64,000 nt of DNA from Collimonas fungivorans Ter331 (GTDB lineage Bacteria > Pseudomonadota > Gammaproteobacteria > Burkholderiales > Burkholderiaceae_D): assembly GCF_000221045.1 (NCBI RefSeq), contig NC_015856.1, forward strand, positions 2,536,986 through 2,600,985, in the 5' to 3' direction. Below the pieces are notes generated by a model. That model was not told the origin of the DNA. It made no database searches and was given only the letters and a program-made list of their open reading frames with translations. The translations under genes were made by a program, and so were the position numbers. Shown here piece by piece: positions 1 through 64,000 of the stretch; within the stretch, counting starts at the first letter, position 1; each line of letters begins with the position of its first letter.

Positions 1-200
1 CTGGCGAGCGTCACTGTCAGCGCCGGCGTGGTCTGGACCGGCTTGGCTTCAGCCTTGCCGGATTTCACCATCATGGTGACGCCGGCGGTGGCCGCTACCG
101 CGACAAAGGCAACCGCGATGGCAATGGCGAGGCCCTTGCGCCGCGGGGAGGATTTGGCAGAGGTTTTATCAAGTACGGCCAATGGTTCGGAGGCATTCAT
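1..200 (-). CDS. RND efflux periplasmic adaptor (membrane fusion protein), N-terminal fragment
   Basis: Only the first 66 or so codons are inside the window; the gene runs off the left edge. The reading frame starts at the ATG whose complement is at 198-200. It gives a short charged N-terminus (MNASEPLAVLDKTSAKSS), a basic stretch, one hydrophobic segment of about 20 residues (residues 24-44) and then a Lys/Ala-rich linker leading to VTLA. This is the usual layout of an inner-membrane-anchored HlyD/AcrA-type adaptor just before its first beta strand. It lies 66 bases downstream of an outer-membrane efflux channel gene on the same strand, which supports the call. The pump itself is expected beyond the edge. 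The family call is by context and N-terminal architecture, because no diagnostic domain is visible. Confidence 0.7.
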   Translation of the reverse strand, partial: MNASEPLAVLDKTSAKSSPRRKGLAIAIAVAFVAVAATAGVTMMVKSGKAEAKPVQTTPALTVTLA

Positions 201-266
201 GATTAAGGTTTCCTGGTGTATTGCTATCGTATGGTTGTGAAGGCGGCCGTACAGTTAGGTGCGGTA

Positions 267-1730
267 TTAGCCCGGGCTGTCGATTTGCCCGGTGGCTTGC
301 ATCAGGCTGATCCAAGCCTGGCCCTGGTCGCGTTTGGCGGCGATGAAATTTTCTTCGGCGGTCTGGCGCTGGCGCCGGATGTCTTCCAGCTCGAACATGC
401 TGATGGCCCCGGCCCGCCACTGCGCCTGGCTGGCGCGGAAACTGAGCTGGGCGGCATCGACCGCATCCTGCGAAGATTTCACACGGTCTTCGGCCGAAGT
501 CTGGAAGGCCAGCGCATCCTCGACGTTCTGCACGACGGTGCGTAAGGTTGCCTGCAATGTCGCGGCCGCTTCCCGGTAGCGTCCGGTGGCGGCATCCACA
601 TTGGCCGCGCCGGCGCCGCCATCGAATAAAGGAACGGTCAATCCCGGCCCGGCCGACCAGCTGGTGAAATTGACCGAATTGCCGGCGGCGCGCAGCCAAT
701 TCCCCGACAGCATCGCACTAAGGCTGATGGTCGGCAGCCGCTGCGCGCGCGCCACGCCGATATCCGACCAGGCCGCAGCCAGCGAGCGCTCGGCCGATAC
801 CAGGCTAGGATGGTCGCGCAGCACCGTCGCCGGCAGCGCCGGCTGCATGGCCGGCGGAGTCGGCATGACATGCGCGACATCGTCCAGGATCGCGCTGCTT
901 TCCCGCGGATCGGCGCTGGCTGCCGCCGGCGATACCGGCAATAACAGGCGCCGCACCGCTGCCGCCGGCTGTCCGGTCAGCGCTACCAGCGCATCGACGC
1001 TGCGTGTGCACTGTTCCTGCTGGCTGATGCGCGCGGTGCGGGCGTTGGCCAGGTTGGTCAGTGCGCTGAATTCCGCCGAGGGCGCGATATAACCTACCGC
1101 ACGCCGCTTGCGCGTGAGGAGCAGTTCGGTTTCGCGCGAAGCGATGTCGGCATCGCGCACCTGCAGCGAATAAGCGCAGGCGCGCAGGGAAAGACTGTTG
1201 TTGGCCACTTGTGCCGCCAGCGACAGGCGGGCGCCCTGGGCATCCGCCGTGCGCGCATCCAGGCGCCGCTGCGCGGCGGTCACGGACTCGCGGATGCGTC
1301 CCCATAGGTCGATTTCCCAGCTGAAATCGGCGCCGATCGACGAGGAACTCTCGAGCATGGTGGCAGAGCCGCCGCCCAGAGTGTTCTGTGTCTGCGCACG
1401 CGTGGCGTTTGCGTTGCCGTTAACCGCAGGCAGGCGCTGCGCATTGGCTACGCCGGCTGCGGCTTTGGCCTGGTCGACCCTGGCGACTGCCTGGGCCAGG
1501 GTCGGATTGTCGGCAAACGCCGATGCGATCAGGCTGTCGATGGCCTGGTCGCCCAATTGCGTCCACCACTGCCCGCTCGCAGCGACTGCGCTTGCTTTTC
1601 CGGGATGCGGACTGTTTTCCCAGTCGGCGGGAACCGGCGGCTTGGGCGGCGAATAGGCTGGCTGGGTCGCACATGCGCTCAGGACCAGGGCAACTGCCGC
1701 TACGGCGGCAAACATTCTCATTTTTGGCAT
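267..1730 (-). CDS. Outer-membrane efflux lipoprotein, NodT/OprM family
   Basis: This is the TolC-like exit duct of a tripartite efflux pump. The 487-residue product is the usual length for OprM/NodT proteins. It begins with a lipoprotein signal (lipobox LSAC, acylated Cys at about residue 20) followed by the family-typical start of the mature protein (PPKPPVPADW). Two long alpha-helical repeats rich in Ala, Gln and Arg follow, including ANALR/VARVDQAK-like and FRASQAQWRAGAISMFELEDIRR-like segments. The latter is the conserved repeat found near the end of these proteins. It is the first gene of an operon with the adaptor at 1-200, and a TetR gene is divergent. Channel-first order is less common than adaptor-pump-channel. 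The start at 1730 is the first of three closely spaced ATG codons, and a start at codon 4 or 6 is possible. Confidence 0.9.
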   Translation of the reverse strand: MPKMRMFAAVAAVALVLSACATQPAYSPPKPPVPADWENSPHPGKASAVAASGQWWTQLGDQAIDSLIASAFADNPTLAQAVARVDQAKAAAGVANAQRLPAVNGNANATRAQTQNTLGGGSATMLESSSSIGADFSWEIDLWGRIRESVTAAQRRLDARTADAQGARLSLAAQVANNSLSLRACAYSLQVRDADIASRETELLLTRKRRAVGYIAPSAEFSALTNLANARTARISQQEQCTRSVDALVALTGQPAAAVRRLLLPVSPAAASADPRESSAILDDVAHVMPTPPAMQPALPATVLRDHPSLVSAERSLAAAWSDIGVARAQRLPTISLSAMLSGNWLRAAGNSVNFTSWSAGPGLTVPLFDGGAGAANVDAATGRYREAAATLQATLRTVVQNVEDALAFQTSAEDRVKSSQDAVDAAQLSFRASQAQWRAGAISMFELEDIRRQRQTAEENFIAAKRDQGQAWISLMQATGQIDSPG

Positions 1731-1800
1731 ATTCGATGCAATCCATTCCTGCTTTATTCGGGCTTGCTGGGTTTTGTCCGATTGATCTCATTTAATAAAT

Positions 1801-1834
1801 CATATAATAGATCGAACATTCTATCTATTATATG
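1801..1834. promoter_or_regulatory. Perfect 12-bp inverted repeat, probable TetR-type operator of the efflux operon
   Basis: The left arm CATATAATAGAT (1801-1812) and the right arm ATCTATTATATG (1823-1834) are exact reverse complements separated by 10 bases. The repeat sits in the 178-base gap between the divergent efflux channel and TetR genes. TetR repressors commonly bind such palindromes between themselves and their target. The AT-rich arms also contain TATAAT-like hexamers, so a bound repressor would cover promoter elements. That it is the operator is inferred from position and symmetry. Confidence 0.7.
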
Positions 1835-1908
1835 CAGGAATGCGCCGCCGTCAATTTATGTTAGATTGATCGCTCTATTTTGTATCTTTTTGGTTTTAAG
1901 GAGGCGCC

Positions 1909-2544
1909 GTGCGCAAAATCGACCCGGTAAAACATGAGCAAAAGCGGCGCGACATCCTCGAAGCCGCAGGCCGCTGCTTTGCCAAGGACGGGTTCCGCGG
2001 CGCCAGCATTTCAAGCATCTGTTCCGAAGCGAAAATCAGCGCCGGCCACCTTTATCACTACTTCGCCAGCAAGGAAGCGATCATCGAGGCCATGGCCGCA
2101 ACCGGCCTCGAGCATGCGGAACAACGTTTCAACCACTTGATGAAAAGCGACAACCCGATCGAAGGCCTGATCGCCGAGATCGAGCAAGCCAACAGCCAGA
2201 GCTGCAACATGCAGCAGCATCAGATCGACATGCGCGCCAAAAAACAGCTGCATGTGGACATGCTGGCCGAAGCCGGCCGCAATCCCGCCATGGCGGAAAT
2301 CGTCAACAAACACTCGGCGAAAATTCGCGGCATGCTCGCCACCCTCCTGGAAACAGCCCAGAAACGCGGGCAGATCGACCAGGCCCTGGATCCAGACCTG
2401 GCCGCCGCCATTTTGCTGGGGGCAATGGAAGGTGTCGGCAACATGACGATGCGCGATCCGGAACTCGACATGAAAAAGAAGCTGGAAATGCTGAGCACGC
2501 TGATCAAGCGTTTCCTGGCGCCGGGCTCAAGTAAAGAAAAATAG
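1909..2544 (+). CDS. TetR/AcrR family transcriptional repressor
   Basis: The 211-residue protein has a clear TetR DNA-binding domain at residues 10-57, with RRDILEAAGRCFAKDGF (helix 1) and the helix-turn-helix ending in AGHLYHYFASKEAII. The ligand-binding half resembles the C-terminal domain of AcrR/BetI-like regulators. The start is GTG at 1909, preceded by a strong ribosome-binding site (AAGGAGG) about six bases upstream; no ATG with a comparable site exists. It is divergent from the outer-membrane efflux gene, with a perfect palindrome in the shared promoter region, so it very likely represses the pump operon and itself. The inducer is not evident from sequence. Confidence 0.93.
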   Translation: MRKIDPVKHEQKRRDILEAAGRCFAKDGFRGASISSICSEAKISAGHLYHYFASKEAIIEAMAATGLEHAEQRFNHLMKSDNPIEGLIAEIEQANSQSCNMQQHQIDMRAKKQLHVDMLAEAGRNPAMAEIVNKHSAKIRGMLATLLETAQKRGQIDQALDPDLAAAILLGAMEGVGNMTMRDPELDMKKKLEMLSTLIKRFLAPGSSKEK

Positions 2545-2578
2545 AGCCCGGGGAACGGTGTTTACTCAAGCGCTGCAT

Positions 2579-2647
2579 GTAGGGTGGGCACGGTTTTTGT
2601 GCCCACGTGCATCAACAGCGTGGGCACAAAAACCGTGCCCACCCTAC
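2579..2647. repeat. Long perfect inverted repeat (29-bp arms) between convergent genes
   Basis: Two 29-base arms (2579-2607 and 2619-2647) are exact reverse complements around an 11-base spacer. The outer end reads GTAGGGTGGGCACGG and the inner end GTGCCCACG; each arm itself contains a smaller inverted repeat (GGGCAC / GTGCCC) around a run of T. It lies between the ends of the convergent tetR and glycerophosphodiesterase genes. It could serve as a bidirectional terminator, but its length and internal symmetry suggest a dispersed REP/BIME-like or small MITE-like element. Confidence 0.8.
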
Positions 2648-2659
2648 CAAATACCTGGA

Positions 2660-3853
2660 TTACCTGGCTTGCTTTATCGCCAGCCATTCGTTCAGCGCTG
2701 CCCTGGCAGTCGGGGTGAAGTCGGTAAACACGCCATCCACGCCCAGCTCGAAATAGGCCTTGTACTCCGCTTTCGGATCGCCGTTATAGCTGCGAGTCAG
2801 GCGCGCCGGTTCGTCGCGGTAGGTGAACGGATGCACAAACAGACCCAGCCGGTGCGCATCGGGAATCAGGTTTGTCGGCGCCATGTTGGATGCATCCGAC
2901 AGCTTCTTCACCGCATTGCCGGCGGCGTCCACGCCCTGCGGCGGCAGTATGTAAAGTTTCCACGGACCGATGCCGTCGGCATAGGTCTTGATTTCAGCCA
3001 AGCCTTCAGGCGTCGCCATTGCCGCGAAGGTGCGCGAATCGCCTTTTTGCAGCCAGGAAAAAGGTTTGGCCGTGTCCGGAGAGCCATAGGTCATGACGCC
3101 GGTCTTGAAATCGGTGCCGTCGCCGTCCATCAGCTGGACCACCTTGGTTTTCAGGCCGAGGCGGCGCATCAGCTTCAGGCTTTCCGGTTCGAACGACTGC
3201 ACGAACACCGGGGAATCATGGGTGTTCCAGCCTTCCTTGATCAGCATCGCCAGCAGTTTTTCTTCCAGCGGCACGCCCAGCGCGCGTTGGTAGATCGGGT
3301 TCTTGGTTTCCGGATAGATCGTCAGGGTGCTGCCGGGATTGGCGGCGCGTGTGGCTTTGGCGAGGTCGATGACTTCCTGGAATGTCGCCATCGGATACTT
3401 GCCGTCGTACTGGTGGCTGCGGACGGCGATCGGCTGCTTGACGCGCAGGGTTTTCAGTTCGGCAGCCGTGAAGTCGCTGATATACCAGTCCGGCGGCACG
3501 GCCACGCCGTCGACCGTGCGCGATTTCTTGCGCGATGCGAATTCAGGATGGCTGGCGACATCGGTGGTGTCGCTCAGGAATGGGTTGTGGCAGACGAACA
3601 GCACGCCGTCGCTGGACGACATCAGGTCCATCTCCAGCGAATCGGTGCCGGCGGCGATCGCTGCCTGGTAGCCTGCAATGATTTCTTCCGGATACAGGCC
3701 GGCCAGCCCACGGTGGCCGATCACCAGCGGCGGATTGCCGTCGAGCGTCTTGAGACCCGGGTAATGCGCCGCGCCGGAGGATGCCGGCTGGCTGGCGCAA
3801 CCCGTAATCAGTGCGGCTGCGGCAAACAATGAAGCTGTCGGTACGTATTTCAT
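2660..3853 (-). CDS. Glycerophosphodiester phosphodiesterase, lipoprotein
   Basis: It hydrolyses glycerophosphodiesters to glycerol-3-phosphate and an alcohol, outside the cytoplasm. The 397-residue product starts with a lipoprotein signal peptide (lipobox ITGC, Cys at about residue 19). The GDPD barrel opens with LVIGHRGLAGLYPE, which holds the catalytic HR pair. It continues with SLEMDLMSSSDGVLFVCHNP, which holds the acidic metal ligands and the second catalytic His. The length and the insertion around the TVDGV segment resemble periplasmic GlpQ-type enzymes rather than cytosolic UgpQ. The start is supported by AGGAG four bases upstream. No transport genes for glycerol-3-phosphate are adjacent. 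Confidence 0.93.
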   Translation of the reverse strand: MKYVPTASLFAAAALITGCASQPASSGAAHYPGLKTLDGNPPLVIGHRGLAGLYPEEIIAGYQAAIAAGTDSLEMDLMSSSDGVLFVCHNPFLSDTTDVASHPEFASRKKSRTVDGVAVPPDWYISDFTAAELKTLRVKQPIAVRSHQYDGKYPMATFQEVIDLAKATRAANPGSTLTIYPETKNPIYQRALGVPLEEKLLAMLIKEGWNTHDSPVFVQSFEPESLKLMRRLGLKTKVVQLMDGDGTDFKTGVMTYGSPDTAKPFSWLQKGDSRTFAAMATPEGLAEIKTYADGIGPWKLYILPPQGVDAAGNAVKKLSDASNMAPTNLIPDAHRLGLFVHPFTYRDEPARLTRSYNGDPKAEYKAYFELGVDGVFTDFTPTARAALNEWLAIKQAR

Positions 3854-4146
3854 ATGGCTCCTGCTGGTTATCCTGGGAAAGTTTCTGGAACGGCAAAGCG
3901 ACTATTGCACAATGTCTGCACGTCGGGAAACATATGCATTACTCGGCCGTCACTTTGCCTGGATTTGCCAGCAAGTTCCATACCCACTGAAACAGATAAC
4001 GAGACTGTCTAGGAAGGTACTTTATTAACAGTCTGATTTAATTAAATATATAAATCAACTAGTTATGTTTTATTTTAAACCTATTACTTTTAATATTTTA
4101 CTTCAAATAATTTACTTTAAATGGCACCGCATGCAATGCAACAAGA
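3854..4146. other. AT-rich intergenic region, no gene seen
   Basis: This gap of just under 300 bases lies upstream of the glycerophosphodiesterase and downstream of the metallo-hydrolase gene, both on the minus strand. The part from about 4020 to 4120 is strikingly AT-rich for this genome. I see no open reading frame with coding character, no RNA gene and no obvious hairpin. It should hold the promoter of the phosphodiesterase, but I cannot place the hexamers with confidence. Confidence 0.4.
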
Positions 4147-5178
4147 TCAGCCAAGCTGCTCCCGCCACCAGCGGCTTCCGGCCTGTGGCGTGGCGAGGCT
4201 GAGCTGCTCGCCCATCTGCGGCGTGCTGACCGGCACGCCGTGCTGTTCGGCCAGCGCGACGATGCGCTCGAACGGATCCTGCCAGACATGCAAGGCCAGG
4301 TCGAAAGTGCCGTTATGCACCGGCAGCAGATGCTTGCCGCCCAGGTCCAGGTGGGCTTGCAGGGTCTGTTCCGGCTGCATGTGCACATCCGGCCAGTCAA
4401 GGTTGTAGGCCCCGGTTTCTATCATGGTCAGGTCGAATGGGCCGTAGCGCTCGCCGATTTCCTTGAAGCCACCGAAATAGCCGCTGTCGCCGCTGAAGAA
4501 CAGCCGCAGGTCGCCATCCAGTATTACCCAGGACGCCCACAACGTACGATTGCCGTCGCTCAGGCCGCGCCCCGAAAAGTGGCGCGCCGGCGTGGCCACC
4601 AGCTGCAGGCCACTTACCCGGGTGCTTTGCCACCAGTCCAGCTGTTGTATCTTTTCCGCCGGCACGCCCCATTTGACCAGCGTATCCCCTACTCCCAGCG
4701 GCGTCAGGAAATGCTCTGCCTTGCCGGCCAGTTGCAGGATGGCGTCATGGTCCAGGTGATCGTAGTGGTCGTGCGACAGGATCACGCCCCTGATCGGAGG
4801 CAGCTCGGCGATGCTGATCGGCGGCTGGTGGAAGCGCTTGGGGCCGATCCACTGGAAAGGAGAGGCGCGCTCGGAAAACACCGGGTCGGTCAGCCAGAAC
4901 TCGCCGCCCAGTTTCAGCAGCATGGTCGAATGTCCCAGGCGGAACAGCGATCGGTCCGGCGCCGCCAGCAGTTGCTCGCGGCTGATCGCCTGCACCGGAA
5001 TGGGCTTGGCCGGCACCGTGCCGGCCGGTTTGCTGACGGCAAAACGCCACAGGATCTGCAAGGTCTTCCACAAGCCGTTTTTGTGCTTGGGAAGCTGATT
5101 CCTGAACTTGCCGTCGCGCCGCTGCGATGACGTTGGGGGAATATTGGTATCGAGAGTTGTGAACGTTTCGCTTGCCAT
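4147..5178 (-). CDS. Metallo-beta-lactamase-fold hydrolase (RomA/UlaG/NAPE-PLD-like)
   Basis: The metal-binding signature HDHYDHLDHD is present at about residues 136-145 of the 343-residue product. Further family motifs are a GHSTMLLKLGG strand before it, LVATPARHFSGRG, FFSGDSGYFGGF and a distal HNGTFDLALH. These place it with the broad NAPE-PLD/RomA group rather than with antibiotic-hydrolysing lactamases. The substrate is unknown. I prefer the ATG at 5178, which has AGGATA six bases upstream; the in-frame ATG at 5220 has no ribosome-binding site and almost touches an operator-like palindrome. It is probably monocistronic. RomA-type genes are often controlled by a neighbouring TetR protein, but none is adjacent here. 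Confidence 0.85.
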   Translation of the reverse strand: MASETFTTLDTNIPPTSSQRRDGKFRNQLPKHKNGLWKTLQILWRFAVSKPAGTVPAKPIPVQAISREQLLAAPDRSLFRLGHSTMLLKLGGEFWLTDPVFSERASPFQWIGPKRFHQPPISIAELPPIRGVILSHDHYDHLDHDAILQLAGKAEHFLTPLGVGDTLVKWGVPAEKIQQLDWWQSTRVSGLQLVATPARHFSGRGLSDGNRTLWASWVILDGDLRLFFSGDSGYFGGFKEIGERYGPFDLTMIETGAYNLDWPDVHMQPEQTLQAHLDLGGKHLLPVHNGTFDLALHVWQDPFERIVALAEQHGVPVSTPQMGEQLSLATPQAGSRWWREQLG

Positions 5179-5230
5179 GCTGCTTATCCTGTTGCCGGTT
5201 AGTTGACGATTCCCTGCCATGGTAAAACAA

Positions 5231-5253
5231 TTACACTACACAGTGTAGTTTAA
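5231..5253. promoter_or_regulatory. Near-perfect palindrome upstream of the metallo-hydrolase gene
   Basis: The core ACTACACAGTGTAGT (5235-5249) is a perfect palindrome around a central A. Flanking TTA and TAA extend the symmetry to 23 bases with a single mismatched pair. It lies about 57 bases upstream of the preferred start of the metallo-hydrolase and overlaps the expected promoter (TGTAAT on the minus strand is a possible -10). It resembles a TetR/AcrR or GntR-type operator. The regulator is not encoded next to it. Confidence 0.6.
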
Positions 5254-5347
5254 ATGAGGAAAAAGTAAACTTATCAGTGCAAATAATTTGTAACCGGCGC
5301 CAAACCGCCTGGCAAATTGCGGCGAACCGCCGCCGCTTCCATCTGCC

Positions 5348-6574
5348 TTAAGCCGCTCCCGAACCCGCGGCGACCCTGAGCGCCAGCGCAATCCCCTTGG
5401 CCGCCTGGGAAATTTCGTCCAGCGACGGGAAACTGGGAGCGATGCGGATGTGCCGGTCCTCGACATCATTGCCGTAGGGAAAAGCTGCGCCGGCAGACGT
5501 CAGCGTGATGCCCAGTTCTTTCGCCAGCGCGATAGTCCGTTTGGCGCAGCCCGGCGGCGTGACGAGATCGATGAAATAGCCGCCGAGCGGCCGGGTCCAG
5601 GACACCCCTTCGCTATCGCCAAGATAGGCGTCGAATTGCGCAAGCACGGCGTCGAACTTCGGTTTCAGCAGCTGGCGGTGGCGCCCCATCAGCGCTTCGA
5701 CATTGGCGCGGTCTTTCAGGAAACGCACGTGCCGCAACTGGTTGACCTTGTCCGGGCCGATGGTGCGCACCGAGGTGTTGCGCTGCCACCAGGCGATGTT
5801 GGCGGGCGATGAAGCCAAAGCAGCCAGGCCGGAGCCTGCCAGCGTGATCTTGGAGGTCGAGGCAAAAACGATGGCGCGCTCCGGGTTGCCGGCGCGTTCG
5901 CAAGCTTCCAGCACATTGATGGTGCTGTGCTTCTGCTCGCTCAGGTGATGCAGGCGGTAAGCGTCGTCCCACAGCAGCAGGAAATCCGGCGCCGCGGTCT
6001 TCATGGCCGCCAGGCGTTGCACCACCTCGGCCGAGTAGATAGTTCCGGAAGGATTGCTGTATTTGGGCACACACCACATGCCCTTGATGCTGGCGTCGGC
6101 AGCAACCAGTCTTTCAACCAGTTCCATGTCCGGGCCATCGTCGTTCAGCGGCACGCTGACCATCTTGATGCCGAGCGACTGGCAGATCGAGAAATGGCGG
6201 TCGTAGCCTGGCACCGGGCACAGGAAAGTCACCGGCTGCTGTTGGCTCCACGGCGTTTGGCCGGCAATCCCGTACAGCAGGCAAAACACGATGGCGTCGT
6301 GCATCAGCGCCAGGCTGGCGTTGCCGTCCACTACCACTTGCCCGGCAGGCACATCGAGCAGGCTGGCGAACAAGGCACGCACTTCGGGCAGGCCGCTGGC
6401 GATGCCGTAGTTGCGCGTGTCGGTGCCGTCCGCCGCAGTAAAACCCTCGAGCTGCTGCAGCAAGGTGCTGGACAGGTCTAGCTGTTCCGGCGCCGGCTTG
6501 CCGCGCGACATGTCGAGCTTGAGGCCGAGCTGCTTGAATGCATCGTATTGCGCTTGTATATCTTGTGACATCAT
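5348..6574 (-). CDS. PLP-dependent aminotransferase, class I fold (aspartate aminotransferase-like)
   Basis: This is a fold-type I transaminase of 408 residues. Visible landmarks are LDMSRGKPAPEQLDLS at the N-terminus, NYGIASGLPEVRALFA, the substrate-binding KYSNPSGTIYS, the cofactor Asp in LLLWDDAYRLHHL, the PLP Schiff-base lysine in FASTSKITLAGSGLAAL, and a C-terminal IRIAPSFPSLDE carrying the carboxylate-binding Arg. The GKP/NPSGT pattern and the length fit the Asp_aminotransf (PF12897-like) branch found in many proteobacteria. The amino donor cannot be read from sequence. I chose the ATG at 6574 (AGGATGG upstream). The longer frame to 6613 would begin inside the terminator-like hairpin of the gene before it. 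Confidence 0.88.
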   Translation of the reverse strand: MMSQDIQAQYDAFKQLGLKLDMSRGKPAPEQLDLSSTLLQQLEGFTAADGTDTRNYGIASGLPEVRALFASLLDVPAGQVVVDGNASLALMHDAIVFCLLYGIAGQTPWSQQQPVTFLCPVPGYDRHFSICQSLGIKMVSVPLNDDGPDMELVERLVAADASIKGMWCVPKYSNPSGTIYSAEVVQRLAAMKTAAPDFLLLWDDAYRLHHLSEQKHSTINVLEACERAGNPERAIVFASTSKITLAGSGLAALASSPANIAWWQRNTSVRTIGPDKVNQLRHVRFLKDRANVEALMGRHRQLLKPKFDAVLAQFDAYLGDSEGVSWTRPLGGYFIDLVTPPGCAKRTIALAKELGITLTSAGAAFPYGNDVEDRHIRIAPSFPSLDEISQAAKGIALALRVAAGSGAA

Positions 6575-6591
6575 TGGTCCATCCTGCAGAA

Positions 6592-6611
6592 GCAGCCCCT
6601 GGCGGGGCTGC
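6592..6611 (-). terminator. Hairpin after ggt, possible intrinsic terminator
   Basis: GCAGCCCC (6592-6599) pairs perfectly with GGGGCTGC (6604-6611) around a 4-base loop, just after the ggt stop codon. On the minus strand the stem is followed only by TTCTGC, so the U-tract is poor. It may slow rather than stop transcription into the aminotransferase gene. Confidence 0.45.
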
Positions 6612-6626
6612 ACATTAATTAATCAA

Positions 6627-8354
6627 TCAATAACCCAGCGCAAGCCCCGAGTTGCGGCGTGGATCGTTGGCGCCGTAGAAACGGTTCTTGCCGACCGGCT
6701 TGCCGCCCAGCGACGGCGCCCCGACCAGGATCGCGGCGACATGGTTGAACGGTTGCGGCACGGTGAACTTCTGGCCCCAGCCTTCGAGGATCTTCTGGGT
6801 ATCAGGGCTGAGGGTGTACGGTTCAAGATTGGTCGCTTCCGGCAGCCACTGCTGGTGGAAACGCGGCGCATCGACTGCTTCCTGGATATTCATGCCGTAG
6901 TCGATCACGTTCAGCATGGTCAGCAAGGTCGCTGTGATGATGCGGCTGCCGCCAGGCGTGCCGACCACCATGACGGTCTTGCCGTCCTTGGTGACGATGG
7001 TCGGGCTCATCGACGACAGCGGACGTTTGCCGGGAGCGATGGCGTTGGCTTCGCCCTGCACCAGGCCGTACATGTTGGGCACGCCGATCTTGGCCGTGAA
7101 ATCGTCCATCTCGTCGTTGAGCATGATGCCGGTCTTGCTGGCCATGACGCCGGCGCCGAACCAGTCGTTCAGCGTGTAGGTGACCGACACCGCATTGCCC
7201 CATTTGTCGACGATCGAATAATGGGTGGTGTTGCTGCCTTCATGCGGTTCGACGCCAGGCTTGATGTCCTGCGATACGCCGGCCTTGTGCGGATCGATGG
7301 CGCTGCGGATCTTGGTCGCATAAGCTTTGTCGAGCAGGCGCGCCAGCGGGTTCTTCACGTAGTCGGGATCGCCCAGGTAGCTGTTGCGGTCGACATAGGC
7401 ATGGCGCATCGCTTCGATCTGGTAATGCATCGCCTGCGCCGAGCGGAAACCGAGGTTTTGCATCGGATAACCCTCGAGGATGTTCATGATCTCGCAGATG
7501 ACCACGCCGCCCGAGCTCGGCGGCGGCGCCGAAACTACGTGGTAGCCGCGGTAGTCGCATTCGACCGGCGCCAGTTCGCGGGTTTTGTACTGGTCGAGAT
7601 CGGGCTGGGTGATGATGCCCTTGCCGGCCTGGCTGGAGGCGACGATAGCTTGCGCCACCCAGCCCTTGTAGAAGCCGTCGCTGCCCTTGGCGCTGATCTC
7701 GCGCAAGGTCTTTGCCAGGTCCTTTTGCACCAGCTTCTGGCCGACGCGGAACGGCTCGCCTTTGTTCAGGAAAATGGCGCCCGAGTCGGCCGCGTCTTTC
7801 TTGAACATCTCGGTCGTGGTGTCCAGCATGTCGACATCGCCCTGGTCCAGCACAAAACCTTCTTCGGCGTACTTGATGGCCGGCGCGATCACCGTGGCGC
7901 GCTTCATCGTGCCGTATTTGCTCAGCGCCAGCTCCATGCCGGACACCGTTCCCGGCACGCCGACCGCCAGGTGGCCCTTGGTGCTCAGGTTGGGGACCAC
8001 GTTGCCGTTCTGGTCGAGATACATGTTGGCGGTGGCCGCCAGCGGCGCTTTTTCGCGGAAATCGAGGAAAGTCTTGCGGCCGTCGGCCAGCTGGATGGTC
8101 ATGAAACCGCCGCCGCCGATATTGCCCGCGGCCGGGTACACCACCGCCAGCGCATAACCGACCGCCACCGCCGCATCGACCGCATTACCGCCATCCTTCA
8201 ACACATCGACGCCGACACGGGTGGCCAGGTGCTGAGCCGTGACCACCATGCCGTTTTCGGCGGCGGCCGGGGCTAGCGAAGCGGCTTGCGCGCAGGAAAA
8301 ACAAAGGACGAATGCCGTTGCAAGCAGCGACTTGGCCAGGGGATTGGATTTCAT
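6627..8354 (-). CDS. ggt: Gamma-glutamyltransferase
   Basis: It cleaves or transfers the gamma-glutamyl group of glutathione and related peptides in the periplasm. The 575-residue precursor has a Sec signal peptide ending in AQA (about residue 24). The autocleavage site is the first Thr of TTHYS at residue 376, so a large subunit of about 350 residues and a small subunit of 200 residues are expected. Other family motifs are AAGNIGGGGF, PPPSSGG, DEMDDF, RPLSSMSP (oxyanion and glutamate-binding serines), GTPGGSRIIT and the C-terminal GANDPRRNSG. Similarity to the E. coli enzyme is high through the small subunit. It is transcribed alone, with a hairpin downstream. Confidence 0.96.
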   Translation of the reverse strand: MKSNPLAKSLLATAFVLCFSCAQAASLAPAAAENGMVVTAQHLATRVGVDVLKDGGNAVDAAVAVGYALAVVYPAAGNIGGGGFMTIQLADGRKTFLDFREKAPLAATANMYLDQNGNVVPNLSTKGHLAVGVPGTVSGMELALSKYGTMKRATVIAPAIKYAEEGFVLDQGDVDMLDTTTEMFKKDAADSGAIFLNKGEPFRVGQKLVQKDLAKTLREISAKGSDGFYKGWVAQAIVASSQAGKGIITQPDLDQYKTRELAPVECDYRGYHVVSAPPPSSGGVVICEIMNILEGYPMQNLGFRSAQAMHYQIEAMRHAYVDRNSYLGDPDYVKNPLARLLDKAYATKIRSAIDPHKAGVSQDIKPGVEPHEGSNTTHYSIVDKWGNAVSVTYTLNDWFGAGVMASKTGIMLNDEMDDFTAKIGVPNMYGLVQGEANAIAPGKRPLSSMSPTIVTKDGKTVMVVGTPGGSRIITATLLTMLNVIDYGMNIQEAVDAPRFHQQWLPEATNLEPYTLSPDTQKILEGWGQKFTVPQPFNHVAAILVGAPSLGGKPVGKNRFYGANDPRRNSGLALGY

Positions 8355-8467
8355 GTGCAGGGTCTCCAGTGCTGAGGAAAGGGACGTTGTCGGCAGCGGC
8401 CTGGCAGCAAAGCGACGCCAGGGCCGTGCCCAACATTCTATAGTGGATGAGCGGGGAAAAGCGGAAA

Positions 8468-9196
8468 CTAAGTGGTCGCCGGCTCAACCTTGCGCAGTGC
8501 TGTCAACGATGTACGCTGCTGCCCTTGCCCATCGAAATTCTCCGGGGCCAGCCATTTTTCAAAGGCGCTGCGCAGTCCGGGCCATTCGCTGTCGATGATG
8601 GAGAACCACGCTGTGTCGCGCGAACGTCCCTTGTAGACGATGGCCTGGCGGAAGATGCCCTCGAACTGGAAACCAAGGCGCGCGGCGGCCTGGCGCGAAG
8701 GTCCGTTCAGGCTGTCGCATTTCCATTCGTAGCGCCGGTAACCGAGTGCGTCGAAGGCGTGTTTCATCAGCAGGTACTGGGCCTCGGTGGAAACCGGCGT
8801 GCGTTTCAGCAAGGGAGAAAACGCCACGAAGCCGACTTCGATGACGCCGTTGGCCGGGTCGATCCGCATCAGCGACAAGGTGCCGACCGCGTTTCCCGTC
8901 TTGCGCTCGATCACCGCATAGTGCAACGGATCGCTGCTGGCTGCTGCCTGCTCGGCATATGTGCGGTAGCTGGCGGCGTCGGCGAACGGGCCGACCGACA
9001 TGTAGGTCCAGTCGCGGCCATCCTCCGCCTGGCTGTAGGCAGCATACAGGTCGGCGGCGTGGCGCTGCGCATCCAGCGGCTCGAGGCGGCAGTAGCGTCC
9101 TTCGATAGCAGCGTTGTGCGGCGGACGCGCGCGGGCGCTCCAGTCAGGCAACGGTGCGCCGATTGGCTGCTGGTAGGGATTCAAAGTGCTGGACAT
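8468..9196 (-). CDS. GNAT family N-acetyltransferase (RimJ/RimL-like)
   Basis: The 242-residue protein has the layout of the Acetyltransf_3 branch. It begins with RYCRLEPLDAQRHAADLYAA, then HYAVIERKTGNAVGTLSLMRIDPANGVIEVGFVAFSP (beta strands 4 and 5), and then the acetyl-CoA loop region with YRRYEWKCDSLNGPSRQAAARLGFQFEG, typical of RimJ/RimL-type acetyltransferases. The start at 9196 has AAGGAA upstream; longer in-frame starts would run into the promoter of the divergent gene. The acceptor is unknown. The divergent MocR regulator 125 bases away may control it. Confidence 0.85.
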   Translation of the reverse strand: MSSTLNPYQQPIGAPLPDWSARARPPHNAAIEGRYCRLEPLDAQRHAADLYAAYSQAEDGRDWTYMSVGPFADAASYRTYAEQAAASSDPLHYAVIERKTGNAVGTLSLMRIDPANGVIEVGFVAFSPLLKRTPVSTEAQYLLMKHAFDALGYRRYEWKCDSLNGPSRQAAARLGFQFEGIFRQAIVYKGRSRDTAWFSIIDSEWPGLRSAFEKWLAPENFDGQGQQRTSLTALRKVEPATT

Positions 9197-9321
9197 AGGG
9201 GTTTCCTTGCTGGATGAGGCCGGGCATGCGCCGGGGGCATGTGCTAAAGTAGGCTTTTCGTGGCCCTGAAAAAAGAGCCACATCATATATATTTCATAGT
9301 GCCACCCGGCGCCCCTTGCCC

Positions 9322-10794
9322 ATGACGACCATCCCGGCCCTGTTGCCGCAAGCCCTGCTCGAAGCGCCATTGCTGAAAGACAGCGGCGCGGCGCCGATGC
9401 AGCGCCAGTTGCACCATCGTATCAAGGAAACCATCCTGGATGGCCGGCTGGCGCCCGGCAGCCGCCTGCCCGGCTCGCGCGCCCTGGCTGAAGCGCTGTC
9501 GATCTCGCGCAACACGGTGACGGCCGCCTATGACCTGCTGGCCGCGGAAGGTTATGTCGAGCCGGATCGCCAAGGCACCCGGGTGGCGACGCTCTCGCGC
9601 CCACCGCCGCGCGCCGAGCGCAACCCGCCGCCGGCGCCGGCCACCGCGCTGCGCCTGAGGCACATCCAGCCCAGTGCGCCGCGCAGCGACGCCAGCGCGA
9701 CGCTGCGGCCGGGCGTGCCGGCCTTGTCGCATTTTCCATTGGCCGCCTGGCGCCGCGCCGTCGACCGTGCGATCCGCCGCAGCGGGCCGGCGGCCCTGGG
9801 TTATGGCGATCCGCTGGGCGAACCGGTGCTGCGCGCCGCCATCGCCCGTCACCTTGGGGTTGCCCGCGGCGTGCGCTGCGAAGCGGCGCAAGTCATCATT
9901 ACCGAAGGCGCGCAAGAAGCCCTGGCGCTATGCGTGCGTTTGCTGACCAATCCCGGCGACACGGCCTGGGTCGAGGATCCCGGTTATCGCGGCGCCAAGG
10001 CAGCGATGCATGCAGGCGACCTGAACATCGCGCCGCTGCGCATCGACGGCGACGGCGTAATCGTGGCCGAAAGCGACTGGAAATCCCCGCCGCCGCGCTT
10101 GATCTACACCACGCCATCGCATCAATATCCGGCAGGCGCCGTGCTGACGGTGGCGCGGCGCCTGGAACTGATTGCGCAAGCACAGCGCCATGGGACCTGG
10201 ATCATCGAAGACGACTACGACAGCGAATTCCGCCATGCCGGCGAATCCATCGGCGCCATGCAGGGGCTGGTGGCGCAGGCGCCGGTGCTGTATGTGGGGA
10301 CGTTCAGCAAGACCATGTTCCCATCGCTGCGGCTGGGATTCCTGGTGCTGCCGGCAGCGCTGCTGGCCGCGCTGCGGACGCCGCTGGAGGAAATGCTGCG
10401 CGGCGGCCACCGCTACGAACAGCTGGCGCTGGCCGAGTTTATCGAAAGCGGCCAGTTCAGCCGGCACCTGGGCCGCATGCGGCGCCTGTACCGCGACCGC
10501 CAGCAGGCGCTGCGCGAAGCCATGGCCAGGCACATGCAGGTGCCGCACACCATCGAAGGCGGCCACTGCGGGTTGCACCTGACGGTGCGGCTGCCGGTCC
10601 AATATCCAGACCGCAAGATCGCCGACGCCGCGCGCCGTTACGGCATTTCGCCCTACCCGCTGTCGGATTTCGCGCTGCAGCCGAGGCCGGAAGACAACGG
10701 CCTGGTGCTCGGTTATGGCAACACCTCCGCCGAACTGTTCGAACCCTTGGTGCGGCGCCTGTCGCAGCTGGCGCGTGCCGCTGAAATCGTTTAA
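9322..10794 (+). CDS. MocR/PdxR-type regulator (GntR HTH fused to aminotransferase domain)
   Basis: An N-terminal winged helix of GntR type (residues 20-85: QRQLHHRIKETILDGRLAPGSRLPGSRALAEALSISRNTVTAAYDLLAAEGYVE, read in parts) is joined by a Pro/Ala-rich linker to a full class I aminotransferase domain. In the latter, GYGDPLGEPVLRAAIARHLG, TTPSHQYPAG, IEDDYDSEFRH and the PLP lysine in YVGTFSKTMFPSLRLGF are visible. Such fusions are PLP-sensing regulators of PLP, GABA or amino-acid genes. I take the ATG at 9322; a TTG six bases earlier is in frame. No pdxST pair is present, so it need not control PLP synthesis; the divergent acetyltransferase is the nearest candidate target. It ends overlapping the DUF427 gene by 4 bases, tail to tail. 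Confidence 0.93.
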   Translation: MTTIPALLPQALLEAPLLKDSGAAPMQRQLHHRIKETILDGRLAPGSRLPGSRALAEALSISRNTVTAAYDLLAAEGYVEPDRQGTRVATLSRPPPRAERNPPPAPATALRLRHIQPSAPRSDASATLRPGVPALSHFPLAAWRRAVDRAIRRSGPAALGYGDPLGEPVLRAAIARHLGVARGVRCEAAQVIITEGAQEALALCVRLLTNPGDTAWVEDPGYRGAKAAMHAGDLNIAPLRIDGDGVIVAESDWKSPPPRLIYTTPSHQYPAGAVLTVARRLELIAQAQRHGTWIIEDDYDSEFRHAGESIGAMQGLVAQAPVLYVGTFSKTMFPSLRLGFLVLPAALLAALRTPLEEMLRGGHRYEQLALAEFIESGQFSRHLGRMRRLYRDRQQALREAMARHMQVPHTIEGGHCGLHLTVRLPVQYPDRKIADAARRYGISPYPLSDFALQPRPEDNGLVLGYGNTSAELFEPLVRRLSQLARAAEIV

Positions 10795-11174
10795 GCCGCC
10801 GGCAGTTCTTCTATGGCGTCGACGCGGTCGGGGTAAAACGCCAGGTGATCCTTGATCTCGGCCACGGCTGCATAAGGCGCCTCATAGCTCCAGACGCTGT
10901 TCACGGTACGGTCGCCGCCGGCGGGAATGCTGTAATAAGAACATTCGCCCTTGTAGGGACAGTAGGTGGTGTGAGTGCTCGACTCCAGCTGGGACATGTC
11001 TACATCCTGGCGCGGAATGTACTGCACTCCAGGATACGCCGCCTCGCGCAACGTCAGCGCATTGCTGGTTTCGGCAATGACGCGGCCGGCGACGGTGACG
11101 CGGATCCGCGCCGGATTCGGCGTTACGGTGATCGGATGGTCCGGGCCCGGGATCTTTATCGGTTTCTCGCTCAT
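10791..11174 (-). CDS. DUF427 domain protein
   Basis: The small 127-residue protein matches the DUF427 pattern. It has IRVTVAGRVIAETSNALTLRE, then YIPRQDVDMSQLESSTHTTYCPYKGECSYYSI (the conserved STHTTYCPYKG signature), then VWSYEAPYAAVAEIKDHLAFYP. The biochemical function of this family is not established. It is monocistronic, faces away from the cysteine desulfurase gene across a 189-base gap, and its 3' end overlaps the convergent MocR gene by 4 bases. Confidence 0.88.
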   Translation of the reverse strand: MSEKPIKIPGPDHPITVTPNPARIRVTVAGRVIAETSNALTLREAAYPGVQYIPRQDVDMSQLESSTHTTYCPYKGECSYYSIPAGGDRTVNSVWSYEAPYAAVAEIKDHLAFYPDRVDAIEELPAA

Positions 11175-11363
11175 GGTATTGAATCCTTTCCTGTGGCTAG
11201 CGTTAACGGTGTTTCAGACACGATATCACGCAGCTGGCCACGTCGCCCGGGCCGAGCTGAATTCGAAAAATCAAATAACGCATATAAAAATGAATTAATA
11301 TTTGTTTTTCAAATAACTGCTTAAGCGTAAAGTATCGCTCGTGCCATCCCAGGATTTTCCATC

Positions 11364-12557
11364 ATGACTGCTGCCTGTACCACCGTAGTACCCGACAACT
11401 CCGACGCGGCAGCCTCGCCGCAGCTCCCGATCTATCTCGATTACTCAGCCACCACGCCCGTCGATCCGGCGGTGGCGGTCAAGATGTGCGAATACCTGAC
11501 GGAGAAATTCGGCAATCCGGCCAGCAGTTCGCATGCGTTCGGCTGGGAAGCCAAGGCGGCAGTGGAACAGGCGCGGCGGCAGGTAGCCGCGCTGGTGGGA
11601 GCGCAGGCCAGCGAGATCGTCTGGACCTCCGGCGCCACCGAATCGAACAACCTGGCGCTGAAAGGCGCCGCCCATGTCTTGCGCGAGCGCGGCCGCGGGC
11701 GCCACCTGGTGACCATGAGCACCGAGCACAAGGCGGTACTGGACACTATGCGCACGCTGGAACGCGAAGGTTTCGAAGTGACTTACCTGGCGCCGCAGCC
11801 GAACGGCTTGGTCGATCTGGAAACATTCAAGGCGGCGCTGCGCAGCGACACCATCATCGCTTCCGTGATGATGGTCAACAACGAGATCGGCGTGATCCAG
11901 CCGGTTGCCGAGCTGGGAGAAATCTGCGCCGGGCGCGATATCGTGTTCCACGTCGACGCCGCGCAAGCAGCCGGCAAAGTCGCCATCGACCTGCGCAGCC
12001 TGAAAGTCAACCTGATGTCGTTCAGCGCGCACAAGGTCTACGGTCCGAAAGGGATAGGCGCGCTGTTCGTGCGCCACGATCCGGCGCTGAAGCTGGAAGC
12101 GCAGATCGACGGCGGCGGCCATGAAAACGGCATGCGTTCCGGCACCCTGGCCACCCACCAGATCGTCGGCATGGGCGAAGCATTCAGCCTGGCGGCCAAG
12201 CTGCTGGACAGCGAAAACGCAAGGATAAGAAGTTTGCAGGAGCGCTTGTGGGACGGTTTGCGCGATTGCCCCGGGGTGGTGCTCAACGGCGATCGCCTGC
12301 AGCGCGTTCCGCACAACCTGAACCTGAGTTTTGAAATTCCCGGCAGCACGCCTATTGCGGCGCAGCTGCTCGATATCGCAGTCTCTGCCGGCTCCGCCTG
12401 CAACTCGGCCAACGCCGCGCCATCCTATGTGCTGTCCAGCCTGGGCCGGCCCGATGCGCTGGCGCGCAGCGCGATCCGTTTCTCACTGGGACGCTATACC
12501 AGCGCGCAGGAAATCGACTATACGGTGGCGACGCTAAGGCAATTGCTGAATTCCTAA
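11364..12557 (+). CDS. Cysteine desulfurase, stand-alone IscS/NifS-like class V aminotransferase
   Basis: It transfers sulfur from cysteine to an acceptor via an enzyme persulfide, using PLP. The 397-residue sequence shows the N-terminal [13 protein letters not shown], the substrate-contact [11 protein letters not shown], the cofactor [10 protein letters not shown], the PLP lysine in [16 protein letters not shown], and the mobile active-site loop [17 protein letters not shown] with its catalytic Cys. Compared with housekeeping IscS (SACTSA), the loop reads SACNSA, and there is no iscU, iscA or hscBA nearby. It is therefore probably a dedicated paralogue (tRNA thiolation, selenium or another sulfur route). 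An N-terminal extension of about 20 residues precedes the conserved start. Confidence 0.9.
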
Positions 12558-12964
12558 GCGGCCCGGATCGGACAGTTGAGCATCCACTGCACGCCGAAGC
12601 GGTCCGTCAGCTTGCCGAAGTAATCGCCCCAAGGCTGGACCGCAAGCGGCGTAGTGACGTTTGCACCCTGGCTCAGGCGTTCGAACAGCTGGTCTGTCTG
12701 CTCGCGGCTGTCGGTCATCAGGATGTGCGCCGAACCGCGCATCGGTTCGGCGTCGTCGTTGTCTGATGCATAAAACAGGACCCCCGGCCCTTCAAACCTC
12801 GAATGCATGATCTTGCCGCGCATCGCCTCGTTCTTCAGCGGGATGCCGCCGGCGCCGTAATACATGACTTCGACCACTTGACCCAGCCCGCACTCGGTGT
12901 AGAACGCCAGCGCCTGCTCGCAGCCGGTGGTGAAGAACAGGTAATTGGATTGCTGCATCGTCAT
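12554..12964 (-). CDS. VOC (glyoxalase/bleomycin-resistance fold) protein, PhnB-like
   Basis: The 136-residue protein has the single-repeat VOC form of the PhnB group. It begins with [21 protein letters not shown], then a central [20 protein letters not shown], and ends with the family signature [20 protein letters not shown]. These proteins are metal-binding dioxygenase or isomerase folds whose substrates usually cannot be inferred. Its ATG overlaps the stop of the alpha/beta hydrolase (ATGA), so the two are likely translationally coupled. Its end overlaps the convergent cysteine desulfurase by 4 bases. Confidence 0.85.
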
Positions 12965-13779
12965 CGCTCCTGGAGTGCGCCGACCTTGTCGAGGAAAGCC
13001 TGCATTACACCATTGAATTGCAGCGGCCGCTGCAGCGGCGCGAAATGGCTTACGCCTGGCATCAGGATCAACTCCGCACCCGGAATACTGCGGCTCAGGT
13101 ACTCGGCGTGTTCGGCCTTGATGAATTCGTCATGTTCGCTTTGCACGATCGCTACCGGCACTTTGATCTCGGCCAGGTCGCGTGCCGCATAATTGGGTTG
13201 CGTCTTCATCATCAGCCCCACCGCCTCGGCAAACGCGGAAAACTGATCCGGCGTGGCCGAAAGCCGGGCGTAGTCTTTGGTGTGGCGGCTGAAACAGCGG
13301 TCGATGACAGGCGTCGCCCTGAACTCCTTGGCACCGCCAGGATCCATGTTGCAGCCAAAGAAAAATACGCCGCTGACGCGCGTCGGCGCTTTCATGGCCA
13401 GCACCAGGGCGGTGCAGGCGCCGTCGCTCCAGCCCACCAGCGGCGCTTTTTTTATGTGCAGGACATTCATCACGGTCAGTACGTCGGAGGCCATCAGCTC
13501 GTAGCTGAACGGCCGCGCATCGCGTGTGCTGCGGCCATGGCCGCGGCTGTCTATCAGCACCACGCAATGGCCTGAAGCCACCAGCACGGGAACCTGGCAA
13601 CCCCAGTTGCCGCTATGGCCGAGGCCGCCGTGCAGCAGGATCACCGGCGGCCCGGAGCCGTAGGTCGCGTACCAGATGCGGGCGCCGTCGTGGCTTACAT
13701 GGCCCTGGTCGCCTGCCGCGGGCAGCGGCGCGGCGCCGTGCGCTTCGAAATTGCTGAGGTCGTCGTCGAATGCTTCCAC
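12961..13779 (-). CDS. Alpha/beta hydrolase
   Basis: The 272-residue enzyme has the oxyanion strand VILLHGGLGHSGNWG, then DSRGHGRSTRD, the nucleophile elbow GWSDGACTALVL (catalytic Ser at about residue 118), an acid in VQSEHDEFI and the catalytic His in PGVSHFAPLQRP. The pattern resembles MhpC/pimeloyl-ester-type hydrolases. The substrate is unknown. It lies 17 bases downstream of an ABC-type binding protein gene and overlaps the VOC gene that follows, so all three are probably one transcript. Confidence 0.9.
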   Translation of the reverse strand: MEAFDDDLSNFEAHGAAPLPAAGDQGHVSHDGARIWYATYGSGPPVILLHGGLGHSGNWGCQVPVLVASGHCVVLIDSRGHGRSTRDARPFSYELMASDVLTVMNVLHIKKAPLVGWSDGACTALVLAMKAPTRVSGVFFFGCNMDPGGAKEFRATPVIDRCFSRHTKDYARLSATPDQFSAFAEAVGLMMKTQPNYAARDLAEIKVPVAIVQSEHDEFIKAEHAEYLSRSIPGAELILMPGVSHFAPLQRPLQFNGVMQAFLDKVGALQER

Positions 13780-13796
13780 GCTGTTCCTTGCAGTGT

Positions 13797-14900
13797 TCAG
13801 CGCAAAATCGCGCCGTGTTTGCCGATCATGACCATTTCCACGAATTTCGAGCCGTCATGATTGTTCGGTGTATAGGATACCCGCACGCCGCCCAGATCGA
13901 AATCGCGCATGGTTTCCAGCGCCGCCATCAGTTTCTGCCTGGTCGGGTTGGGGCCGGCGCGGCGCAGCCCCTCGGTCAGCAGCTTGGCCGCCACAAAACC
14001 TTCGAATGCCGAATAGGAAGACGGCGGCGGCTTGGGCATGGCTTTCAGGACGCTCTGGAATTCGCGCGTCGCGCCGGCGGCGAAATTCTTCGGATAGGGC
14101 ATCACCTGCATCACGCTCACTCCGCGGCCGTCTTCGCCCAGCGATTCGAAAAAGGTATCGGAGCTGACATTGGACAGCATCATGAAGGCGGGGTGGAATC
14201 CCTTCTTGTGGACCTGCTTGACAAAATCGGCGCAGGCCGACGGCGTGCAAGCCATCAGCACGGCCTGCGGATTGCTCGCGATGATGGCGTCGACCGCCTT
14301 GTCGATTTTCAGGTCCTTGCGGTCGTAGCTCGCGGTCACCACAGCGTTCAGCTTGTGCGCCGCCAGGTTGCGTTCGAAGCCGGCCAATCCGTCGCGGCCG
14401 AAACTGTCGTCCTGATACAGGATCGCCACCTTGCGGATCGCCAGGGAACTGAACAGTTCGACCATTTTCGCGGTTTCGTCCTGGTAGCTGGCGCGCAGGT
14501 TGAACAGGTAGGGATTGAATGGCTGGTGCAGGCTCTGGCCGCCGGAGAATGGTGCGATCAGCGGTACTTTTTCCGCCTGCAGCAACGGCAGGACAGCTTC
14601 CACCGTCGGCGTGCTGCGATAGCCGAACAGCGCCAGCGCATTATCCTGCTTCAGGAGTTTCTCGGTATTGAGCCTGGTGGTTTCCGGCTTGCGCTGGTCG
14701 TCATAGGATTTCAGCTCGATCATCCGGCCATGCACCCCGCCCTGCGCATTGACCCAGCCGAAGTAAGCCAGCGCGCCCTCCATGTTTTCCTTGCCGGTGG
14801 CTTCGCCCGACAGCTCCACGGACTGTCCGATGACGATCTTTTCCTGGGCGCCGGCGGTCGCCATGGCCGCCAGTAAAAGAAGTGCAAACAATGTCTTCAT
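13797..14900 (-). CDS. ABC transporter substrate-binding protein, branched-chain amino acid (LivJ) type
   Basis: A periplasmic binding protein of type I fold, 367 residues. The signal peptide MKTLFALLLLAAMATAGAQ is followed by KIVIGQSVELSGEATGKENMEGALAYFGWVNAQGGVHGR, the standard opening of the Peripla_BP_6 family; FGRDGLAGFERNL and the C-terminal GGVRVSYTPNNHDGS fit too. I start at 14900 (GGGAG upstream) because the longer frame to 14960 adds a hydrophilic stretch before the signal peptide. No permease or ATPase genes accompany it; the following genes are a hydrolase and a VOC protein. It may serve a transporter elsewhere or act as a sensor. Confidence 0.88.
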   Translation of the reverse strand: MKTLFALLLLAAMATAGAQEKIVIGQSVELSGEATGKENMEGALAYFGWVNAQGGVHGRMIELKSYDDQRKPETTRLNTEKLLKQDNALALFGYRSTPTVEAVLPLLQAEKVPLIAPFSGGQSLHQPFNPYLFNLRASYQDETAKMVELFSSLAIRKVAILYQDDSFGRDGLAGFERNLAAHKLNAVVTASYDRKDLKIDKAVDAIIASNPQAVLMACTPSACADFVKQVHKKGFHPAFMMLSNVSSDTFFESLGEDGRGVSVMQVMPYPKNFAAGATREFQSVLKAMPKPPPSSYSAFEGFVAAKLLTEGLRRAGPNPTRQKLMAALETMRDFDLGGVRVSYTPNNHDGSKFVEMVMIGKHGAILR

Positions 14901-15028
14901 GCCGATTGTCTCCCTGATTATGATTATTTTCGGTCGACAATACTCTTCCGAAGCTTGCAAATAGCTTTCATTTTTCGGGCTATTTGGTCTTCGAAAGATC
15001 AGGACAAGGCAAAGGAATTAATATTTCA

Positions 15029-16192
15029 TCAATAATTATTCTTGCGCAAGATCAAGCCGATCTCGGCAAACTCTTCCAGTATCTCCCCTATGCGCGCCGT
15101 CGCCACCGCCCCCAGCGCCTGCACCGCATGGTGACCGTGGAAAGGTTTTTTGCGCGCGCTTACCCATTGCAGCACTTGCCGGGCGTCGGGCGCCAGGATG
15201 CTGCGCTCGCGCCTGCGGCCCGATTTCATCACCAGCATTGCGTCGTTGCGGCTGCCGTCGATCTCGAATTCGACCTGCGGATTGCGCTCGAACGCGGCGG
15301 TAAACGTGCCGCCCCAGTCGGCCAGCAAAGCCGTGGCAGAGAGTGTCGCCACGGCCTCGCCGGTGGCATCGATCAGGCTTTGCAGGCGCTGCCGTTTTTC
15401 TTCCTGGCCCACGGTGGAGCCGAGGCCGAAGGCCAGTTCGCGGCCGGCGTCGTGCTTCAGCATGCGCTCCTTGATTTCTTCCATCAGCAGATCGGTCCAG
15501 GACGGCGGGTTGATGGTGAACAGCAAGGACAGCGACGGTTCGTGGTTGAGGGTGCAATGCCAGTAGCCCGGATGCAGGTACACCAGGGTGCCGGGTTTGG
15601 CTTCGAAACTCTTGCAGCTGGACGGCATGCGCGTCGGGAACGGCTGGCGCGCATAGCGCTGCATGTGTTCGTTGACCGCCGCGCCGGAAGACCAGCCGAC
15701 GTGCGGATTGACTACATGCTGGTTGGCGGCGACGCTCCACTGCTTGCTGCCGATCAGCTGTATGTTGATGGTGACGTTCGGATCGAAATGGAAGGTCGAA
15801 CCGGTGCCTTGCGAAATGAACGCCTCGAAATAGACATCGTCCTGGCGCAGCCCGAGGTCGCGCTCCAACGCACGCGCAATCGGCTCCAGCGCCGGCACGT
15901 GGTCTTCGACCTTGCTCAGGTACAGCGTGTAGCCGCTTTCATAAAAAGCCGGCAGTTGCCGCGCGGTGGCGTTGATCAACGGGTTTTTGGTATCGCGCGG
16001 GGCCCAGGCGTCGGCGTCGCCGCGCCAGGCTTCCAGCAGCGCATCGATGCTGGACAGCTCCGGGATGGCGGCGATGTCGGCGAAACGTTGCGGTGAACCG
16101 TGGCACACATACGGTTTCTTTTGCCAATAGCGCGCCATGAAGGTATCTACCGCCAATGGATGTATCAGGTCGGCCAATCCCAGCTTTTTCAT
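15029..16192 (-). CDS. JmjC/cupin-4 Fe(II)/2-oxoglutarate oxygenase
   Basis: The 387-residue protein has a JmjC-type double-stranded beta helix. The iron triad is readable as HFDPN (His135, Asp137) and the distal His in HPGYWH (His212), with NIQLIGSKQWSV between them. It starts like RoxA-type enzymes (FMARYWQKKPYVCHG) and has a helical C-terminal third. RoxA homologues hydroxylate ribosomal protein L16, but the ligand loops here differ (HFDPN rather than HLDQYD). It is the last gene of the minus-strand run that includes the NRPS genes, 164 bases after the previous oxygenase. It could therefore hydroxylate an amino acid or the peptide, for example the 3-hydroxylation of a Pro. Membership of the cluster is inferred. 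The start has GGGGAG five bases upstream. Confidence 0.82.
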   Translation of the reverse strand: MKKLGLADLIHPLAVDTFMARYWQKKPYVCHGSPQRFADIAAIPELSSIDALLEAWRGDADAWAPRDTKNPLINATARQLPAFYESGYTLYLSKVEDHVPALEPIARALERDLGLRQDDVYFEAFISQGTGSTFHFDPNVTINIQLIGSKQWSVAANQHVVNPHVGWSSGAAVNEHMQRYARQPFPTRMPSSCKSFEAKPGTLVYLHPGYWHCTLNHEPSLSLLFTINPPSWTDLLMEEIKERMLKHDAGRELAFGLGSTVGQEEKRQRLQSLIDATGEAVATLSATALLADWGGTFTAAFERNPQVEFEIDGSRNDAMLVMKSGRRRERSILAPDARQVLQWVSARKKPFHGHHAVQALGAVATARIGEILEEFAEIGLILRKNNY

Positions 16193-16356
16193 CGTCGCTC
16201 CCCTTGCCTCGGAACTACCAGGGACAACTCGGAAACCAGGCCCGTTTCAACGGGCTCCTCCAGAAGATTGATACGCTTGCATGATTGAGATTAGCACAAT
16301 ATTTCCATGTTGCAATATTAATTTTGTGCCACCGCCAGTTGGCGACGATACCGCGC

Positions 16357-17541
16357 TCAGCCGCCGTATTTCGCCAGGAATTCCAGGTTTTCGCTCAGCA
16401 CCGCTTGGAACTGGTCGCGCTGGGAAGGCACCCACATGGGAGGATCGAATGCCGCCACGATGCGGCTGGCCTCAATGCGAATGGTGCCGGCGATCGGTTC
16501 GCGCACGGCAAACGTATTGCTCTCCAGGCTGCCCTCCAGGTCGACCACAAAACCCAGCGCTTCGCTATCCTTGAGGCGCGCCTTGAACGATTCCTGCAGC
16601 CTGGCGGGACGGCCGGCGTGCGGCACCACGATTTCTATCGGCCGCAAATCCGGCAGCGGCACCAGCACCGCGGCCACTACCGACGACTTGCCGCTGGCAA
16701 CAGGAAACGCCAGCTCGGCTACCTCCTGCTGCACGATGGCCTTGACCGCCGTCACCTCGGCCGAGGCATCGTAGCCGGCCAGCGCCGTCACCAGATTGTC
16801 GGTCAGCACCGCGACCGATTCGACTGCGCCCGACGCCGTCACCGCGAGCCGGAAGGTGATCGTGCCCTGCACTTCCTTGTGTTCCCTGAGCTGCTCGCCC
16901 AGCCTGCGCTGGCAATCCAGGATCACCTTGCGCGCCGCAGCGGCGTCCAGCGGACCGGTCACCAGCGGCGAAGTGGCGCGCAAGTGGCCGACCAGCGCGA
17001 TGCGCCCTTCGATCGGATCCATGCTGCCTTCGATGGTCTGGGTGCCGTGCACGATGCGGTCGTCGAACAGCAGCAACTGGTTGAAATGGGCCGGCACCAG
17101 CTCATACAGCACCTCGCCGTGGACATGGTGTTTCTTGTAGCTCGGCACGCCGTCGCGCATCAGCAGCGTCTCGCCGCCGGAAAACTTCCGGCTCTGCCAG
17201 CGCGTCAGCGAGTACACGAAACCCCAGGTGCCGTTGTGGAAATCGCTGTGCAGCCCCAGCGTGCAGCCGTTGACCATCAGGTGCAGGTTAGGCGCGCCGG
17301 TGGGGATCAGGCCGAGGTTATCTATGCACCATTGCTTCATGTGTTGCATGAAGCGGCCGAACAGCGGCTCCGGGATCACCTGCTGCGGCACGGTGCGCAG
17401 GTAGGTGTACATCTGCGGCGCGCAGAAATACTGCCAGCTGACGGTCTGCTTGTACGCGTCCTTGACGCGCGCATCGAAGGCCGTGCGCATGGCCTCGGCT
17501 TCTCCGAAAAAATCGCTCACTATGTGCTGGCGCTTGATCAT
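16357..17541 (-). CDS. 2OG-Fe(II) oxygenase fused to a TonB/AgmX-like C-terminal domain
   Basis: This is a 394-residue two-part protein. Residues 1-200 form a prolyl-hydroxylase-like 2-oxoglutarate oxygenase: His98 and Asp100 in LHSDFHNGTWGF, the strand KFSGGETLLM, the distal His165 in DRIVHGTQ and the 2OG arginine in EGRIALVGH (Arg180). Residues about 225-300 (VQGTITFRLAVTASGAVESV ... ELAFPVASGK) have the G-x-V strand and FP ending of TonB-C/AgmX-type domains, followed by about 90 residues of unclear fold. The start at 17541 has AGGAGG upstream, and the longer frame to 17898 is only the neighbour read in another phase. Its place just after the TauD genes makes it a candidate proline 3-hydroxylase for the peptide; that role is inference. 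Confidence 0.82.
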   Translation of the reverse strand: MIKRQHIVSDFFGEAEAMRTAFDARVKDAYKQTVSWQYFCAPQMYTYLRTVPQQVIPEPLFGRFMQHMKQWCIDNLGLIPTGAPNLHLMVNGCTLGLHSDFHNGTWGFVYSLTRWQSRKFSGGETLLMRDGVPSYKKHHVHGEVLYELVPAHFNQLLLFDDRIVHGTQTIEGSMDPIEGRIALVGHLRATSPLVTGPLDAAAARKVILDCQRRLGEQLREHKEVQGTITFRLAVTASGAVESVAVLTDNLVTALAGYDASAEVTAVKAIVQQEVAELAFPVASGKSSVVAAVLVPLPDLRPIEIVVPHAGRPARLQESFKARLKDSEALGFVVDLEGSLESNTFAVREPIAGTIRIEASRIVAAFDPPMWVPSQRDQFQAVLSENLEFLAKYGG

Positions 17542-17587
17542 CCTGCCTCCTGCTGAAACATGTTGAAAGATTGTTTGGCTGCTGCGT

Positions 17588-18506
17588 TCAAAGCGCTCCG
17601 TGCGCGCGCATGTCGCCCAGCGCGACCCGTATCTGGCGATTGCCCGAATACGGCCGGCGCCCGTGCGCCAGCAGCAGGTTGTTAACCAGCAGCACGTCGT
17701 TGGCCTGGGTCTGGATCTGCACCGAACAGGCGTTTGAGCACGGTGTCGATGGTCTTGATCCAGTCCGGCGGAATGCTGCTGCCGTCGCCGAAAAACACCG
17801 TGCGCGGAAACTTGTCGCGGCTGAAATGCTTGCTCAGCAAGGCATCCACCTCTGGCGGCAAGGCATCGGGATGATGCAGCAGTATCTGGTTGAACCAAGC
17901 TTCCGTGCCGCGTTCCGGGATTTGCAGCAGGGCCTTGGTGCGGTACGACACCGTGACGTCATTCTCGGACGGCGCGTCGATCTCGTGTCCGCTGGCGGCG
18001 ACCTTCTGCTTCAGCTGCTGCAGGCTGTCGACCTTGAAGAACTGCTCCCACGATGCATCCAGCCCGCGGATGAAGCGGCGCCGGTAGACCAGTCCTTGCT
18101 GGCGGAAACGGTCCAGCATGGCGGCCGGCAGCTTGCTGGCCACCAGGCGGCCGTCGGACAAGGTCCACTCGCCGCCTTCGGGCGCCGGCTGCAGGCAATA
18201 GAACAGCTGCCGGGACGGCCAGCTGCTGGTGTGCGAGGCCTCGTTGTGGAACTGGATCTCGAGATGCTTGGGGTAAGGCGTCGCAAAATAGACGTTCTCG
18301 CTGGCGCTGGCCAGCGGCAGGTCGCCGTAATGCTTGTAGAGCCTGTCGCAGGCGGATTCCGCGCAGCGCTCGAAGCCCTCGAGCCCGCCGACCTCGAAGC
18401 CGCGGAACAGGACGTAGCCATCCGCCCACAGCGCTTCATCGGTCTGCTGGCGGTGCTGCCTGATCCAGTCGGCAAGCGGTTCTTGCGTAGTGCTTGAAAT
18501 ATTCAT
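17588..18506 (-). pseudogene. TauD/TfdA (SyrP-like) dioxygenase, frameshifted near its 3' end
   Basis: As written, the frame from 18506 stops at 17682 after 274 residues, with a low-complexity tail (GADPDPGQRRAAG). It has the proximal iron ligands HNE (His87, Glu89) but no distal His. Removing one of the two C bases at 17722-17723 joins LKRLF directly to VQIQTQANDVLLVNNLLLAH and then GRRPYSGNRQIRVALGD, ending at the TGA at 17588-17590. That restores a 305-residue enzyme with the distal His and the 2OG-binding Arg. The rebuilt tail parallels its neighbour at 18559-19512. SyrP-type TauD proteins hydroxylate carrier-bound Asp at the beta carbon. Either this copy is dead in this strain or there is a one-base sequence error. 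Confidence 0.8.
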
Positions 18507-18558
18507 GGTTTCCCTGGATTACGACGTTGAAAAGGAATGTACGGTCCGGCAGCCGGCT

Positions 18559-19512
18559 TCATGACATGGCGACCAGTATCTGGCGCTGGCCGTCGAACGG
18601 CATGCGGCCATGGGCCGCCAGCACGTTGTCGACCACCAGCAAATCGCCTTTTTGCCAGCGGAACAGGGTCCTGGCGCCACGCATGACTTCGCGCACGGCA
18701 GCCAGCGTATCGTTGGCTATGCGGCCGCCGTCGCCGTAATAGGCCGCCATCGGCAAGCCGCTCTCGAACTGCGCGCTGAGGTTGCTCGCCAGCGGCGTGT
18801 TGGAGGCATGGAACAGATGCGCCTGGTTGAACCAGACAGCTTCGCCGGTGACCGGATGGCTGCGCAAGGCCGGCCGAATTTCGCTGATGCGCAGGCCGCC
18901 GTTCGCCTGCCATTCGAAACCGATGTCCATCTCGCGGCAATACGCTTCCACCCTGGCCTTGTCGCCGGTGAGGAAAACCTTGGTCCAGGAGTTGTACCTG
19001 GATTCGGCCGAGGCCAGGTTGCGCACATACATCAGCCGGCGGCGCTCGAATTCCGAGACGATATCGGCTGGCATGGCGGCCAGGATTTTCCTGGAATCGG
19101 CGACCGGGGTTTCGCCGCCGCTGCCCGGCGGCGTATTGCAGAAGAAATACAGACGCTGCGGCCAGCGGCTGGCGTAGGACATCTCGTTGTGGAGCGGGAT
19201 CTCCAGGTGTTTTGGATATTCGGTCGAGGTATACACGCCGTCGGCCACCTGGCTGCGCGGCGAGGTGCCGCCGGAATAGTCGCGCAGTTCCGGCGCCATC
19301 GCCGCCACCGCCCGCCTGAAGTCTTCCGCATCCTGCAGCGGCAGCCCCCTGAGCAGGACAGCGCCCGCCTGCAGCAGCAGTCTGCCCAGCTCCGGGGTTG
19401 ACGCCGCCAGCCATCGGTAGCAATCGGGAAGGTCTGGATCGACTTCCACCAGCGCTGGAAAACCCGTGCCGGCCGCCACCGTTGCTGCGATATTTTCTAC
19501 AATGTTCTGCAT
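18559..19512 (-). CDS. TauD/TfdA (SyrP-like) Fe(II)/2OG dioxygenase, candidate aspartyl beta-hydroxylase
   Basis: The 317-residue enzyme is intact. The proximal ligands are in LEIPLHNEMSY (His108, Glu110), the distal His in VVDNVLAAHGRMPF (about His301) and the co-substrate Arg in GQRQILVAMS (about Arg310). Stand-alone TauD proteins of this type next to NRPS genes, such as SyrP in syringomycin synthesis, hydroxylate an aspartyl residue bound to a carrier protein. It begins 24 bases after the NRPS-3 stop with an AGGAG site, so it is co-transcribed. It most likely installs beta-hydroxyaspartate at module 5, module 8 or both. The substrate is inferred from the family and from the predicted product. 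Confidence 0.88.
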   Translation of the reverse strand: MQNIVENIAATVAAGTGFPALVEVDPDLPDCYRWLAASTPELGRLLLQAGAVLLRGLPLQDAEDFRRAVAAMAPELRDYSGGTSPRSQVADGVYTSTEYPKHLEIPLHNEMSYASRWPQRLYFFCNTPPGSGGETPVADSRKILAAMPADIVSEFERRRLMYVRNLASAESRYNSWTKVFLTGDKARVEAYCREMDIGFEWQANGGLRISEIRPALRSHPVTGEAVWFNQAHLFHASNTPLASNLSAQFESGLPMAAYYGDGGRIANDTLAAVREVMRGARTLFRWQKGDLLVVDNVLAAHGRMPFDGQRQILVAMS

Positions 19513-19536
19513 ATTGCGTCTCTCCTGAAAACGGCC

Positions 19537-22500
19537 TCAGCCGAGATACCAGTGTTTGCCGATCTCTTCCGCCAGGCGTGCGGCATGCGGCGGTTTCAGG
19601 ATCGACAGATGATCGCTGCCGTCAACATGCACCGCCCTGAGTCCGGGTTCGAGCCGTCGCCACGCATCGAGGTCGACGCCGTCGTCTTCATCGGCCGGTA
19701 CCGCGCAAAACAGCAGCGGCAGTCCGCCGAACGGCTGCGCCGCCTGGTAACCGATGCCGCACTGCCGGCAGAACATCTCGATCACCGGCTCGAAGTCTTC
19801 CAGGCGCGCCCTGGCCGGCAGCACCCCGGCTTGCTTCATCTTTTCGAACACCAGCAGCACCTGCGACGGCTGGTCGCGGCTGGCGAGATCGGCGGCGCTG
19901 ACGCCCAGGCCTGCGCCGAGGTTCAGGTCCATCAACTTGACATACTCATGCATGGCCTGGTCGCGATCGGCGTGGCCGTGCGCCCGCGGCGCCTGCGTGT
20001 CGACCAATACCACCGGAGCCACCACGGCGCCGGCCTCGATCAGCTGGCGGGCTATCTCCAGCGCGATCCAGCCGCCGAAGGAATGGCCCAGCAAGTGGTA
20101 AGGTCCGGCCGCCTGCATCGACCTGATCGCTTCGACATAACGCCGCGCCGCTTCCTGCACCGACGGCGGCGTTCCGTCCAGGCCGAGGAAACCCGCCGCT
20201 TCCAGTCCGACGAAACTGGCGTCGCCGACGAACCCGGCGCACAGGTCGAGGAAGGAGGTAGCGTTGGCGCCAGCGCCCGGGATGCAGAACACCTTGCGCG
20301 TCCTGGCGCTGCCGGTCCGGATCACGACCGCGGAAGCGTGCAGCGCCGGTTCGGCAGGCTTTGCACCCCTGTCGATCCCGGCCAGGATGGACGAGATGGC
20401 GCTTCCCACCCGCCCGGCGCGTGCGGGATCCATCATGATGCTCCAGTGGTCGCCGCCGATCGGATGGACTTGCAGCCGCCCACGGAGGACGGTGCTCCAG
20501 CCGTTGGCCGGATCGGAAGGCTGCGGCTGATGTGCGGTGAACAAATGCGCCGCGACATCGAGCGGCTGGGCATAGTACCGGTGCGCGGCTGCCCGCAGGT
20601 TGAACCAGAGTTCGGCCCTGGCCTCGAACTCCTCGCTGCTCATGTCCTTCTTCAACCAGCGGTTGTCCCTGGCACAGGCGATGGCCGAGACCAGGTCGGT
20701 GGTTGCGAGGATTTGCGCAACCTCGTCGTCGGCCAGCTTGTAGCCGAAATATTCGATGAAAGCGACCAGCAGCATCTGCTTGTCACTCAGGCCTAGCTCC
20801 GATATCCCACGGTCCGCCGCGCCGCGGTGCCAGCTGTCGATCAGGCCGAGGAATTCCACGCCCTGTCCCTGTTCCAGCAGCTGCCTGGCGACTTCGTACG
20901 CAAGCACGCCGCCGGCGGACCAGCCTGCGAGACGGTACGGACCGTCCGGCTGGCCTTGCCTGATGAGCTGGACGTAGCTTGCGGCCAGTGCTTCGTTGCT
21001 GCTGTCGGCGGTGACGGCATTGCGGTCGGCCCGGATGCCGTAGACGCCGATTTCCTCGTCGATATGGCGAGCGAGGCGTTCATAGGACAACACTTCGCCG
21101 CTAGGTTCGTGAATGAAGATCAGTGGCCGCCGGCTGCCGCCTTTGCGGATGGTGATCCACTGTTCGTTCGCCTGCTTATTGGGCTGGTTGCGGTTGACCG
21201 TAATCAGTTGCGCCAGCGTGCTCAGCTCCTGCGCCAGCAGGATATCTTGCAGCGCTACGTCGAAACCCTTCTGCTTCATTCCTTCTATCACCTGGAATAT
21301 CATCAGCGAATAACCGCCGAGATCGAAGAAATTGTCGTGGCGCCCTACCCGTTCCACTCCCAGCAATTCCGACCACAGCGCGGCGATCATCTGTTCGATT
21401 TCGCCCTGCGGCTCGGTGTAAGCCTGCTGCGCCAGGCCCTGGCCGTCCGGGGCCGGCAGCGCTTTGCGGTCGAGTTTGCCATTGGGCGTCAGGGGCAAGG
21501 CCGGCAATGGCACGAAGGCCGCCGGCAGCATGTATTCCGGCAGTTTCTCGCCCAGCCGCGCGCGCAGCCGGACCGGATCGGGCGCTGCGGCGTCCTGCTC
21601 CGCCACTATGTAAGCCACCAGCCGCTTGTCGCCCGGGCTATCTTCGCGGGCGACGACTACCGCTTCCCGTACGCCAGTCATCTGCAGCAGCTGTGCCTCG
21701 ATCTCGCCCAGTTCGATGCGGAAGCCGCGCAGCTTGACCTGGAAATCGTTGCGGCCGAGATAGGTTATGCTGCCGTCCTCGCGCCAGCGCCCGAGGTCGC
21801 CAGTCTTGTACATGCGGCCCCCGGCCCCGACTGCAAAAGGATCGTGCAGGAAACGTTCGGCTGTCAGCTCCGGCCGCTCGAGGTAACCGCGCGCCACGCC
21901 AGCGCCGCCGATGTAGATCTCGCCGACGCAACCCAACGGCACCGGTTGCCGCTCCCGGTCCAGCAGGTAGATGCGCGCACCCGGCATGACATGGCCGATA
22001 TGCGGCCGGCGGCCGTCCACCAGTCCGCAGCTGGCGTCGACGCTGCACTCTGTCGGGCCGTACATATTGAAGAACAAGACGCCGTCCACTGCACTGAGTG
22101 CCGTCCAGGCGGCGGCATCGATCGCCTCGCCGCCCAGCAGCAGCTTGCGCAGCGCCGGCGCCCGGCCTTTGAGAAAACCTGCGGCCTGCATGGTGCGCAG
22201 GTGCGAGGGTGTGCATTCCATCGCCTCGATGTCGTACTGCTCGAGGAAAACCAGCAATTCTTCGGCGTTGAGGCGGGTTGCCTCGGGCACCAGGAACACA
22301 GTGCGGCCCCAGGCCAGCTGGCCCCAGGCTTTGACCGCCATGTCGAAACCGAAGGAAGAGTTCCAGGCGATGCGGCGGCAATCGGGCTGCAAGCCATGGA
22401 TGTTTTGTTCCATGCCATGCAGGAAATTGAGCAGGTTGCGATGTTCGACCATCACGCCCTTGGGTATGCCGGTGGAGCCCGAGGTATAGATGACATAGGC

Positions 22501-25500
22501 CAGGCTTGAGCCGGACAGGCCGGTCTCGCCGGCATCCGGATTGGTTGCCGGCGCGGCGCCCCAGGGCGAGTTTTCCCAGGGTGTTGTATCCAGCGCCACG
22601 CAAGCACAGCCTTGCGGCAGTTCGAAGCGCGGACGCAATTTCTCCTGGGTCAACAGCACCACCGGTGCGCTGTCGTGCAGCATGTGAGCCAGCCGTTCGT
22701 CGGGGTAGACCGGGTCCAGAGGCACATAAGCACCGCCGGCTTTCAGCGTGGCCAGCAGCGCCACCACCAGCTCCAGGCTGCGCTCGGCGCAAATCGCAAC
22801 CCGCCGCTCCGGGCCGACGCCGAGGCTGCGCAGGTGGTGCGCCAGCTGGTTGGCGCGCTGGTTGAGTTCGCGGTAGCTCAGGCGCTCGCCCTGGAACTCG
22901 AGCGCCACTGTATCGGGCTGGGCCGCTGCCTGCTGTTCGAACATCACATGCGCCAATGTTTCTTGCCGCGGTTCGCGATGCACGGTGTTGAAAGTGTCCA
23001 GCACCAAAGTGCGTTCGGCCTGACCCAGCAGGTCGATCTGGTCGACCGCCTGGCTCTCGTCTTCAACCATGCCCCGCAATACAGCCTGCAGATAACCCCA
23101 ATGGCGGCGGATCGTTGTTTCATCGAACAGCGCGGTGGCGTAATTCAGCTGGCCGCAGATCTGTTCGCCGCTTTCGCGCAGCTCCAGCGACAGTTCGAAC
23201 TGGGCGCTGTCCGGCGCACCGCCTACGCTTTCCACCGTCAGCTGCGGCAATTCAAGCGGCGCCTTGGGTGTGTTGTGCCAGGACAGCATTACCTGGAACA
23301 CCGGATGGTGGGCCATGGAACGCAGCGGATTGAGCGCTTCCACCAGCCGCTCGAACGGCACGTCCTGCAGGCTCTGCGCCTGCACCGCGGTCTGCCGCAC
23401 CTGGGCCAGCAACGCTTGCACGCTGGGGCGTCCCGCCAGGTCGACCTTGAGCGCCTGGGTGTTGAGGAAGAAACCGATCAACGCTTCCACTTCGACCCGG
23501 TTGCGCCCGGCATGGGAGCTGCCGATGACTACCTGTTCCTGGCCGCTCAGCCGCGCCAGCACCGTCGCCCAGGCCGCCAGCATGGTCATGTACAAGGTGG
23601 TGCCGTGGCGCTGGCTGAGTGCTTTCAAGGCCTGGCTGAGCCGGCTGTCGAGGGCGATTTCAATATTCGCACCGCGATAATCCTGGATCGCCGGACGCGG
23701 CCGGTCGGTAGGCAGGTCCAGCAGGCCGGGGGCGCCGCGCAGTTGCTGCACCCACTGCTGCAGTTGCTGTTGCAGCAGCGGGCCCTGCAGCCATTGCCGT
23801 TGCCAGACGCCGTAATCGGCATACTGGATGGGCAATGGCGGTAGTGGATCGGGCTGGCCTGCGCGCATTGCTTCGTACAAGACTGAAAACTCGCGGGTCA
23901 GCACGCCGCCCGACCAGCCGTCGGAGATGATGTGATGCATGGTGACCAGTAGCACATGGTGGTCGGCACCCAGCCGCAGCAGCCGGCCACGGATCAGCGG
24001 ACCAAGCGCCAGGTCGAACGGCAGGCCGGCTTCCTGCCGGCAGATCCGTTCCAGTTCGGCGTCGCTTGCGCCCTCCAGCTCTTGCAGCGCCAGCGTGAAC
24101 CCGCGCGCCTCGTCGATCACCTGGCGCGCCTGGCCACCGATGCCGACAAACCGCGTGCGCAGCACTTCATGGCGCTCGACGATGCGGTCGAGCGCGGCTT
24201 GCAGCGCCTTCCTATCCAGAACGCCGCGCAGCCGCACCGCATCGGGAATGTGATAAGCCTTGCTGGCTTCCGGGTCGACCCGGGCGATGAACCACAGCCG
24301 CTGCTGGGCGAACGACAGCGGCAGCGGCGCCGAGCGGTCGGCCCGGGCGATGGCGCTCAGCGTGTTCTGGCCGGCCTCGGCCACTTCATGGGCCAGTTCA
24401 TCCAGCTGCGGATGGGTGAACAGCGCAGTCAGCTGCAGCTCGATGCCCAGCCGTTCGCGCAGCTGCGAGATCAGGCGCACCGCCAGCAGCGAGTGGCCGC
24501 CCAGTTCGAAGAAATTGTCGTGGCGGCCGATACGCTCGACGCCCAGCAGCTCCGACCATATCTCGGCCAGGGTCTGTTCGATGTCGCCCATGGTGGCCTC
24601 GTAGGCGCGATGGATGAAAGCCTGTCCTTCCGGCATCGGCAGCGCCTTGCGGTCGAGCTTGCCGTTGGGCGTCAGCGGCAATGCCTCTAGGGTCACAAAT
24701 GCAAGCGGCAGCATGTACTCGGGAAGTTTTTCGCTCAGCTGCGCGCGCAAGGCGGCGGGATCGAGTCCGGCAGCTTCTTGCCCGCCCACCACGTATGCCA
24801 CCAGGCGCTTGTCGCCCGGTACGTCTTCGCGCGCGATCACCGCCGCTTCGCGCACACCGGCCAGCCGCGACAGCTGCGCCTCGATCTCGCCCAGCTCGAT
24901 GCGGAAGCCGCGAATCTTGACCTGGAAATCGTTGCGGCCAAGATAAGCGATTGAGCCATCGTCGCGCCAGCGGCCCAGGTCGCCGCTCTTGTACAACCGT
25001 TCTCCGGCGAGGAACGGGTCGTCGATGAAACGTTCTGCGGTCAATCCAGGCTGCTGCAGGTAGCCGCGCGCCACTTGCGCACCGCCGATGTAGATCTCGC
25101 CGGCGACGCCCAGCGGCACCGGCCGGAGATGGGTGTCCAGCATGTAGATGCGGCAGTTGTCGAGCGGCCGGCCGATAGGCGGCAGGTCCTCCCAGGCGCT
25201 GGCCGGCGCAGCCAGCACCTGGGCGCTCACTACATGGCTTTCGGTAGGTCCGTAATGGTTGTGCAGGCGGGCCCGGCCATCGTCTCCGAACAAACGCCGG
25301 ATCGCCGGCGTGATGCGCAGCTGCTCGCCGGCCGTGACCAGGTCCTGCAAGGCCGGCAGCGGCGCGGCCTGCTGCGACCACAGTTCGCTCAGGCTGTTCA
25401 GGGCAATGTAAGGCAGGAACAGGCGTTCGATCGCCTGGCCGCTGAGCCAGGCAGCCAGCGCCGGCAAGTCCTGGCGTAGCGATTCGTTGAGCAGCACCAG

Positions 25501-27804
25501 CGTGCCGCCGCCGGCCAGGGTCGAGAATATTTCCTGGAACGCGACGTCGAAGCCCAGCGCCGCGAACTGCAAAGTGCGCGCCGCCTGCGGCAATACGCCG
25601 CGCTGCCAGTTCAGCAGGTTGACCAGGCCACGGTGCGGCATGGCCACGCCTTTCGGCTGGCCGGTAGACCCGGAGGTATAGATGACATAAGCCAGGTGGG
25701 AGGCTTGCAGGGCAATCGGTTCAGGATCCGGGTCGGAAGTGGACGTCTGGGCCCAGGCGGACTGCTCCCATGCGGCCTGGTCCAGCACCAGGCGGACTGC
25801 GGCAGGCGGTGTTTCGATGCGCTCACCGAATCTTTCCTGCGTCAGCAGCGCAAGCGGTGCGCTGTCGCCCAGCATGTGCGCCAGGCGCTCATCCGGATAT
25901 GCCGGATCGAGCGGCACATAGGCGCCGCCGGCCTTCAGCGTGGCAAGGATGGCGATCACCATCAGCGGACCGCGCTCCAGGCAGATCGCCACCCGGTCGT
26001 CAGGACCGACGCCAAGGCCGCGCAGATGATGGGCCAGCTGGTTGGCCTGCTGGTTGAGCTGACGGTAGCTGAGCCGCTGCTGCTCGTATTCGATGGCGAC
26101 GGCGTCGGGACTGCGCGCCGCTTGCTGCTCGAACAGCAGATGCACCAGGCTTGCGCCGCCGTGTTCGCATGCGCTGTTGTTGAGGCCGCGCAGCACTTGA
26201 TCCCGTTCGCCGGCCGGCAGCACCTCGATGGCGTGCATCGGCGTCTGCTGCGCGTTTTCCAGTGCATGGACCAGCCCTTCCAGCACTGTTTGCACGAAGC
26301 CGCAGATGCGTTCCGCCGAGATGGTGTCGACGATCTCTGCGGTCAACGTAAAGCCTTGTCCCAGATCATCGACGTGCAGCACGAACGGATAGTTGGTGCG
26401 GTCGCGGCTTTCCAGGTAGCGGATACCGTCGATGACGGCGCCGCTGCCTGCATTTTCCGGTCGGCTGTAGCGATAATTCAGCAAGGCCGAAAACAGCGGC
26501 GTGTTGGGCGGCACGGCGCTGCAGCGCTGCGCCAGGGTCAGCGAGGCATGTTCGTGGTGCAGCAATTCGATCAGTGCGTCATTGACCTGCTTCAGGCTCT
26601 GCTCGGCGCCCTGTTCTCCCAGCCGTACACGCAACGGCAGCGTGTTGATGAGCATGCCCATCGCGCGGTCGGCGCCGGCGCCGCCTTGCATGCGGCCGAA
26701 CAGCACGGTGCCGAACACCACGTCGTCGCGGCCGGTGCAGCCGGCCAGCACTTGCCCCCAGGCCAGGTGGAAAATGCTGGCCGGACTGACGCCGCGGCTG
26801 CGCGCCAGCCGCCGCAGGCGCCCTGCCAGCGCATCCGGCACGAGCAGCTTGGCTTGTACCGCATTGGCGCCGTTGCCCTGCACATCCAGCAAGTCGAAAG
26901 GCGCGGTCGGCTGATCCACATCGCCCAGCATCTGCCGGAAAAAAGCTTCATGCTCGGCGGTGCTGGTGCCCAGGCGCGCCTGGGCGACGAAATTGCTGAA
27001 CGGCACCGGCTCCGGCAGCTCGGCCTGGCGGCCCTGCAAAATCAGCACCACTTCCTGCACCAGCAATTCCAGGCTGATATGGTCCATCACCAGGTGGTGG
27101 TACAGCAGCTGCAGCAGCCAGCGCCGCCCGTCAGGATCGAAGGCGGCGAAACCTTTCATCAGCGGCGCCTGGCGGACGTCGAGCCGGAAATGGCGCGGAT
27201 CCGCATGCGCCTGCAGTTGGACCTGCACATCGCCGCTGTCGAAGGGCACAACCTGGACTTCCAGCTTCGCCTGGCGCCAGACTACCTGCACCGGTTCCGC
27301 CAGGCCATCCCAATGGACGGCGCTGCGCAAGACATCCTGGCGCGCGATCACCTGGTCCATGGCCGCGACGAAACGATCCAGCAGTTCCTTGCTGTCGAAG
27401 CTCATCAGCAAGCGCGTCAGGTAGGCGTCGCCTTCCTGCTGCAGCAGGTGATGAAAGAGGATGCCTTCCTGCAGCGGCGCCAGCGGATAGATATCCTGGA
27501 TATTCGCCGCGCCGCCCGGCGTCGCCTCTACGATCCTGTCGATCTGTGCCGGCTCCAGCCGCACCAGCGGCAGCATTTCCGGCGTGATCCTGGGCGGCGC
27601 CGCGGCCGGCTGCCCTTGCGGGATGACGGCGGCCCAGCTCAGCAGCGCTTGCTTGTGCAGCTTCAGCGACGCCATCATGGCGGGCGTCAAGGCGCCGCGC
27701 GGCGCCTTGATCACGAGTTCTCCATCTTCAACGCGGACGCTGATCTTACTCTCTTCCAGCAGCTCGATCAGTGCTTCGGCTTCGGTTGCGCTCACAGCTT
27801 TCAT
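19537..27804 (-). CDS. NRPS-3: modules 7 and 8 plus tandem thioesterases
   Basis: The 2755-residue order is TubC-type docking domain (1-55), dual C/E domain (75-500), A7 (545-1050), T7 (near 1104), LCL condensation (1155-1590, HHIISDGWS), A8 (1610-2120), T8 (LGGYSL, near 2165), TE1 (GWSAGG, near 2295) and TE2 (GHSFGG, near 2573). The C/E domain has the N-terminal HHLLQQEGD motif, so it should epimerise the Ser loaded by module 6. Pocket residues read by alignment to GrsA are DVQFVAHVVK for A7 (Pro) and DMKELGMVDK for A8 (acidic, Lys at position 239). Tandem TE domains are typical of cyclic lipopeptide release. The start at 27804 overlaps the NRPS-2 stop (ATGA) and has AGGAG; the frame extending to 27984 is noise. 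Confidence 0.96.
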   Translation of the reverse strand: MKAVSATEAEALIELLEESKISVRVEDGELVIKAPRGALTPAMMASLKLHKQALLSWAAVIPQGQPAAAPPRITPEMLPLVRLEPAQIDRIVEATPGGAANIQDIYPLAPLQEGILFHHLLQQEGDAYLTRLLMSFDSKELLDRFVAAMDQVIARQDVLRSAVHWDGLAEPVQVVWRQAKLEVQVVPFDSGDVQVQLQAHADPRHFRLDVRQAPLMKGFAAFDPDGRRWLLQLLYHHLVMDHISLELLVQEVVLILQGRQAELPEPVPFSNFVAQARLGTSTAEHEAFFRQMLGDVDQPTAPFDLLDVQGNGANAVQAKLLVPDALAGRLRRLARSRGVSPASIFHLAWGQVLAGCTGRDDVVFGTVLFGRMQGGAGADRAMGMLINTLPLRVRLGEQGAEQSLKQVNDALIELLHHEHASLTLAQRCSAVPPNTPLFSALLNYRYSRPENAGSGAVIDGIRYLESRDRTNYPFVLHVDDLGQGFTLTAEIVDTISAERICGFVQTVLEGLVHALENAQQTPMHAIEVLPAGERDQVLRGLNNSACEHGGASLVHLLFEQQAARSPDAVAIEYEQQRLSYRQLNQQANQLAHHLRGLGVGPDDRVAICLERGPLMVIAILATLKAGGAYVPLDPAYPDERLAHMLGDSAPLALLTQERFGERIETPPAAVRLVLDQAAWEQSAWAQTSTSDPDPEPIALQASHLAYVIYTSGSTGQPKGVAMPHRGLVNLLNWQRGVLPQAARTLQFAALGFDVAFQEIFSTLAGGGTLVLLNESLRQDLPALAAWLSGQAIERLFLPYIALNSLSELWSQQAAPLPALQDLVTAGEQLRITPAIRRLFGDDGRARLHNHYGPTESHVVSAQVLAAPASAWEDLPPIGRPLDNCRIYMLDTHLRPVPLGVAGEIYIGGAQVARGYLQQPGLTAERFIDDPFLAGERLYKSGDLGRWRDDGSIAYLGRNDFQVKIRGFRIELGEIEAQLSRLAGVREAAVIAREDVPGDKRLVAYVVGGQEAAGLDPAALRAQLSEKLPEYMLPLAFVTLEALPLTPNGKLDRKALPMPEGQAFIHRAYEATMGDIEQTLAEIWSELLGVERIGRHDNFFELGGHSLLAVRLISQLRERLGIELQLTALFTHPQLDELAHEVAEAGQNTLSAIARADRSAPLPLSFAQQRLWFIARVDPEASKAYHIPDAVRLRGVLDRKALQAALDRIVERHEVLRTRFVGIGGQARQVIDEARGFTLALQELEGASDAELERICRQEAGLPFDLALGPLIRGRLLRLGADHHVLLVTMHHIISDGWSGGVLTREFSVLYEAMRAGQPDPLPPLPIQYADYGVWQRQWLQGPLLQQQLQQWVQQLRGAPGLLDLPTDRPRPAIQDYRGANIEIALDSRLSQALKALSQRHGTTLYMTMLAAWATVLARLSGQEQVVIGSSHAGRNRVEVEALIGFFLNTQALKVDLAGRPSVQALLAQVRQTAVQAQSLQDVPFERLVEALNPLRSMAHHPVFQVMLSWHNTPKAPLELPQLTVESVGGAPDSAQFELSLELRESGEQICGQLNYATALFDETTIRRHWGYLQAVLRGMVEDESQAVDQIDLLGQAERTLVLDTFNTVHREPRQETLAHVMFEQQAAAQPDTVALEFQGERLSYRELNQRANQLAHHLRSLGVGPERRVAICAERSLELVVALLATLKAGGAYVPLDPVYPDERLAHMLHDSAPVVLLTQEKLRPRFELPQGCACVALDTTPWENSPWGAAPATNPDAGETGLSGSSLAYVIYTSGSTGIPKGVMVEHRNLLNFLHGMEQNIHGLQPDCRRIAWNSSFGFDMAVKAWGQLAWGRTVFLVPEATRLNAEELLVFLEQYDIEAMECTPSHLRTMQAAGFLKGRAPALRKLLLGGEAIDAAAWTALSAVDGVLFFNMYGPTECSVDASCGLVDGRRPHIGHVMPGARIYLLDRERQPVPLGCVGEIYIGGAGVARGYLERPELTAERFLHDPFAVGAGGRMYKTGDLGRWREDGSITYLGRNDFQVKLRGFRIELGEIEAQLLQMTGVREAVVVAREDSPGDKRLVAYIVAEQDAAAPDPVRLRARLGEKLPEYMLPAAFVPLPALPLTPNGKLDRKALPAPDGQGLAQQAYTEPQGEIEQMIAALWSELLGVERVGRHDNFFDLGGYSLMIFQVIEGMKQKGFDVALQDILLAQELSTLAQLITVNRNQPNKQANEQWITIRKGGSRRPLIFIHEPSGEVLSYERLARHIDEEIGVYGIRADRNAVTADSSNEALAASYVQLIRQGQPDGPYRLAGWSAGGVLAYEVARQLLEQGQGVEFLGLIDSWHRGAADRGISELGLSDKQMLLVAFIEYFGYKLADDEVAQILATTDLVSAIACARDNRWLKKDMSSEEFEARAELWFNLRAAAHRYYAQPLDVAAHLFTAHQPQPSDPANGWSTVLRGRLQVHPIGGDHWSIMMDPARAGRVGSAISSILAGIDRGAKPAEPALHASAVVIRTGSARTRKVFCIPGAGANATSFLDLCAGFVGDASFVGLEAAGFLGLDGTPPSVQEAARRYVEAIRSMQAAGPYHLLGHSFGGWIALEIARQLIEAGAVVAPVVLVDTQAPRAHGHADRDQAMHEYVKLMDLNLGAGLGVSAADLASRDQPSQVLLVFEKMKQAGVLPARARLEDFEPVIEMFCRQCGIGYQAAQPFGGLPLLFCAVPADEDDGVDLDAWRRLEPGLRAVHVDGSDHLSILKPPHAARLAEEIGKHWYLG

Positions 27805-30800
27805 AGTCTGAACTCCTCGGTTTCCTGTTCTGAATCCAACGCCGCGAATTGTGCAGGGATGGTCTTGCGGACTGCGGTGCTTTCCTGAATGCCTGGCGTT
27901 TGCGGCCGCGTGACTGCCGCCGCCATCGCAGCCAGGCTGGGCTGGGCAAACAAGGCGCGGATATCGATAGTCCAGCGGCGGCAACGCAGGCGCTCCAGCA
28001 GCTGCACCGCCAGCAGCGAGTGGCCGCCGAGCTCGAAGAAACTGTCGTGCCGACCCACCCGTTCGACACCCAGCAGTTCGCTCCAGATCTGCGCCAGGAC
28101 CAGTTCAATTTCGCCGTCCGGCGCTTCGTAAGCTTGGCGCTTAAAGGCATCGCCCTCGGGCGCAGGCAGCGCCTGGCGGTCGAGTTTGCCGTTGGCTGTC
28201 AGCGGCATGGAATCGAGCTGCACATAGGCCGCCGGCAGCATGTAATCAGGCAGGCTCAGCCCCAGTTGCGCACGCAATGCTGCCGGATCAAGCTGGCCGG
28301 CATCCGGCTCGGCCACCACATAGGCCACCAGCCGCTGGCCGCCCAGGCCATCCTCACGTGCGATAACCACCGCTTCGCGCACGCCGGCGATAGCGGCCAG
28401 CTGGCCATCGATTTCGCCAAGCTCGATGCGAAAGCCGCGAATCTTCACCTGGAAATCGTTGCGGCCGAGGTAATCGATGGCGCCGTCATCGCGCCAGCGG
28501 CCGAGATCGCCGGTCCGGTAGATACGGCCGCCTTCGACAAAAGGATCGGCCAGGAAACGCTGCTCGGTCAGCGCCGGCTGGTTCAGGTAGCCGCGCGCAA
28601 CTTGCACGCCGCCGATATAGAGTTCGCCCGTCACGCCCAACGGCGTCGGCTGCATGCGCTCATCCAACAGGTAAATGCGGGTGTTGGCGATCGGCCTGCC
28701 GATCGGCACCGATGCCGGCTGGTCGTCCGCCGCGCAGGTCCAGGCGGTGACGTCCACCGCCGCTTCAGTCGGTCCATACAGGTTATGCAGCCCGGCATGC
28801 GGCAATTGCGCAAGGAACTGCCGCGCCAACGGCGCCGGCAACGCCTCGCCGCTGCATATCACCCTGGCCACGCTGGCGCAGGCGGCGGCCGCCTCGCCAT
28901 GGTTCAGGAAAACCTGCAGCATGGACGGCACAAAATGCAGGGTGGTCACACCGGCGCCGCGGATCAGTTCGCTGAGGTAGGACGGATCCTTGTGTCCGCC
29001 CGGGCGCGCCATCACCAGCTGCGCGCCGGCCATCAACGGCCAGAAAAATTCCCATACCGATACATCAAAGCTGAACGGTGTTTTTTGCAGCACCACGTCG
29101 TGCGCAGCCAGGCGATAAGCCTGCTGCATCCACTGGATGCGATTGACGATTCCCCGGTGTTCGTTCATCACGCCTTTCGGCTGGCCGGTGGAGCCGGAGG
29201 TATAGATCACATAGGCAAGATGGTTTTCCGTCAGCCCCAGCTCGGCGGGAACAAGATTGCCTTCATCGTTTACCGGGTCGGTATCCGGCACCAGCAGCTG
29301 CACCTGTTGCCCGGGCAGGCGGCTGGCCAGGCTCGCCTCAGTAAGCACCGCCACCGGCGCGCAGTCGCGCAGCATGTGTTCCAGGCGACCGTCAGGATAC
29401 GCCGGGTCCAGCGGCACATAGGCGCCGCCGGCCTTGAGCGTCGCCAGCAAGGCCACCACCATCGCCTCGTTGCGTTCCAGGAAGATCCCGACCTTGGCGT
29501 CGGGCCCTACGCCCAGCGTGCGCAGCCGCCGCGCCAAGTGGTTGGCCCTGGCGTTGAGTGCGGCATAACTCAAACGATGTCCTTCGCACTGCACGGCGGT
29601 GGCCTGCGGCTGTCGAGCCGTCTGCTGCTCGAACAACTGATGCAGCAGCAACTGCCGCGGATACTCGGCCGCCGTACGGTTGAAAGCATCGATCAGTTGA
29701 TGGCGCTCGGCGGCGGGCATGGTCTCGATTGCCTGCAGCGGCATGTGGGGAACTTGTTCCAGCGCTTGCACCAGGCCTCGCACAACTTGCTGCATGAATT
29801 CGCAGACCCGCTGCGCCGATACGCTGACGTCGATTTCCGCGCACAGTTCGAAACCTTCGCCGAGGTCGTCGACATGCAGCGCAAACGGATAATTGGTGCG
29901 GTCGTGGCCGCCCAGATGCTCTATGCCTTCCATCGCCGTACTGTCTGCACCGTCCTCATGACTGTAGCGGTAATTGAGCAGACTGGTGAACAGCGGCAGG
30001 TTCGCCGGCAGGCTGCTGCAGCGCTGGGCCAGGGTCAGCGACGCGTGTTCGTGCCGCAGCAGTTCGATCAGCGCGGCATGGGTCTGCCTGAGTCCCTGCT
30101 CGACACTGAGCTGGTCCAGCTGCACCCGCAGCGGCAAGGTATTGAGGAACATGCCCATGGCGCGCGCCGCGCCGGCGCCGCCTTGCAGGCGGCCAAACAG
30201 CACGGTGCCGAACACCACGTCGTCGCGTCCGGTGAAACACGCCAGCGTCCTGGCCCACGCCAGGTGAAACAGGCTGGCGCAGCTCACGCCCCTGGCCTGC
30301 GCCTGTTGCCGCAAACGCCGCGCCAAAGCCGGCTCCAGGCGCGACCTGGCTTGCCGCACCTGGCTGCCGTCGCCTTGGACGTCGAGCAGGCCGAACGGCG
30401 CCGTAGGCTGATCGACATTGCCCAGCACCCGGCGGAAATAGGTTTCGTGTTCGGCCGATCCCATTCCCAGCCGCGCCTGCGTCACAAATCGACGGAACGG
30501 CACGGGAATCGTCAGCTCGGCCTGCCGACCCTGCAAAATCAGCATGATTTCCTGCACCAGCAGCTGCGATGCGGTGTGGTCCAGCACCAGGTGATGGTGC
30601 AGCAGCTGCAGCAGCCACGATTGCGTTGCGCCGTCAGGCATTGCATAAGCGCGCAGCATCGGCGCCTGGCGCACGTCGAGGCGGACCTGGCGCGGATCGG
30701 CATGCGCCTGCAGCTGGCTTATGGCGTCGCCGGCGCTGGCATCATGGACCAGCGCCTGGATTGCAAGGCTGGCCTGGCGCTGGACCAGCTGGACCGGCTC

Positions 30801-31307
30801 CTTCAAGCCTTCCCAATGCATTGCAGTGCGCAAGATGTCGTGGCGGGCGATGACCTGGTTGAGCGCCTGCACGAAGCGGTCCAACCGTTGCCTGCTGTCG
30901 AAGCGCAGCAAGGTCGGCAGTACATAAGCGTCGCTATCGCTTTGCAGGCGGTGATGGAAGAGTATGCCTTCCTGCAGCGGCGCCAGCTGATAGATATCCT
31001 GGATATTGGCAGCGCCGCCGGGCGTGGCTTGCGCCAGCGCTTCGATTTGCGCCGCCCCCAGTTCAACCAGAGGCAGCATGGCGGGAGTGATGCGCTGCGT
31101 CCCTTCGGCAATCAAGTAACCGGCCGTATCCGCAGCGGCGCGTTGCTGCAACAGCGCGATGAGGTCGCTCTTGTGGCCGCGCAGCGAAGCGATCAGGTCG
31201 CGGTCGGCCAGCAGTTTCTGGTCGCCGATCACCGACAGCTTGTCGCCGTCGGCCCGCAAGGCGATGCCGATGGCGTCCAGTGTATCCAGCAAATCTCGCG
31301 CGCTCAT
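27801..31307 (-). CDS. NRPS-2: module 6, serine-type
   Basis: A single-module synthetase of 1168 residues. It has an N-terminal TubC-type docking domain (1-55, ARDLLDTLDAIGIALRADGD...), a condensation domain (70-495), A6 (540-1050) and T6 (FFELGGHSLLA, near 1085), with a Gln/Glu-rich tail that may meet the next docking domain. The condensation domain belongs to the dual C/E subtype by sequence (QLAPLQEGILFHH) but its epimerase motif reads HHRLQSDSD instead of HH[LM]xxxxGD, so it may condense without epimerising. The A6 pocket reads DVWHISLVDK, the serine code with conservative changes. It overlaps NRPS-1 and NRPS-3 by 4 bases each (ATGA), so the three subunits are translationally coupled. Confidence 0.95.
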   Translation of the reverse strand: MSARDLLDTLDAIGIALRADGDKLSVIGDQKLLADRDLIASLRGHKSDLIALLQQRAAADTAGYLIAEGTQRITPAMLPLVELGAAQIEALAQATPGGAANIQDIYQLAPLQEGILFHHRLQSDSDAYVLPTLLRFDSRQRLDRFVQALNQVIARHDILRTAMHWEGLKEPVQLVQRQASLAIQALVHDASAGDAISQLQAHADPRQVRLDVRQAPMLRAYAMPDGATQSWLLQLLHHHLVLDHTASQLLVQEIMLILQGRQAELTIPVPFRRFVTQARLGMGSAEHETYFRRVLGNVDQPTAPFGLLDVQGDGSQVRQARSRLEPALARRLRQQAQARGVSCASLFHLAWARTLACFTGRDDVVFGTVLFGRLQGGAGAARAMGMFLNTLPLRVQLDQLSVEQGLRQTHAALIELLRHEHASLTLAQRCSSLPANLPLFTSLLNYRYSHEDGADSTAMEGIEHLGGHDRTNYPFALHVDDLGEGFELCAEIDVSVSAQRVCEFMQQVVRGLVQALEQVPHMPLQAIETMPAAERHQLIDAFNRTAAEYPRQLLLHQLFEQQTARQPQATAVQCEGHRLSYAALNARANHLARRLRTLGVGPDAKVGIFLERNEAMVVALLATLKAGGAYVPLDPAYPDGRLEHMLRDCAPVAVLTEASLASRLPGQQVQLLVPDTDPVNDEGNLVPAELGLTENHLAYVIYTSGSTGQPKGVMNEHRGIVNRIQWMQQAYRLAAHDVVLQKTPFSFDVSVWEFFWPLMAGAQLVMARPGGHKDPSYLSELIRGAGVTTLHFVPSMLQVFLNHGEAAAACASVARVICSGEALPAPLARQFLAQLPHAGLHNLYGPTEAAVDVTAWTCAADDQPASVPIGRPIANTRIYLLDERMQPTPLGVTGELYIGGVQVARGYLNQPALTEQRFLADPFVEGGRIYRTGDLGRWRDDGAIDYLGRNDFQVKIRGFRIELGEIDGQLAAIAGVREAVVIAREDGLGGQRLVAYVVAEPDAGQLDPAALRAQLGLSLPDYMLPAAYVQLDSMPLTANGKLDRQALPAPEGDAFKRQAYEAPDGEIELVLAQIWSELLGVERVGRHDSFFELGGHSLLAVQLLERLRCRRWTIDIRALFAQPSLAAMAAAVTRPQTPGIQESTAVRKTIPAQFAALDSEQETEEFRL

Positions 31308-34300
31308 AGCACGATCTCCTCGAGTTGAATGGTGGCGCTGGCCAGGTGGGCCAGGGTCGGCGCGTTGAAGATCATCTGCACGTCGGCCTGGAGCTGTTTT
31401 TCGCTCATGTTGTGGATCAGCTGGATCGCCAGCGCCGAGTGGCCGCCGAGTTCGAAGAAGTTATCGTGGCGCCCGACCCGTTCGACCCCGAGCAGCTCGC
31501 CCCAGATCGCCGCCAGCGCCTGTTCCGTCGGACCGGCAGGCGCCTCGTAACCCTGTTGCGCCGCGCCCTGCCCGTCCGGCGCCGGCAAGGCCTGGCGGTC
31601 GAGCTTGCCGTTGGCGGTCAGCGGCAATGCCGCCAGGGTCACGTAGGCTGCCGGCAGCATGTAGTCCGGCAGCTGCTGGCTCAACTGTGCGCGCAGCTCG
31701 CCCGGATCGGGAGCCGCCACGGCGGGATCCGGCACCACGTAAGCCACCAGCCGCTGGTCGCCGGGGCTGTCTTCGCGCGCCGTCACGGCTGCCTCGCGTA
31801 TACCAGGCAACAGGACCAGCCTGGCCTCGATCTCGCCGAGTTCGATGCGGAAACCGCGGATCTTGACCTGGAAGTCGTTGCGGCCCAGGTATTCGATCGT
31901 GCCGTCCTGGCGCCAGCGGCCCATATCGCCGGTCTTGTACATGCGCGCCGCGGCCGCGGCTGCGAACGGATCGTGGACAAACCGTTCCGCCGTCAATTCC
32001 GGCCGGTGCAGGTAACCGCGCGCCACACCGGCGCCGCCGATGTAGATTTCCCCGGCCACACCCAGCGGCACCGGCTGACGGTGCGCATCCAGCAGGTAGA
32101 TGCGGGCGTTCGGCATCACGCTGCCGATCTGCGGGATGTCGCCGGCGACCGGTCCGCATGCCGCGTCGACGCTGCACTCGGTCGGCCCGTACATATTGAA
32201 GAAGCTGATGCTCTCGACCGCGGCCAGGGTGCGCCAGGTGACCGCATCGATCGCTTCGCCGCCCAGCAGCAGCTTGCGCAGCGTATGTCCTCGTTCCTGC
32301 GGAAAACCCGCAGCCAGCATCATGCGCAACTGCGACGGCGTGCATTCCATGGCTTCGATGGCGTGTTTTTCGATGAAACCGAGCATTGCATCTGCGCTGA
32401 GGCGGGTGTTTTCCGGAACGAGGAAAACCGTGCGCCCCATTGCCAGCTGGCCCCAGGCTTTGACAGCCATGTCGAAACCGAACGATGAATTCCAGGCAAT
32501 GCGGCGGCAATCTGGCTGCAAGCCGTGGATGCGTTCTTCCAGTCCGTGCAGGAAGGTCAGCACGTTGCGGTGTTCCACCATCACGCCTTTGGGCGTGCCG
32601 GTAGAGCCAGAAGTGTAGATGACATAAGCCAGGTGCGAGGCGTCCAGGCCAACTGCGCCGGGATCGGGATTGTGCGTCGGCGCCGCGGCCCAGGGCGATT
32701 GCTGCCACGCCGTGCCGTCCAGCACCAGCGCCGTGCAGCCTTGCGGCAGGCGCAGCCGATCATGCAGCCGTGCCTGGGTCAGCAACACGGCCGGTGCGCC
32801 GTCTTCCAGCATGTGCGCCAGGCGCTGGTCGGGATGGATCGGGTCCAGCGGCACATAAGCGCCGCCAGCCTTCAGCGTGGCGATCAGCGCCACCGCCAGG
32901 TCCAGGCTGCGTTCCAGGCACAAGGCGACGCGGTCGTCGGGCCGCACGCCCAGGCTGCGCAGGTGGTGCGCCAGCTGGTTGGCGCGGCGGTTCAGTTCGC
33001 CATAGCTGAGTGACCCGTCTTCGTATACCAGCGCTATCGCTTCGGGATGTTCGACCGCCTGCCGTTCAAACAAGGCATGCACCAGCGTGCCGGCGGGATA
33101 GGCGCGCTGCTTGTCGTTGAAAGCATGCAGCAGCTGCTCGCGCTCGGCATCGCCGAGCAGTGCGATCTGCTCGACTGGCTGCCCGTCGTCGTCAGCCATG
33201 GCGCGCAGCATCGCTTGCAGGTAACCCCAGTGGCGCTGTACCGTGGCCTGGTCGAACAAAGCAGTGGCGTAATTGAACTGGCCGACGATGCGATCGCCGG
33301 TTTCTTCCAGGTCCAATGACAGGTCGAATTGCGCGCTGCCGGCGCCGCTGCCGACGTTTTCGAAACTCAATCCGTCCAGATCAAGGTGCGTCGCGGGCGT
33401 GTTCTGCCATGCCAGCCGGACCTGGTAAATCGGGTTGTAGGCCATCGACCGCACCGGATTGATCGCTTCCACTACCTGTTCGAACGGCAGGTCGCGATGA
33501 TTTTGCGCCTGCAGGGAGATTTGCCTGGCCTGCGCCAGAAGCTGGCGCACATCGGCTTGCTGGTCGAGCTTGAAACTGAGCGCCTGGGCATTGACGAAAA
33601 AGCCGATCAAAGGTTCCAGCTCGGCGCGGTTGCGGCCAGCCACGGAACTGCCGATCACCACCTGCGCCTGTCCGCTGAGCCGCGCCAGCACCGCTGCCCA
33701 GGCCGCCAGTACGGTCATGTAGAGGGTGGCGCCATGGCGCTGGGCGAGCGTTTTCAGGTCGCGGCTGAGTTCTTCGTCCAGCGCCACATCTATCGACGCG
33801 CCGCGATAGTCCTGGATCTCCGGCCGCGGCCGGTCCGTCGGCAGGCTGATCAGTCCGGGAGCGCCGTGCAGCTGCCCTGTCCAGTATTGCAGCTGTTGCC
33901 GCAGCAGCGGGCCTTGCAGCCACTGCCGTTGCCATACCGCATAGTCGGCATACTGGATTGCCAGCGGCGCCAGCGGATCCGCTTCGCCACGGCGCATGGC
34001 CCGGTACAGCGAAGAAAATTCCCGCGCCAGCACACTCAGGGACCAGCCATCGGAAATGATGTGGTGCATGGTCAGCAGCAGCACGTGATCGTCGTCGCCC
34101 AGGCGCAGCAGGCGGCCGCGGATCAGCGGACCGCGCGCCAGGTCAAACGGCTCGACCGCTTCCTGCCGGTAAATCCGCTTCAGCTCGTCGGCGCCGGCGC
34201 CTGTAAAATCACTGTGCGTGAGGGCAAAGCCGTGCGGTGCATCGACCACTTGGCATGGCTGTCCATCCACGCTGACGAAGCGGGTCCGCAGTATTTCGTG

Positions 34301-37300
34301 CCGTTCGACAATGCGATCCATGGCGGCCTGCAGCGCCTTCTGGTCAAGCGCGCCGCGCAGTCGCAGGGCGCCGGGGATATGGTAGGCGGGACCCGCCTGC
34401 GCATCGATCTGCGTGACGTACCACAAGCGCTGCTGGGCATGAGACAACGGCAAGGACCTGGAACGATCCGCCGCCGTGATGGCGCTCAAGGTGCTCTGCC
34501 CTGCTGTGGCGACTTCACGCGCCAGTTCAGCCAGCTGCGGATGCGTAAACAAGGCGGCCAGCGGCAGCTCAATACCCAGGCGCTGGCGCAATTGCGAGAT
34601 CAGGCGCACCGCCAGCAGCGAATGGCCGCCCAGTTCAAAAAAACTGTCCTGGCGGCCGACGCTTTCGACGCCAAGCAAGTCAGACCAGATCTGCGCCAGC
34701 ACCTGCTCTGTCTCGCCCGACGGCTCCTCATAGACACGCCGGACGAAGGCCTCACCCTCCGGCATCGGCAGCGCCCTGCGGTCCAGCTTGCCGCTCGGCG
34801 TCAGCGGCAAAGCCTCCAGCGGTACATAAGCCGCCGGCAGCATATAGTCCGGTAACTGGGCGCTCAACAAGGTTCGCAGCTGGGCAGGATCCGGCCGCGA
34901 TGCGGCTGTGTCGGCGACCAGGTAAGCCACCAGGCGCAGGTCGCCCGGTTTGTCCTCGCGAGCGGTTACCACCGCTTCGCGTATCCCAGCGATGCGCGAC
35001 AGTTGCGCCTCAATCTCGCCCAGTTCTATGCGGAAGCCGCGGATCTTCACCTGAAAATCGTCGCGGCCGAGGAATTCGATGCTGCCGCCTCCACGCCAGC
35101 GGCCCAGGTCGCCGGTCTTGTACATGCGCGCTGCCGGATTGTCGGCGAACGGATCGCGGACGAAACGTTCATCGGTCAGCTGCGGGCGATGCAGGTAACC
35201 CCGCGCGACGCCGGCGCCGCCGATGCAGATTTCACCGGCTACGCCCACCGGCGCCGGCTGGCCGTACGCATCCAGCAGATAGATGCGGACGCCGGCAAGC
35301 GGACGCCCGATATTGCCGGCGCCGTCCCGCGGCCCGCACTGCGCGACAGCCGCATTGATCGTGGTTTCGGTCGGACCGTAGGCATTGTTCAGCGCCGGAC
35401 GATGGCCTTGGCGTTGCCACCATGCCTCGATGGCCGCCGCGCTTACGGCATCGCCGCCGATGACGATCTGGCGCAGCTGCGGCGGGATGGCGACATCTGC
35501 TTCCTGCGCCAGGCGCTGCCAGAACAATGTGGGCAGGTTGGCGATGGTCAGCCTGTGCTCCGCACATAGCTGGCACCAGCGTTGCGGATCGGTGATCCAG
35601 GCATCGCTGCGCAAGACCAGCGTGGCGCCGTGCAACAACGCGCCGAAGATTTCTTCCGCCGCGACATCGAAGCTCAGCGCGGAGAATTGCAGCACCCGGT
35701 CCTCCGGCTGGAATGCATAGAGCCCGTTCAGGACCGCTGCCTGATGGCTGAGCTGGCGATGTTCCACCATCACGCCCTTGGGTATGCCGGTGGAACCGGA
35801 TGTGTAGATAACGTAAGCCAGGTGCGCGGGCTCCAGTCCGATCGCGGCTGGCTCAGGATTGTGCGTGGGGCATGCGGCCCAGGGCGATTGTTCCCATGGC
35901 GTTTCATCTATCGCCACGGTTGCCTTGTCCGGCGGCAGCCGTCCGAGCAGGCTTGCCTGGGTCAGCAGCACGGCCGGCGCACTGTCTTCCAGCATCTGGG
36001 CCAGGCGCTGGCGGGGATGGACCGGGTCCAGCGGCACATAGGCGCCGCCGGCCTTCAGGGTGGCGATCACGGCCACCACCATGTCGATGCCGCGTTCCAG
36101 GCACAGGGCAACCCGGTCATCGGGCCGCACGCCAAGCTGGCGCAGGTGATGCGCCAATTGGCTGGCGCGCCGGTTGAGCGCTCCATAGCTTAGTTGCCGG
36201 CCCTCATGTTCCAGCGCGACCGCCTCTGGATTTTTGGCTGCCCGTTGCTCGAACAGCACATGCACCAAGGCGCCGGCGGAATAAGCAAGACCAGAATTGT
36301 TGAAGCCATGCAGGAGTTGCGTGCGTTCAGCGTCGCCGAGCAGCGCGATCCGGTCGACGGCCTGCTGGTCGTCCGCGACCATGCCGCGCAACATCGCCTG
36401 CAGGTACTCCCAGTGGCGGTGCACCGTAGGCGGATCGAACAAGGCCGTTGCGTAGTTCAGCTTGCCGGCGATATGGCCGGCTACCTCTTCCAGGTCCAGC
36501 GCCAGGTCGAATTGCGCGCTCCCGGGCAGGCTGTCCACGCGCTCTACCGACAGGTCTGCCAAGGCAAGCTTCACCGGTGGCGTGTTATGCCAGGTCAGCA
36601 TCAGCTGGAACAGCGGATGGTAGGCCATCGAACGTGTCGGATTGAGGGCCTCCACTACCTGTTCGAACGGCACGTCCTGCAACTGCTGCGCCCGCAATGC
36701 CGTGTTCCTGGCCTGCGCCAGCAAATCCTTAACGCTGGGCGCTCCATCCAGGTCGAACTTGAGCGCTTGCGTATTGATGAAAAAACCGATCAGCGGCTCT
36801 ACCTCGGCCCGATTGCGGCCGGCGTGGGAACTGCCGATCACGACTTGCGGCTGCCCGCTCAGCCGCGCCACCAGCGCCGCCCAGGCCGCCAGCACAATCA
36901 TGTACAAGGTTGCGCCATGCCTGCGGCCGAGTTCCTTTAATGCCTGGCTCAGCCCGGCATCCAGGGCAACCTCGATGCTGGCGCCCTGGTAGTCCTGCAG
37001 CGCCGGCCGCGGACGGTCGGTGGGCAGGTTGACCAGTTCGGGGGCGCCGTGCAGCTGTTTCACGATTGCGCCAAGCTGCTGTTGCAGCAGCGGCCCTTGC
37101 AGCCACTGGCGCTGCCAGGCCGCATGGTCGGCATACTGGATCGCCAGCGGCGGCAACGGATCCGGCTGGCTGTCGCACATGGCGCGGTACAAGATCGACA
37201 GCTCCTGCATCAGCAGGCTCAGCGACCAGCCGTCCGAGATGATGTGATGCATGACTACCAGCAGCACATGATCGTCATCGCCCAGCCGCAGCAGGAGGCC

Positions 37301-40300
37301 GCGGATCAGCGGTCCTGCGGCCAGGTCGAAAGGTTCGGCCGCCGCCTGTTTGCAGAGGTTTTCCAGCTCATGCGGGGCAAGGCCTTCAGCATTCTGGTGC
37401 GCCAGCAAGAATCCACGTGCAGGCGTTATCAGCTGGGACGGCTGGCCGTCGGTGGTGACGAAGCAAGTGCGCAATGCTTCATGACGTTCAACAATACGAT
37501 CCAGGGCGGCCTTCAGGGCTGGCTGGTCAAGCACGCCCCGCAAGCGCAGGGCGCCGGGAATGTGATAAGCCACGCTGGCCTGGGAATCGACGCGGGCGAT
37601 GAACCATAGCCGCTGCTGGGCGTAGGACAGCGGCAGCGGGCTGGAACGATCGGCCGGCGTGATGGCGCTCAGGGTGTTTTGTCCTGCTTCGGCGATCTCC
37701 AGCGCCAGTTCGGCCAGCTGCGGATGCGCGAACAGGACTGCCAAGGGCAGTTCGATATCCAGCCGCTGGCGCAGCTGCGAAATCAGGCGGATGGCCAATA
37801 GAGAATGTCCCCCCAGTTCGAAGAAATGATCATGGCGGCCGATGCGTTCGACGCCGAGCAAGTCCGACCAGATCTGCGCCAGTACCTGTTCGACCTCGCC
37901 CTGCGGCGCCTCGTAGGCGCGCTGGATGAAGGCGCCTTCTTCCGGCGCCGGCAACGCCTTGCGATCGAGTTTACCGTTGGGTGTCAGCGGCAAGGATTCC
38001 AGCATCACGTACGCTGCCGGCACCATGTATTCAGGCAGTTGCGCCTTGAGTTGCTCGCGCAGCTCGGCCGGATCAGGAGGCAATGCACCCGACTCAAGAA
38101 CCATGTAAGCCACCAGGCGCTTGTCGCCTGGACTGTCTTCCCGTGCAATCACCACTGTTTCGCGTATACCTTCGATGCGCGACAATCTCGCTTCGATCTC
38201 ACCGAGTTCAATACGGAAGCCCCGTAGCTTGACCTGGAAGTCGTTGCGGCCAAGGTACTCAATCGATCCGTCCTCGCGCCAGCGGCCCAGGTCGCCAGTC
38301 TTGTACAACCGCTCTTCCGCAACGAATGGATTGTCAATGAATCGTTCCGCCGTCAGTTCAGGCCGCTGCAGATAACCCCGGGCCACCTGCACGCCGCCGA
38401 TATATATTTCACCCGCGAGGCCCAGCGGCACCGGCTGACGATGGGCATCGAGCAGGTAAATTCGGCTGTTGCTAATAGGACGTCCGATCGGCGGCAGGTC
38501 TTCCCACGCCTCAGCCGGTCCTTCCAGAATATGCGCGCTGACCACGTGACTCTCGGTGGGTCCGTAGTGGTTGTGCAGCCTGGCTTGTCCGTGCCTTGTA
38601 AACATGCGCCGGATCGCCGGCGTGATCCGCAACTGTTCACCTGCCGTGATCAGGTCTTGCAGCATCGGCAACGGCTCGGCGCGCTGCGACCACAATTCGC
38701 TGAGATTATTGAGCGCAATGTAGGGCAGGAACATCCGTTCGATCGACTCCGCGCCTAGCCAGTTCGCCAGCGCCGGCAGGTCTTGCCGCAGCGCCTCGTG
38801 CAGCAGCACCAGCGTGCCGCCACTGGTCAGGGTCGAGAAGATTTCCTGGAACGCGACGTCGAAACCAAGTGCCGCGAACTGCAAGGTCCGCGCCGGTTCC
38901 GGCAGCACGCTGCGCTGCCAGCCCAGCAGATTCACCAGGGCGCCATGTGGCATGGCCACGCCTTTCGGTACACCGGTGGAACCCGAGGTATATATGACAT
39001 AGGCCAAATGGCCAGGCTGGAGTCCCAGTTCGTCCGGATGCAGGTTGACGGCGGACGCAACTAACCATGCCGGACTCTCCTGATCCAACGCGATTGCCGT
39101 TGCTGGCATCCGATAAAGCAGCGACTTCTGCATCAGCGCCACTACCGGCTCGCTATCCTGCAGCATTTGCGCCAGGCGCTCATCCGGGTAACTCGGATCC
39201 AGCGGCACATAAGCGCCGCCAGCCTTGAGCGTCGCCACGATCGCCACCACCATCGCCAGGCTGCGCTCGACGCAGATCGCTACGCGCGTATCGGGACCGA
39301 CACCCAGTCCCCGCAGATGCCGCGCCAACCGGTTGGCTTGTTCATTGAGCGCGCGGTAAGTCAGCTGTTCGCCATCCAGTTCCAGCGCGATCCGTTCCGG
39401 ATGCGCGGCTGCCTGCTGTTCGAATCCCTCGTGCACCAGTGCCGGCAAGGCGTAAATGTGGCGGGTATCGTTGAAACCATGCAGGACGAGGTCGCGTTCC
39501 ATCGCCGGCATCACGCCGATGGCGTACAGCGGCGTCTGCGGCGCCTGTTCCAGGGCAAATGCCAATTGTTCCAGCGTCTGTTGCATGTACAGGGCGATAT
39601 GCTGCGCTGACACAGACTCGTCGACCTGGACCGTCAGTTCAAAGTCGCGGCCGGAATCGTCGATGTACAAGCCGAAGGGATAATTGGTGCGGTCGCGGAC
39701 CCCGAGGAAGCGGACGCCTTCGAGAATTTCCGTTTCATCGGCGCTGGCAACGTGGCTATGGCGATAGTTCAGCAAGGCCGAGAATAGCGGCGTATTGACC
39801 GGCAATCCACTGCAGCGCTGGGCCAGCGCCAGTGAAGCATGTTCGTGGTGCAGCAACCCAGTCAACGCCGCATGCACCTGCTGCAAACCTTCCTCGACGC
39901 CGCACTCACCTAACTTCACGCGCAACGGCAAGGTATTGATGAACAAGCCGATGGCGCGATCCGCGCCCGCGCCACTCTGCATGCGGCCGAACAGCACCGT
40001 GCCGAACACCACGTCGTCGCGGCCCGTGCATTGGGCCAGCACTTGCGCCCAGGCCAGGTGGAACAGGCTGGCCGCGCTGAATCCCCGCGTTTTAGCCTGC
40101 CGCCGCAGCCGCAGCGCCAGCTCGAAAGGCAGGATCAGTCTGGCCTGTGCAATCTGGGAACCGTCCCCCTGCACATCCAGCAAACCGAACGGCGCTGTCG
40201 GTTCATCGACATCCGCCAGCATCTGCCGGAAGAAATCCTCGTGCTCGGCTTCGCTCACGCCCAGCCTTGCTTGTGCCACAAAATTGCGGAACGGCACAGG

Positions 40301-43300
40301 CGTAGGAAGCTCGGCCTGCCGTCCCTGCTGTATTAACGCGACCTCTTGCAGCAGCAGCTCCAATGTAGTGTGGTCCATCACCAGGTGGTGATACCGCAGC
40401 TGCAGCAGCCAGCGCCGACGGGCCGCATCGTGGACGGCAAAACCCTGCAGCATGGGCGCACTGCGCACATCGAGCCGGAAACGGCCGGCATCGGCGTGTT
40501 GCTGCAGCTGGGACTGGATGTCGCCCTGCTCCGCTTCGAGCGGCAGCACCTGGACCACCAGCGCGGCATGGCGCCAGACTACTTGCACCGGTTCGTCCAA
40601 TCCTTCCCAGAACACCGCAGTGCGCAGGATGTCATGGCGTGAGATAACCGTGTTGAGTGCGGCCGTAAAACGATCGAGCCGGTCCTTGCTGTCGAAACCC
40701 AGCAAGGTCGGCAGGACATAGGCGTCGCCCTCGGTTTGCAGCAGATGGTGAAACAGGATGCCTTCCTGCAGCGGCGCCAGCGGATAGATGTCCTGGATAT
40801 TGGCGACGCCGCCCGGCGTCGCCTGCACAATCCGTGCGATATGCATTTCATTCAATGCGGCCAGCGGCAGCATGGCTGGCGTGATGGCCGCGGCGTCTTG
40901 CGGGATGCCATTGGCAGGCGGCACGACGTCGCGTTTGCCCAGGCTGGCGGTCTGTTGGATGGCTGTCGCCAAGGATGACAATTGAGGCTGGGCGAACAAG
41001 GAACGGATATCGATGAACCATTCGCGTCGGCGCAGTTGCTCGACAAGCCGGATGGCCAGCAACGAATGTCCACCCAGTTCGAAGAAATGATCGCGACGGC
41101 CGATACGTTCGACGCCGAGCAGTGCCGACCAGATCTGCGCCAGCACCTGTTCAATCTCGCCCTGCGGCGCCTCGTAGGCGCGCTGGATGAAGACGCCTCC
41201 TTCCGGCGCCGGCAGCGCCTTGCGATCGAGTTTACCATTGGGTGTCAGCGGCAAGGATCCCAGTATCACGTACGCTGCCGGGACCATGTATTCAGGTAGT
41301 TGCGCCTTGAGTTGCTCGTGCAGCTCGGCCGGATCAGGAGGCAATGCACCCGGCTCAGCCACCATGTAGGCCACCAGGCGCTTGTCGCCTGGACTGTCTT
41401 CCCGTGCAATCACCACTGTTTCGCGTATACCTTCGATGCGCGACAATCTCGCTTCGATCTCACCGAGTTCAATACGGAAACCGCGTATCTTGACCTGGAA
41501 ATCGTTGCGGCCAAGGTACTCAATCGATCCGTCTTCGTGCCAGCGGCCCAGGTCGCCAGTCTTGTACAACCGCTCTCCCGCAACGAATGGATTGTCAATG
41601 AATCGTTCCGCCGTCAGTTCAGGCCGCTGCAGATAACCCCGGGCCACCTGCACGCCGCCGATATATATTTCACCCGCGAGACCCAGCGGCACCGGCTGAC
41701 GACGGGCATCGAGCAGGTAAATCCGGGTGTTGCCGATAGGACGTCCGATCGGCGGCAGGTCTTCCCACGCCTCAGCCGGTCCTTCCAGAATATGTGCGCT
41801 GACCACGTGGCTCTCGGTGGGTCCATAGTGGTTGTGCAGCCTGGCTTGTCCGTGCCTTGTAAACATGCGCCGGATCGCTGGCGTGATCCGCAACTGTTCA
41901 CCTGCCGTGATCAGGTCTTGCAGCATCGGCAACGGTTCGGCGCGCTGCGACCACAATTCACTGAGATTATTGAGCGCAATGTAGGGCAGGAACATCCGTT
42001 CGATCGACTCCGCGCCGAGCCAGTCGGCCAGCGCCGGCAGGTCTTGCCGCAGCGCCTCGTGCAGCAGCACCAGCGTGCCGCCACTGGTCAGGGTCGAGAA
42101 GATTTCCTGGAACGCCACATCGAAACCGAGCGCCGCGAACTGCAGGGTCCGGGCCGGCTCCGGCAGCACGCTGCGCTGCCAGCCCAGCAGATTCACCAGG
42201 GCGCCATGTGGCATGGCCACGCCTTTCGGTACACCGGTGGAACCCGAGGTGTAAATCACGTAAGCAAGATGATCGGGCTGCAACCCCAGTTCCTCCGGGT
42301 GCAGGTTGGTAACCGAGGTATTTGGCCACTCCTCCTCATCCAACGCGATTGCCGTTGCTGGCATCCGATAAAGCAGCGACTTCTGCGTCAGCACCACTAC
42401 CGGCTCGCTATCCTGCAGCATCTGCGCCAGGCGCTCATCCGGGTAACTCGGATCCAGCGGCACGTAAGCGCCGCCAGCCTTGAGCGTCGCCACGATCGCC
42501 ACCACCATCGCCAGGCTGCGCTCAACACAGATCGCCACGTGCGCATCTGGACCGACGCCAAGTCCCCGCAGATGCCGCGCCAACCGGTTGGCTTGTTCAT
42601 TGAGCGCGCGGTAAGTCAGCTGTTCGCCATCCAGTTCCAGCGCGATCCGTTCCGGATGCGCGGCTGCCTGCTGTTCGAATCCCTCGTGCACCAGCGCCGG
42701 CAAGGCGTAAATGTGGCGGGTATCGTTGAAACCATGCAGGACGAGGTCACGTTCCGCCGCCGGCATCACGCCGATGGCGTACAGCGGCGTCTGCGGCGCC
42801 TGTTCCAGGGCAAACGCCAGTTGTTCCAGCGTCTGTTGCATGAACAGCGCTGTGCGTTGCGCCGATACCGACTTGTGTATCTCCGCGGTCAGTACAAAGT
42901 CCACGCCAAGATCGTCGACATAGAGACTGAAGGGATAACTGGTAAGGTCACGCCCTCCGAGGTATTCCATGCCTTCCGCGATTTCCATCCGTTCAAGGCC
43001 TTGCGCCTGGCTATGCCGGTAGTTCAGCAGCGCCGAGAACAAGGGAATATCGGCCGGCAGGCTGCTGCAGCGCTGGGCCAGCGCCAGTGAAGCATGTTCG
43101 TGGTGCAGCAGGCCGGTCAACGCCGCATGCACTTGTTGCAAACCTGCCTCGACCCCTCGTTCTCCCAATTGCACTCGTAGCGGCAAGGTATTGATGAACA
43201 TGCCCATGGCGCGGTCCGCGCCCGCGCCACCCTGCATGCGGCCGAACAGCACCGTGCCGAACACCACGTCGTCGCGGCCTGTGCACTTGGCCAGCAGCTG

Positions 43301-46300
43301 CGCCCAGGCCAGGTGGAACAGGCTGGCCGCGCTCAGGCCGCGCGTTTTTGCCTGCCGCCGCAGCCGCGCCGCCAGTTCGGACGGCAACGCCAGCCTGGCT
43401 TGTGCGACTTGCGTACCGTCGCCCTGCACATCCAGCAAGCCGAACGGCGCTGTCGGTTCATCGACATCCGCCAGCATCTGCTGGAAAAAATCCTCGTGCT
43501 CGGCTTGGCTCACGCCCAGCCTCGCCTGCGCCACAAAATTGCGGAACGGCACGGGCGCAGGAAGTTCAGCCTGGCGGTTCTGCAAGACCATCACCACTTC
43601 CTGCAGGATCAGCTCGGTTGTAGTGTGATCCAGTGTCAGGTGATGGTGCAGAAGTTGCAGCAGCCAGCGCTGGCCGGCGGCATCGTGGGCGGCAAAACCG
43701 CGCAGCATGGGCGCGCTGCGCACATCGAGCCGGAAACGGCGGGCATCGGCGTGTTGCTGCAGCTGGGACTGGATGTCGCCCTGCTCCGCCTCGAGCGGCA
43801 GCACCTGGACCACCAGCGCGGCATGACGCCAGACCACTTGCAGCGGCTGGTCCAGTCCTTCCCATAGCACCGCCGTGCGCAGGATGTCATGGCGCGCGAT
43901 GACGGCATTGAGCGCATCTGTAAAACGATCGAGCCGGTCCTTGCTGTCGAAGCGCAGCAAGGCCGGCAACACATAAGCATCGCCATCGGTCTGCAGCATG
44001 TGGTGAAACAGGATGCCTTCCTGCAGCGGCGCCAGCGGGTAAATATCCTGGATATTGCGCATGCCGCCGGAGACGACGTCGGCGACCACGGCGATCTGCT
44101 CGGCGCTTAACCGTACCAGCGGCAGCATTTCGGGCGTGATGGCGTCGCAGTCGTGGGGAATGCCGTTGGGCGGCGCCACCGGCTGCTGCCGGTCCGCTTG
44201 GCGGGCCAGCGCAACGGTCGCAGCCAGCGCGGCCAGGGTCGGTTCGGCGAAAAAGCTGCGGATGTCCGAGAAATATCCCTTGCGCTGCATGCGCTCCAGT
44301 AACTGCACCGCCAGTATCGAATGTCCGCCCAGTTCAAAGAAGTGATCACGACGGCCGATGCTGTCGACCCCGAGCAATCCCGACCACATCTGCGCCAGCG
44401 CCTGTTCGATCTCGCCTTGCGGCGCCTCATAGGTGCGCTGGATGAGGGCATCTCCTTCCGGCGTCGGCAGCGCCTTGCGGTCGAGCTTGCCGTTGGGCGT
44501 CAGCGGCAAAGCTGCCAGCGATACGTAAGCCGCCGGCACCATGTACTCGGGCAGCTGCTCCTTGAGCTGCGCACGCAACGCGGCCGGCTCCGTCAGCGAA
44601 ATGCCTGCTTGCGCCAGCAGGTAAGCCACCAGCCGTTTGTCTCCGGCCTGGTCTTCACGCACTACTACCACTGCTTCACGCACGCCGGCCACCCGCGCCA
44701 GCTGCGCTTCGATCTCACCGAGTTCGATGCGGAAGCCGCGGATTTTCACCTGGCTATCGTTGCGCCCCAGGTATTCGAGGCTGCCGTCATGCAGGTAACG
44801 TCCCAGGTCGCCGCTGCGATACATCCTGGCGCCGGCCGTTGCGCTGAAAGGATCCTGGAGGAAGCGTTCGGCCGTGAGCTCGGGCCGCCTCAGGTAGCCG
44901 CGCGCCACGCCGACGCCGCCGACATATATTTCTCCCGTCATGCCGACCGGCGCCGGCCTGCCCTGCGGATCCAGCACATACAGGCTCAGGTCGGGAATGC
45001 GCACTCCGATCGGACTGGGTCCCGCCCGCTCCGCATCGGCCGGGACCAGCAGCCGGCAGGTCACGTGCACCGTGGTTTCGGTGATGCCGTACATATTGAC
45101 CAGGCGCGCGCCATGGTTGCGCGCCGACGCATACCAGGGTTTCAGGCTGGCGAGTTCCAGCGCTTCGCCGCCGAAAATCACGTAACGGAGCTTGTGCCTG
45201 GCGCCGGCATCCTGGTCGGCCGCGATGAACTGGCGGAACGCGCTGGGCGTCTGGTTCAGCACCGTGACCCCATGTTTGCATACCAGCCGGTGGAACTCCT
45301 GCGGCGAGCGGCTGGCGGCCTGCGATACGATCACCAGCTTGCCGCCGTGGATCAAGGCGCCCCACAATTCCCAGACCGAAAAATCAAAGGAAAACGAATG
45401 GAACAAGGTCCAGACATCGTTATGATCGAAATGGAAGCAATCCTTGGTAGCGGTAAACAAGCGCGTGACATTGCGGTGCTCAACCATGACACCCTTGGGC
45501 GCGCCGGTAGAACCGGAGGTATAAATGACGTAAGCCAGGTGCGAGGCGTCCAGGCAGGCATCGGGATTGCCGCTTGATGCATTGGCCCAGGCCGATTGCG
45601 CCCACGGCACGGCGTCCATCACCAGCAGCGGGCAATCCTGCGGCGCTTCGATCTGGCCGGTCAGGCTGGCTTGGGTCAGCAAGGCCAGCGGCGCGCTGTC
45701 CTGCAGCATGTGCGCCAGGCGTTCCGGCGGATACACCGGATCCAGCGGTACATAAGCAGCGCCGGCTTTCAGCGTGGCCAGGATCGCCACTACCATTTCC
45801 AGGCCACGCTCCATGCAGATCGCCACCAGGTCGTCGGGCCGCAGGCCGAGGCCGCGCAGGTGATGGGCCAGCTGGTTGGCGCGCCGATTGAGTTCCTGGT
45901 AGTTCAGCTGCCGGCCGTCGTATTCCACGGCAGTGGCGTCAGGATCACGCAACACCTGCTGCTCGAACAATTCATGGATCAGCGTGTTCGTAGCAGTTGC
46001 CAGCTGCGGCTGGTTGAAGACATGCAGCAGCCGGCTGCGTTCGGCCTCATCCAGCAAAGGCAGGTCGGACACTTTCATGCCGGGGGTGTCGATGGCGGCC
46101 AGCACCAGCCGCTCGATGCGTTTGACGTGGTTGCGCACGTCTTCCGGCGCCAGCACGTCCGGGTCGAAATTGAACTCGATGTGGACAGGCTTGTCCTGCT
46201 CGTAATCCCGGACATAGATGGCAAGCGGCTGCCGCTCGTAACCGTTATGCAAGGGAAATACCGCCGTACGGACTTCGTCTTCGAACGCGAGGTCGCCCTG

Positions 46301-47374
46301 GAATCCTTCGACGGAGAGAGATATGTCAAACAAGCCGCGGCGGTCGCTAGCGCCGGCCAGCAGATGGCGATGGATTTCTGCCAGCGGAAAACGCTTGTGC
46401 CGATAGCAGCGCTTCAGCTCGGCAGCGACCTCTTGCAGCAGGCTCGCGAACGACTGAGCGGGATCGACCGCGATGCCGACCGGGATAGCAGAGGAAAACA
46501 TGCCTATCGTGCGCCGCTGCAGCGGGCCGGTGCGGTTATGCACCGGCATGCCGATGACAACCTCGTCGCGGCGGTTGAAGAAGCGCCAAAAATAGACCGC
46601 CAGCGCCGCCAGCAGGAAATGCGTGCTCGAACCACCCTGCGCGGCCGCCGCCTGGTTCAGGCGCGAAAACGCTTGCCGCTCGAGCTGCCACACGACTTGT
46701 CCGAACAGGCGGCCGGAACGTCCTCTGCGCCCTGAGGCTGCTTCGAACAACGGCTCAGGCAAGCTGGCGAACCGCCCCAGCCAGAACTCGCGATCCTTGG
46801 CGAAACGCAGGGACGACAGGTATTCGCTGTCCTTCGCCAGGAAATCGCCATACGAAGCCGCCGCGCCGCCCACGGTCAGCGGTTCGCCGCGCCGCAGGCG
46901 GTTGTAGGCTTCTACCACGGCGCTGCCGACCAGCGAGATCGACATGCCGTCCGCCACCAGGTGATGGAAACATAACAGCCAATAGGCGCGCTCTGGTCCC
47001 GCCTGCAGCCACTGCATGGTCCAGAGCCGGCCGCCATACAGTTCGAAAGGCGTGCCGAATATTTTCCTGATATGCGACCAGGCCTGTCCCTGCGGGTCAT
47101 CGTGCGCAGAGAAATCGAAGCGCTGCAACGACGGCCGGCCATCTGCTGCAAAGCGCTGCATGCAGCCGCCCTGGTCCTGTTCCAGCATGATGCGCAAGGC
47201 TTCGTTTGTTTCGGCTACGTGCCGGACCGCCGCTTCGAAACGATCGACATCGTGCAAGCCATCCACCTGGACCGCGGTGCCGATGTTATAGCAAGGCAGG
47301 TCCGGCGCCAGGAGCTGGTCCAGCCACACCGCTTGCTGGGTTGAACTCAAAGGGTAAAGGACATCGTTGCTCAT
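31304..47374 (-). CDS. NRPS-1: modules 1 to 5, with starter condensation domain
   Basis: About 5356 residues, five C-A-T modules. C1 (5-440, HHLVADG) opens the protein, has no docking domain before it, and resembles starter domains that take an acyl group. C2 and C3 have the dual C/E motifs HHMLQTDGD and HHLLQTEGD; C4 and C5 are LCL (HHIISDGWS). T domains lie near residues 1018, 2103, 3190, 4251 and 5311. Pocket residues read by alignment to GrsA: A1 DFWNIGMVHK (Thr), A2 and A3 DVQFIAHVVK (Pro), A4 DVENVGAINK (no exact match known to me; Glu239 suggests a basic substrate, probably Arg), A5 DMKELGMVDK (acidic). Modules 2 and 3 are near-duplicates. The start at MSNDVLYPLSSTQQ is chosen over 47431 because it begins the C domain; its ribosome-binding site is weak. 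Confidence 0.95.
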   Translation of the reverse strand: MSNDVLYPLSSTQQAVWLDQLLAPDLPCYNIGTAVQVDGLHDVDRFEAAVRHVAETNEALRIMLEQDQGGCMQRFAADGRPSLQRFDFSAHDDPQGQAWSHIRKIFGTPFELYGGRLWTMQWLQAGPERAYWLLCFHHLVADGMSISLVGSAVVEAYNRLRRGEPLTVGGAAASYGDFLAKDSEYLSSLRFAKDREFWLGRFASLPEPLFEAASGRRGRSGRLFGQVVWQLERQAFSRLNQAAAAQGGSSTHFLLAALAVYFWRFFNRRDEVVIGMPVHNRTGPLQRRTIGMFSSAIPVGIAVDPAQSFASLLQEVAAELKRCYRHKRFPLAEIHRHLLAGASDRRGLFDISLSVEGFQGDLAFEDEVRTAVFPLHNGYERQPLAIYVRDYEQDKPVHIEFNFDPDVLAPEDVRNHVKRIERLVLAAIDTPGMKVSDLPLLDEAERSRLLHVFNQPQLATATNTLIHELFEQQVLRDPDATAVEYDGRQLNYQELNRRANQLAHHLRGLGLRPDDLVAICMERGLEMVVAILATLKAGAAYVPLDPVYPPERLAHMLQDSAPLALLTQASLTGQIEAPQDCPLLVMDAVPWAQSAWANASSGNPDACLDASHLAYVIYTSGSTGAPKGVMVEHRNVTRLFTATKDCFHFDHNDVWTLFHSFSFDFSVWELWGALIHGGKLVIVSQAASRSPQEFHRLVCKHGVTVLNQTPSAFRQFIAADQDAGARHKLRYVIFGGEALELASLKPWYASARNHGARLVNMYGITETTVHVTCRLLVPADAERAGPSPIGVRIPDLSLYVLDPQGRPAPVGMTGEIYVGGVGVARGYLRRPELTAERFLQDPFSATAGARMYRSGDLGRYLHDGSLEYLGRNDSQVKIRGFRIELGEIEAQLARVAGVREAVVVVREDQAGDKRLVAYLLAQAGISLTEPAALRAQLKEQLPEYMVPAAYVSLAALPLTPNGKLDRKALPTPEGDALIQRTYEAPQGEIEQALAQMWSGLLGVDSIGRRDHFFELGGHSILAVQLLERMQRKGYFSDIRSFFAEPTLAALAATVALARQADRQQPVAPPNGIPHDCDAITPEMLPLVRLSAEQIAVVADVVSGGMRNIQDIYPLAPLQEGILFHHMLQTDGDAYVLPALLRFDSKDRLDRFTDALNAVIARHDILRTAVLWEGLDQPLQVVWRHAALVVQVLPLEAEQGDIQSQLQQHADARRFRLDVRSAPMLRGFAAHDAAGQRWLLQLLHHHLTLDHTTTELILQEVVMVLQNRQAELPAPVPFRNFVAQARLGVSQAEHEDFFQQMLADVDEPTAPFGLLDVQGDGTQVAQARLALPSELAARLRRQAKTRGLSAASLFHLAWAQLLAKCTGRDDVVFGTVLFGRMQGGAGADRAMGMFINTLPLRVQLGERGVEAGLQQVHAALTGLLHHEHASLALAQRCSSLPADIPLFSALLNYRHSQAQGLERMEIAEGMEYLGGRDLTSYPFSLYVDDLGVDFVLTAEIHKSVSAQRTALFMQQTLEQLAFALEQAPQTPLYAIGVMPAAERDLVLHGFNDTRHIYALPALVHEGFEQQAAAHPERIALELDGEQLTYRALNEQANRLARHLRGLGVGPDAHVAICVERSLAMVVAIVATLKAGGAYVPLDPSYPDERLAQMLQDSEPVVVLTQKSLLYRMPATAIALDEEEWPNTSVTNLHPEELGLQPDHLAYVIYTSGSTGVPKGVAMPHGALVNLLGWQRSVLPEPARTLQFAALGFDVAFQEIFSTLTSGGTLVLLHEALRQDLPALADWLGAESIERMFLPYIALNNLSELWSQRAEPLPMLQDLITAGEQLRITPAIRRMFTRHGQARLHNHYGPTESHVVSAHILEGPAEAWEDLPPIGRPIGNTRIYLLDARRQPVPLGLAGEIYIGGVQVARGYLQRPELTAERFIDNPFVAGERLYKTGDLGRWHEDGSIEYLGRNDFQVKIRGFRIELGEIEARLSRIEGIRETVVIAREDSPGDKRLVAYMVAEPGALPPDPAELHEQLKAQLPEYMVPAAYVILGSLPLTPNGKLDRKALPAPEGGVFIQRAYEAPQGEIEQVLAQIWSALLGVERIGRRDHFFELGGHSLLAIRLVEQLRRREWFIDIRSLFAQPQLSSLATAIQQTASLGKRDVVPPANGIPQDAAAITPAMLPLAALNEMHIARIVQATPGGVANIQDIYPLAPLQEGILFHHLLQTEGDAYVLPTLLGFDSKDRLDRFTAALNTVISRHDILRTAVFWEGLDEPVQVVWRHAALVVQVLPLEAEQGDIQSQLQQHADAGRFRLDVRSAPMLQGFAVHDAARRRWLLQLRYHHLVMDHTTLELLLQEVALIQQGRQAELPTPVPFRNFVAQARLGVSEAEHEDFFRQMLADVDEPTAPFGLLDVQGDGSQIAQARLILPFELALRLRRQAKTRGFSAASLFHLAWAQVLAQCTGRDDVVFGTVLFGRMQSGAGADRAIGLFINTLPLRVKLGECGVEEGLQQVHAALTGLLHHEHASLALAQRCSGLPVNTPLFSALLNYRHSHVASADETEILEGVRFLGVRDRTNYPFGLYIDDSGRDFELTVQVDESVSAQHIALYMQQTLEQLAFALEQAPQTPLYAIGVMPAMERDLVLHGFNDTRHIYALPALVHEGFEQQAAAHPERIALELDGEQLTYRALNEQANRLARHLRGLGVGPDTRVAICVERSLAMVVAIVATLKAGGAYVPLDPSYPDERLAQMLQDSEPVVALMQKSLLYRMPATAIALDQESPAWLVASAVNLHPDELGLQPGHLAYVIYTSGSTGVPKGVAMPHGALVNLLGWQRSVLPEPARTLQFAALGFDVAFQEIFSTLTSGGTLVLLHEALRQDLPALANWLGAESIERMFLPYIALNNLSELWSQRAEPLPMLQDLITAGEQLRITPAIRRMFTRHGQARLHNHYGPTESHVVSAHILEGPAEAWEDLPPIGRPISNSRIYLLDAHRQPVPLGLAGEIYIGGVQVARGYLQRPELTAERFIDNPFVAEERLYKTGDLGRWREDGSIEYLGRNDFQVKLRGFRIELGEIEARLSRIEGIRETVVIAREDSPGDKRLVAYMVLESGALPPDPAELREQLKAQLPEYMVPAAYVMLESLPLTPNGKLDRKALPAPEEGAFIQRAYEAPQGEVEQVLAQIWSDLLGVERIGRHDHFFELGGHSLLAIRLISQLRQRLDIELPLAVLFAHPQLAELALEIAEAGQNTLSAITPADRSSPLPLSYAQQRLWFIARVDSQASVAYHIPGALRLRGVLDQPALKAALDRIVERHEALRTCFVTTDGQPSQLITPARGFLLAHQNAEGLAPHELENLCKQAAAEPFDLAAGPLIRGLLLRLGDDDHVLLVVMHHIISDGWSLSLLMQELSILYRAMCDSQPDPLPPLAIQYADHAAWQRQWLQGPLLQQQLGAIVKQLHGAPELVNLPTDRPRPALQDYQGASIEVALDAGLSQALKELGRRHGATLYMIVLAAWAALVARLSGQPQVVIGSSHAGRNRAEVEPLIGFFINTQALKFDLDGAPSVKDLLAQARNTALRAQQLQDVPFEQVVEALNPTRSMAYHPLFQLMLTWHNTPPVKLALADLSVERVDSLPGSAQFDLALDLEEVAGHIAGKLNYATALFDPPTVHRHWEYLQAMLRGMVADDQQAVDRIALLGDAERTQLLHGFNNSGLAYSAGALVHVLFEQRAAKNPEAVALEHEGRQLSYGALNRRASQLAHHLRQLGVRPDDRVALCLERGIDMVVAVIATLKAGGAYVPLDPVHPRQRLAQMLEDSAPAVLLTQASLLGRLPPDKATVAIDETPWEQSPWAACPTHNPEPAAIGLEPAHLAYVIYTSGSTGIPKGVMVEHRQLSHQAAVLNGLYAFQPEDRVLQFSALSFDVAAEEIFGALLHGATLVLRSDAWITDPQRWCQLCAEHRLTIANLPTLFWQRLAQEADVAIPPQLRQIVIGGDAVSAAAIEAWWQRQGHRPALNNAYGPTETTINAAVAQCGPRDGAGNIGRPLAGVRIYLLDAYGQPAPVGVAGEICIGGAGVARGYLHRPQLTDERFVRDPFADNPAARMYKTGDLGRWRGGGSIEFLGRDDFQVKIRGFRIELGEIEAQLSRIAGIREAVVTAREDKPGDLRLVAYLVADTAASRPDPAQLRTLLSAQLPDYMLPAAYVPLEALPLTPSGKLDRRALPMPEGEAFVRRVYEEPSGETEQVLAQIWSDLLGVESVGRQDSFFELGGHSLLAVRLISQLRQRLGIELPLAALFTHPQLAELAREVATAGQSTLSAITAADRSRSLPLSHAQQRLWYVTQIDAQAGPAYHIPGALRLRGALDQKALQAAMDRIVERHEILRTRFVSVDGQPCQVVDAPHGFALTHSDFTGAGADELKRIYRQEAVEPFDLARGPLIRGRLLRLGDDDHVLLLTMHHIISDGWSLSVLAREFSSLYRAMRRGEADPLAPLAIQYADYAVWQRQWLQGPLLRQQLQYWTGQLHGAPGLISLPTDRPRPEIQDYRGASIDVALDEELSRDLKTLAQRHGATLYMTVLAAWAAVLARLSGQAQVVIGSSVAGRNRAELEPLIGFFVNAQALSFKLDQQADVRQLLAQARQISLQAQNHRDLPFEQVVEAINPVRSMAYNPIYQVRLAWQNTPATHLDLDGLSFENVGSGAGSAQFDLSLDLEETGDRIVGQFNYATALFDQATVQRHWGYLQAMLRAMADDDGQPVEQIALLGDAEREQLLHAFNDKQRAYPAGTLVHALFERQAVEHPEAIALVYEDGSLSYGELNRRANQLAHHLRSLGVRPDDRVALCLERSLDLAVALIATLKAGGAYVPLDPIHPDQRLAHMLEDGAPAVLLTQARLHDRLRLPQGCTALVLDGTAWQQSPWAAAPTHNPDPGAVGLDASHLAYVIYTSGSTGTPKGVMVEHRNVLTFLHGLEERIHGLQPDCRRIAWNSSFGFDMAVKAWGQLAMGRTVFLVPENTRLSADAMLGFIEKHAIEAMECTPSQLRMMLAAGFPQERGHTLRKLLLGGEAIDAVTWRTLAAVESISFFNMYGPTECSVDAACGPVAGDIPQIGSVMPNARIYLLDAHRQPVPLGVAGEIYIGGAGVARGYLHRPELTAERFVHDPFAAAAAARMYKTGDMGRWRQDGTIEYLGRNDFQVKIRGFRIELGEIEARLVLLPGIREAAVTAREDSPGDQRLVAYVVPDPAVAAPDPGELRAQLSQQLPDYMLPAAYVTLAALPLTANGKLDRQALPAPDGQGAAQQGYEAPAGPTEQALAAIWGELLGVERVGRHDNFFELGGHSALAIQLIHNMSEKQLQADVQMIFNAPTLAHLASATIQLEEIVL
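37805..44330 (-). repeat. Tandem duplication of a whole proline module inside NRPS-1
   Basis: The stretch encoding C3-A3-T3 (about 37.8-41.06 kb) and that encoding C2-A2-T2 (about 41.06-44.3 kb) are near-identical at DNA level over long runs, with a period of about 3.26 kb. For example, the run ccgtgcaatcaccactgttt occurs at 38141 and 41402. Identity is highest across the adenylation domains, and a small indel shifts the spacing by 6 bases near 39.33/42.59 kb. This indicates a recent duplication or gene conversion and is a place where assemblies can collapse. Confidence 0.85.
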
Positions 47375-47446
47375 GGGATGGGCTCGCGGTTGACAGCTCA
47401 AGGAAGGGAAGCGCGGCAGCGGCGCATGCAAGGAACCGGCATAGGC

Positions 47447-48847
47447 TCAATCCTCTGCTCGCTCTGGCACCAGCACATCGAGCCGCCGCAAGCGGCTGCT
47501 GGCGAGGGCCAGCAAGGTCAGCGCCAGGCCGCAGAGACCGCACAGGAAAAACAGGAAACCGATGCCGCGTCCCTTGCCGCTGCCGAACCAGCCGCCGATC
47601 GAGGCGCTCAAGGCGCCGCCGGCGGCAAACGCCGGTTCCAGCACCGCGTCGGCCAGGTAGCCGCCGGCCAGCAGCACCAGGCACATGACCAGCATGTTGG
47701 ACGCCGCCAGCAGCGCAAAGACGCTGCCCTGATGGGCCAGCGGCGCCTTGCGCATCCATAGCGCGTATGAGCAGGCGACCGAAGTGCTGCCGCAAAACAG
47801 GCAGGCGAATGCGCATGCGCACCAGACCGCAACCGAAGTCGACAGGCCGGCGCCGAGGACCGCTGCAGACTGGACCGCATCGCAGACCAATATCCACAGC
47901 ATCAGGTCGCGCTTGATGACTGAGCTCGCCACCAGCATCGACCCGGCCAGGCCGCCGACGATGCCGACCGACATCACCGTGCCGAGCGCTTCGGTGGCAT
48001 GGGTCGACAGCACCATCGGCGTCAGCATGGTGGTCGCCAGCACCATCAGGCATTGCACCAGCGCGCCGTACAGCAGCAGGCTGCGCATCAGAGGCTGTTC
48101 TTTCAGATAACCCAATGCACCGGAAAAACTGGTCCTGGCGCTGGTCCAGAACGAACCCTGCGCCAGTGCGGCAGAGGCAGAGCCGCCGCGCGCCGCGCCG
48201 CCGGCCCTGGTCAGCGCGCCGAACACCAGCAGCGCGCCCGCCGCCAGCAGGCAGAACTGCACCGCCATCACTGCCTGCAAGCCGAAATACGCCATCAGGA
48301 AACCGGACGCAGCCGGCGCCCCGACCTGCACGATGGATCGCGAAATGCCGGTCAGTCCGCCGACCTGGGCAAACCTGTCCTTGGGAATGAAATTGCTGAC
48401 CGCAACCCGGATCGCCGGCCGCCGCAAGGCGCCGATCGCTGCCGCGGCAGCTGCATACAGATAAAAGGCAGTGACGCTCATGCGGTCCGCCAGCAGCGAC
48501 AGCAGCACCGCAGCCGTACAGAGGATGGCGGCAACATCGCAGCCGAGCACTACCCAGCGCCGGTCGTAACGGTCCGCCAGCGCGCCTGCCACGGGCGTCA
48601 CCAGCATCGACGCCAGCGCCGCCGCCAGCACCGACAAGGAGTAATCCTGGGCCGAACCCGTATGGGAAAAAATCCAGACGCCGACGGCGAAGCTCACCAA
48701 GGTGCTGCCGAGATCGAACGCGGTTTCGCTCAGCCACAGCAGCCCGAATGTCAGCCGGGCGACTGCCGGCGATGCGGCTTGGCGGAACTGCTTCCTTACT
48801 TCTTCGTTCGACGAGGGTAGCTGGCCTTCAACGCTTACCTCAGGCAT
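47447..48847 (-). CDS. MFS exporter (EntS/MFS_3-like), first gene of the NRPS operon
   Basis: The 466-residue membrane protein has about 12 predicted hydrophobic segments. The MFS signature GALADRYDRRWVVLGCD lies between TM2 and TM3, and FIPKDRFAQVGGLTGISRSIVQVGAPAASGFLM is typical of the MFS_3/EntS exporter group that carries siderophores and peptides out of the cell. It lies 72 bases upstream of NRPS-1 on the same strand, so it most likely exports the peptide and may contribute to self-protection. No clear ribosome-binding site precedes the ATG at 48847, and no nearby alternative start is better. An ABC-type lipopeptide exporter is not present. Confidence 0.88.
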   Translation of the reverse strand: MPEVSVEGQLPSSNEEVRKQFRQAASPAVARLTFGLLWLSETAFDLGSTLVSFAVGVWIFSHTGSAQDYSLSVLAAALASMLVTPVAGALADRYDRRWVVLGCDVAAILCTAAVLLSLLADRMSVTAFYLYAAAAAAIGALRRPAIRVAVSNFIPKDRFAQVGGLTGISRSIVQVGAPAASGFLMAYFGLQAVMAVQFCLLAAGALLVFGALTRAGGAARGGSASAALAQGSFWTSARTSFSGALGYLKEQPLMRSLLLYGALVQCLMVLATTMLTPMVLSTHATEALGTVMSVGIVGGLAGSMLVASSVIKRDLMLWILVCDAVQSAAVLGAGLSTSVAVWCACAFACLFCGSTSVACSYALWMRKAPLAHQGSVFALLAASNMLVMCLVLLAGGYLADAVLEPAFAAGGALSASIGGWFGSGKGRGIGFLFFLCGLCGLALTLLALASSRLRRLDVLVPERAED

Positions 48848-49451
48848 ACGTCAGCCGCGCCTGCATGGCGGCAGGATTGATCGTGCGGCCGCAGCGGCGT
48901 CGCGCTGCAGCCACGGCGTAGGAAAGGTGCGGTCCCGGCAATGAAGTTTTTGATGCAATGCGCTGTCATGGAGTAGTCCATCCTTTTGATTAATCGATAG
49001 CACTGCGCGATAGCACGGCGCAGCAGCGCTTCGGAAAAAATTAGGCATAGCCGCGCTTCGCGGGACACAACCCTTTCATCTCGGAAAGCTTTCCTTGGAG
49101 ATATGGCCATCGCTAAAGTTTCAAAAAATACTCAAATAAAACAATTATTTTAAATTTACCTAAAAATATCGGATAAATATAACGAATTAATTGTTTTTTA
49201 ATTGAATTCCATGACAGTAAAGTCAATATGGATGAGCAAATTGACATGACGACAGGGCCATATGCGCCGTGGACTGCCTTGGGAAAAACAAGCTTAGTGG
49301 AGTTTATTTGGACTATCTACTGTCGGAGTTGACAGGATTTTTCCGGGCAGACGAAGCCGGATGCAAGCGTCCCGTGCTCAGCGATCAGGCACGGGACTTT
49401 ATGCAAGAGGATAGACGGATGCGCCGCCGGGGTTGCGAGTTTGCCGCTGGT
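48848..49451. promoter_or_regulatory. Intergenic region upstream of the NRPS operon; hairpin at 49369-49397
   Basis: This 604-base gap separates the end of the sugar-transport operon from the MFS/NRPS operon, both on the minus strand. Bases about 49110-49250 are markedly AT-rich for this genome and are the best place for the operon's promoter. A perfect hairpin, GTCCCGTGC (49369-49377) with GCACGGGAC (49389-49397), lies 55 bases after the transporter stop; on the plus side it is followed by TTTAT, on the minus side by no T-run. It may end the upstream operon weakly. No convincing gene is present. Confidence 0.5.
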
Positions 49452-50489
49452 TCAGTCGACACGCTTGCTGGCGAATACCGTGCCGGCCAAGACGATGAAC
49501 GCGCCGACAATCACCTTTTGCCAGGTGCTCGGCACGCCGGCCAGGATCAGCACATTATTGATCAGGGTAACCAGCACCACGCCCAGCAAGGTGCCGACCA
49601 CGGTGCCGCTGCCGCCGGTGATGCGGGCTCCGCCCAGGATCACGGCGGCGATCACGTCCAGTTCGCTGCCCACCAGGTCAAAGGGATTGGCCAGGCGCGT
49701 GCTCGATACGTGCACGATGCCGGCCAGGCCCGACAGGAAGCCGGCGTAGCCGAAGACAAACAGGTGCACGGTGCGCAGGTTGTAGCCGAGCCGCTCGGCA
49801 ATCGCCAGGCTGCCGCCGATGGCATACACCGCCCGTCCCATCAGCGTACGGTTGAGCAGCCACCAGGTCAGCAAGCCCGCGGCGACCAGCACCAGCACCG
49901 TGGCCGGCAGCACGGCATGCAATCCTTCGGCAGTATCGTGGCGCCACAGCGCCAGCTTGCCGAACGCGTCCATCGAATGCGGGATGTTCATGAAGAACAC
50001 GGTGCCGACAAAGGTCAGCAACAGCCCGCGGTACAGGTATTGCGTGCCTATCGTCACGATCAGCGACGGCGCCTTGAGCCAGTCCACCAGCAGGCCGTTG
50101 AGCACGCCCAGTGCCGTGCCGCCGACAGCGCCGCTGGTCAGTATCAGCGCCATGCTCGCGTCCGGGAAATAAACCAGCACGACCTTGGTGATGCTGTACA
50201 TCGTCAAGGCGGCGATCGCCGCAAACGAAACGTCGATGCCGCCGGCCGCCAGTACGATCATCACGCCCAGGGAAAACAAGCCCAGCACGGTGCAGGCGCG
50301 AACGATGTCGAACAGCATCGCCAGCTGGAAGAAACCCGGGTTGAGCGCGCCGATGGCGATGCAGACCAGGACGATCAGCAGCAGCGTGAATGCGGAAGGA
50401 TGGCGGGTAAGCCAGCTGCGCAGCAGAAACTTGCGCCTGGCCGGGCTCGCGGCCGTGGCAGCGTTGGTGGACAATATAGTAGTGTTCAT
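49452..50489 (-). CDS. Sugar ABC transporter permease, CUT2 (RbsC) family, second copy
   Basis: A 345-residue inner-membrane permease of the BPD_transp_2 family with 8-10 hydrophobic segments. Family landmarks are VLAAGGIDVSFAAIAALT near TM3, VTIGTQYLYRGLLL, the cytoplasmic NRTLMGRAVYAIGGSLAIAERLGYN (ATPase contact loop) and DVIAAVILGGARITGGSGTVVGTLLGV. It overlaps the ATPase gene by 4 bases (ATGA). With the other permease at 53162-54199 it should form a heterodimeric channel. It is the last gene of the operon. Confidence 0.92.
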   Translation of the reverse strand: MNTTILSTNAATAASPARRKFLLRSWLTRHPSAFTLLLIVLVCIAIGALNPGFFQLAMLFDIVRACTVLGLFSLGVMIVLAAGGIDVSFAAIAALTMYSITKVVLVYFPDASMALILTSGAVGGTALGVLNGLLVDWLKAPSLIVTIGTQYLYRGLLLTFVGTVFFMNIPHSMDAFGKLALWRHDTAEGLHAVLPATVLVLVAAGLLTWWLLNRTLMGRAVYAIGGSLAIAERLGYNLRTVHLFVFGYAGFLSGLAGIVHVSSTRLANPFDLVGSELDVIAAVILGGARITGGSGTVVGTLLGVVLVTLINNVLILAGVPSTWQKVIVGAFIVLAGTVFASKRVD

Positions 50490-52063
50490 GCAGTTGCCTT
50501 AGGAATGCTGTCGGAGACCAGGGTGCGGTACAGCTCGCTTTCGGTCAGCCCTTCGACGTCGAAATTGTGGGCGATGCGTCCCTTGCGCATCATCAGGATG
50601 CGGTCGCAGTTCTGCAGCAGCTCCGGCAGGTCGTCGCTGACCAGGATCACGCCCAGACCCTCTTCCGCCAGGCGCTGCACGATCTTGTAGATGATGTCCT
50701 TGGAGCCGACGTCGACGCCGACGGTAGGCCCGTGCAGGATCAGCACCCGCGGCCGGATGGCGAGCCAGCGGCCGATCAGGACTCTCTGCTGGTTGCCGCC
50801 CGACAGCGACTGCACCGGCCGGTCCACATCCGGCGTGGCGATCTGCAGGCTGGCCACGGTGTCTTCCGCCAGTTGCTGGCTGCGGCGCGCGTCGAGTGCG
50901 CCGCAGCGGCCGCGCAGGCTGTTCAGTACGGTGGTGATGATGTTGTCGCGGATCGATTTGTCGAGGAACAGGCCTTCGCTGAGGCGGTCTTCCGGCACAT
51001 AACCGATATTGTGGCGGATGGCGTCGCCGGGCGTGCGCAGAACCACCTCGCCGCCTTCCAGCGCGATGCGTCCCCGGTCTGCTGCCTGCACGCCTGCCAG
51101 CGCCAGCGCGAGTTCGTTGCGGCCGGAGTCGAGCAGGCCCGTGATGCCGAGGATTTCTCCCTTGTGCAGCACGAAGTCGACATCCCTGAAATAATCTTTG
51201 CGGCCCAGCCCTTGCACCTCCAGCAATTCGCCGTTGCCGTACGAGCGATTGCGGTAGCGGGCGCCGTCCAGCTGCTTGCCGGTCATCCAGTGCGCCAGCT
51301 GCGCCTTGGTGAAACCCGCGATCGGTCCCTGCACCACCTTGGCGCCGTCGCGAAACACGATGGCCTGGCCGCCGATGGCAAAACATTCATCCAGCTTGTG
51401 GCTCACGAACAGCACCGCCACGCCCTGGGCGCGCAAGCCCTCGATCACCGCCACCAGGTTGTCCACTTCCTTCTGCGTCAGCGAGGTGGTCGGCTCATCC
51501 ATGATGACCATCTGCGCGCGAGTGGCGATAGCCCTGGCAATCGCCAGCAGCTGCCTGGTGGCGATCGGCAGTTCGTCGGCGCGGGTGGCGAGGAAGGCGG
51601 CGTCGGTCGGCAAGTTCACTGTCGCCAGCGCCCGCATGGCGGTGGCCTCGACCGCGCGCCGATCGAAACGCCGCACCAGCTTGCCGTTGCCGTTGACCAG
51701 CTGTTCGCTCAGCGCCACATTTTCCGCCACGCTCATGTTGGGCAGCAGCGACAGGTCCTGGTACACCGTTTCAATGCCTAGCGTCAGTGCTTGCAGCGGC
51801 GACAGCGAGGCGTGCGATACGCCGTTGATCAGCAGGCGGCCCTGGCTCGGGGCCTGGGCGCCGGAAATGATCTTGATCAAGGTGCTCTTGCCGCAGCCGT
51901 TCTCTCCCAGCAGGTGGTAGATTTCTCCGGCCTCGATAGTGAGGTCGATGCCGCGCAAGGCGTGCACGCCGGCAAAGCGCTTGTGCACATCCTGCACTTC
52001 CAGGAATACGCGCTGGCGGTCGTTGGAGGCCGCGCCGTCTTGGCTGAGCATGGTACTGGTCAT
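50486..52063 (-). CDS. Sugar ABC transporter ATPase, CUT2 (RbsA) family, two nucleotide-binding domains
   Basis: A 525-residue double ATPase. Domain 1 has Walker A GENGCGKST, a degraded signature (ELPIATRQLLAIARAI) and Walker B MVIMDEPTTSLTQ. Domain 2 has the RbsA-type weak Walker A (GLLDSGRNEL), the good signature LSGGNQQRV, and the Walker B position RVLILHGPTVGVDVGSKD. In that second Walker B, a His occupies the place of the usual acidic residue (LxxDEPT becomes LILHGPT). The start is set at 52063 because upstream codons lack coding character; codon 5 (Met) is an alternative. The His at the second Walker B is unusual and may mean that only one site hydrolyses ATP. Confidence 0.92.
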   Translation of the reverse strand: MTSTMLSQDGAASNDRQRVFLEVQDVHKRFAGVHALRGIDLTIEAGEIYHLLGENGCGKSTLIKIISGAQAPSQGRLLINGVSHASLSPLQALTLGIETVYQDLSLLPNMSVAENVALSEQLVNGNGKLVRRFDRRAVEATAMRALATVNLPTDAAFLATRADELPIATRQLLAIARAIATRAQMVIMDEPTTSLTQKEVDNLVAVIEGLRAQGVAVLFVSHKLDECFAIGGQAIVFRDGAKVVQGPIAGFTKAQLAHWMTGKQLDGARYRNRSYGNGELLEVQGLGRKDYFRDVDFVLHKGEILGITGLLDSGRNELALALAGVQAADRGRIALEGGEVVLRTPGDAIRHNIGYVPEDRLSEGLFLDKSIRDNIITTVLNSLRGRCGALDARRSQQLAEDTVASLQIATPDVDRPVQSLSGGNQQRVLIGRWLAIRPRVLILHGPTVGVDVGSKDIIYKIVQRLAEEGLGVILVSDDLPELLQNCDRILMMRKGRIAHNFDVEGLTESELYRTLVSDSIPKATA

Positions 52064-52134
52064 GGATAGCTTCTTTCTGCGATAGTCATTGCTGCTTTCG
52101 GGGCCGGCCCATGCGGTCCGGCCCGGAACAGATA

Positions 52135-53145
52135 CTAGAACGCGTACTTCTTGTAATTGCTCTTGTCGACTTCGACCCATGCCTGGCCGGTGACGATCAC
52201 GCCGGCGCCCGGGCCCTTTTTCACCGCCACCTTGTTGTAGCCGGACACACCCATGTCCATGCCGTCGGTGATCTTCTTGCCCTGGACCAGCATCACCGCC
52301 GCCTTGTTCATCATGATGCCGGCGTCTTTCGGATCCCAGAAGGCAATCCCGCCGACCGCGCCGGATTCCAGGAACTTGGCGGCCTCGCTAGGCAAGCCGG
52401 TGCCGTAGACGCAGATCTTGCCTTGCAGGCCGGCCTCTTCCACCGCTCGCCCGATGCCCAGCACGTCGAGCGACGAAGAGCCCTGGAAACCCTTGATATC
52501 GGGATGCTTGCGCAGGATTTCCTTGGCCTTGGAATAAGCTTTCTCGGCATCGTTGGCAGACTCGTTCTTGGCGTCGACCAGGGTCATGCCAGGATATTTC
52601 TTGGCGGCGTTGGAAGCGCCGCCGTCGGCCCATTGCACTTGCGACTGGCTGCCCAGCGAACCGACCAGCGACGACCATTTGCCCTTTTGTCCCATGCAGG
52701 CGGCGAGCCGGTCGTTAAGCCGCGCACCGTAGGCGGTATTGTCGAAGGCTTCGATGTCGACCATGGTGTTCTTTTGATTATCGGCTTCATGCGTCACCAC
52801 CTTGATGCCGCGTTCCATGGCGCGCTTGAGCACCGGCTCCAGCGTCGGCGGATCCATCGACACCACGGCGATGGCGTCCACCTTCTTGGCGACCAGGTCT
52901 TCCACCAGGCGTTGCTGCTGGGCGGCGTCGGACTGTGCCGGACCGATCTGCCGGGTAGTGACGCCGGGATTGCCGGCGCCGAACTCCTTGACCCCGACTT
53001 CCATCCGGTTGAACCAGCTGATGCCGGTGATCTTGACCACGGTGACGACGTCAATCGGTTTGTTTTCTGCCTGGATTGCGCCGGTATAGGCCAGCGAGGC
53101 CAAGGCGCCCAGGACCAGCGCAGCGCATGTAGTTTTTTTTAGCAT
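52135..53145 (-). CDS. Sugar-binding protein of the CUT2 ABC transporter
   Basis: A 336-residue periplasmic binding protein of Peripla_BP_4 type (RbsB/LsrB/RhaS-like). It has a signal peptide (cleavage after AIQA, residue 26), then VVTVVKITGISWFNRMEVGVKEF, DLVAKKVDAIAVVSMDP, and HPDIKGFQGSSSLDVLGIGRAVEEAGL in the second lobe. The middle resembles AI-2/rhamnose-binding proteins. In this operon the ligand is most likely deoxyribose or a deoxyribonucleoside-derived sugar, by context. A run of eight A bases follows the fourth coding base, a possible slippage spot. The start has GGAG six bases upstream. Confidence 0.92.
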   Translation of the reverse strand: MLKKTTCAALVLGALASLAYTGAIQAENKPIDVVTVVKITGISWFNRMEVGVKEFGAGNPGVTTRQIGPAQSDAAQQQRLVEDLVAKKVDAIAVVSMDPPTLEPVLKRAMERGIKVVTHEADNQKNTMVDIEAFDNTAYGARLNDRLAACMGQKGKWSSLVGSLGSQSQVQWADGGASNAAKKYPGMTLVDAKNESANDAEKAYSKAKEILRKHPDIKGFQGSSSLDVLGIGRAVEEAGLQGKICVYGTGLPSEAAKFLESGAVGGIAFWDPKDAGIMMNKAAVMLVQGKKITDGMDMGVSGYNKVAVKKGPGAGVIVTGQAWVEVDKSNYKKYAF

Positions 53146-53161
53146 GATGTCTCCTACCCCT

Positions 53162-54199
53162 CTAAAGGTTCGGCGTTTTTCCAGGAGGGGACTGGTTCAA
53201 CGGTGCGCTGTTGCGCGATGAAAACGGATGGAAATCCTTCAGGTTGATACGGGCGGACGCCAGGAAGCACAGCAACAGCAGCCCCCATGCGCAGTCGCGG
53301 AAAAAATTCGAGATATCCAGCAGGTTGAAGGTGCTGGACAGCAGCTGCAGCGCCATGGCCGAGAAAAACAGGCAGACCATGCGCCCGTATCCGCCCTGCG
53401 GCCGCACTCCCGCCATCACTGCGATCAGGATCGCGATCAGCAGGTAGGAGCTGCCGTAATCGGCCTTGACGCTGGCGGTGCGCGCCGCAATGATCACTCC
53501 CGCCACCCCGGCCAGCAGGCCGCACAGCGTGTAGGTGGCGATCAGCATCCGCTCGCCGGGGATGCCGGCGTAGCGCGCCGCTTTGGCATTGGTGCCGAGC
53601 AGGAACAGGCGGATGCCGAACGGGCTGTAGCGTAGCAGCCAGCCGATGCCGACCAGCAGTAGCATGAAAATGACGAAGGGAATCGGCACTCCGAACAGCA
53701 TTTCGTTGCCGATGGCGGACATCGGATCGACGCTGCTGATGCGCAAGCTGGAGCCGTTGGTCAGCACCACCGCCAGGCCGGTAAAAATCAGCTGGCTGCC
53801 CAGCGTGCACAGGATCGGCGTCAGGCCGACGCGGGCAATCAGCCATCCGTTCAGGAATCCGCCGGCCAGTCCCACGCCCAGCGCCACCAGCACGAACGAC
53901 CCGGTGTACAGCCACGGCGAGGTATCGGCAACCACCAGCTGCGGCACCACGCTGGCGGCGACCACTCCCGCCAGGTTGGCGAGGCCGACGCCGGACAGGT
54001 CGATGCCGCCGTTGCCGGAAATCATCGCCAGCGCGACGCCGATCGCCAGCAAGCCCAGTTCAGGCAGCTGGCTGGCCATCGACTGGAAATTGTAGATATC
54101 GATGAAACCGCCGTGCGAGAGGACCGTCGCGGTCAGCAGGATGAGCGCATTGATGCCCACCAGGAAATTGAGCTGAGGATCGGCAAACTTGAATTTCAT
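53162..54199 (-). CDS. Sugar ABC transporter permease, CUT2 (RbsC) family
   Basis: A 345-residue permease with about 9 hydrophobic segments. Landmarks are ALAMISGNGGIDLSGVGLANLAGVV, TLGSQLIFTGLAVVLTNGSS, the ATPase-contact loop RYSPFGIRLFLLGTNAKAARYAGI, and LLIAILIAVMAGVRPQGGYGR. It lies 32 bases after the kinase gene and 16 before the binding protein gene. It pairs with the permease at 49452-50489, making a transporter of one ATPase, two different permeases and one binding protein. Confidence 0.92.
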   Translation of the reverse strand: MKFKFADPQLNFLVGINALILLTATVLSHGGFIDIYNFQSMASQLPELGLLAIGVALAMISGNGGIDLSGVGLANLAGVVAASVVPQLVVADTSPWLYTGSFVLVALGVGLAGGFLNGWLIARVGLTPILCTLGSQLIFTGLAVVLTNGSSLRISSVDPMSAIGNEMLFGVPIPFVIFMLLLVGIGWLLRYSPFGIRLFLLGTNAKAARYAGIPGERMLIATYTLCGLLAGVAGVIIAARTASVKADYGSSYLLIAILIAVMAGVRPQGGYGRMVCLFFSAMALQLLSSTFNLLDISNFFRDCAWGLLLLCFLASARINLKDFHPFSSRNSAPLNQSPPGKTPNL

Positions 54200-54231
54200 G
54201 GGCGTGTCCAGTCGTAGTGGCGCGGCAAGGG

Positions 54232-55173
54232 TTATGCCGCCGAGCGCAGCAGCGCATCGATTTCGGCGCGGGCCGGCATGGAAGGCGCGGTGCCGGCGCG
54301 GGTGACGGAAATGGCTGCGACTGCAGAGGCAAAGCGGGCGGCGTCCCTTGGACTGGCGCCCTCTGCCAGCGCGGTGGCGAAGCCGCCGGTGAAGGCATCG
54401 CCGGCGCCGGCCGTCTCGACCACCGGGCCGACGCTGAATGGCGCGATCAGCACCGACTCGCTGGCGCTATGCAATAAAGCGCCCTGCGCGCCGAGTGTGA
54501 TCAAGGCGCAGCCCACGCCCCTGGCAAGGAATACATCGCCGGCGCGGCGCGCCTGTTCAAGCGTAGTCACCGGCAAGCCGGTCAGCAGCGCGGCTTCGTG
54601 TTCGTTCGGCGTGATGTAATCGCACAGCGGATAAAAAGCGCTGTCGAACTCTACTGCCGGCGCCGGGTTGAAGACAGTGATGGTGCCTGCGGCGCGGGCG
54701 ATTTCCAGTCCGCGCCGGGCGGCGGCAGCCGGCTGTTCCAGCTGCGTCACAAAAACGCAGGCGCCGGCGATGGCGTCGGCGGCGGCCTCGACGTCAGCGG
54801 CGCAGATCAGGCTGGCGGCGCCGGGCACCACGATAATGGCGTTCTCGCCGTTGCTGTGATTGATATAGATGAAGGCGGCGCCGGTAGGCTGGTCGGCTAC
54901 CTGCTGCACGCGCGGCACGATGCCTTCGCCGGCCCACAGGGCCAGTGCGTTATCGGCAAACGGATCGCGTCCGATGGTGGAGATGAAACTCACCCGGGCG
55001 CCGGCGCGGGCGGCGGCCACGGCCTGGTTGGAACCCTTGCCGCCCGGCCCCATCGCAAAACCGGAGCCGGCGATGGTCTGGCCCACGCCCGGCATGTGGC
55101 TGGCGCGGAAAGCCAGGTCGGCGACATAAATGCCCAGGATGGCGACACCGGAGCGCTTGACGAACGCAGTCAT
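54232..55173 (-). CDS. PfkB-family sugar kinase (ribokinase-like, candidate deoxyribokinase)
   Basis: A 313-residue carbohydrate kinase. It has the N-terminal PfkB signature region GFAMGPGGKGSNQAVAAARAGARV, then FISTIGRDPFADNAL, NPAPA, ITPNEHEAALLTG and the C-terminal signature ETAGAGDAFTGGF, which holds the catalytic Asp and the anion hole. The start at 55173 follows the mutarotase stop by 4 bases; the longer frame to 55617 is the mutarotase read in another phase. The gene pair with deoC implies that the product is deoxyribose-5-phosphate, the DeoC substrate. That specificity is contextual. Confidence 0.92.
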   Translation of the reverse strand: MTAFVKRSGVAILGIYVADLAFRASHMPGVGQTIAGSGFAMGPGGKGSNQAVAAARAGARVSFISTIGRDPFADNALALWAGEGIVPRVQQVADQPTGAAFIYINHSNGENAIIVVPGAASLICAADVEAAADAIAGACVFVTQLEQPAAAARRGLEIARAAGTITVFNPAPAVEFDSAFYPLCDYITPNEHEAALLTGLPVTTLEQARRAGDVFLARGVGCALITLGAQGALLHSASESVLIAPFSVGPVVETAGAGDAFTGGFATALAEGASPRDAARFASAVAAISVTRAGTAPSMPARAEIDALLRSAA

Positions 55174-55177
55174 GGAT

Positions 55178-55630
55178 TCAGGCCTCAGGGGCGATGACGC
55201 CCTTTTTGAACAGGAAACAGCCGTAGAAACGGCGCTCGCCGGTGGCGATGACGCAGTAAGCCTTGCGCGCCGTCTCATAGAAAGCGAAGCGCTCGACCGA
55301 ACCCATGACGCGCACCCGGCCTTCAGCCTGGTCGATTTCCAGCTGGACTTCCTGCTGCACCGGCGGCACATTGCCGGGTTCGCCGGCGACTTCCATGCGC
55401 CTGGCCGGAGCGTCGACTGCGTTATCCAGCGGCAGCACTGACAAGATGGCGCGCGCCGCTTGCGCGGTGCCGACGCCGTCAATCCGCAACAGCCGCCCGA
55501 GCGTGGTCTGGCGCGCCACCGAATCGGCCGGGAAGTTGGCGTCGCACAGCACCAGTTCATCGCCGTGTCCCATGGCCCGCAGGGCATACAGCACATCGGC
55601 GTTGAGCAAGGGATCAATCAGTTTCAGCAT
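55178..55630 (-). CDS. RbsD/FucU-family sugar mutarotase
   Basis: A 150-residue protein of the RbsD_FucU fold. It starts MLKLIDPLLNADVLYALRAMGHGDELVLCDANFPADS, which holds the catalytic His of MGHGDE and the DANFPA loop (DAHFPA in FucU), and ends with CYETARKAY-like and FYGCFLFKKGV segments of the FucU branch. It interconverts anomers of the sugar so that the kinase gets its preferred form. The start has AGGAG. Its place between an aldehyde dehydrogenase and a kinase in a deoC operon suggests that it acts on deoxyribose rather than fucose. Confidence 0.9.
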   Translation of the reverse strand: MLKLIDPLLNADVLYALRAMGHGDELVLCDANFPADSVARQTTLGRLLRIDGVGTAQAARAILSVLPLDNAVDAPARRMEVAGEPGNVPPVQQEVQLEIDQAEGRVRVMGSVERFAFYETARKAYCVIATGERRFYGCFLFKKGVIAPEA

Positions 55631-55686
55631 GTGTTCTCCTGGAAAACGGACTTGGGTTGGATCAAGGTTGCTGCGCGGCCTACTGT

Positions 55687-58077
55687 TTACTCTCCGTACG
55701 GAATCCAGATGTTCTTGACTTGCACCGCATGGCGCAAAAAGGCAGGCCCTTCGGCCACCATCGCATCGTGCCAGTCGGTAGCCAGTCCGTAGTCCACCAG
55801 CGTCCGTTTCAGGTTGCCCGCGGACAGCCGTTCGGCGGCCTGCGACCTGGCCTTGGCGCCGAATGTCCATACGGCGTCGACATCGTCATGTGCAGCCAGC
55901 GTTTGCAGCAGGCTGTCGCTGGCGCCGGTGACGATATTGACCACGCCTGCCGGCAAGTCGGAGGTTTCCAGTACCTGGTAAAAATCGGTGGCTATCAGTG
56001 GATGGCGCTCGCTGGGCACGATCACCACCCGGTTGCCCATCGCAAGCAGAGGCGCCAGCAGGCTGATGAAAGCCAGCAGCGGCGCTTCATCCGGGCACAC
56101 TACGCCGACCACGCCGATTGCCTCCACCATGGCCAGGGCCACGCCGCGCAACGGCGGCACGTGCACCGTGCCCTCGTATTTGTCGGCCCATGCGCCGTAG
56201 CTGAACAGGCGCTGGATGGATGCCTCTACCTCGGCCTGCGCCGCGCCGGCGCTGACGCCGGTGGAGGCAGCGATGCGTGCGGCGAATTCGGCCGAGCGGG
56301 CCGACAGGTTTTCGGCAAGGTAATACAGCCCCTGGGCGCGGCGGTGCGGCGTGGCGTTCGACCATGCGGCAGCGGCATGCGCGGCAGCGACCGCATTGCG
56401 GATATCCTTGCGGTTGCCGGCGCCGACCTCGCCGAACAGCTGTCCCGCGGCGCCGAACACGGCTTGCGCATGCTCGCCGTCCGGCCTGACCTGCTTGCCG
56501 CCGATGTACAGCTTGGCGGTGCGGTCGAGCGCGGGCAAGCCCGTAGCGCTGCGCGGCTCATGTGCCGCCGGTTCTATGTTCGCGGCGTTCGCGGCAACAC
56601 GCTGGCGACGTTCAGCCCAGGCCCGCGGTTTAAGATATTCGTAGCAGCCTTCGCGGCCGCCCTCGCGTCCGAATCCCGATTCGCGATAACCGCCGAATCC
56701 GACGCCGGCATCGAACAGGTTGGTCGAATTCACCCAGACCACGCCCGCCTTCAGCTGCGGCGCAATGCCCAGCGCCAGGCCGATGGTTTCGCTCCAGACG
56801 CTGGCTGCCAGGCCGTAGCGTGTGTTGTTGGCCAGCGCCACGGCTTCGTCGGGCGTGCGAAAAGTCATCGCGGCAAGCACCGGCCCGAAAATTTCTTCGG
56901 TGGCCACCGTGGAGCTCGGATGCACGTTGGTGAGCAGCGTCGGCGGATAAAAACAGCCGCCCGCCGGCAAGTCGATAGCCGGCTGGTAGCAGCTGGCGCC
57001 TTCCTTGACGCCCAGCTCCACCAGTGTGCGCACCCGTTCAAGCTGCGACGGCGCTATCAGCGAACCGATATCGATGGTCTTGTCCAGCGGCTGGCCGGCG
57101 CGCAAGCTTTGCATGCGGCGCTTGAGGCGCGTTATGAAATCCTCGGCGATGCCTTCCTGCACCAGCAGGCGCGCGCCGGCGCAGCAGACCTGGCCCTGGT
57201 TGAACCAGATCGCATCGACCACGCCCTCGATGGCGGCGTCGATGTCGGCGTCCTCAAATACGATGAACGGCGATTTGCCGCCCAGCTCCAATGTCAGCGA
57301 TTTTCCCGATCCCGCGGTTTGTTCGCGGATCAGGCGCCCGACCTCGGTCGAGCCGGTAAACGCAATCTTGTTCACATCCTGGTGCGCGACCAGCGCCGCA
57401 CCGGTGGCGCCGTCGCCGGTAACCACGTTAAGCACGCCGGCCGGCAGCCCGGCTTGCACCGCCAGCTCGGCAAACAGCAATGCGCTCAGCGACGTGAATT
57501 CCGCCGGCTTGAGCACTACCGTATTGCCCAGCGCCAGCGCGGGCGCGATCTTCCAGGCCAGCATCAGCAAGGGAAAATTCCAGGGAACGATCTGGCCGAT
57601 CACTCCCAGCGGCGCCTGGTCGGCAAATTCGCGTTCCTGCAGCTGCGCCCAGCCGGCGTGATGGTAAAAATGCCGCGCGACCAGCGGCACGTCGATATCG
57701 CGCGTTTCGCGGATCGGCTTGCCGTTGTCGAGCGCTTCTATTACTGCAAACAGGCGAGCGTGCCGCTGCACCATGCGCGCCAGCGCATACAGGTGGCGTG
57801 CCCGGCCGTGGCCGCCCAAGGCTTGCCAGTCTAGCTGGGCATTGCGCGCAGCCGCAACCGCAGCGTCAACGTCCGCTGCGCTGCCTTGCGCGATGCGGGC
57901 CAGCAGCTTACCGGTGGCCGGTTCGGCCGTATCGAAATGGGCGGCAGCCGTGGTAAAGCGGCCGCCGATATGATGGCCGAAGCCGTCGGCATGACGCGCC
58001 AGCCACAGGCGGGCTTCGGAATCGCTTTCAGGTGCAGGGCCGTAGTCCATGGTGTCGAAATAATGTGAAACACTCAT
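55687..58077 (-). CDS. Double-domain aldehyde dehydrogenase, second domain degenerate
   Basis: The 796-residue protein contains two ALDH-like units. Residues about 40-500 are a complete enzyme: QIVPWNFPLLMLAWK, the catalytic Glu in LTLELGGKSPF, the nucleophile Cys in FNQGQVCCAGARLLV, and EEIFGPVLA. Residues about 525-796 repeat the coenzyme-binding half (YIGGKQVRPDGEHAQ, GVVGVVCPDEAPLLAF) but have no ELGGK and no catalytic Cys; they jump to the ALDH oligomerisation tail VKNIWIPYGE. It starts 3 bases after the deoC stop. Oxidation of the acetaldehyde or glyceraldehyde-3-phosphate from DeoC is its likely job. Fused ALDHs of this size next to deoC seem to be a recurring arrangement. Confidence 0.9.
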   Translation of the reverse strand: MSVSHYFDTMDYGPAPESDSEARLWLARHADGFGHHIGGRFTTAAAHFDTAEPATGKLLARIAQGSAADVDAAVAAARNAQLDWQALGGHGRARHLYALARMVQRHARLFAVIEALDNGKPIRETRDIDVPLVARHFYHHAGWAQLQEREFADQAPLGVIGQIVPWNFPLLMLAWKIAPALALGNTVVLKPAEFTSLSALLFAELAVQAGLPAGVLNVVTGDGATGAALVAHQDVNKIAFTGSTEVGRLIREQTAGSGKSLTLELGGKSPFIVFEDADIDAAIEGVVDAIWFNQGQVCCAGARLLVQEGIAEDFITRLKRRMQSLRAGQPLDKTIDIGSLIAPSQLERVRTLVELGVKEGASCYQPAIDLPAGGCFYPPTLLTNVHPSSTVATEEIFGPVLAAMTFRTPDEAVALANNTRYGLAASVWSETIGLALGIAPQLKAGVVWVNSTNLFDAGVGFGGYRESGFGREGGREGCYEYLKPRAWAERRQRVAANAANIEPAAHEPRSATGLPALDRTAKLYIGGKQVRPDGEHAQAVFGAAGQLFGEVGAGNRKDIRNAVAAAHAAAAWSNATPHRRAQGLYYLAENLSARSAEFAARIAASTGVSAGAAQAEVEASIQRLFSYGAWADKYEGTVHVPPLRGVALAMVEAIGVVGVVCPDEAPLLAFISLLAPLLAMGNRVVIVPSERHPLIATDFYQVLETSDLPAGVVNIVTGASDSLLQTLAAHDDVDAVWTFGAKARSQAAERLSAGNLKRTLVDYGLATDWHDAMVAEGPAFLRHAVQVKNIWIPYGE

Positions 58078-58080
58078 CGT

Positions 58081-59145
58081 TTATCCGATCGGGTGATGGT
58101 GGAAAGCCGAATAGCGGCCGGTGACGTGGTGCTCCAGCTGACGCTCTATGTCGGCCAGCAGGGAAGAAGCGCCGACGCGGAACAGTTCCGGTTCCAGCCA
58201 GGCCCTGCCCAGCTCTTCTTTCATCAGGACCTGGTAATCCAGCATGCCCTTGGCGCTGGATACGCCGCCGGCCGGCTTGTAGCCGACGCGAAAGCCGGTG
58301 CGCGCTTCATACAGGCGGATCATGCGCAGCATGACCAGCGTCACCAGCGGCGTGGCGTTGACGGCTTCCTTGCCGGTGGAAGTCTTGATGAAGTCGGCGC
58401 CGCCCATCATGCATATCATGGAAGCCTTGGCGACGTTGCGCATGGTCTTCAGCTCGCCAGTCGCGAGGATCGCCTTGACATGGGCGCTGCCGGCAGCCTG
58501 GCGAAAATCCTGCATTTCGGCATACAAAGCGCGCCAGTTCCCGGTCAGCACATGCTCCCGGGTAATGACGATGTCGATTTCCGCGGCGCCGTCGCGCACC
58601 GAAGCTTCGATTTCCTTCAGCTTCAGCTCGTGCGGAATCAGTCCCGCCGGAAAACCGGTAGACACGGCTGCCACCGGAATCCCGGAATCGCCCAGCGCCT
58701 GCACCGCCGTGCTTACAAAACGGTGGTAGACGCACACCGCGCCGGTATGCAATGTGCGTTCGCCGAAGCCGAGCGCGTTCAACAGGTCCGGACGCACCGG
58801 CATGATGGCCTTGGCGCACAGGCGTTTGACGCGTTCGGTAGTGTCGTCGCCGTTGAGGGTGGTCAGGTCGATGCAGGTGACGGCCTTCAGCAACCAGCCC
58901 GCCTGCGCATCTTTCTTCACCGAGCGGCGCCCGGGCAACGTTGCTATGCGGCGCTCCGCCGCGGACAGGTTGACGCGGATGTCGTCGATCCAGCTGCTGT
59001 CGAAGCTGTGGCCGGCATTGCGGGAGTCTTCGTGCAATCCGCCAGGATTGCCGACGATGGGAGCGCTAACAATCTCACTAGCGGGATTGAGCGCAACGGC
59101 GCGCGGACGCGGCACGGCGCTTGGTGTTTTGGAGGCGGATGTCAT
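58081..59145 (-). CDS. deoC: Deoxyribose-phosphate aldolase
   Basis: It splits 2-deoxyribose-5-phosphate into acetaldehyde and glyceraldehyde-3-phosphate. The core is readable: TCIDLTTLNGDDT (start of the barrel), HVKAILATGEL, the Schiff-base lysine in DFIKTSTGKEAVNATP and the second active-site lysine in GYKPAGGVSSAKGML. The N-terminus is about 90 residues longer than E. coli DeoC, as in the longer class that includes animal DERA. The start at 59145 has no clear ribosome-binding site, so a later start is possible. It is the first gene of an eight-gene operon and is divergent from deoR. Confidence 0.93.
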   Translation of the reverse strand: MTSASKTPSAVPRPRAVALNPASEIVSAPIVGNPGGLHEDSRNAGHSFDSSWIDDIRVNLSAAERRIATLPGRRSVKKDAQAGWLLKAVTCIDLTTLNGDDTTERVKRLCAKAIMPVRPDLLNALGFGERTLHTGAVCVYHRFVSTAVQALGDSGIPVAAVSTGFPAGLIPHELKLKEIEASVRDGAAEIDIVITREHVLTGNWRALYAEMQDFRQAAGSAHVKAILATGELKTMRNVAKASMICMMGGADFIKTSTGKEAVNATPLVTLVMLRMIRLYEARTGFRVGYKPAGGVSSAKGMLDYQVLMKEELGRAWLEPELFRVGASSLLADIERQLEHHVTGRYSAFHHHPIG

Positions 59146-59321
59146 AATTGTGGCGACGCCGCGAAGGCGTGCGCAAACCGGGTCGAGAGGATGCTGGCAA
59201 CAGGCATGTCGGTTATCTCCGTGAACGCATTGAATGCGTTTCCTTTTTTGGCGATCATGCGGACTGGTCGCCGCCGGCTGGTTTTGGCGGGACTGAAGCA
59301 CGCAAGTTCACAATGGGTTTT

Positions 59322-59383
59322 ATGTTACGCCAATAACATTTATTCCTGCAACATATTTTTTGTAATAACATATCGGCTAACAT
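59322..59383. promoter_or_regulatory. Cluster of TAACAT boxes between deoC and deoR, probable DeoR operators
   Basis: ATGTTA (59322-59327) and TAACAT (59334-59339) form an inverted repeat. Two further TAACAT copies lie at 59366-59371 and 59378-59383, the last just upstream of the deoR start. The region is AT-rich and serves two divergent promoters. E. coli DeoR binds a site containing TGTTAG, which overlaps this motif. The assignment is by position, repetition and that resemblance. Confidence 0.6.
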
Positions 59384-59391
59384 TGCATCAA

Positions 59392-60225
59392 ATGACATCA
59401 AAATCGATCAACACTCACAACGGAAATTCCAAGATGCTGCAAACCGCTGGCGCCAAAGCCCGAACTCTCCGGCTGGTTCGGATGCAGGAACTGATCAACA
59501 GCAAGGGCCCGACGCAACTCGGCAAGGTGGCGGAACAGCTGGGCGTGACGGAGATGACGATCCGCCGCGACCTGGCTTCGGCCGATTCGCCGCTGGCCTG
59601 CCTGGGCGGTTTTGTGCTGGAGGCCACCTTGCCGAGCGCTGACGAAAAATATTCCCTGGACGAAGAAATCGACCACCACACGGTACGCAAGCGCCTGGCC
59701 TGCCAGCGCGCGGCGCAGTGGGTGGAAGACGGCGACAGCCTGTTCATCGATTGCGGCACTACCATGATCCATTTCGCCGAGGCGCTGCCGCCCGCCATGA
59801 CACTCAGCGTGGTGTGCTATTCGATGAATATCGCCGCCATTGTCAGCCGGCGACCGAACACGCAGCTGATCCTGCTGGGAGGTTTGTACCACCCCTCCTC
59901 CGCCACTTTCTACTCGGACGAGGCGGTGCACTACCTGGGCAGCCTGGGCGTGAACAAGGCTTTCCTGTCGGCCGGCGGCGCAGACCTGCAGCGCGGCGCC
60001 AGCTGTTCGAATTTCCACGAAGTGGCGGTCAAGCAGGCGGCGATACGCAGCGCCGGGCAGAGTTTCCTGGTGGTGGACGAGAGCAAGCTGGGCCGTGTGC
60101 GGCCGGCGTTTTTCAGTCCGCTGGACGTTTTTTCGCGGATTGCGGTGGGAGGCGTGCCGGATGCTGCGCTACGCAAGCAATTCAAAGGGCTGCCCTTGGA
60201 TGTAGCGGCTCCGCCCGTGACCTGA
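59392..60225 (+). CDS. deoR: DeoR transcriptional repressor
   Basis: The 277-residue protein has the DeoR winged helix (LRLVRMQELINSKGPTQLGKVAEQLGVTEMTIRRDLAS) and a sugar-phosphate sensing C-terminal domain. Similarity to E. coli DeoR itself is unusually direct: PLACLGGFVLE, DCGTTMIHFAEALP, VCYSMNIAAIV, ILLGGLYHPSSATFY, FLSAGGADLQRGASCSNFHE and VVDESKLGRVRPAFF all have counterparts. It should release its operators on binding deoxyribose-5-phosphate. The start is uncertain: ATG at 59392 lies next to a TAACAT box, and ATG at 59434 is an alternative that loses only 14 hydrophilic residues. Confidence 0.93.
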   Translation: MTSKSINTHNGNSKMLQTAGAKARTLRLVRMQELINSKGPTQLGKVAEQLGVTEMTIRRDLASADSPLACLGGFVLEATLPSADEKYSLDEEIDHHTVRKRLACQRAAQWVEDGDSLFIDCGTTMIHFAEALPPAMTLSVVCYSMNIAAIVSRRPNTQLILLGGLYHPSSATFYSDEAVHYLGSLGVNKAFLSAGGADLQRGASCSNFHEVAVKQAAIRSAGQSFLVVDESKLGRVRPAFFSPLDVFSRIAVGGVPDAALRKQFKGLPLDVAAPPVT

Positions 60226-60249
60226 AAACATGCGAATCAGGACGAGGAA

Positions 60250-60286
60250 TGGAAAGGTCGAGACTGCATATATCTCGACCTTTCCA
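60250..60286. terminator. Bidirectional hairpin terminator between deoR and the TonB-C-like gene
   Basis: A perfect 14-bp stem (60250-60263 with 60273-60286, reading TGGAAAGGTCGAGA on the left) encloses a 9-base loop, in the 94-base gap between two convergent genes. A strong long stem here is best explained as a shared terminator, although neither side has a long T-run. Confidence 0.7.
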
Positions 60287-60319
60287 ACTATGTAGCGATG
60301 CTGGCAAAGAGCGCCGGAC

Positions 60320-60883
60320 CTAGTGGCTGACTACCTGCACTGCTTGGTAAAGGAAAGCGGAAGCCACCGGCGCACCGTCCATTTTTGCAGGAGAAAAGCG
60401 GGTCGACTGCAGTGCCTTTATTGCGGTATAAGCCAGAACTTTTTCATTGTCGGTGAGCGTCATTTCGCCGTTTTTTTCCGCGCCCATGATGTCGACGGCG
60501 TTAACGACTCCATCGTCGCCGACATGCACAACCAGCTTCACGTCTTCCCGGTGCGAAGTAATATTCAGCGAGCGGTATTCTTGCGGCGAAACCAGTTTCC
60601 GCAACAGGCTACGAATGTTTGGCGTCGGGAACGGCGGCGTGATTTTTTCATCCGTCATGGCGACAAATTTGCGCCACAGGGATTTTTCGTCGGTAGAAAG
60701 CTCATCCCAGCTTTTATTGACGTCGATGTTGAGTCCAAGCGACGCACGGTCTTTGCTGAGGGACGATCCGGTCCTGGCGTCGCCGATGGGAATTGAATAG
60801 TTCGCCTCCTCCGCATATGCTGGCAACAGAAAGCCGGCAGCGAGCACAATCGGGCAGACAGTCCTGAGGCACAAAGCAATCAT
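60320..60883 (-). CDS. Secreted small protein with TonB-C/energy-transducer-like domain
   Basis: A 187-residue protein with a signal peptide (hydrophobic residues 8-22, cleavage near AYAEE). The C-terminal half, HREDVKLVVHVGDDGVVNAVDI ... YTAIKALQSTRFSPAKMDGAPVASAFLYQAVQV, has the beta-alpha-beta pattern of TonB C-terminal domains (V-x-V-x-x-x-G-x-V, then A-x-x-A-x-x-x-x-F-x-P). It has no membrane anchor or Pro-rich linker, so it is not a normal TonB; such free periplasmic domains have no settled role. It is monocistronic, and its end faces deoR across a terminator. Confidence 0.75.
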   Translation of the reverse strand: MIALCLRTVCPIVLAAGFLLPAYAEEANYSIPIGDARTGSSLSKDRASLGLNIDVNKSWDELSTDEKSLWRKFVAMTDEKITPPFPTPNIRSLLRKLVSPQEYRSLNITSHREDVKLVVHVGDDGVVNAVDIMGAEKNGEMTLTDNEKVLAYTAIKALQSTRFSPAKMDGAPVASAFLYQAVQVVSH

Positions 60884-61103
60884 GTATTTTTATCCCTATG
60901 AGGAAATTGCAAGCGGACGCAGCAGCCAGCCGGCGCTGCAGATATATCAAGTTGTAGTTTTTAACACCTTTCTTTCTGCCAGTAAAGATAGGCATGCGGG
61001 CATCGGTAGCTATAATCATTCAGTAAAAGCGCCACCCGCAGCATTTGAGTGATATATTGCCCTATTGCAACTTATTGTTTGGGTGAGGAGCCGCGTAGTT
61101 TGC

Positions 61104-61159
61104 AGTTATCCATTCCGGCCATACCCGGTGCGGAGTTGTGAGTTATATAATGGATAACT
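61104..61159. promoter_or_regulatory. 11-bp inverted repeat upstream of the histidine kinase gene
   Basis: AGTTATCCATT (61104-61114) and AATGGATAACT (61149-61159) are exact reverse complements separated by 34 bases. They lie in the 319-base region between the TonB-C-like gene (minus) and the kinase gene (plus). The second arm is 43 bases before the kinase ATG, close to a TATAAT-like stretch (TATATAATGG). The repeat could be two sites for a dimeric or looping regulator, or the base of a stem in the leader RNA. I see no gene in the rest of this gap. Confidence 0.5.
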
Positions 61160-61202
61160 TGCGCCACGGCCACTGCGCGGAACCCACCCTTAGACATTGC
61201 CA

Positions 61203-62657
61203 ATGTACTCATTATTGCCCGCCTTAGTAGCCTCGGTTTTCCTCGGCTACGGCTTGTATGTACTTTGCACGCAGGGGTTCACCCGCATCGGCATCAGCTT
61301 TTCCGTGCTGTGCATCATCTCGGCGTTCTGGCAGGGAACCTGGGCTGTGCTGTTCCAGGTCCATAGCCCTGGCCCGGCGATGTTCCTGATCAAGTTCGGC
61401 TACCTGCTGATCCTGTTCCTGCCGACCAGCCTGTACCATTTCCTGACCGAGGTCTCGGACCGTCCCGGGGAGCGCCACCTGGTTTACCTGTCGTACGGGA
61501 TAGCCTCGGTCCTGGCGATTTTCCTGGTCGGCAGCGACCTGTTCATTGCCGGCTTCTACGAATATTTCTGGGGCTACTACCCCAAGGCAGGATTGCTCCA
61601 TCCCATCCACGTGCTGCAAACGGTGGTGGTGGTCAACCGCGGCCTGTACATCACCTTTCTTCAGCAGAAGAACGCGCCGCCCAACAAGCGCATCAGGCTG
61701 CGCCTGTGCATCGCCGGCATCCTCACTTATTTTTTCGCCGCGGTCGACTACCTGTGCAACTACGGCTTCGAGTTCTATCCGCCCGGCGTGCTGTTCATCG
61801 CCGTCAGCCTGGGCATCATCACGGTGGCGATCGTGAAATACGGATTATTCAATCCGATGGCGATCGCCGCCAGCGTGGCCCATGAAATGCGCACGCCGCT
61901 GCTGTCGATCCGCAACCAGGCGCAAGGCATCAACAAATACATTCCCACGCTTCTGCACAGCTACGAGCTGGCGGTTGCCAACAACCTGTGCGAATCCTCG
62001 CTGCCGCCGTTCGCAATGAACTACCTGGCCACCATCGGCAAGACGCTGACGCACGAGGTGGACCGCACCAATGCGGTGCTGGACATGATGCTGGCCTCGA
62101 TCAAGATGGACCAGATCGACAAGACCAACTTCAGCCAGCACGGCATAGGGCATTGCCTGGCCGAGGCCGTCGAGCGCTACACCTATGACCGCCAGGACCG
62201 CGAGCGCATCGTGGTCGCCAATGCCGAAGAGTTTCGTTTTTACGGTTCGGATACGCTGCTGATACTGGTGCTGTTCAACCTGCTGAAAAATGCGCTGTAC
62301 GCCATCAAGGTCGCCGGCAAGGGCGAAATCCGCATATCGACGGCGCGCGGCCCGACCGTCAACCGCATGTATTTCAGCGATACCGGAACCGGAATAACAG
62401 GCGAAGCGCTGCCGAATATTTTCGACGGTTTTTTTACCACTAAACAAAGCGGCGGCACTGGCGTCGGCCTGACTTTTTGCCATCGGGTGATGGCGTCTTT
62501 CGGCGGCCGCATCCTGTGCGATTCGGTGGCTGGGCAATATACGACATTTACCCTGGAATTTCCGATGGTGGAGAACACATCGGGCGACCTGTTTGCGGCA
62601 TTGACGCCGCGCCAGACGGAGCAAGAGGCTGCCGCCTCTCCTCCGCACGGGCCTTAG
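61203..62657 (+). CDS. Membrane histidine kinase with CqsS/LuxN-like catalytic core
   Basis: A 484-residue sensor kinase. The N-terminal 215 residues contain about seven hydrophobic helices with short loops and no large periplasmic domain. The kinase core has the phospho-acceptor His227 in SVAHEMRTPLLS, the N box FNLLKNALYAI preceded by FYGSDTLLILVL, then DTGTGI, a TTKQSGGTGVGLTFC lid and MASFGGRILCDS. This core resembles V. cholerae CqsS (AHEMRNPLS, FFGSDTLL, NLLKNAF, MSAFGG), the quorum-sensing kinase for alpha-hydroxyketone signals; Oxalobacteraceae have related JqsS systems. Unlike CqsS it has no receiver domain, and no synthase or phosphotransfer gene is adjacent. A ligand cannot be read from the sequence. 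A TTG two codons upstream is an alternative start. Confidence 0.87.
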   Translation: MYSLLPALVASVFLGYGLYVLCTQGFTRIGISFSVLCIISAFWQGTWAVLFQVHSPGPAMFLIKFGYLLILFLPTSLYHFLTEVSDRPGERHLVYLSYGIASVLAIFLVGSDLFIAGFYEYFWGYYPKAGLLHPIHVLQTVVVVNRGLYITFLQQKNAPPNKRIRLRLCIAGILTYFFAAVDYLCNYGFEFYPPGVLFIAVSLGIITVAIVKYGLFNPMAIAASVAHEMRTPLLSIRNQAQGINKYIPTLLHSYELAVANNLCESSLPPFAMNYLATIGKTLTHEVDRTNAVLDMMLASIKMDQIDKTNFSQHGIGHCLAEAVERYTYDRQDRERIVVANAEEFRFYGSDTLLILVLFNLLKNALYAIKVAGKGEIRISTARGPTVNRMYFSDTGTGITGEALPNIFDGFFTTKQSGGTGVGLTFCHRVMASFGGRILCDSVAGQYTTFTLEFPMVENTSGDLFAALTPRQTEQEAAASPPHGP

Positions 62658-62690
62658 AACAAGAGCTGGCTAAAGCAAACCGCTACGCCG

Positions 62691-63188
62691 TCACTCCCCT
62701 TTCTCGACTTCATATTGCCGGATCTTTTCAAGGATGTGTTCCGGCAGCCGCGAGATTTTTTTCTCCTTGTTGGCGAAAACTATCTGCTGCTGGCCGGTCG
62801 CCACAAGCTTGCCGTCCACCAGGAACCGGAACGCCAGCGAAAACGAACATTGTTTGATGGCGAACGTATTGACCTCGCACGCAATCTTCTGGAATGCAAA
62901 TGTCTCGCACACATACTGTTGCTGCGCCTCCTTGGTGATGAAGACGCCGAGCGACTGCAGCATGTCGGCGGAAATGCATTCGAAGAACCAGCGTTCGCGG
63001 CAAATCCCTTGCCACTCGAAATGCCGGGCAAAATAAATGTTCCCGGTGGCGTTCGAATCCTTTAGGTAAACGTCGATCGAGTGGTGGAAAGTTTTAGGCT
63101 GGGGCGCCCGCAAATAGCTGAGCGGGAAAGCAATGGCTTCTATTACGGTTTCTTGGACGACAGGACGCTGAGTCAGGATTGCAGACAT
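62691..63188 (-). CDS. Hotdog-fold acyl thioesterase (CalE7/4HBT-like)
   Basis: A 165-residue single-hotdog protein. The signature YLKDSNATGNIYFARHFEWQ followed by GICRERWF resembles the D-x-N-x-x-G-N-x-Y-x-x-x-Y-x-x-W-Q-G-x-C-R-E pattern of CalE7/DynE7-type thioesterases, which release acyl chains from carrier proteins or CoA. The ATG at 63188 has GGGAG eight bases upstream; the longer frame to 63230 is possible but less likely. It is downstream of a RegA-type regulator on the same strand and convergent with the kinase gene. Nothing ties it to the NRPS, which is 14 kb away, although a free acyl-chain enzyme is otherwise lacking there. Confidence 0.82.
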   Translation of the reverse strand: MSAILTQRPVVQETVIEAIAFPLSYLRAPQPKTFHHSIDVYLKDSNATGNIYFARHFEWQGICRERWFFECISADMLQSLGVFITKEAQQQYVCETFAFQKIACEVNTFAIKQCSFSLAFRFLVDGKLVATGQQQIVFANKEKKISRLPEHILEKIRQYEVEKGE

Positions 63189-63379
63189 GATGGTAACTCC
63201 CATAAGCAAATGGAAAATGGCTGGTTTCAACAGCCGCTATTGCCTCCCCGCCCGGTCCAGGCGCGGTGAAGCTGCTTATAGTGTTAATCATGTGACGCCA
63301 CTTACAAGTAAGGGTGCGACAAACGGCCGCCCGGCGGCAAACGGCGATATGTGGTAGTCGCAGCGGCTTATTACGATGG

Positions 63380-63916
63380 TTATTTGATACGCTGTTTTTC
63401 CAGCTTGCGCGCCAGTGTGCGCCGGTGCATTCCCAGGCGCCGCGCCGTTTCGGAGATGTTGAAGCCGGTTTCCACCAGCACTTCGTGGATGCGCTCCCAC
63501 TCCAGCGTCTTGATCGAGGTCGAGCGGTTGCTCAGTTCAATCTCGGCGGCGCCGGCGACATGGCCGAAAGCCGCCTCGATATCGTCGGTATTGGATGGCT
63601 TGGCCAGATACTGGCAAGCGCCGAGCTTGATCGCTTCCACCGCCGTGTTGATGCTGGCGAAACCGGTCAGCACCACGATCAGCATGGCCGGGTCGTGCTT
63701 GTGCAGCATCTGTACGCAGGCCAGCCCGGAGGTGCTGTCGTTCAGCTTGAGGTCGACTACCGCATATCCCGGCGAATGCTGGCGCAGCAGCGCAGCGGCC
63801 TCGCCCAGATTCGAGGCCAGCAAGACGGTGTAGTCGCGGCGCTCGAACGAGCGGCCCAGGGTGCGCGCGAACGTGGCGTCGTCCTCAATGATCAGCAGCA
63901 GACGGTCAGTCGCCAT
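63380..63916 (-). CDS. RegA/PrrA/ActR-type response regulator
   Basis: A 178-residue two-domain regulator. The receiver has acidic Glu11-Asp12-Asp13 (LLIIEDDATFA), the phospho-acceptor Asp55 (YAVVDLKLND), Thr in VVLTGFASINTAVEAIKLGA and Lys in YLAKPSN. A short linker leads to a Fis-type helix-turn-helix, GFNISETARRLGMHRRTLARKL, nearly invariant in the RegA family. These regulators work with RegB kinases in redox control of energy metabolism. The start at 63916 has AGGA eight bases upstream and overlaps the 3' end of the kinase gene, so the two are coupled. Confidence 0.93.
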   Translation of the reverse strand: MATDRLLLIIEDDATFARTLGRSFERRDYTVLLASNLGEAAALLRQHSPGYAVVDLKLNDSTSGLACVQMLHKHDPAMLIVVLTGFASINTAVEAIKLGACQYLAKPSNTDDIEAAFGHVAGAAEIELSNRSTSIKTLEWERIHEVLVETGFNISETARRLGMHRRTLARKLEKQRIK

Positions 63917-64000
63917 GTTCAGCATCCTGTTCAAGGCTGATCGAGGCCAGCGGCAAAGTCAGCTGGACCAGCGCCCCGCCCTGCTCCCGGTTGCGCGCCG
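63906..64000 (-). CDS. Sensor histidine kinase (RegB-like), C-terminal fragment
   Basis: Only the last 30 or so codons are inside the window; the gene continues past the right edge. The frame reads ARNREQGGALVQLTLPLASI and ends at the TGA complementary to 63906-63908. The G-A-x-V-x-L-x-L-P-L ending is the last strand of a HATPase domain. It overlaps the RegA-type gene by 11 bases, which makes it the likely cognate kinase. Confidence 0.75.
   Translation of the reverse strand, partial: ARNREQGGALVQLTLPLASISLEQDAEHGD

Follow-up and report, generated by a model that had tools for sequence, protein, structure and literature searches.

The window, a stretch of 64,000 nucleotides of the Collimonas fungivorans Ter331 genome, almost certainly contains the trp (tripropeptin-type) cluster of this strain, an eight-module NRPS locus for a lipodepsipeptide. 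The cluster and its class assignment are already in print, so that this main finding is not new: tripropeptin A was matched to CFU_2182-2185 by Pep2Path in 2014 (PMC4154637), and the name trpABC was given by Song et al. in 2015 (PMC4690342), who reported that Ter331 is active against Staphylococcus aureus and that a trpA mutant had lost this antagonism ("strongly reduced" in the abstract). Ho et al. (2021), who used the Ter331 genome, described the Collimonas and Variovorax clusters as tripropeptin-like and grouped them with empedopeptin-like clusters (PMC8069584). The published match and the trpA knock-out agree with the initial annotation of this DNA, which had proposed an NRPS locus for the empedopeptin/tripropeptin/plusbacin class. 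The product of Ter331 would have a tripropeptin-type structure and, by analogy with what is reported for tripropeptin C, would act on undecaprenyl pyrophosphate. No mass-spectrometric detection of tripropeptin in Collimonas was seen in the main text of Song et al., where LC-MS and LAESI have no matches and the sole "mass spectro" match is the title of a reference (PMC4690342). Beyond the known cluster, our analysis adds a third conserved oxygenase-like gene and the frame shift in a tailoring gene, raises the expected number of D residues to four and redraws the boundary.

Table 1. Features of the trp locus and its left flank (positions in the window).
Feature	Position	Strand	Evidence
JmjC_2 (cupin) protein, flanking gene	15029..16192	-	Pfam JmjC_2
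Third oxygenase-like protein, 394 aa; candidate 3-hydroxylase of Pro7	16357..17541	-	conservation, motif; ATG at 17541
TauD-family dioxygenase 2, frame-shifted; empA counterpart by inferred order	17682..18506	-	Pfam TauD 2.4e-18
TauD-family 2OG dioxygenase 1, intact; empB counterpart by inferred order	18559..19512	-	Pfam TauD 2.3e-41
NRPS modules 7 (dual-type C-Pro) and 8 (L-type C-Asp), tandem thioesterase domains, 2815 aa; trpC, empC counterpart	19537..27984	-	Pfam, motifs
NRPS module 6 (dual-type C, Ser), 1168 aa; trpB, empD counterpart	27801..31307	-	Pfam C-A-T; pocket DVWHISLVD
NRPS modules 1-5 (starter C; Thr, Pro, Pro, Arg/Orn, Asp), 5375 aa; trpA of Song 2015, empE counterpart	31304..47431	-	motif map, pocket residues, C-domain tree
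MFS exporter (predicted), first gene of cluster	47447..48847	-	Pfam MFS_1 1e-21

Three contiguous NRPS genes without internal stops, all on the minus strand, hold five, one and two modules and end in two C-terminal thioesterase domains (motif map and Pfam; motif map for trpA). More likely, trpA starts at an in-frame ATG that lies 19 codons inside the listed frame, and the TTG start listed for trpC probably lies too far upstream. Pfam recognized two Condensation, two AMP-binding and two Thioesterase domains, one TubC_N and one PP-binding domain in trpC; the second carrier domain was seen by its FDLGGYS motif only. The N-terminus of trpC is a TubC-like docking domain, and the thioesterase motifs GWSAGG and GHSFGG, together with Pfam, bear out the terminal thioesterase pair that had been claimed for this locus.

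Next, the pocket residues of the A domains were read from motif anchors by script, with the fourth letter taken by eye from the printed context. This gave DFWNIGMVH for A1, DVQFIAHVV for A2 and A3, DVENVGAIN for A4, DMKELGMVD for A5 and A8, DVWHISLVD for A6 and DVQFVAHVV for A7. Under the A-domain specificity code, these pockets confirm eight collinear modules predicted for Thr-Pro-Pro-basic-Asp-Ser-Pro-Asp; the order first proposed therefore holds, its acidic residues being Asp. The computed prediction for CFU_2182-2185 is thr-pro-pro-orn-asp-ser-pro-asp (NRPSPredictor2 in the Pep2Path study, PMC4154637). Module 4 was read as basic, and comparison with relatives suggests Arg. Ornithine or another basic residue at this position, in line with the NRPSPredictor2 call, would make the product a new congener, but we consider this unlikely: the A4 pocket of Ter331 recurs in D. 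sacchari, G373 and G303, whose clusters follow the empedopeptin order (none of the three is known to be YMA4), and empedopeptin has Arg4. A4 of these three, on which the script failed, and A8 of D. sacchari, which it mis-anchored, were read by eye; D. sacchari entered with seven A and seven C domains, most of its module-6 A domain being missing.

The first two modules separate Ter331 from its closest counterparts. Empedopeptin-order clusters have the same architecture and homologous genes, as would be expected if Ter331 made empedopeptin itself or a plusbacin, but modules 1 and 2 are Thr and Pro in Ter331 and Pro and Ser in D. sacchari, G373, G303 and published empedopeptin. Empedopeptin proper was rejected on these modules, and plusbacin has Ala (from a module predicted for Ser) where tripropeptin has Pro, so that either product is very improbable. 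The class order given in the initial annotation, Thr-Pro-Pro-Arg-Asp-Ser-Pro-Asp, is accordingly that of tripropeptin but not of empedopeptin, which is Pro-Ser-Pro-Arg-Asp-Ser-Pro-Asp.

In the C-domain tree, to which G303 contributed seven of its eight C domains (its labels after C3 being one low) and D. sacchari seven, C2, C3, C6 and C7 formed one clade with 64-82% mutual identity and about 20% identity to other C types. The N-terminal region of C6 is the same as in the other dual types, with HHRLQSDSD in place of their HHxLQxxGD. Because C6 joins C2, C3 and C7 in the dual C/E clade, it would also be of the dual type, and D residues are expected at positions 1, 2, 5 and 6. The earlier assignment of dual domains to C2, C3 and C7, giving D residues at 1, 2 and 6, stands for these three but not as a complete set, as C6 would add D5. 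The D content listed for empedopeptin and plusbacin is four of eight residues each. C1 forms a lineage of its own, sharing about 20% identity with the remaining C domains, and groups with C1 of the empedopeptin-order clusters; by analogy with Ho et al. (PMC8069584), it would be a starter (lipo-initiation) C domain.

The cluster proper spans about 16357-48847. At its right end, orthologues of the MFS gene were present in all four related clusters examined (65-93% identity). The left boundary first placed at 15029 did not hold, since the JmjC_2 gene is kept at 81-92% identity in five Collimonas genomes without a close TauD 1; in one of these its immediate neighbour is the counterpart of the gene at 60320 (gene-neighbour matches above 45% identity, E 1e-30 or better). 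It had no match in the 40 kb surrounding the clusters of G365, G373 and G303 (E 1e-10, at most three pieces per pair). The JmjC protein was rejected as a fourth tailoring enzyme, being a genus-level flank gene found in Collimonas without the cluster.

Hydroxylation had been expected to need several oxygenases; three conserved candidates are indeed present, but one TauD gene is frame-shifted and the third protein is only oxygenase-like. TauD 1 is intact, with an HNE motif at residue 108 and an HGR motif at 301, and occurs at an identity of at least 70% in 6 of 392 genomes of the family, Ter331 included. It is probably the Asp5 beta-hydroxylase. TauD 2 has 274 aa in Ter331, compared with an intact 305 aa in relatives; the frame change precedes the distal histidine, and the C-terminal part with this HGR histidine is encoded in a different frame (about 17588-17735). 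A correct sequence would mean a product without the hydroxyl of that enzyme, most likely the one on Asp8; the Ter331 product may thus be under-hydroxylated, or the record may hold a sequencing error. We give even weight to a sequencing or assembly error, with the fully hydroxylated compound being made. The DNA past the frame change is still nearly identical to that of intact relatives (the other-frame translation differs from G004 at 1 of the last 44 residues) and Ter331 has the reported activity against S. aureus, which would fit an error; a recent mutation would likewise leave the downstream sequence unchanged, however, and the substitutions neighbouring the site resemble a real change more than a single miscalled base. 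The available parts of the published accounts of the trp cluster (Song 2015, PMC4690342; Pep2Path, PMC4154637) do not mention the frame change or the type of C6, and the words "dioxygenase" and "hydroxylase" are absent from the main text of Song et al. (PMC4690342). The frame-shifted TauD 2 itself counts against a fully hydroxylated product in Ter331.

The third gene was delimited by codon composition. ORF 16285-17556 on the plus strand was rejected because its G+C peaks at codon position one; in the opposite ORF, 16357-17898, the peak falls on position three, as in the neighbouring genes, but this ORF begins too far upstream and was cut back to the ATG. The gene lies next to the TauD pair in six of six clusters, Ter331 included. 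Among 399 genomes of the order it was found in Ter331 only, the five other cluster-bearing genomes evidently lying outside this sample; the contig scan for related clusters, which used two 7-residue patterns and found two loci, may miss others. The protein carries HxD (98-100), GGE (122-124), H165 and R180, followed by a C-terminal part. These motif residues are invariant in all five aligned sequences, with HxD, H and R at 2OG-oxygenase spacing.

Profile comparisons gave a mixed picture. No Pfam family matched (a cut-off as loose as E 5 brought up TonB_C alone, at 0.15 in one of five members), and a profile search against solved structures returned no relative, with one chance match at E 0.23. 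When the protein was aligned by hhalign with 2OG-FeII_Oxy_3 proteins (20 open frames from loci with matches to that family, script-chosen for the HxD-H-R pattern), the motif residues fell in register at E 0.019 for the N-terminal part and 0.023 for the whole, with probabilities of only 2.5% and 2.1%. Six controls for each of the two queries (the alignment reversed, three shuffled versions, of which two scored identically, and C- and A-domain alignments) gave E 0.13-0.76. AlphaFold models were too poor to use (mean pLDDT 45.8 for the whole and 35.0 for the N-terminal part). The available text of Ho et al. mentions two dioxygenases and no further one, with the proposal that these alone perform all hydroxylations, and the available parts of the accounts of the trp and empedopeptin clusters hold no mention of a third oxygenase-like gene (PMC4690342, PMC8069584). 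The third protein could then be an operon accessory protein without oxygenase activity, as the missing Pfam match and solved-structure relative and the low hhalign probability would allow; we regard this as less likely than not in view of the invariant HxD, H and R, their register with 2OG proteins at E values below all controls, and the constant position beside the TauD pair.

In the empA and empB plasmid-insertion mutants, Pro7 hydroxylation was lost in both cases (Ho 2021, PMC8069584). We tentatively suggest, as a joint reading that is rather unlikely to hold in full, that an oxygenase of an unclassified family encoded beside EmpA and EmpB installs 3-hydroxy-Pro7, that the loss at Pro7 in both mutants came from polar effects of the insertions on this third gene, which lies downstream, and that the EmpA-type gene of Ter331 is genuinely frame-shifted, the strain naturally making tripropeptin without one beta-hydroxyl, probably that of Asp8. 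If so, Ter331 would be a ready-made test of the role of that beta-hydroxyl in calcium-dependent lipid binding.

Together, these features allow us to propose a biosynthetic route. The starter C domain would place a 3-hydroxy fatty acid on Thr1, and the three collinear synthetases with their eight modules would add Thr-Pro-Pro-Arg-Asp-Ser-Pro-Asp, the dual C/E domains of modules 2, 3, 6 and 7 inverting residues 1, 2, 5 and 6. The tandem thioesterases would then release the chain as a macrolactone for export by the MFS protein. The two TauD dioxygenases and the third oxygenase-like protein are candidates for the hydroxylations of Asp5, Pro7 and Asp8, and we infer only provisionally which of them acts at which residue.

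Finally, we compared the locus with known systems. The trpABC genes described for Ter331 and Ter6 (PMC4690342, PMC4154637), which encode three synthetases with 5, 1 and 2 modules for Thr-Pro-Pro-x-Asp-Ser-Pro-Asp, are in all likelihood the identical locus. By its description, the empA-E cluster of Massilia sp. YMA4 (PMC8069584) resembles Ter331 in its module split (E5-D1-C2), in the placement of the dual C/E domains (modules 2, 3, 6 and 7) and in having a pair of TE domains and two 0.9 kb dioxygenases; residues 3 to 8 are shared, whereas residues 1 and 2 are Pro-Ser rather than Thr-Pro. The tripropeptins of Lysobacter sp. BMK333-48F3, likened here by product sequence and not by cluster, carry a 3-hydroxy fatty acid and share the residue sequence, (allo-Thr)-Pro-Pro-Arg-(OH-Asp)-Ser-(3-OH-Pro)-(OH-Asp), although Lysobacter is gamma-proteobacterial and Collimonas a beta-proteobacterium. 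Tripropeptin and empedopeptin carry three hydroxylations each. Plusbacin has an extra hydroxyproline. The candidate plusbacin cluster of Lysobacter firmicutimachus (PMC11451712), again compared by description, is like Ter331 in encoding an eight-residue hydroxylated lipodepsipeptide with dual C/E domains and two TauD dioxygenases, but plusbacin has Ala beside allo-Thr, at a module predicted for Ser, where tripropeptin has Pro.

The window carries three NRPS genes contiguous in one row, with further genes on both sides (table below), in a genome assembled as a single contig of 5,186,898 bp. The five modules of the largest synthetase were counted from motif scans, not Pfam, and the module-8 carrier domain was detected by motif only.

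Positions of features in the window and, where named, in stretches around related loci
Feature	Position	Strand	Basis or remark
NRPS gene, five modules	31304-47431	minus	motif scans
NRPS gene	27801-31307	minus	Pfam Condensation + AMP-binding
NRPS gene	19537-27984	minus	Pfam Condensation + AMP-binding; two C-terminal thioesterase domains
MFS exporter	47447-48847		upstream of NRPS genes
TauD-family dioxygenase, TauD 1	18559-19512		downstream of NRPS genes
TauD-family dioxygenase, TauD 2	17682-18506		downstream of NRPS genes
394-aa protein	16357-17541		downstream
JmjC_2 protein	15029-16192		downstream
Alpha/beta hydrolase-like gene (GHSFGG)	L032, about 2.7-4.1 kb		non-Collimonas cluster
Alpha/beta hydrolase-like gene (GHSFGG)	L034, 2895-4376		non-Collimonas cluster
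Alpha/beta hydrolase-like gene (GHSFGG)	L037, 16205-17599		non-Collimonas cluster
Module-6 gene, Duganella sacchari (G365)	L034+L035, about 15.6-18.3 kb		short of about 279 A-domain residues

Adenylation pockets were taken from motif anchors, with the fourth letter of each read by eye, and translated with the specificity code. A1 (DFWNIGMVH) was assigned Thr, A2 and A3 (both DVQFIAHVV) Pro, A4 (DVENVGAIN) a basic residue, A5 and A8 (both DMKELGMVD) Asp, A6 (DVWHISLVD) Ser and A7 (DVQFVAHVV) Pro. The initial annotation had this order as Thr, Pro, Pro, basic, acidic, Ser, Pro, acidic; it is identical to the one predicted in print for CFU_2182-2185 (thr-pro-pro-orn-asp-ser-pro-asp), where the basic residue at position 4 is orn (PMC4154637). 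By eye, the same A4 pocket was found in the clusters of D. sacchari, genome G373 (probably Telluria chitinolytica ACM 3522) and genome G303, whose modules 1-2 read Pro-Ser, and empedopeptin has Arg at position 4 (PMC8069584); the shared pocket therefore favours Arg over Orn as the predicted residue 4.

In a tree of condensation domains from five clusters, C2, C3, C6 and C7 formed one clade and C4, C5 and C8 another, with C1 apart. The window copies of the first group are 64-82% identical to one another (about 20% between groups) and have a common N-terminal FHHxLQ segment and HHxxxDH core. Since the Massilia empedopeptin synthetase is reported to have dual C/E domains in the same modules, 2, 3, 6 and 7 (PMC8069584), residues 1, 2, 5 and 6 of the window product should be D. 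The dual C/E domains first proposed at C2, C3 and C7 all fall in this clade; C6, which had been missed, belongs there too by both tree and identities. A review lists four D residues of eight for both empedopeptin and plusbacin (PMC10628113).

At 94% identity, the A2 and A3 domains of the window suggest a recent duplication or gene conversion event; C2 and C3 share 82%. A1 pairs with A7 in the clusters of empedopeptin order, and A2 with A6 in G373 and G303, these two Ser domains being very close. Copying from one module to another in the recent past could plausibly be how residues 1 and 2 change within the family. Two relatives are irregular: the shortened D. sacchari module-6 gene retains an 875-codon open frame and may reflect assembly collapse of two similar Ser modules, and the five-module synthetase of G303 (L036+L037) is split over two frames (3 + 2 modules).

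TauD 2 is a 274-aa open reading frame in the window versus 305 aa in genome G004, a C. fungivorans MAG (G005) and D. sacchari; 305-aa copies are also listed for G373 and G303. The window protein tracks its relatives to about residue 258 and then leaves their frame, while the rest of the homology, including the distal HGR histidine, runs on in another frame to 17588. A sequencing error, about as likely as a real change, would have no consequence; neighbouring substitutions tip the balance slightly towards a real change. A real shift would cost the Ter331 copy a metal ligand, and a product short of one hydroxyl would then be expected.

The 394-aa protein adjoins both TauD genes in all six clusters, window included, and no Pfam family was found for it. 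It is 71-95% identical across four clusters, and H98-x-D100, G122-G123-E124, H165 and R180 are invariant in all five aligned sequences, a layout that we take to be the H-x-D / H / R arrangement of 2OG-Fe(II) oxygenases. An hhalign comparison with such oxygenases placed the motif residues in register (E 0.019, probability 2.5%), a weak statistical indication of an oxygenase; searches among solved structures found no sequence relative, and structure prediction gave no usable model. Ho et al. place the three hydroxylations of empedopeptin on Asp5, Pro7 and Asp8 (Ser7 in one sentence) and name two dioxygenases, both of 0.9 kb (PMC8069584); the third gene here, for the 394-aa protein, measures 1.2 kb. 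Their mutants were made by plasmid insertion: the empA product had OH-Asp5 with Pro7 and Asp8 unmodified, and the empB product had OH-Asp8 or no hydroxylation (PMC8069584). In the passages cited, OH-Pro7 is reported for neither mutant, as would be expected if both insertions had a polar effect on a Pro7 hydroxylase gene lying downstream. We therefore hypothesize that the third gene product hydroxylates Pro7 and was lost by polarity in both mutants, with EmpB acting on Asp5 and EmpA on Asp8, taking the gene order from the lettering. In three non-Collimonas clusters the third gene is followed by the GHSFGG hydrolase-like gene, a position occupied in the window by the JmjC gene.

TauD 1 orthologues of at least 70% identity occur in 6 of 392 family genomes, window included (G000, G004, G005, G373, G365 and G303); matches in the other 39 of 45 matching genomes reach at most 47%. 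Of 15 Collimonas genomes, three, window included, have a match to the module-6 gene at 88% or more, one match being partial on a fragmented assembly. Of 40 genomes, 8 have the JmjC protein at no less than 81% identity, and five of the 8 (G003, G006, G007, G008 and G011) have no TauD 1 orthologue at 70%. In G008 it directly adjoins equivalents of the 60320 gene and the 61197 sensor kinase, so 16357-59301 is missing at that site; on its other side the spacing to the binding-protein gene (13797) is 4.7 kb, unlike the window. The stretches from G007 and G003 match JmjC alone, and its neighbourhood thus varies within the genus. By this comparison JmjC is a flank gene in the window, and the left end proposed at 15029 is not retained. 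An operon encoding a sugar ABC transporter, PfkB kinase, aldehyde dehydrogenase and DeoC-type aldolase (49452-59301) adjoins the cluster, and both are missing together from the G008 site (L046).

The lipodepsipeptide assignment of the initial annotation is sound, and the cluster is already in print; the main finding is thus known, and two small leads merit a bench check. Pep2Path paired it with tripropeptin A, the strain being spelled Ter33 in text and table and Ter331 in a supplementary legend (PMC4154637). Song et al., who give the Ter331 chromosome as 5.2 Mb, named trpABC with modules 5 + 1 + 2 and reported no antagonism of a Ter331 trpA mutant to S. aureus (strongly reduced, in the abstract) (PMC4690342), and Ho et al. 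grouped three Collimonas strains including Ter331 with tripropeptin-like producers (PMC8069584). Empedopeptin is Pro-Ser-Pro-Arg-Asp-Ser-Pro-Asp (PMC8069584), whereas the window order starts Thr-Pro; tripropeptin C is (allo-Thr)-Pro-Pro-Arg-(OH-Asp)-Ser-(3-OH-Pro)-(OH-Asp) (PMC9581180).
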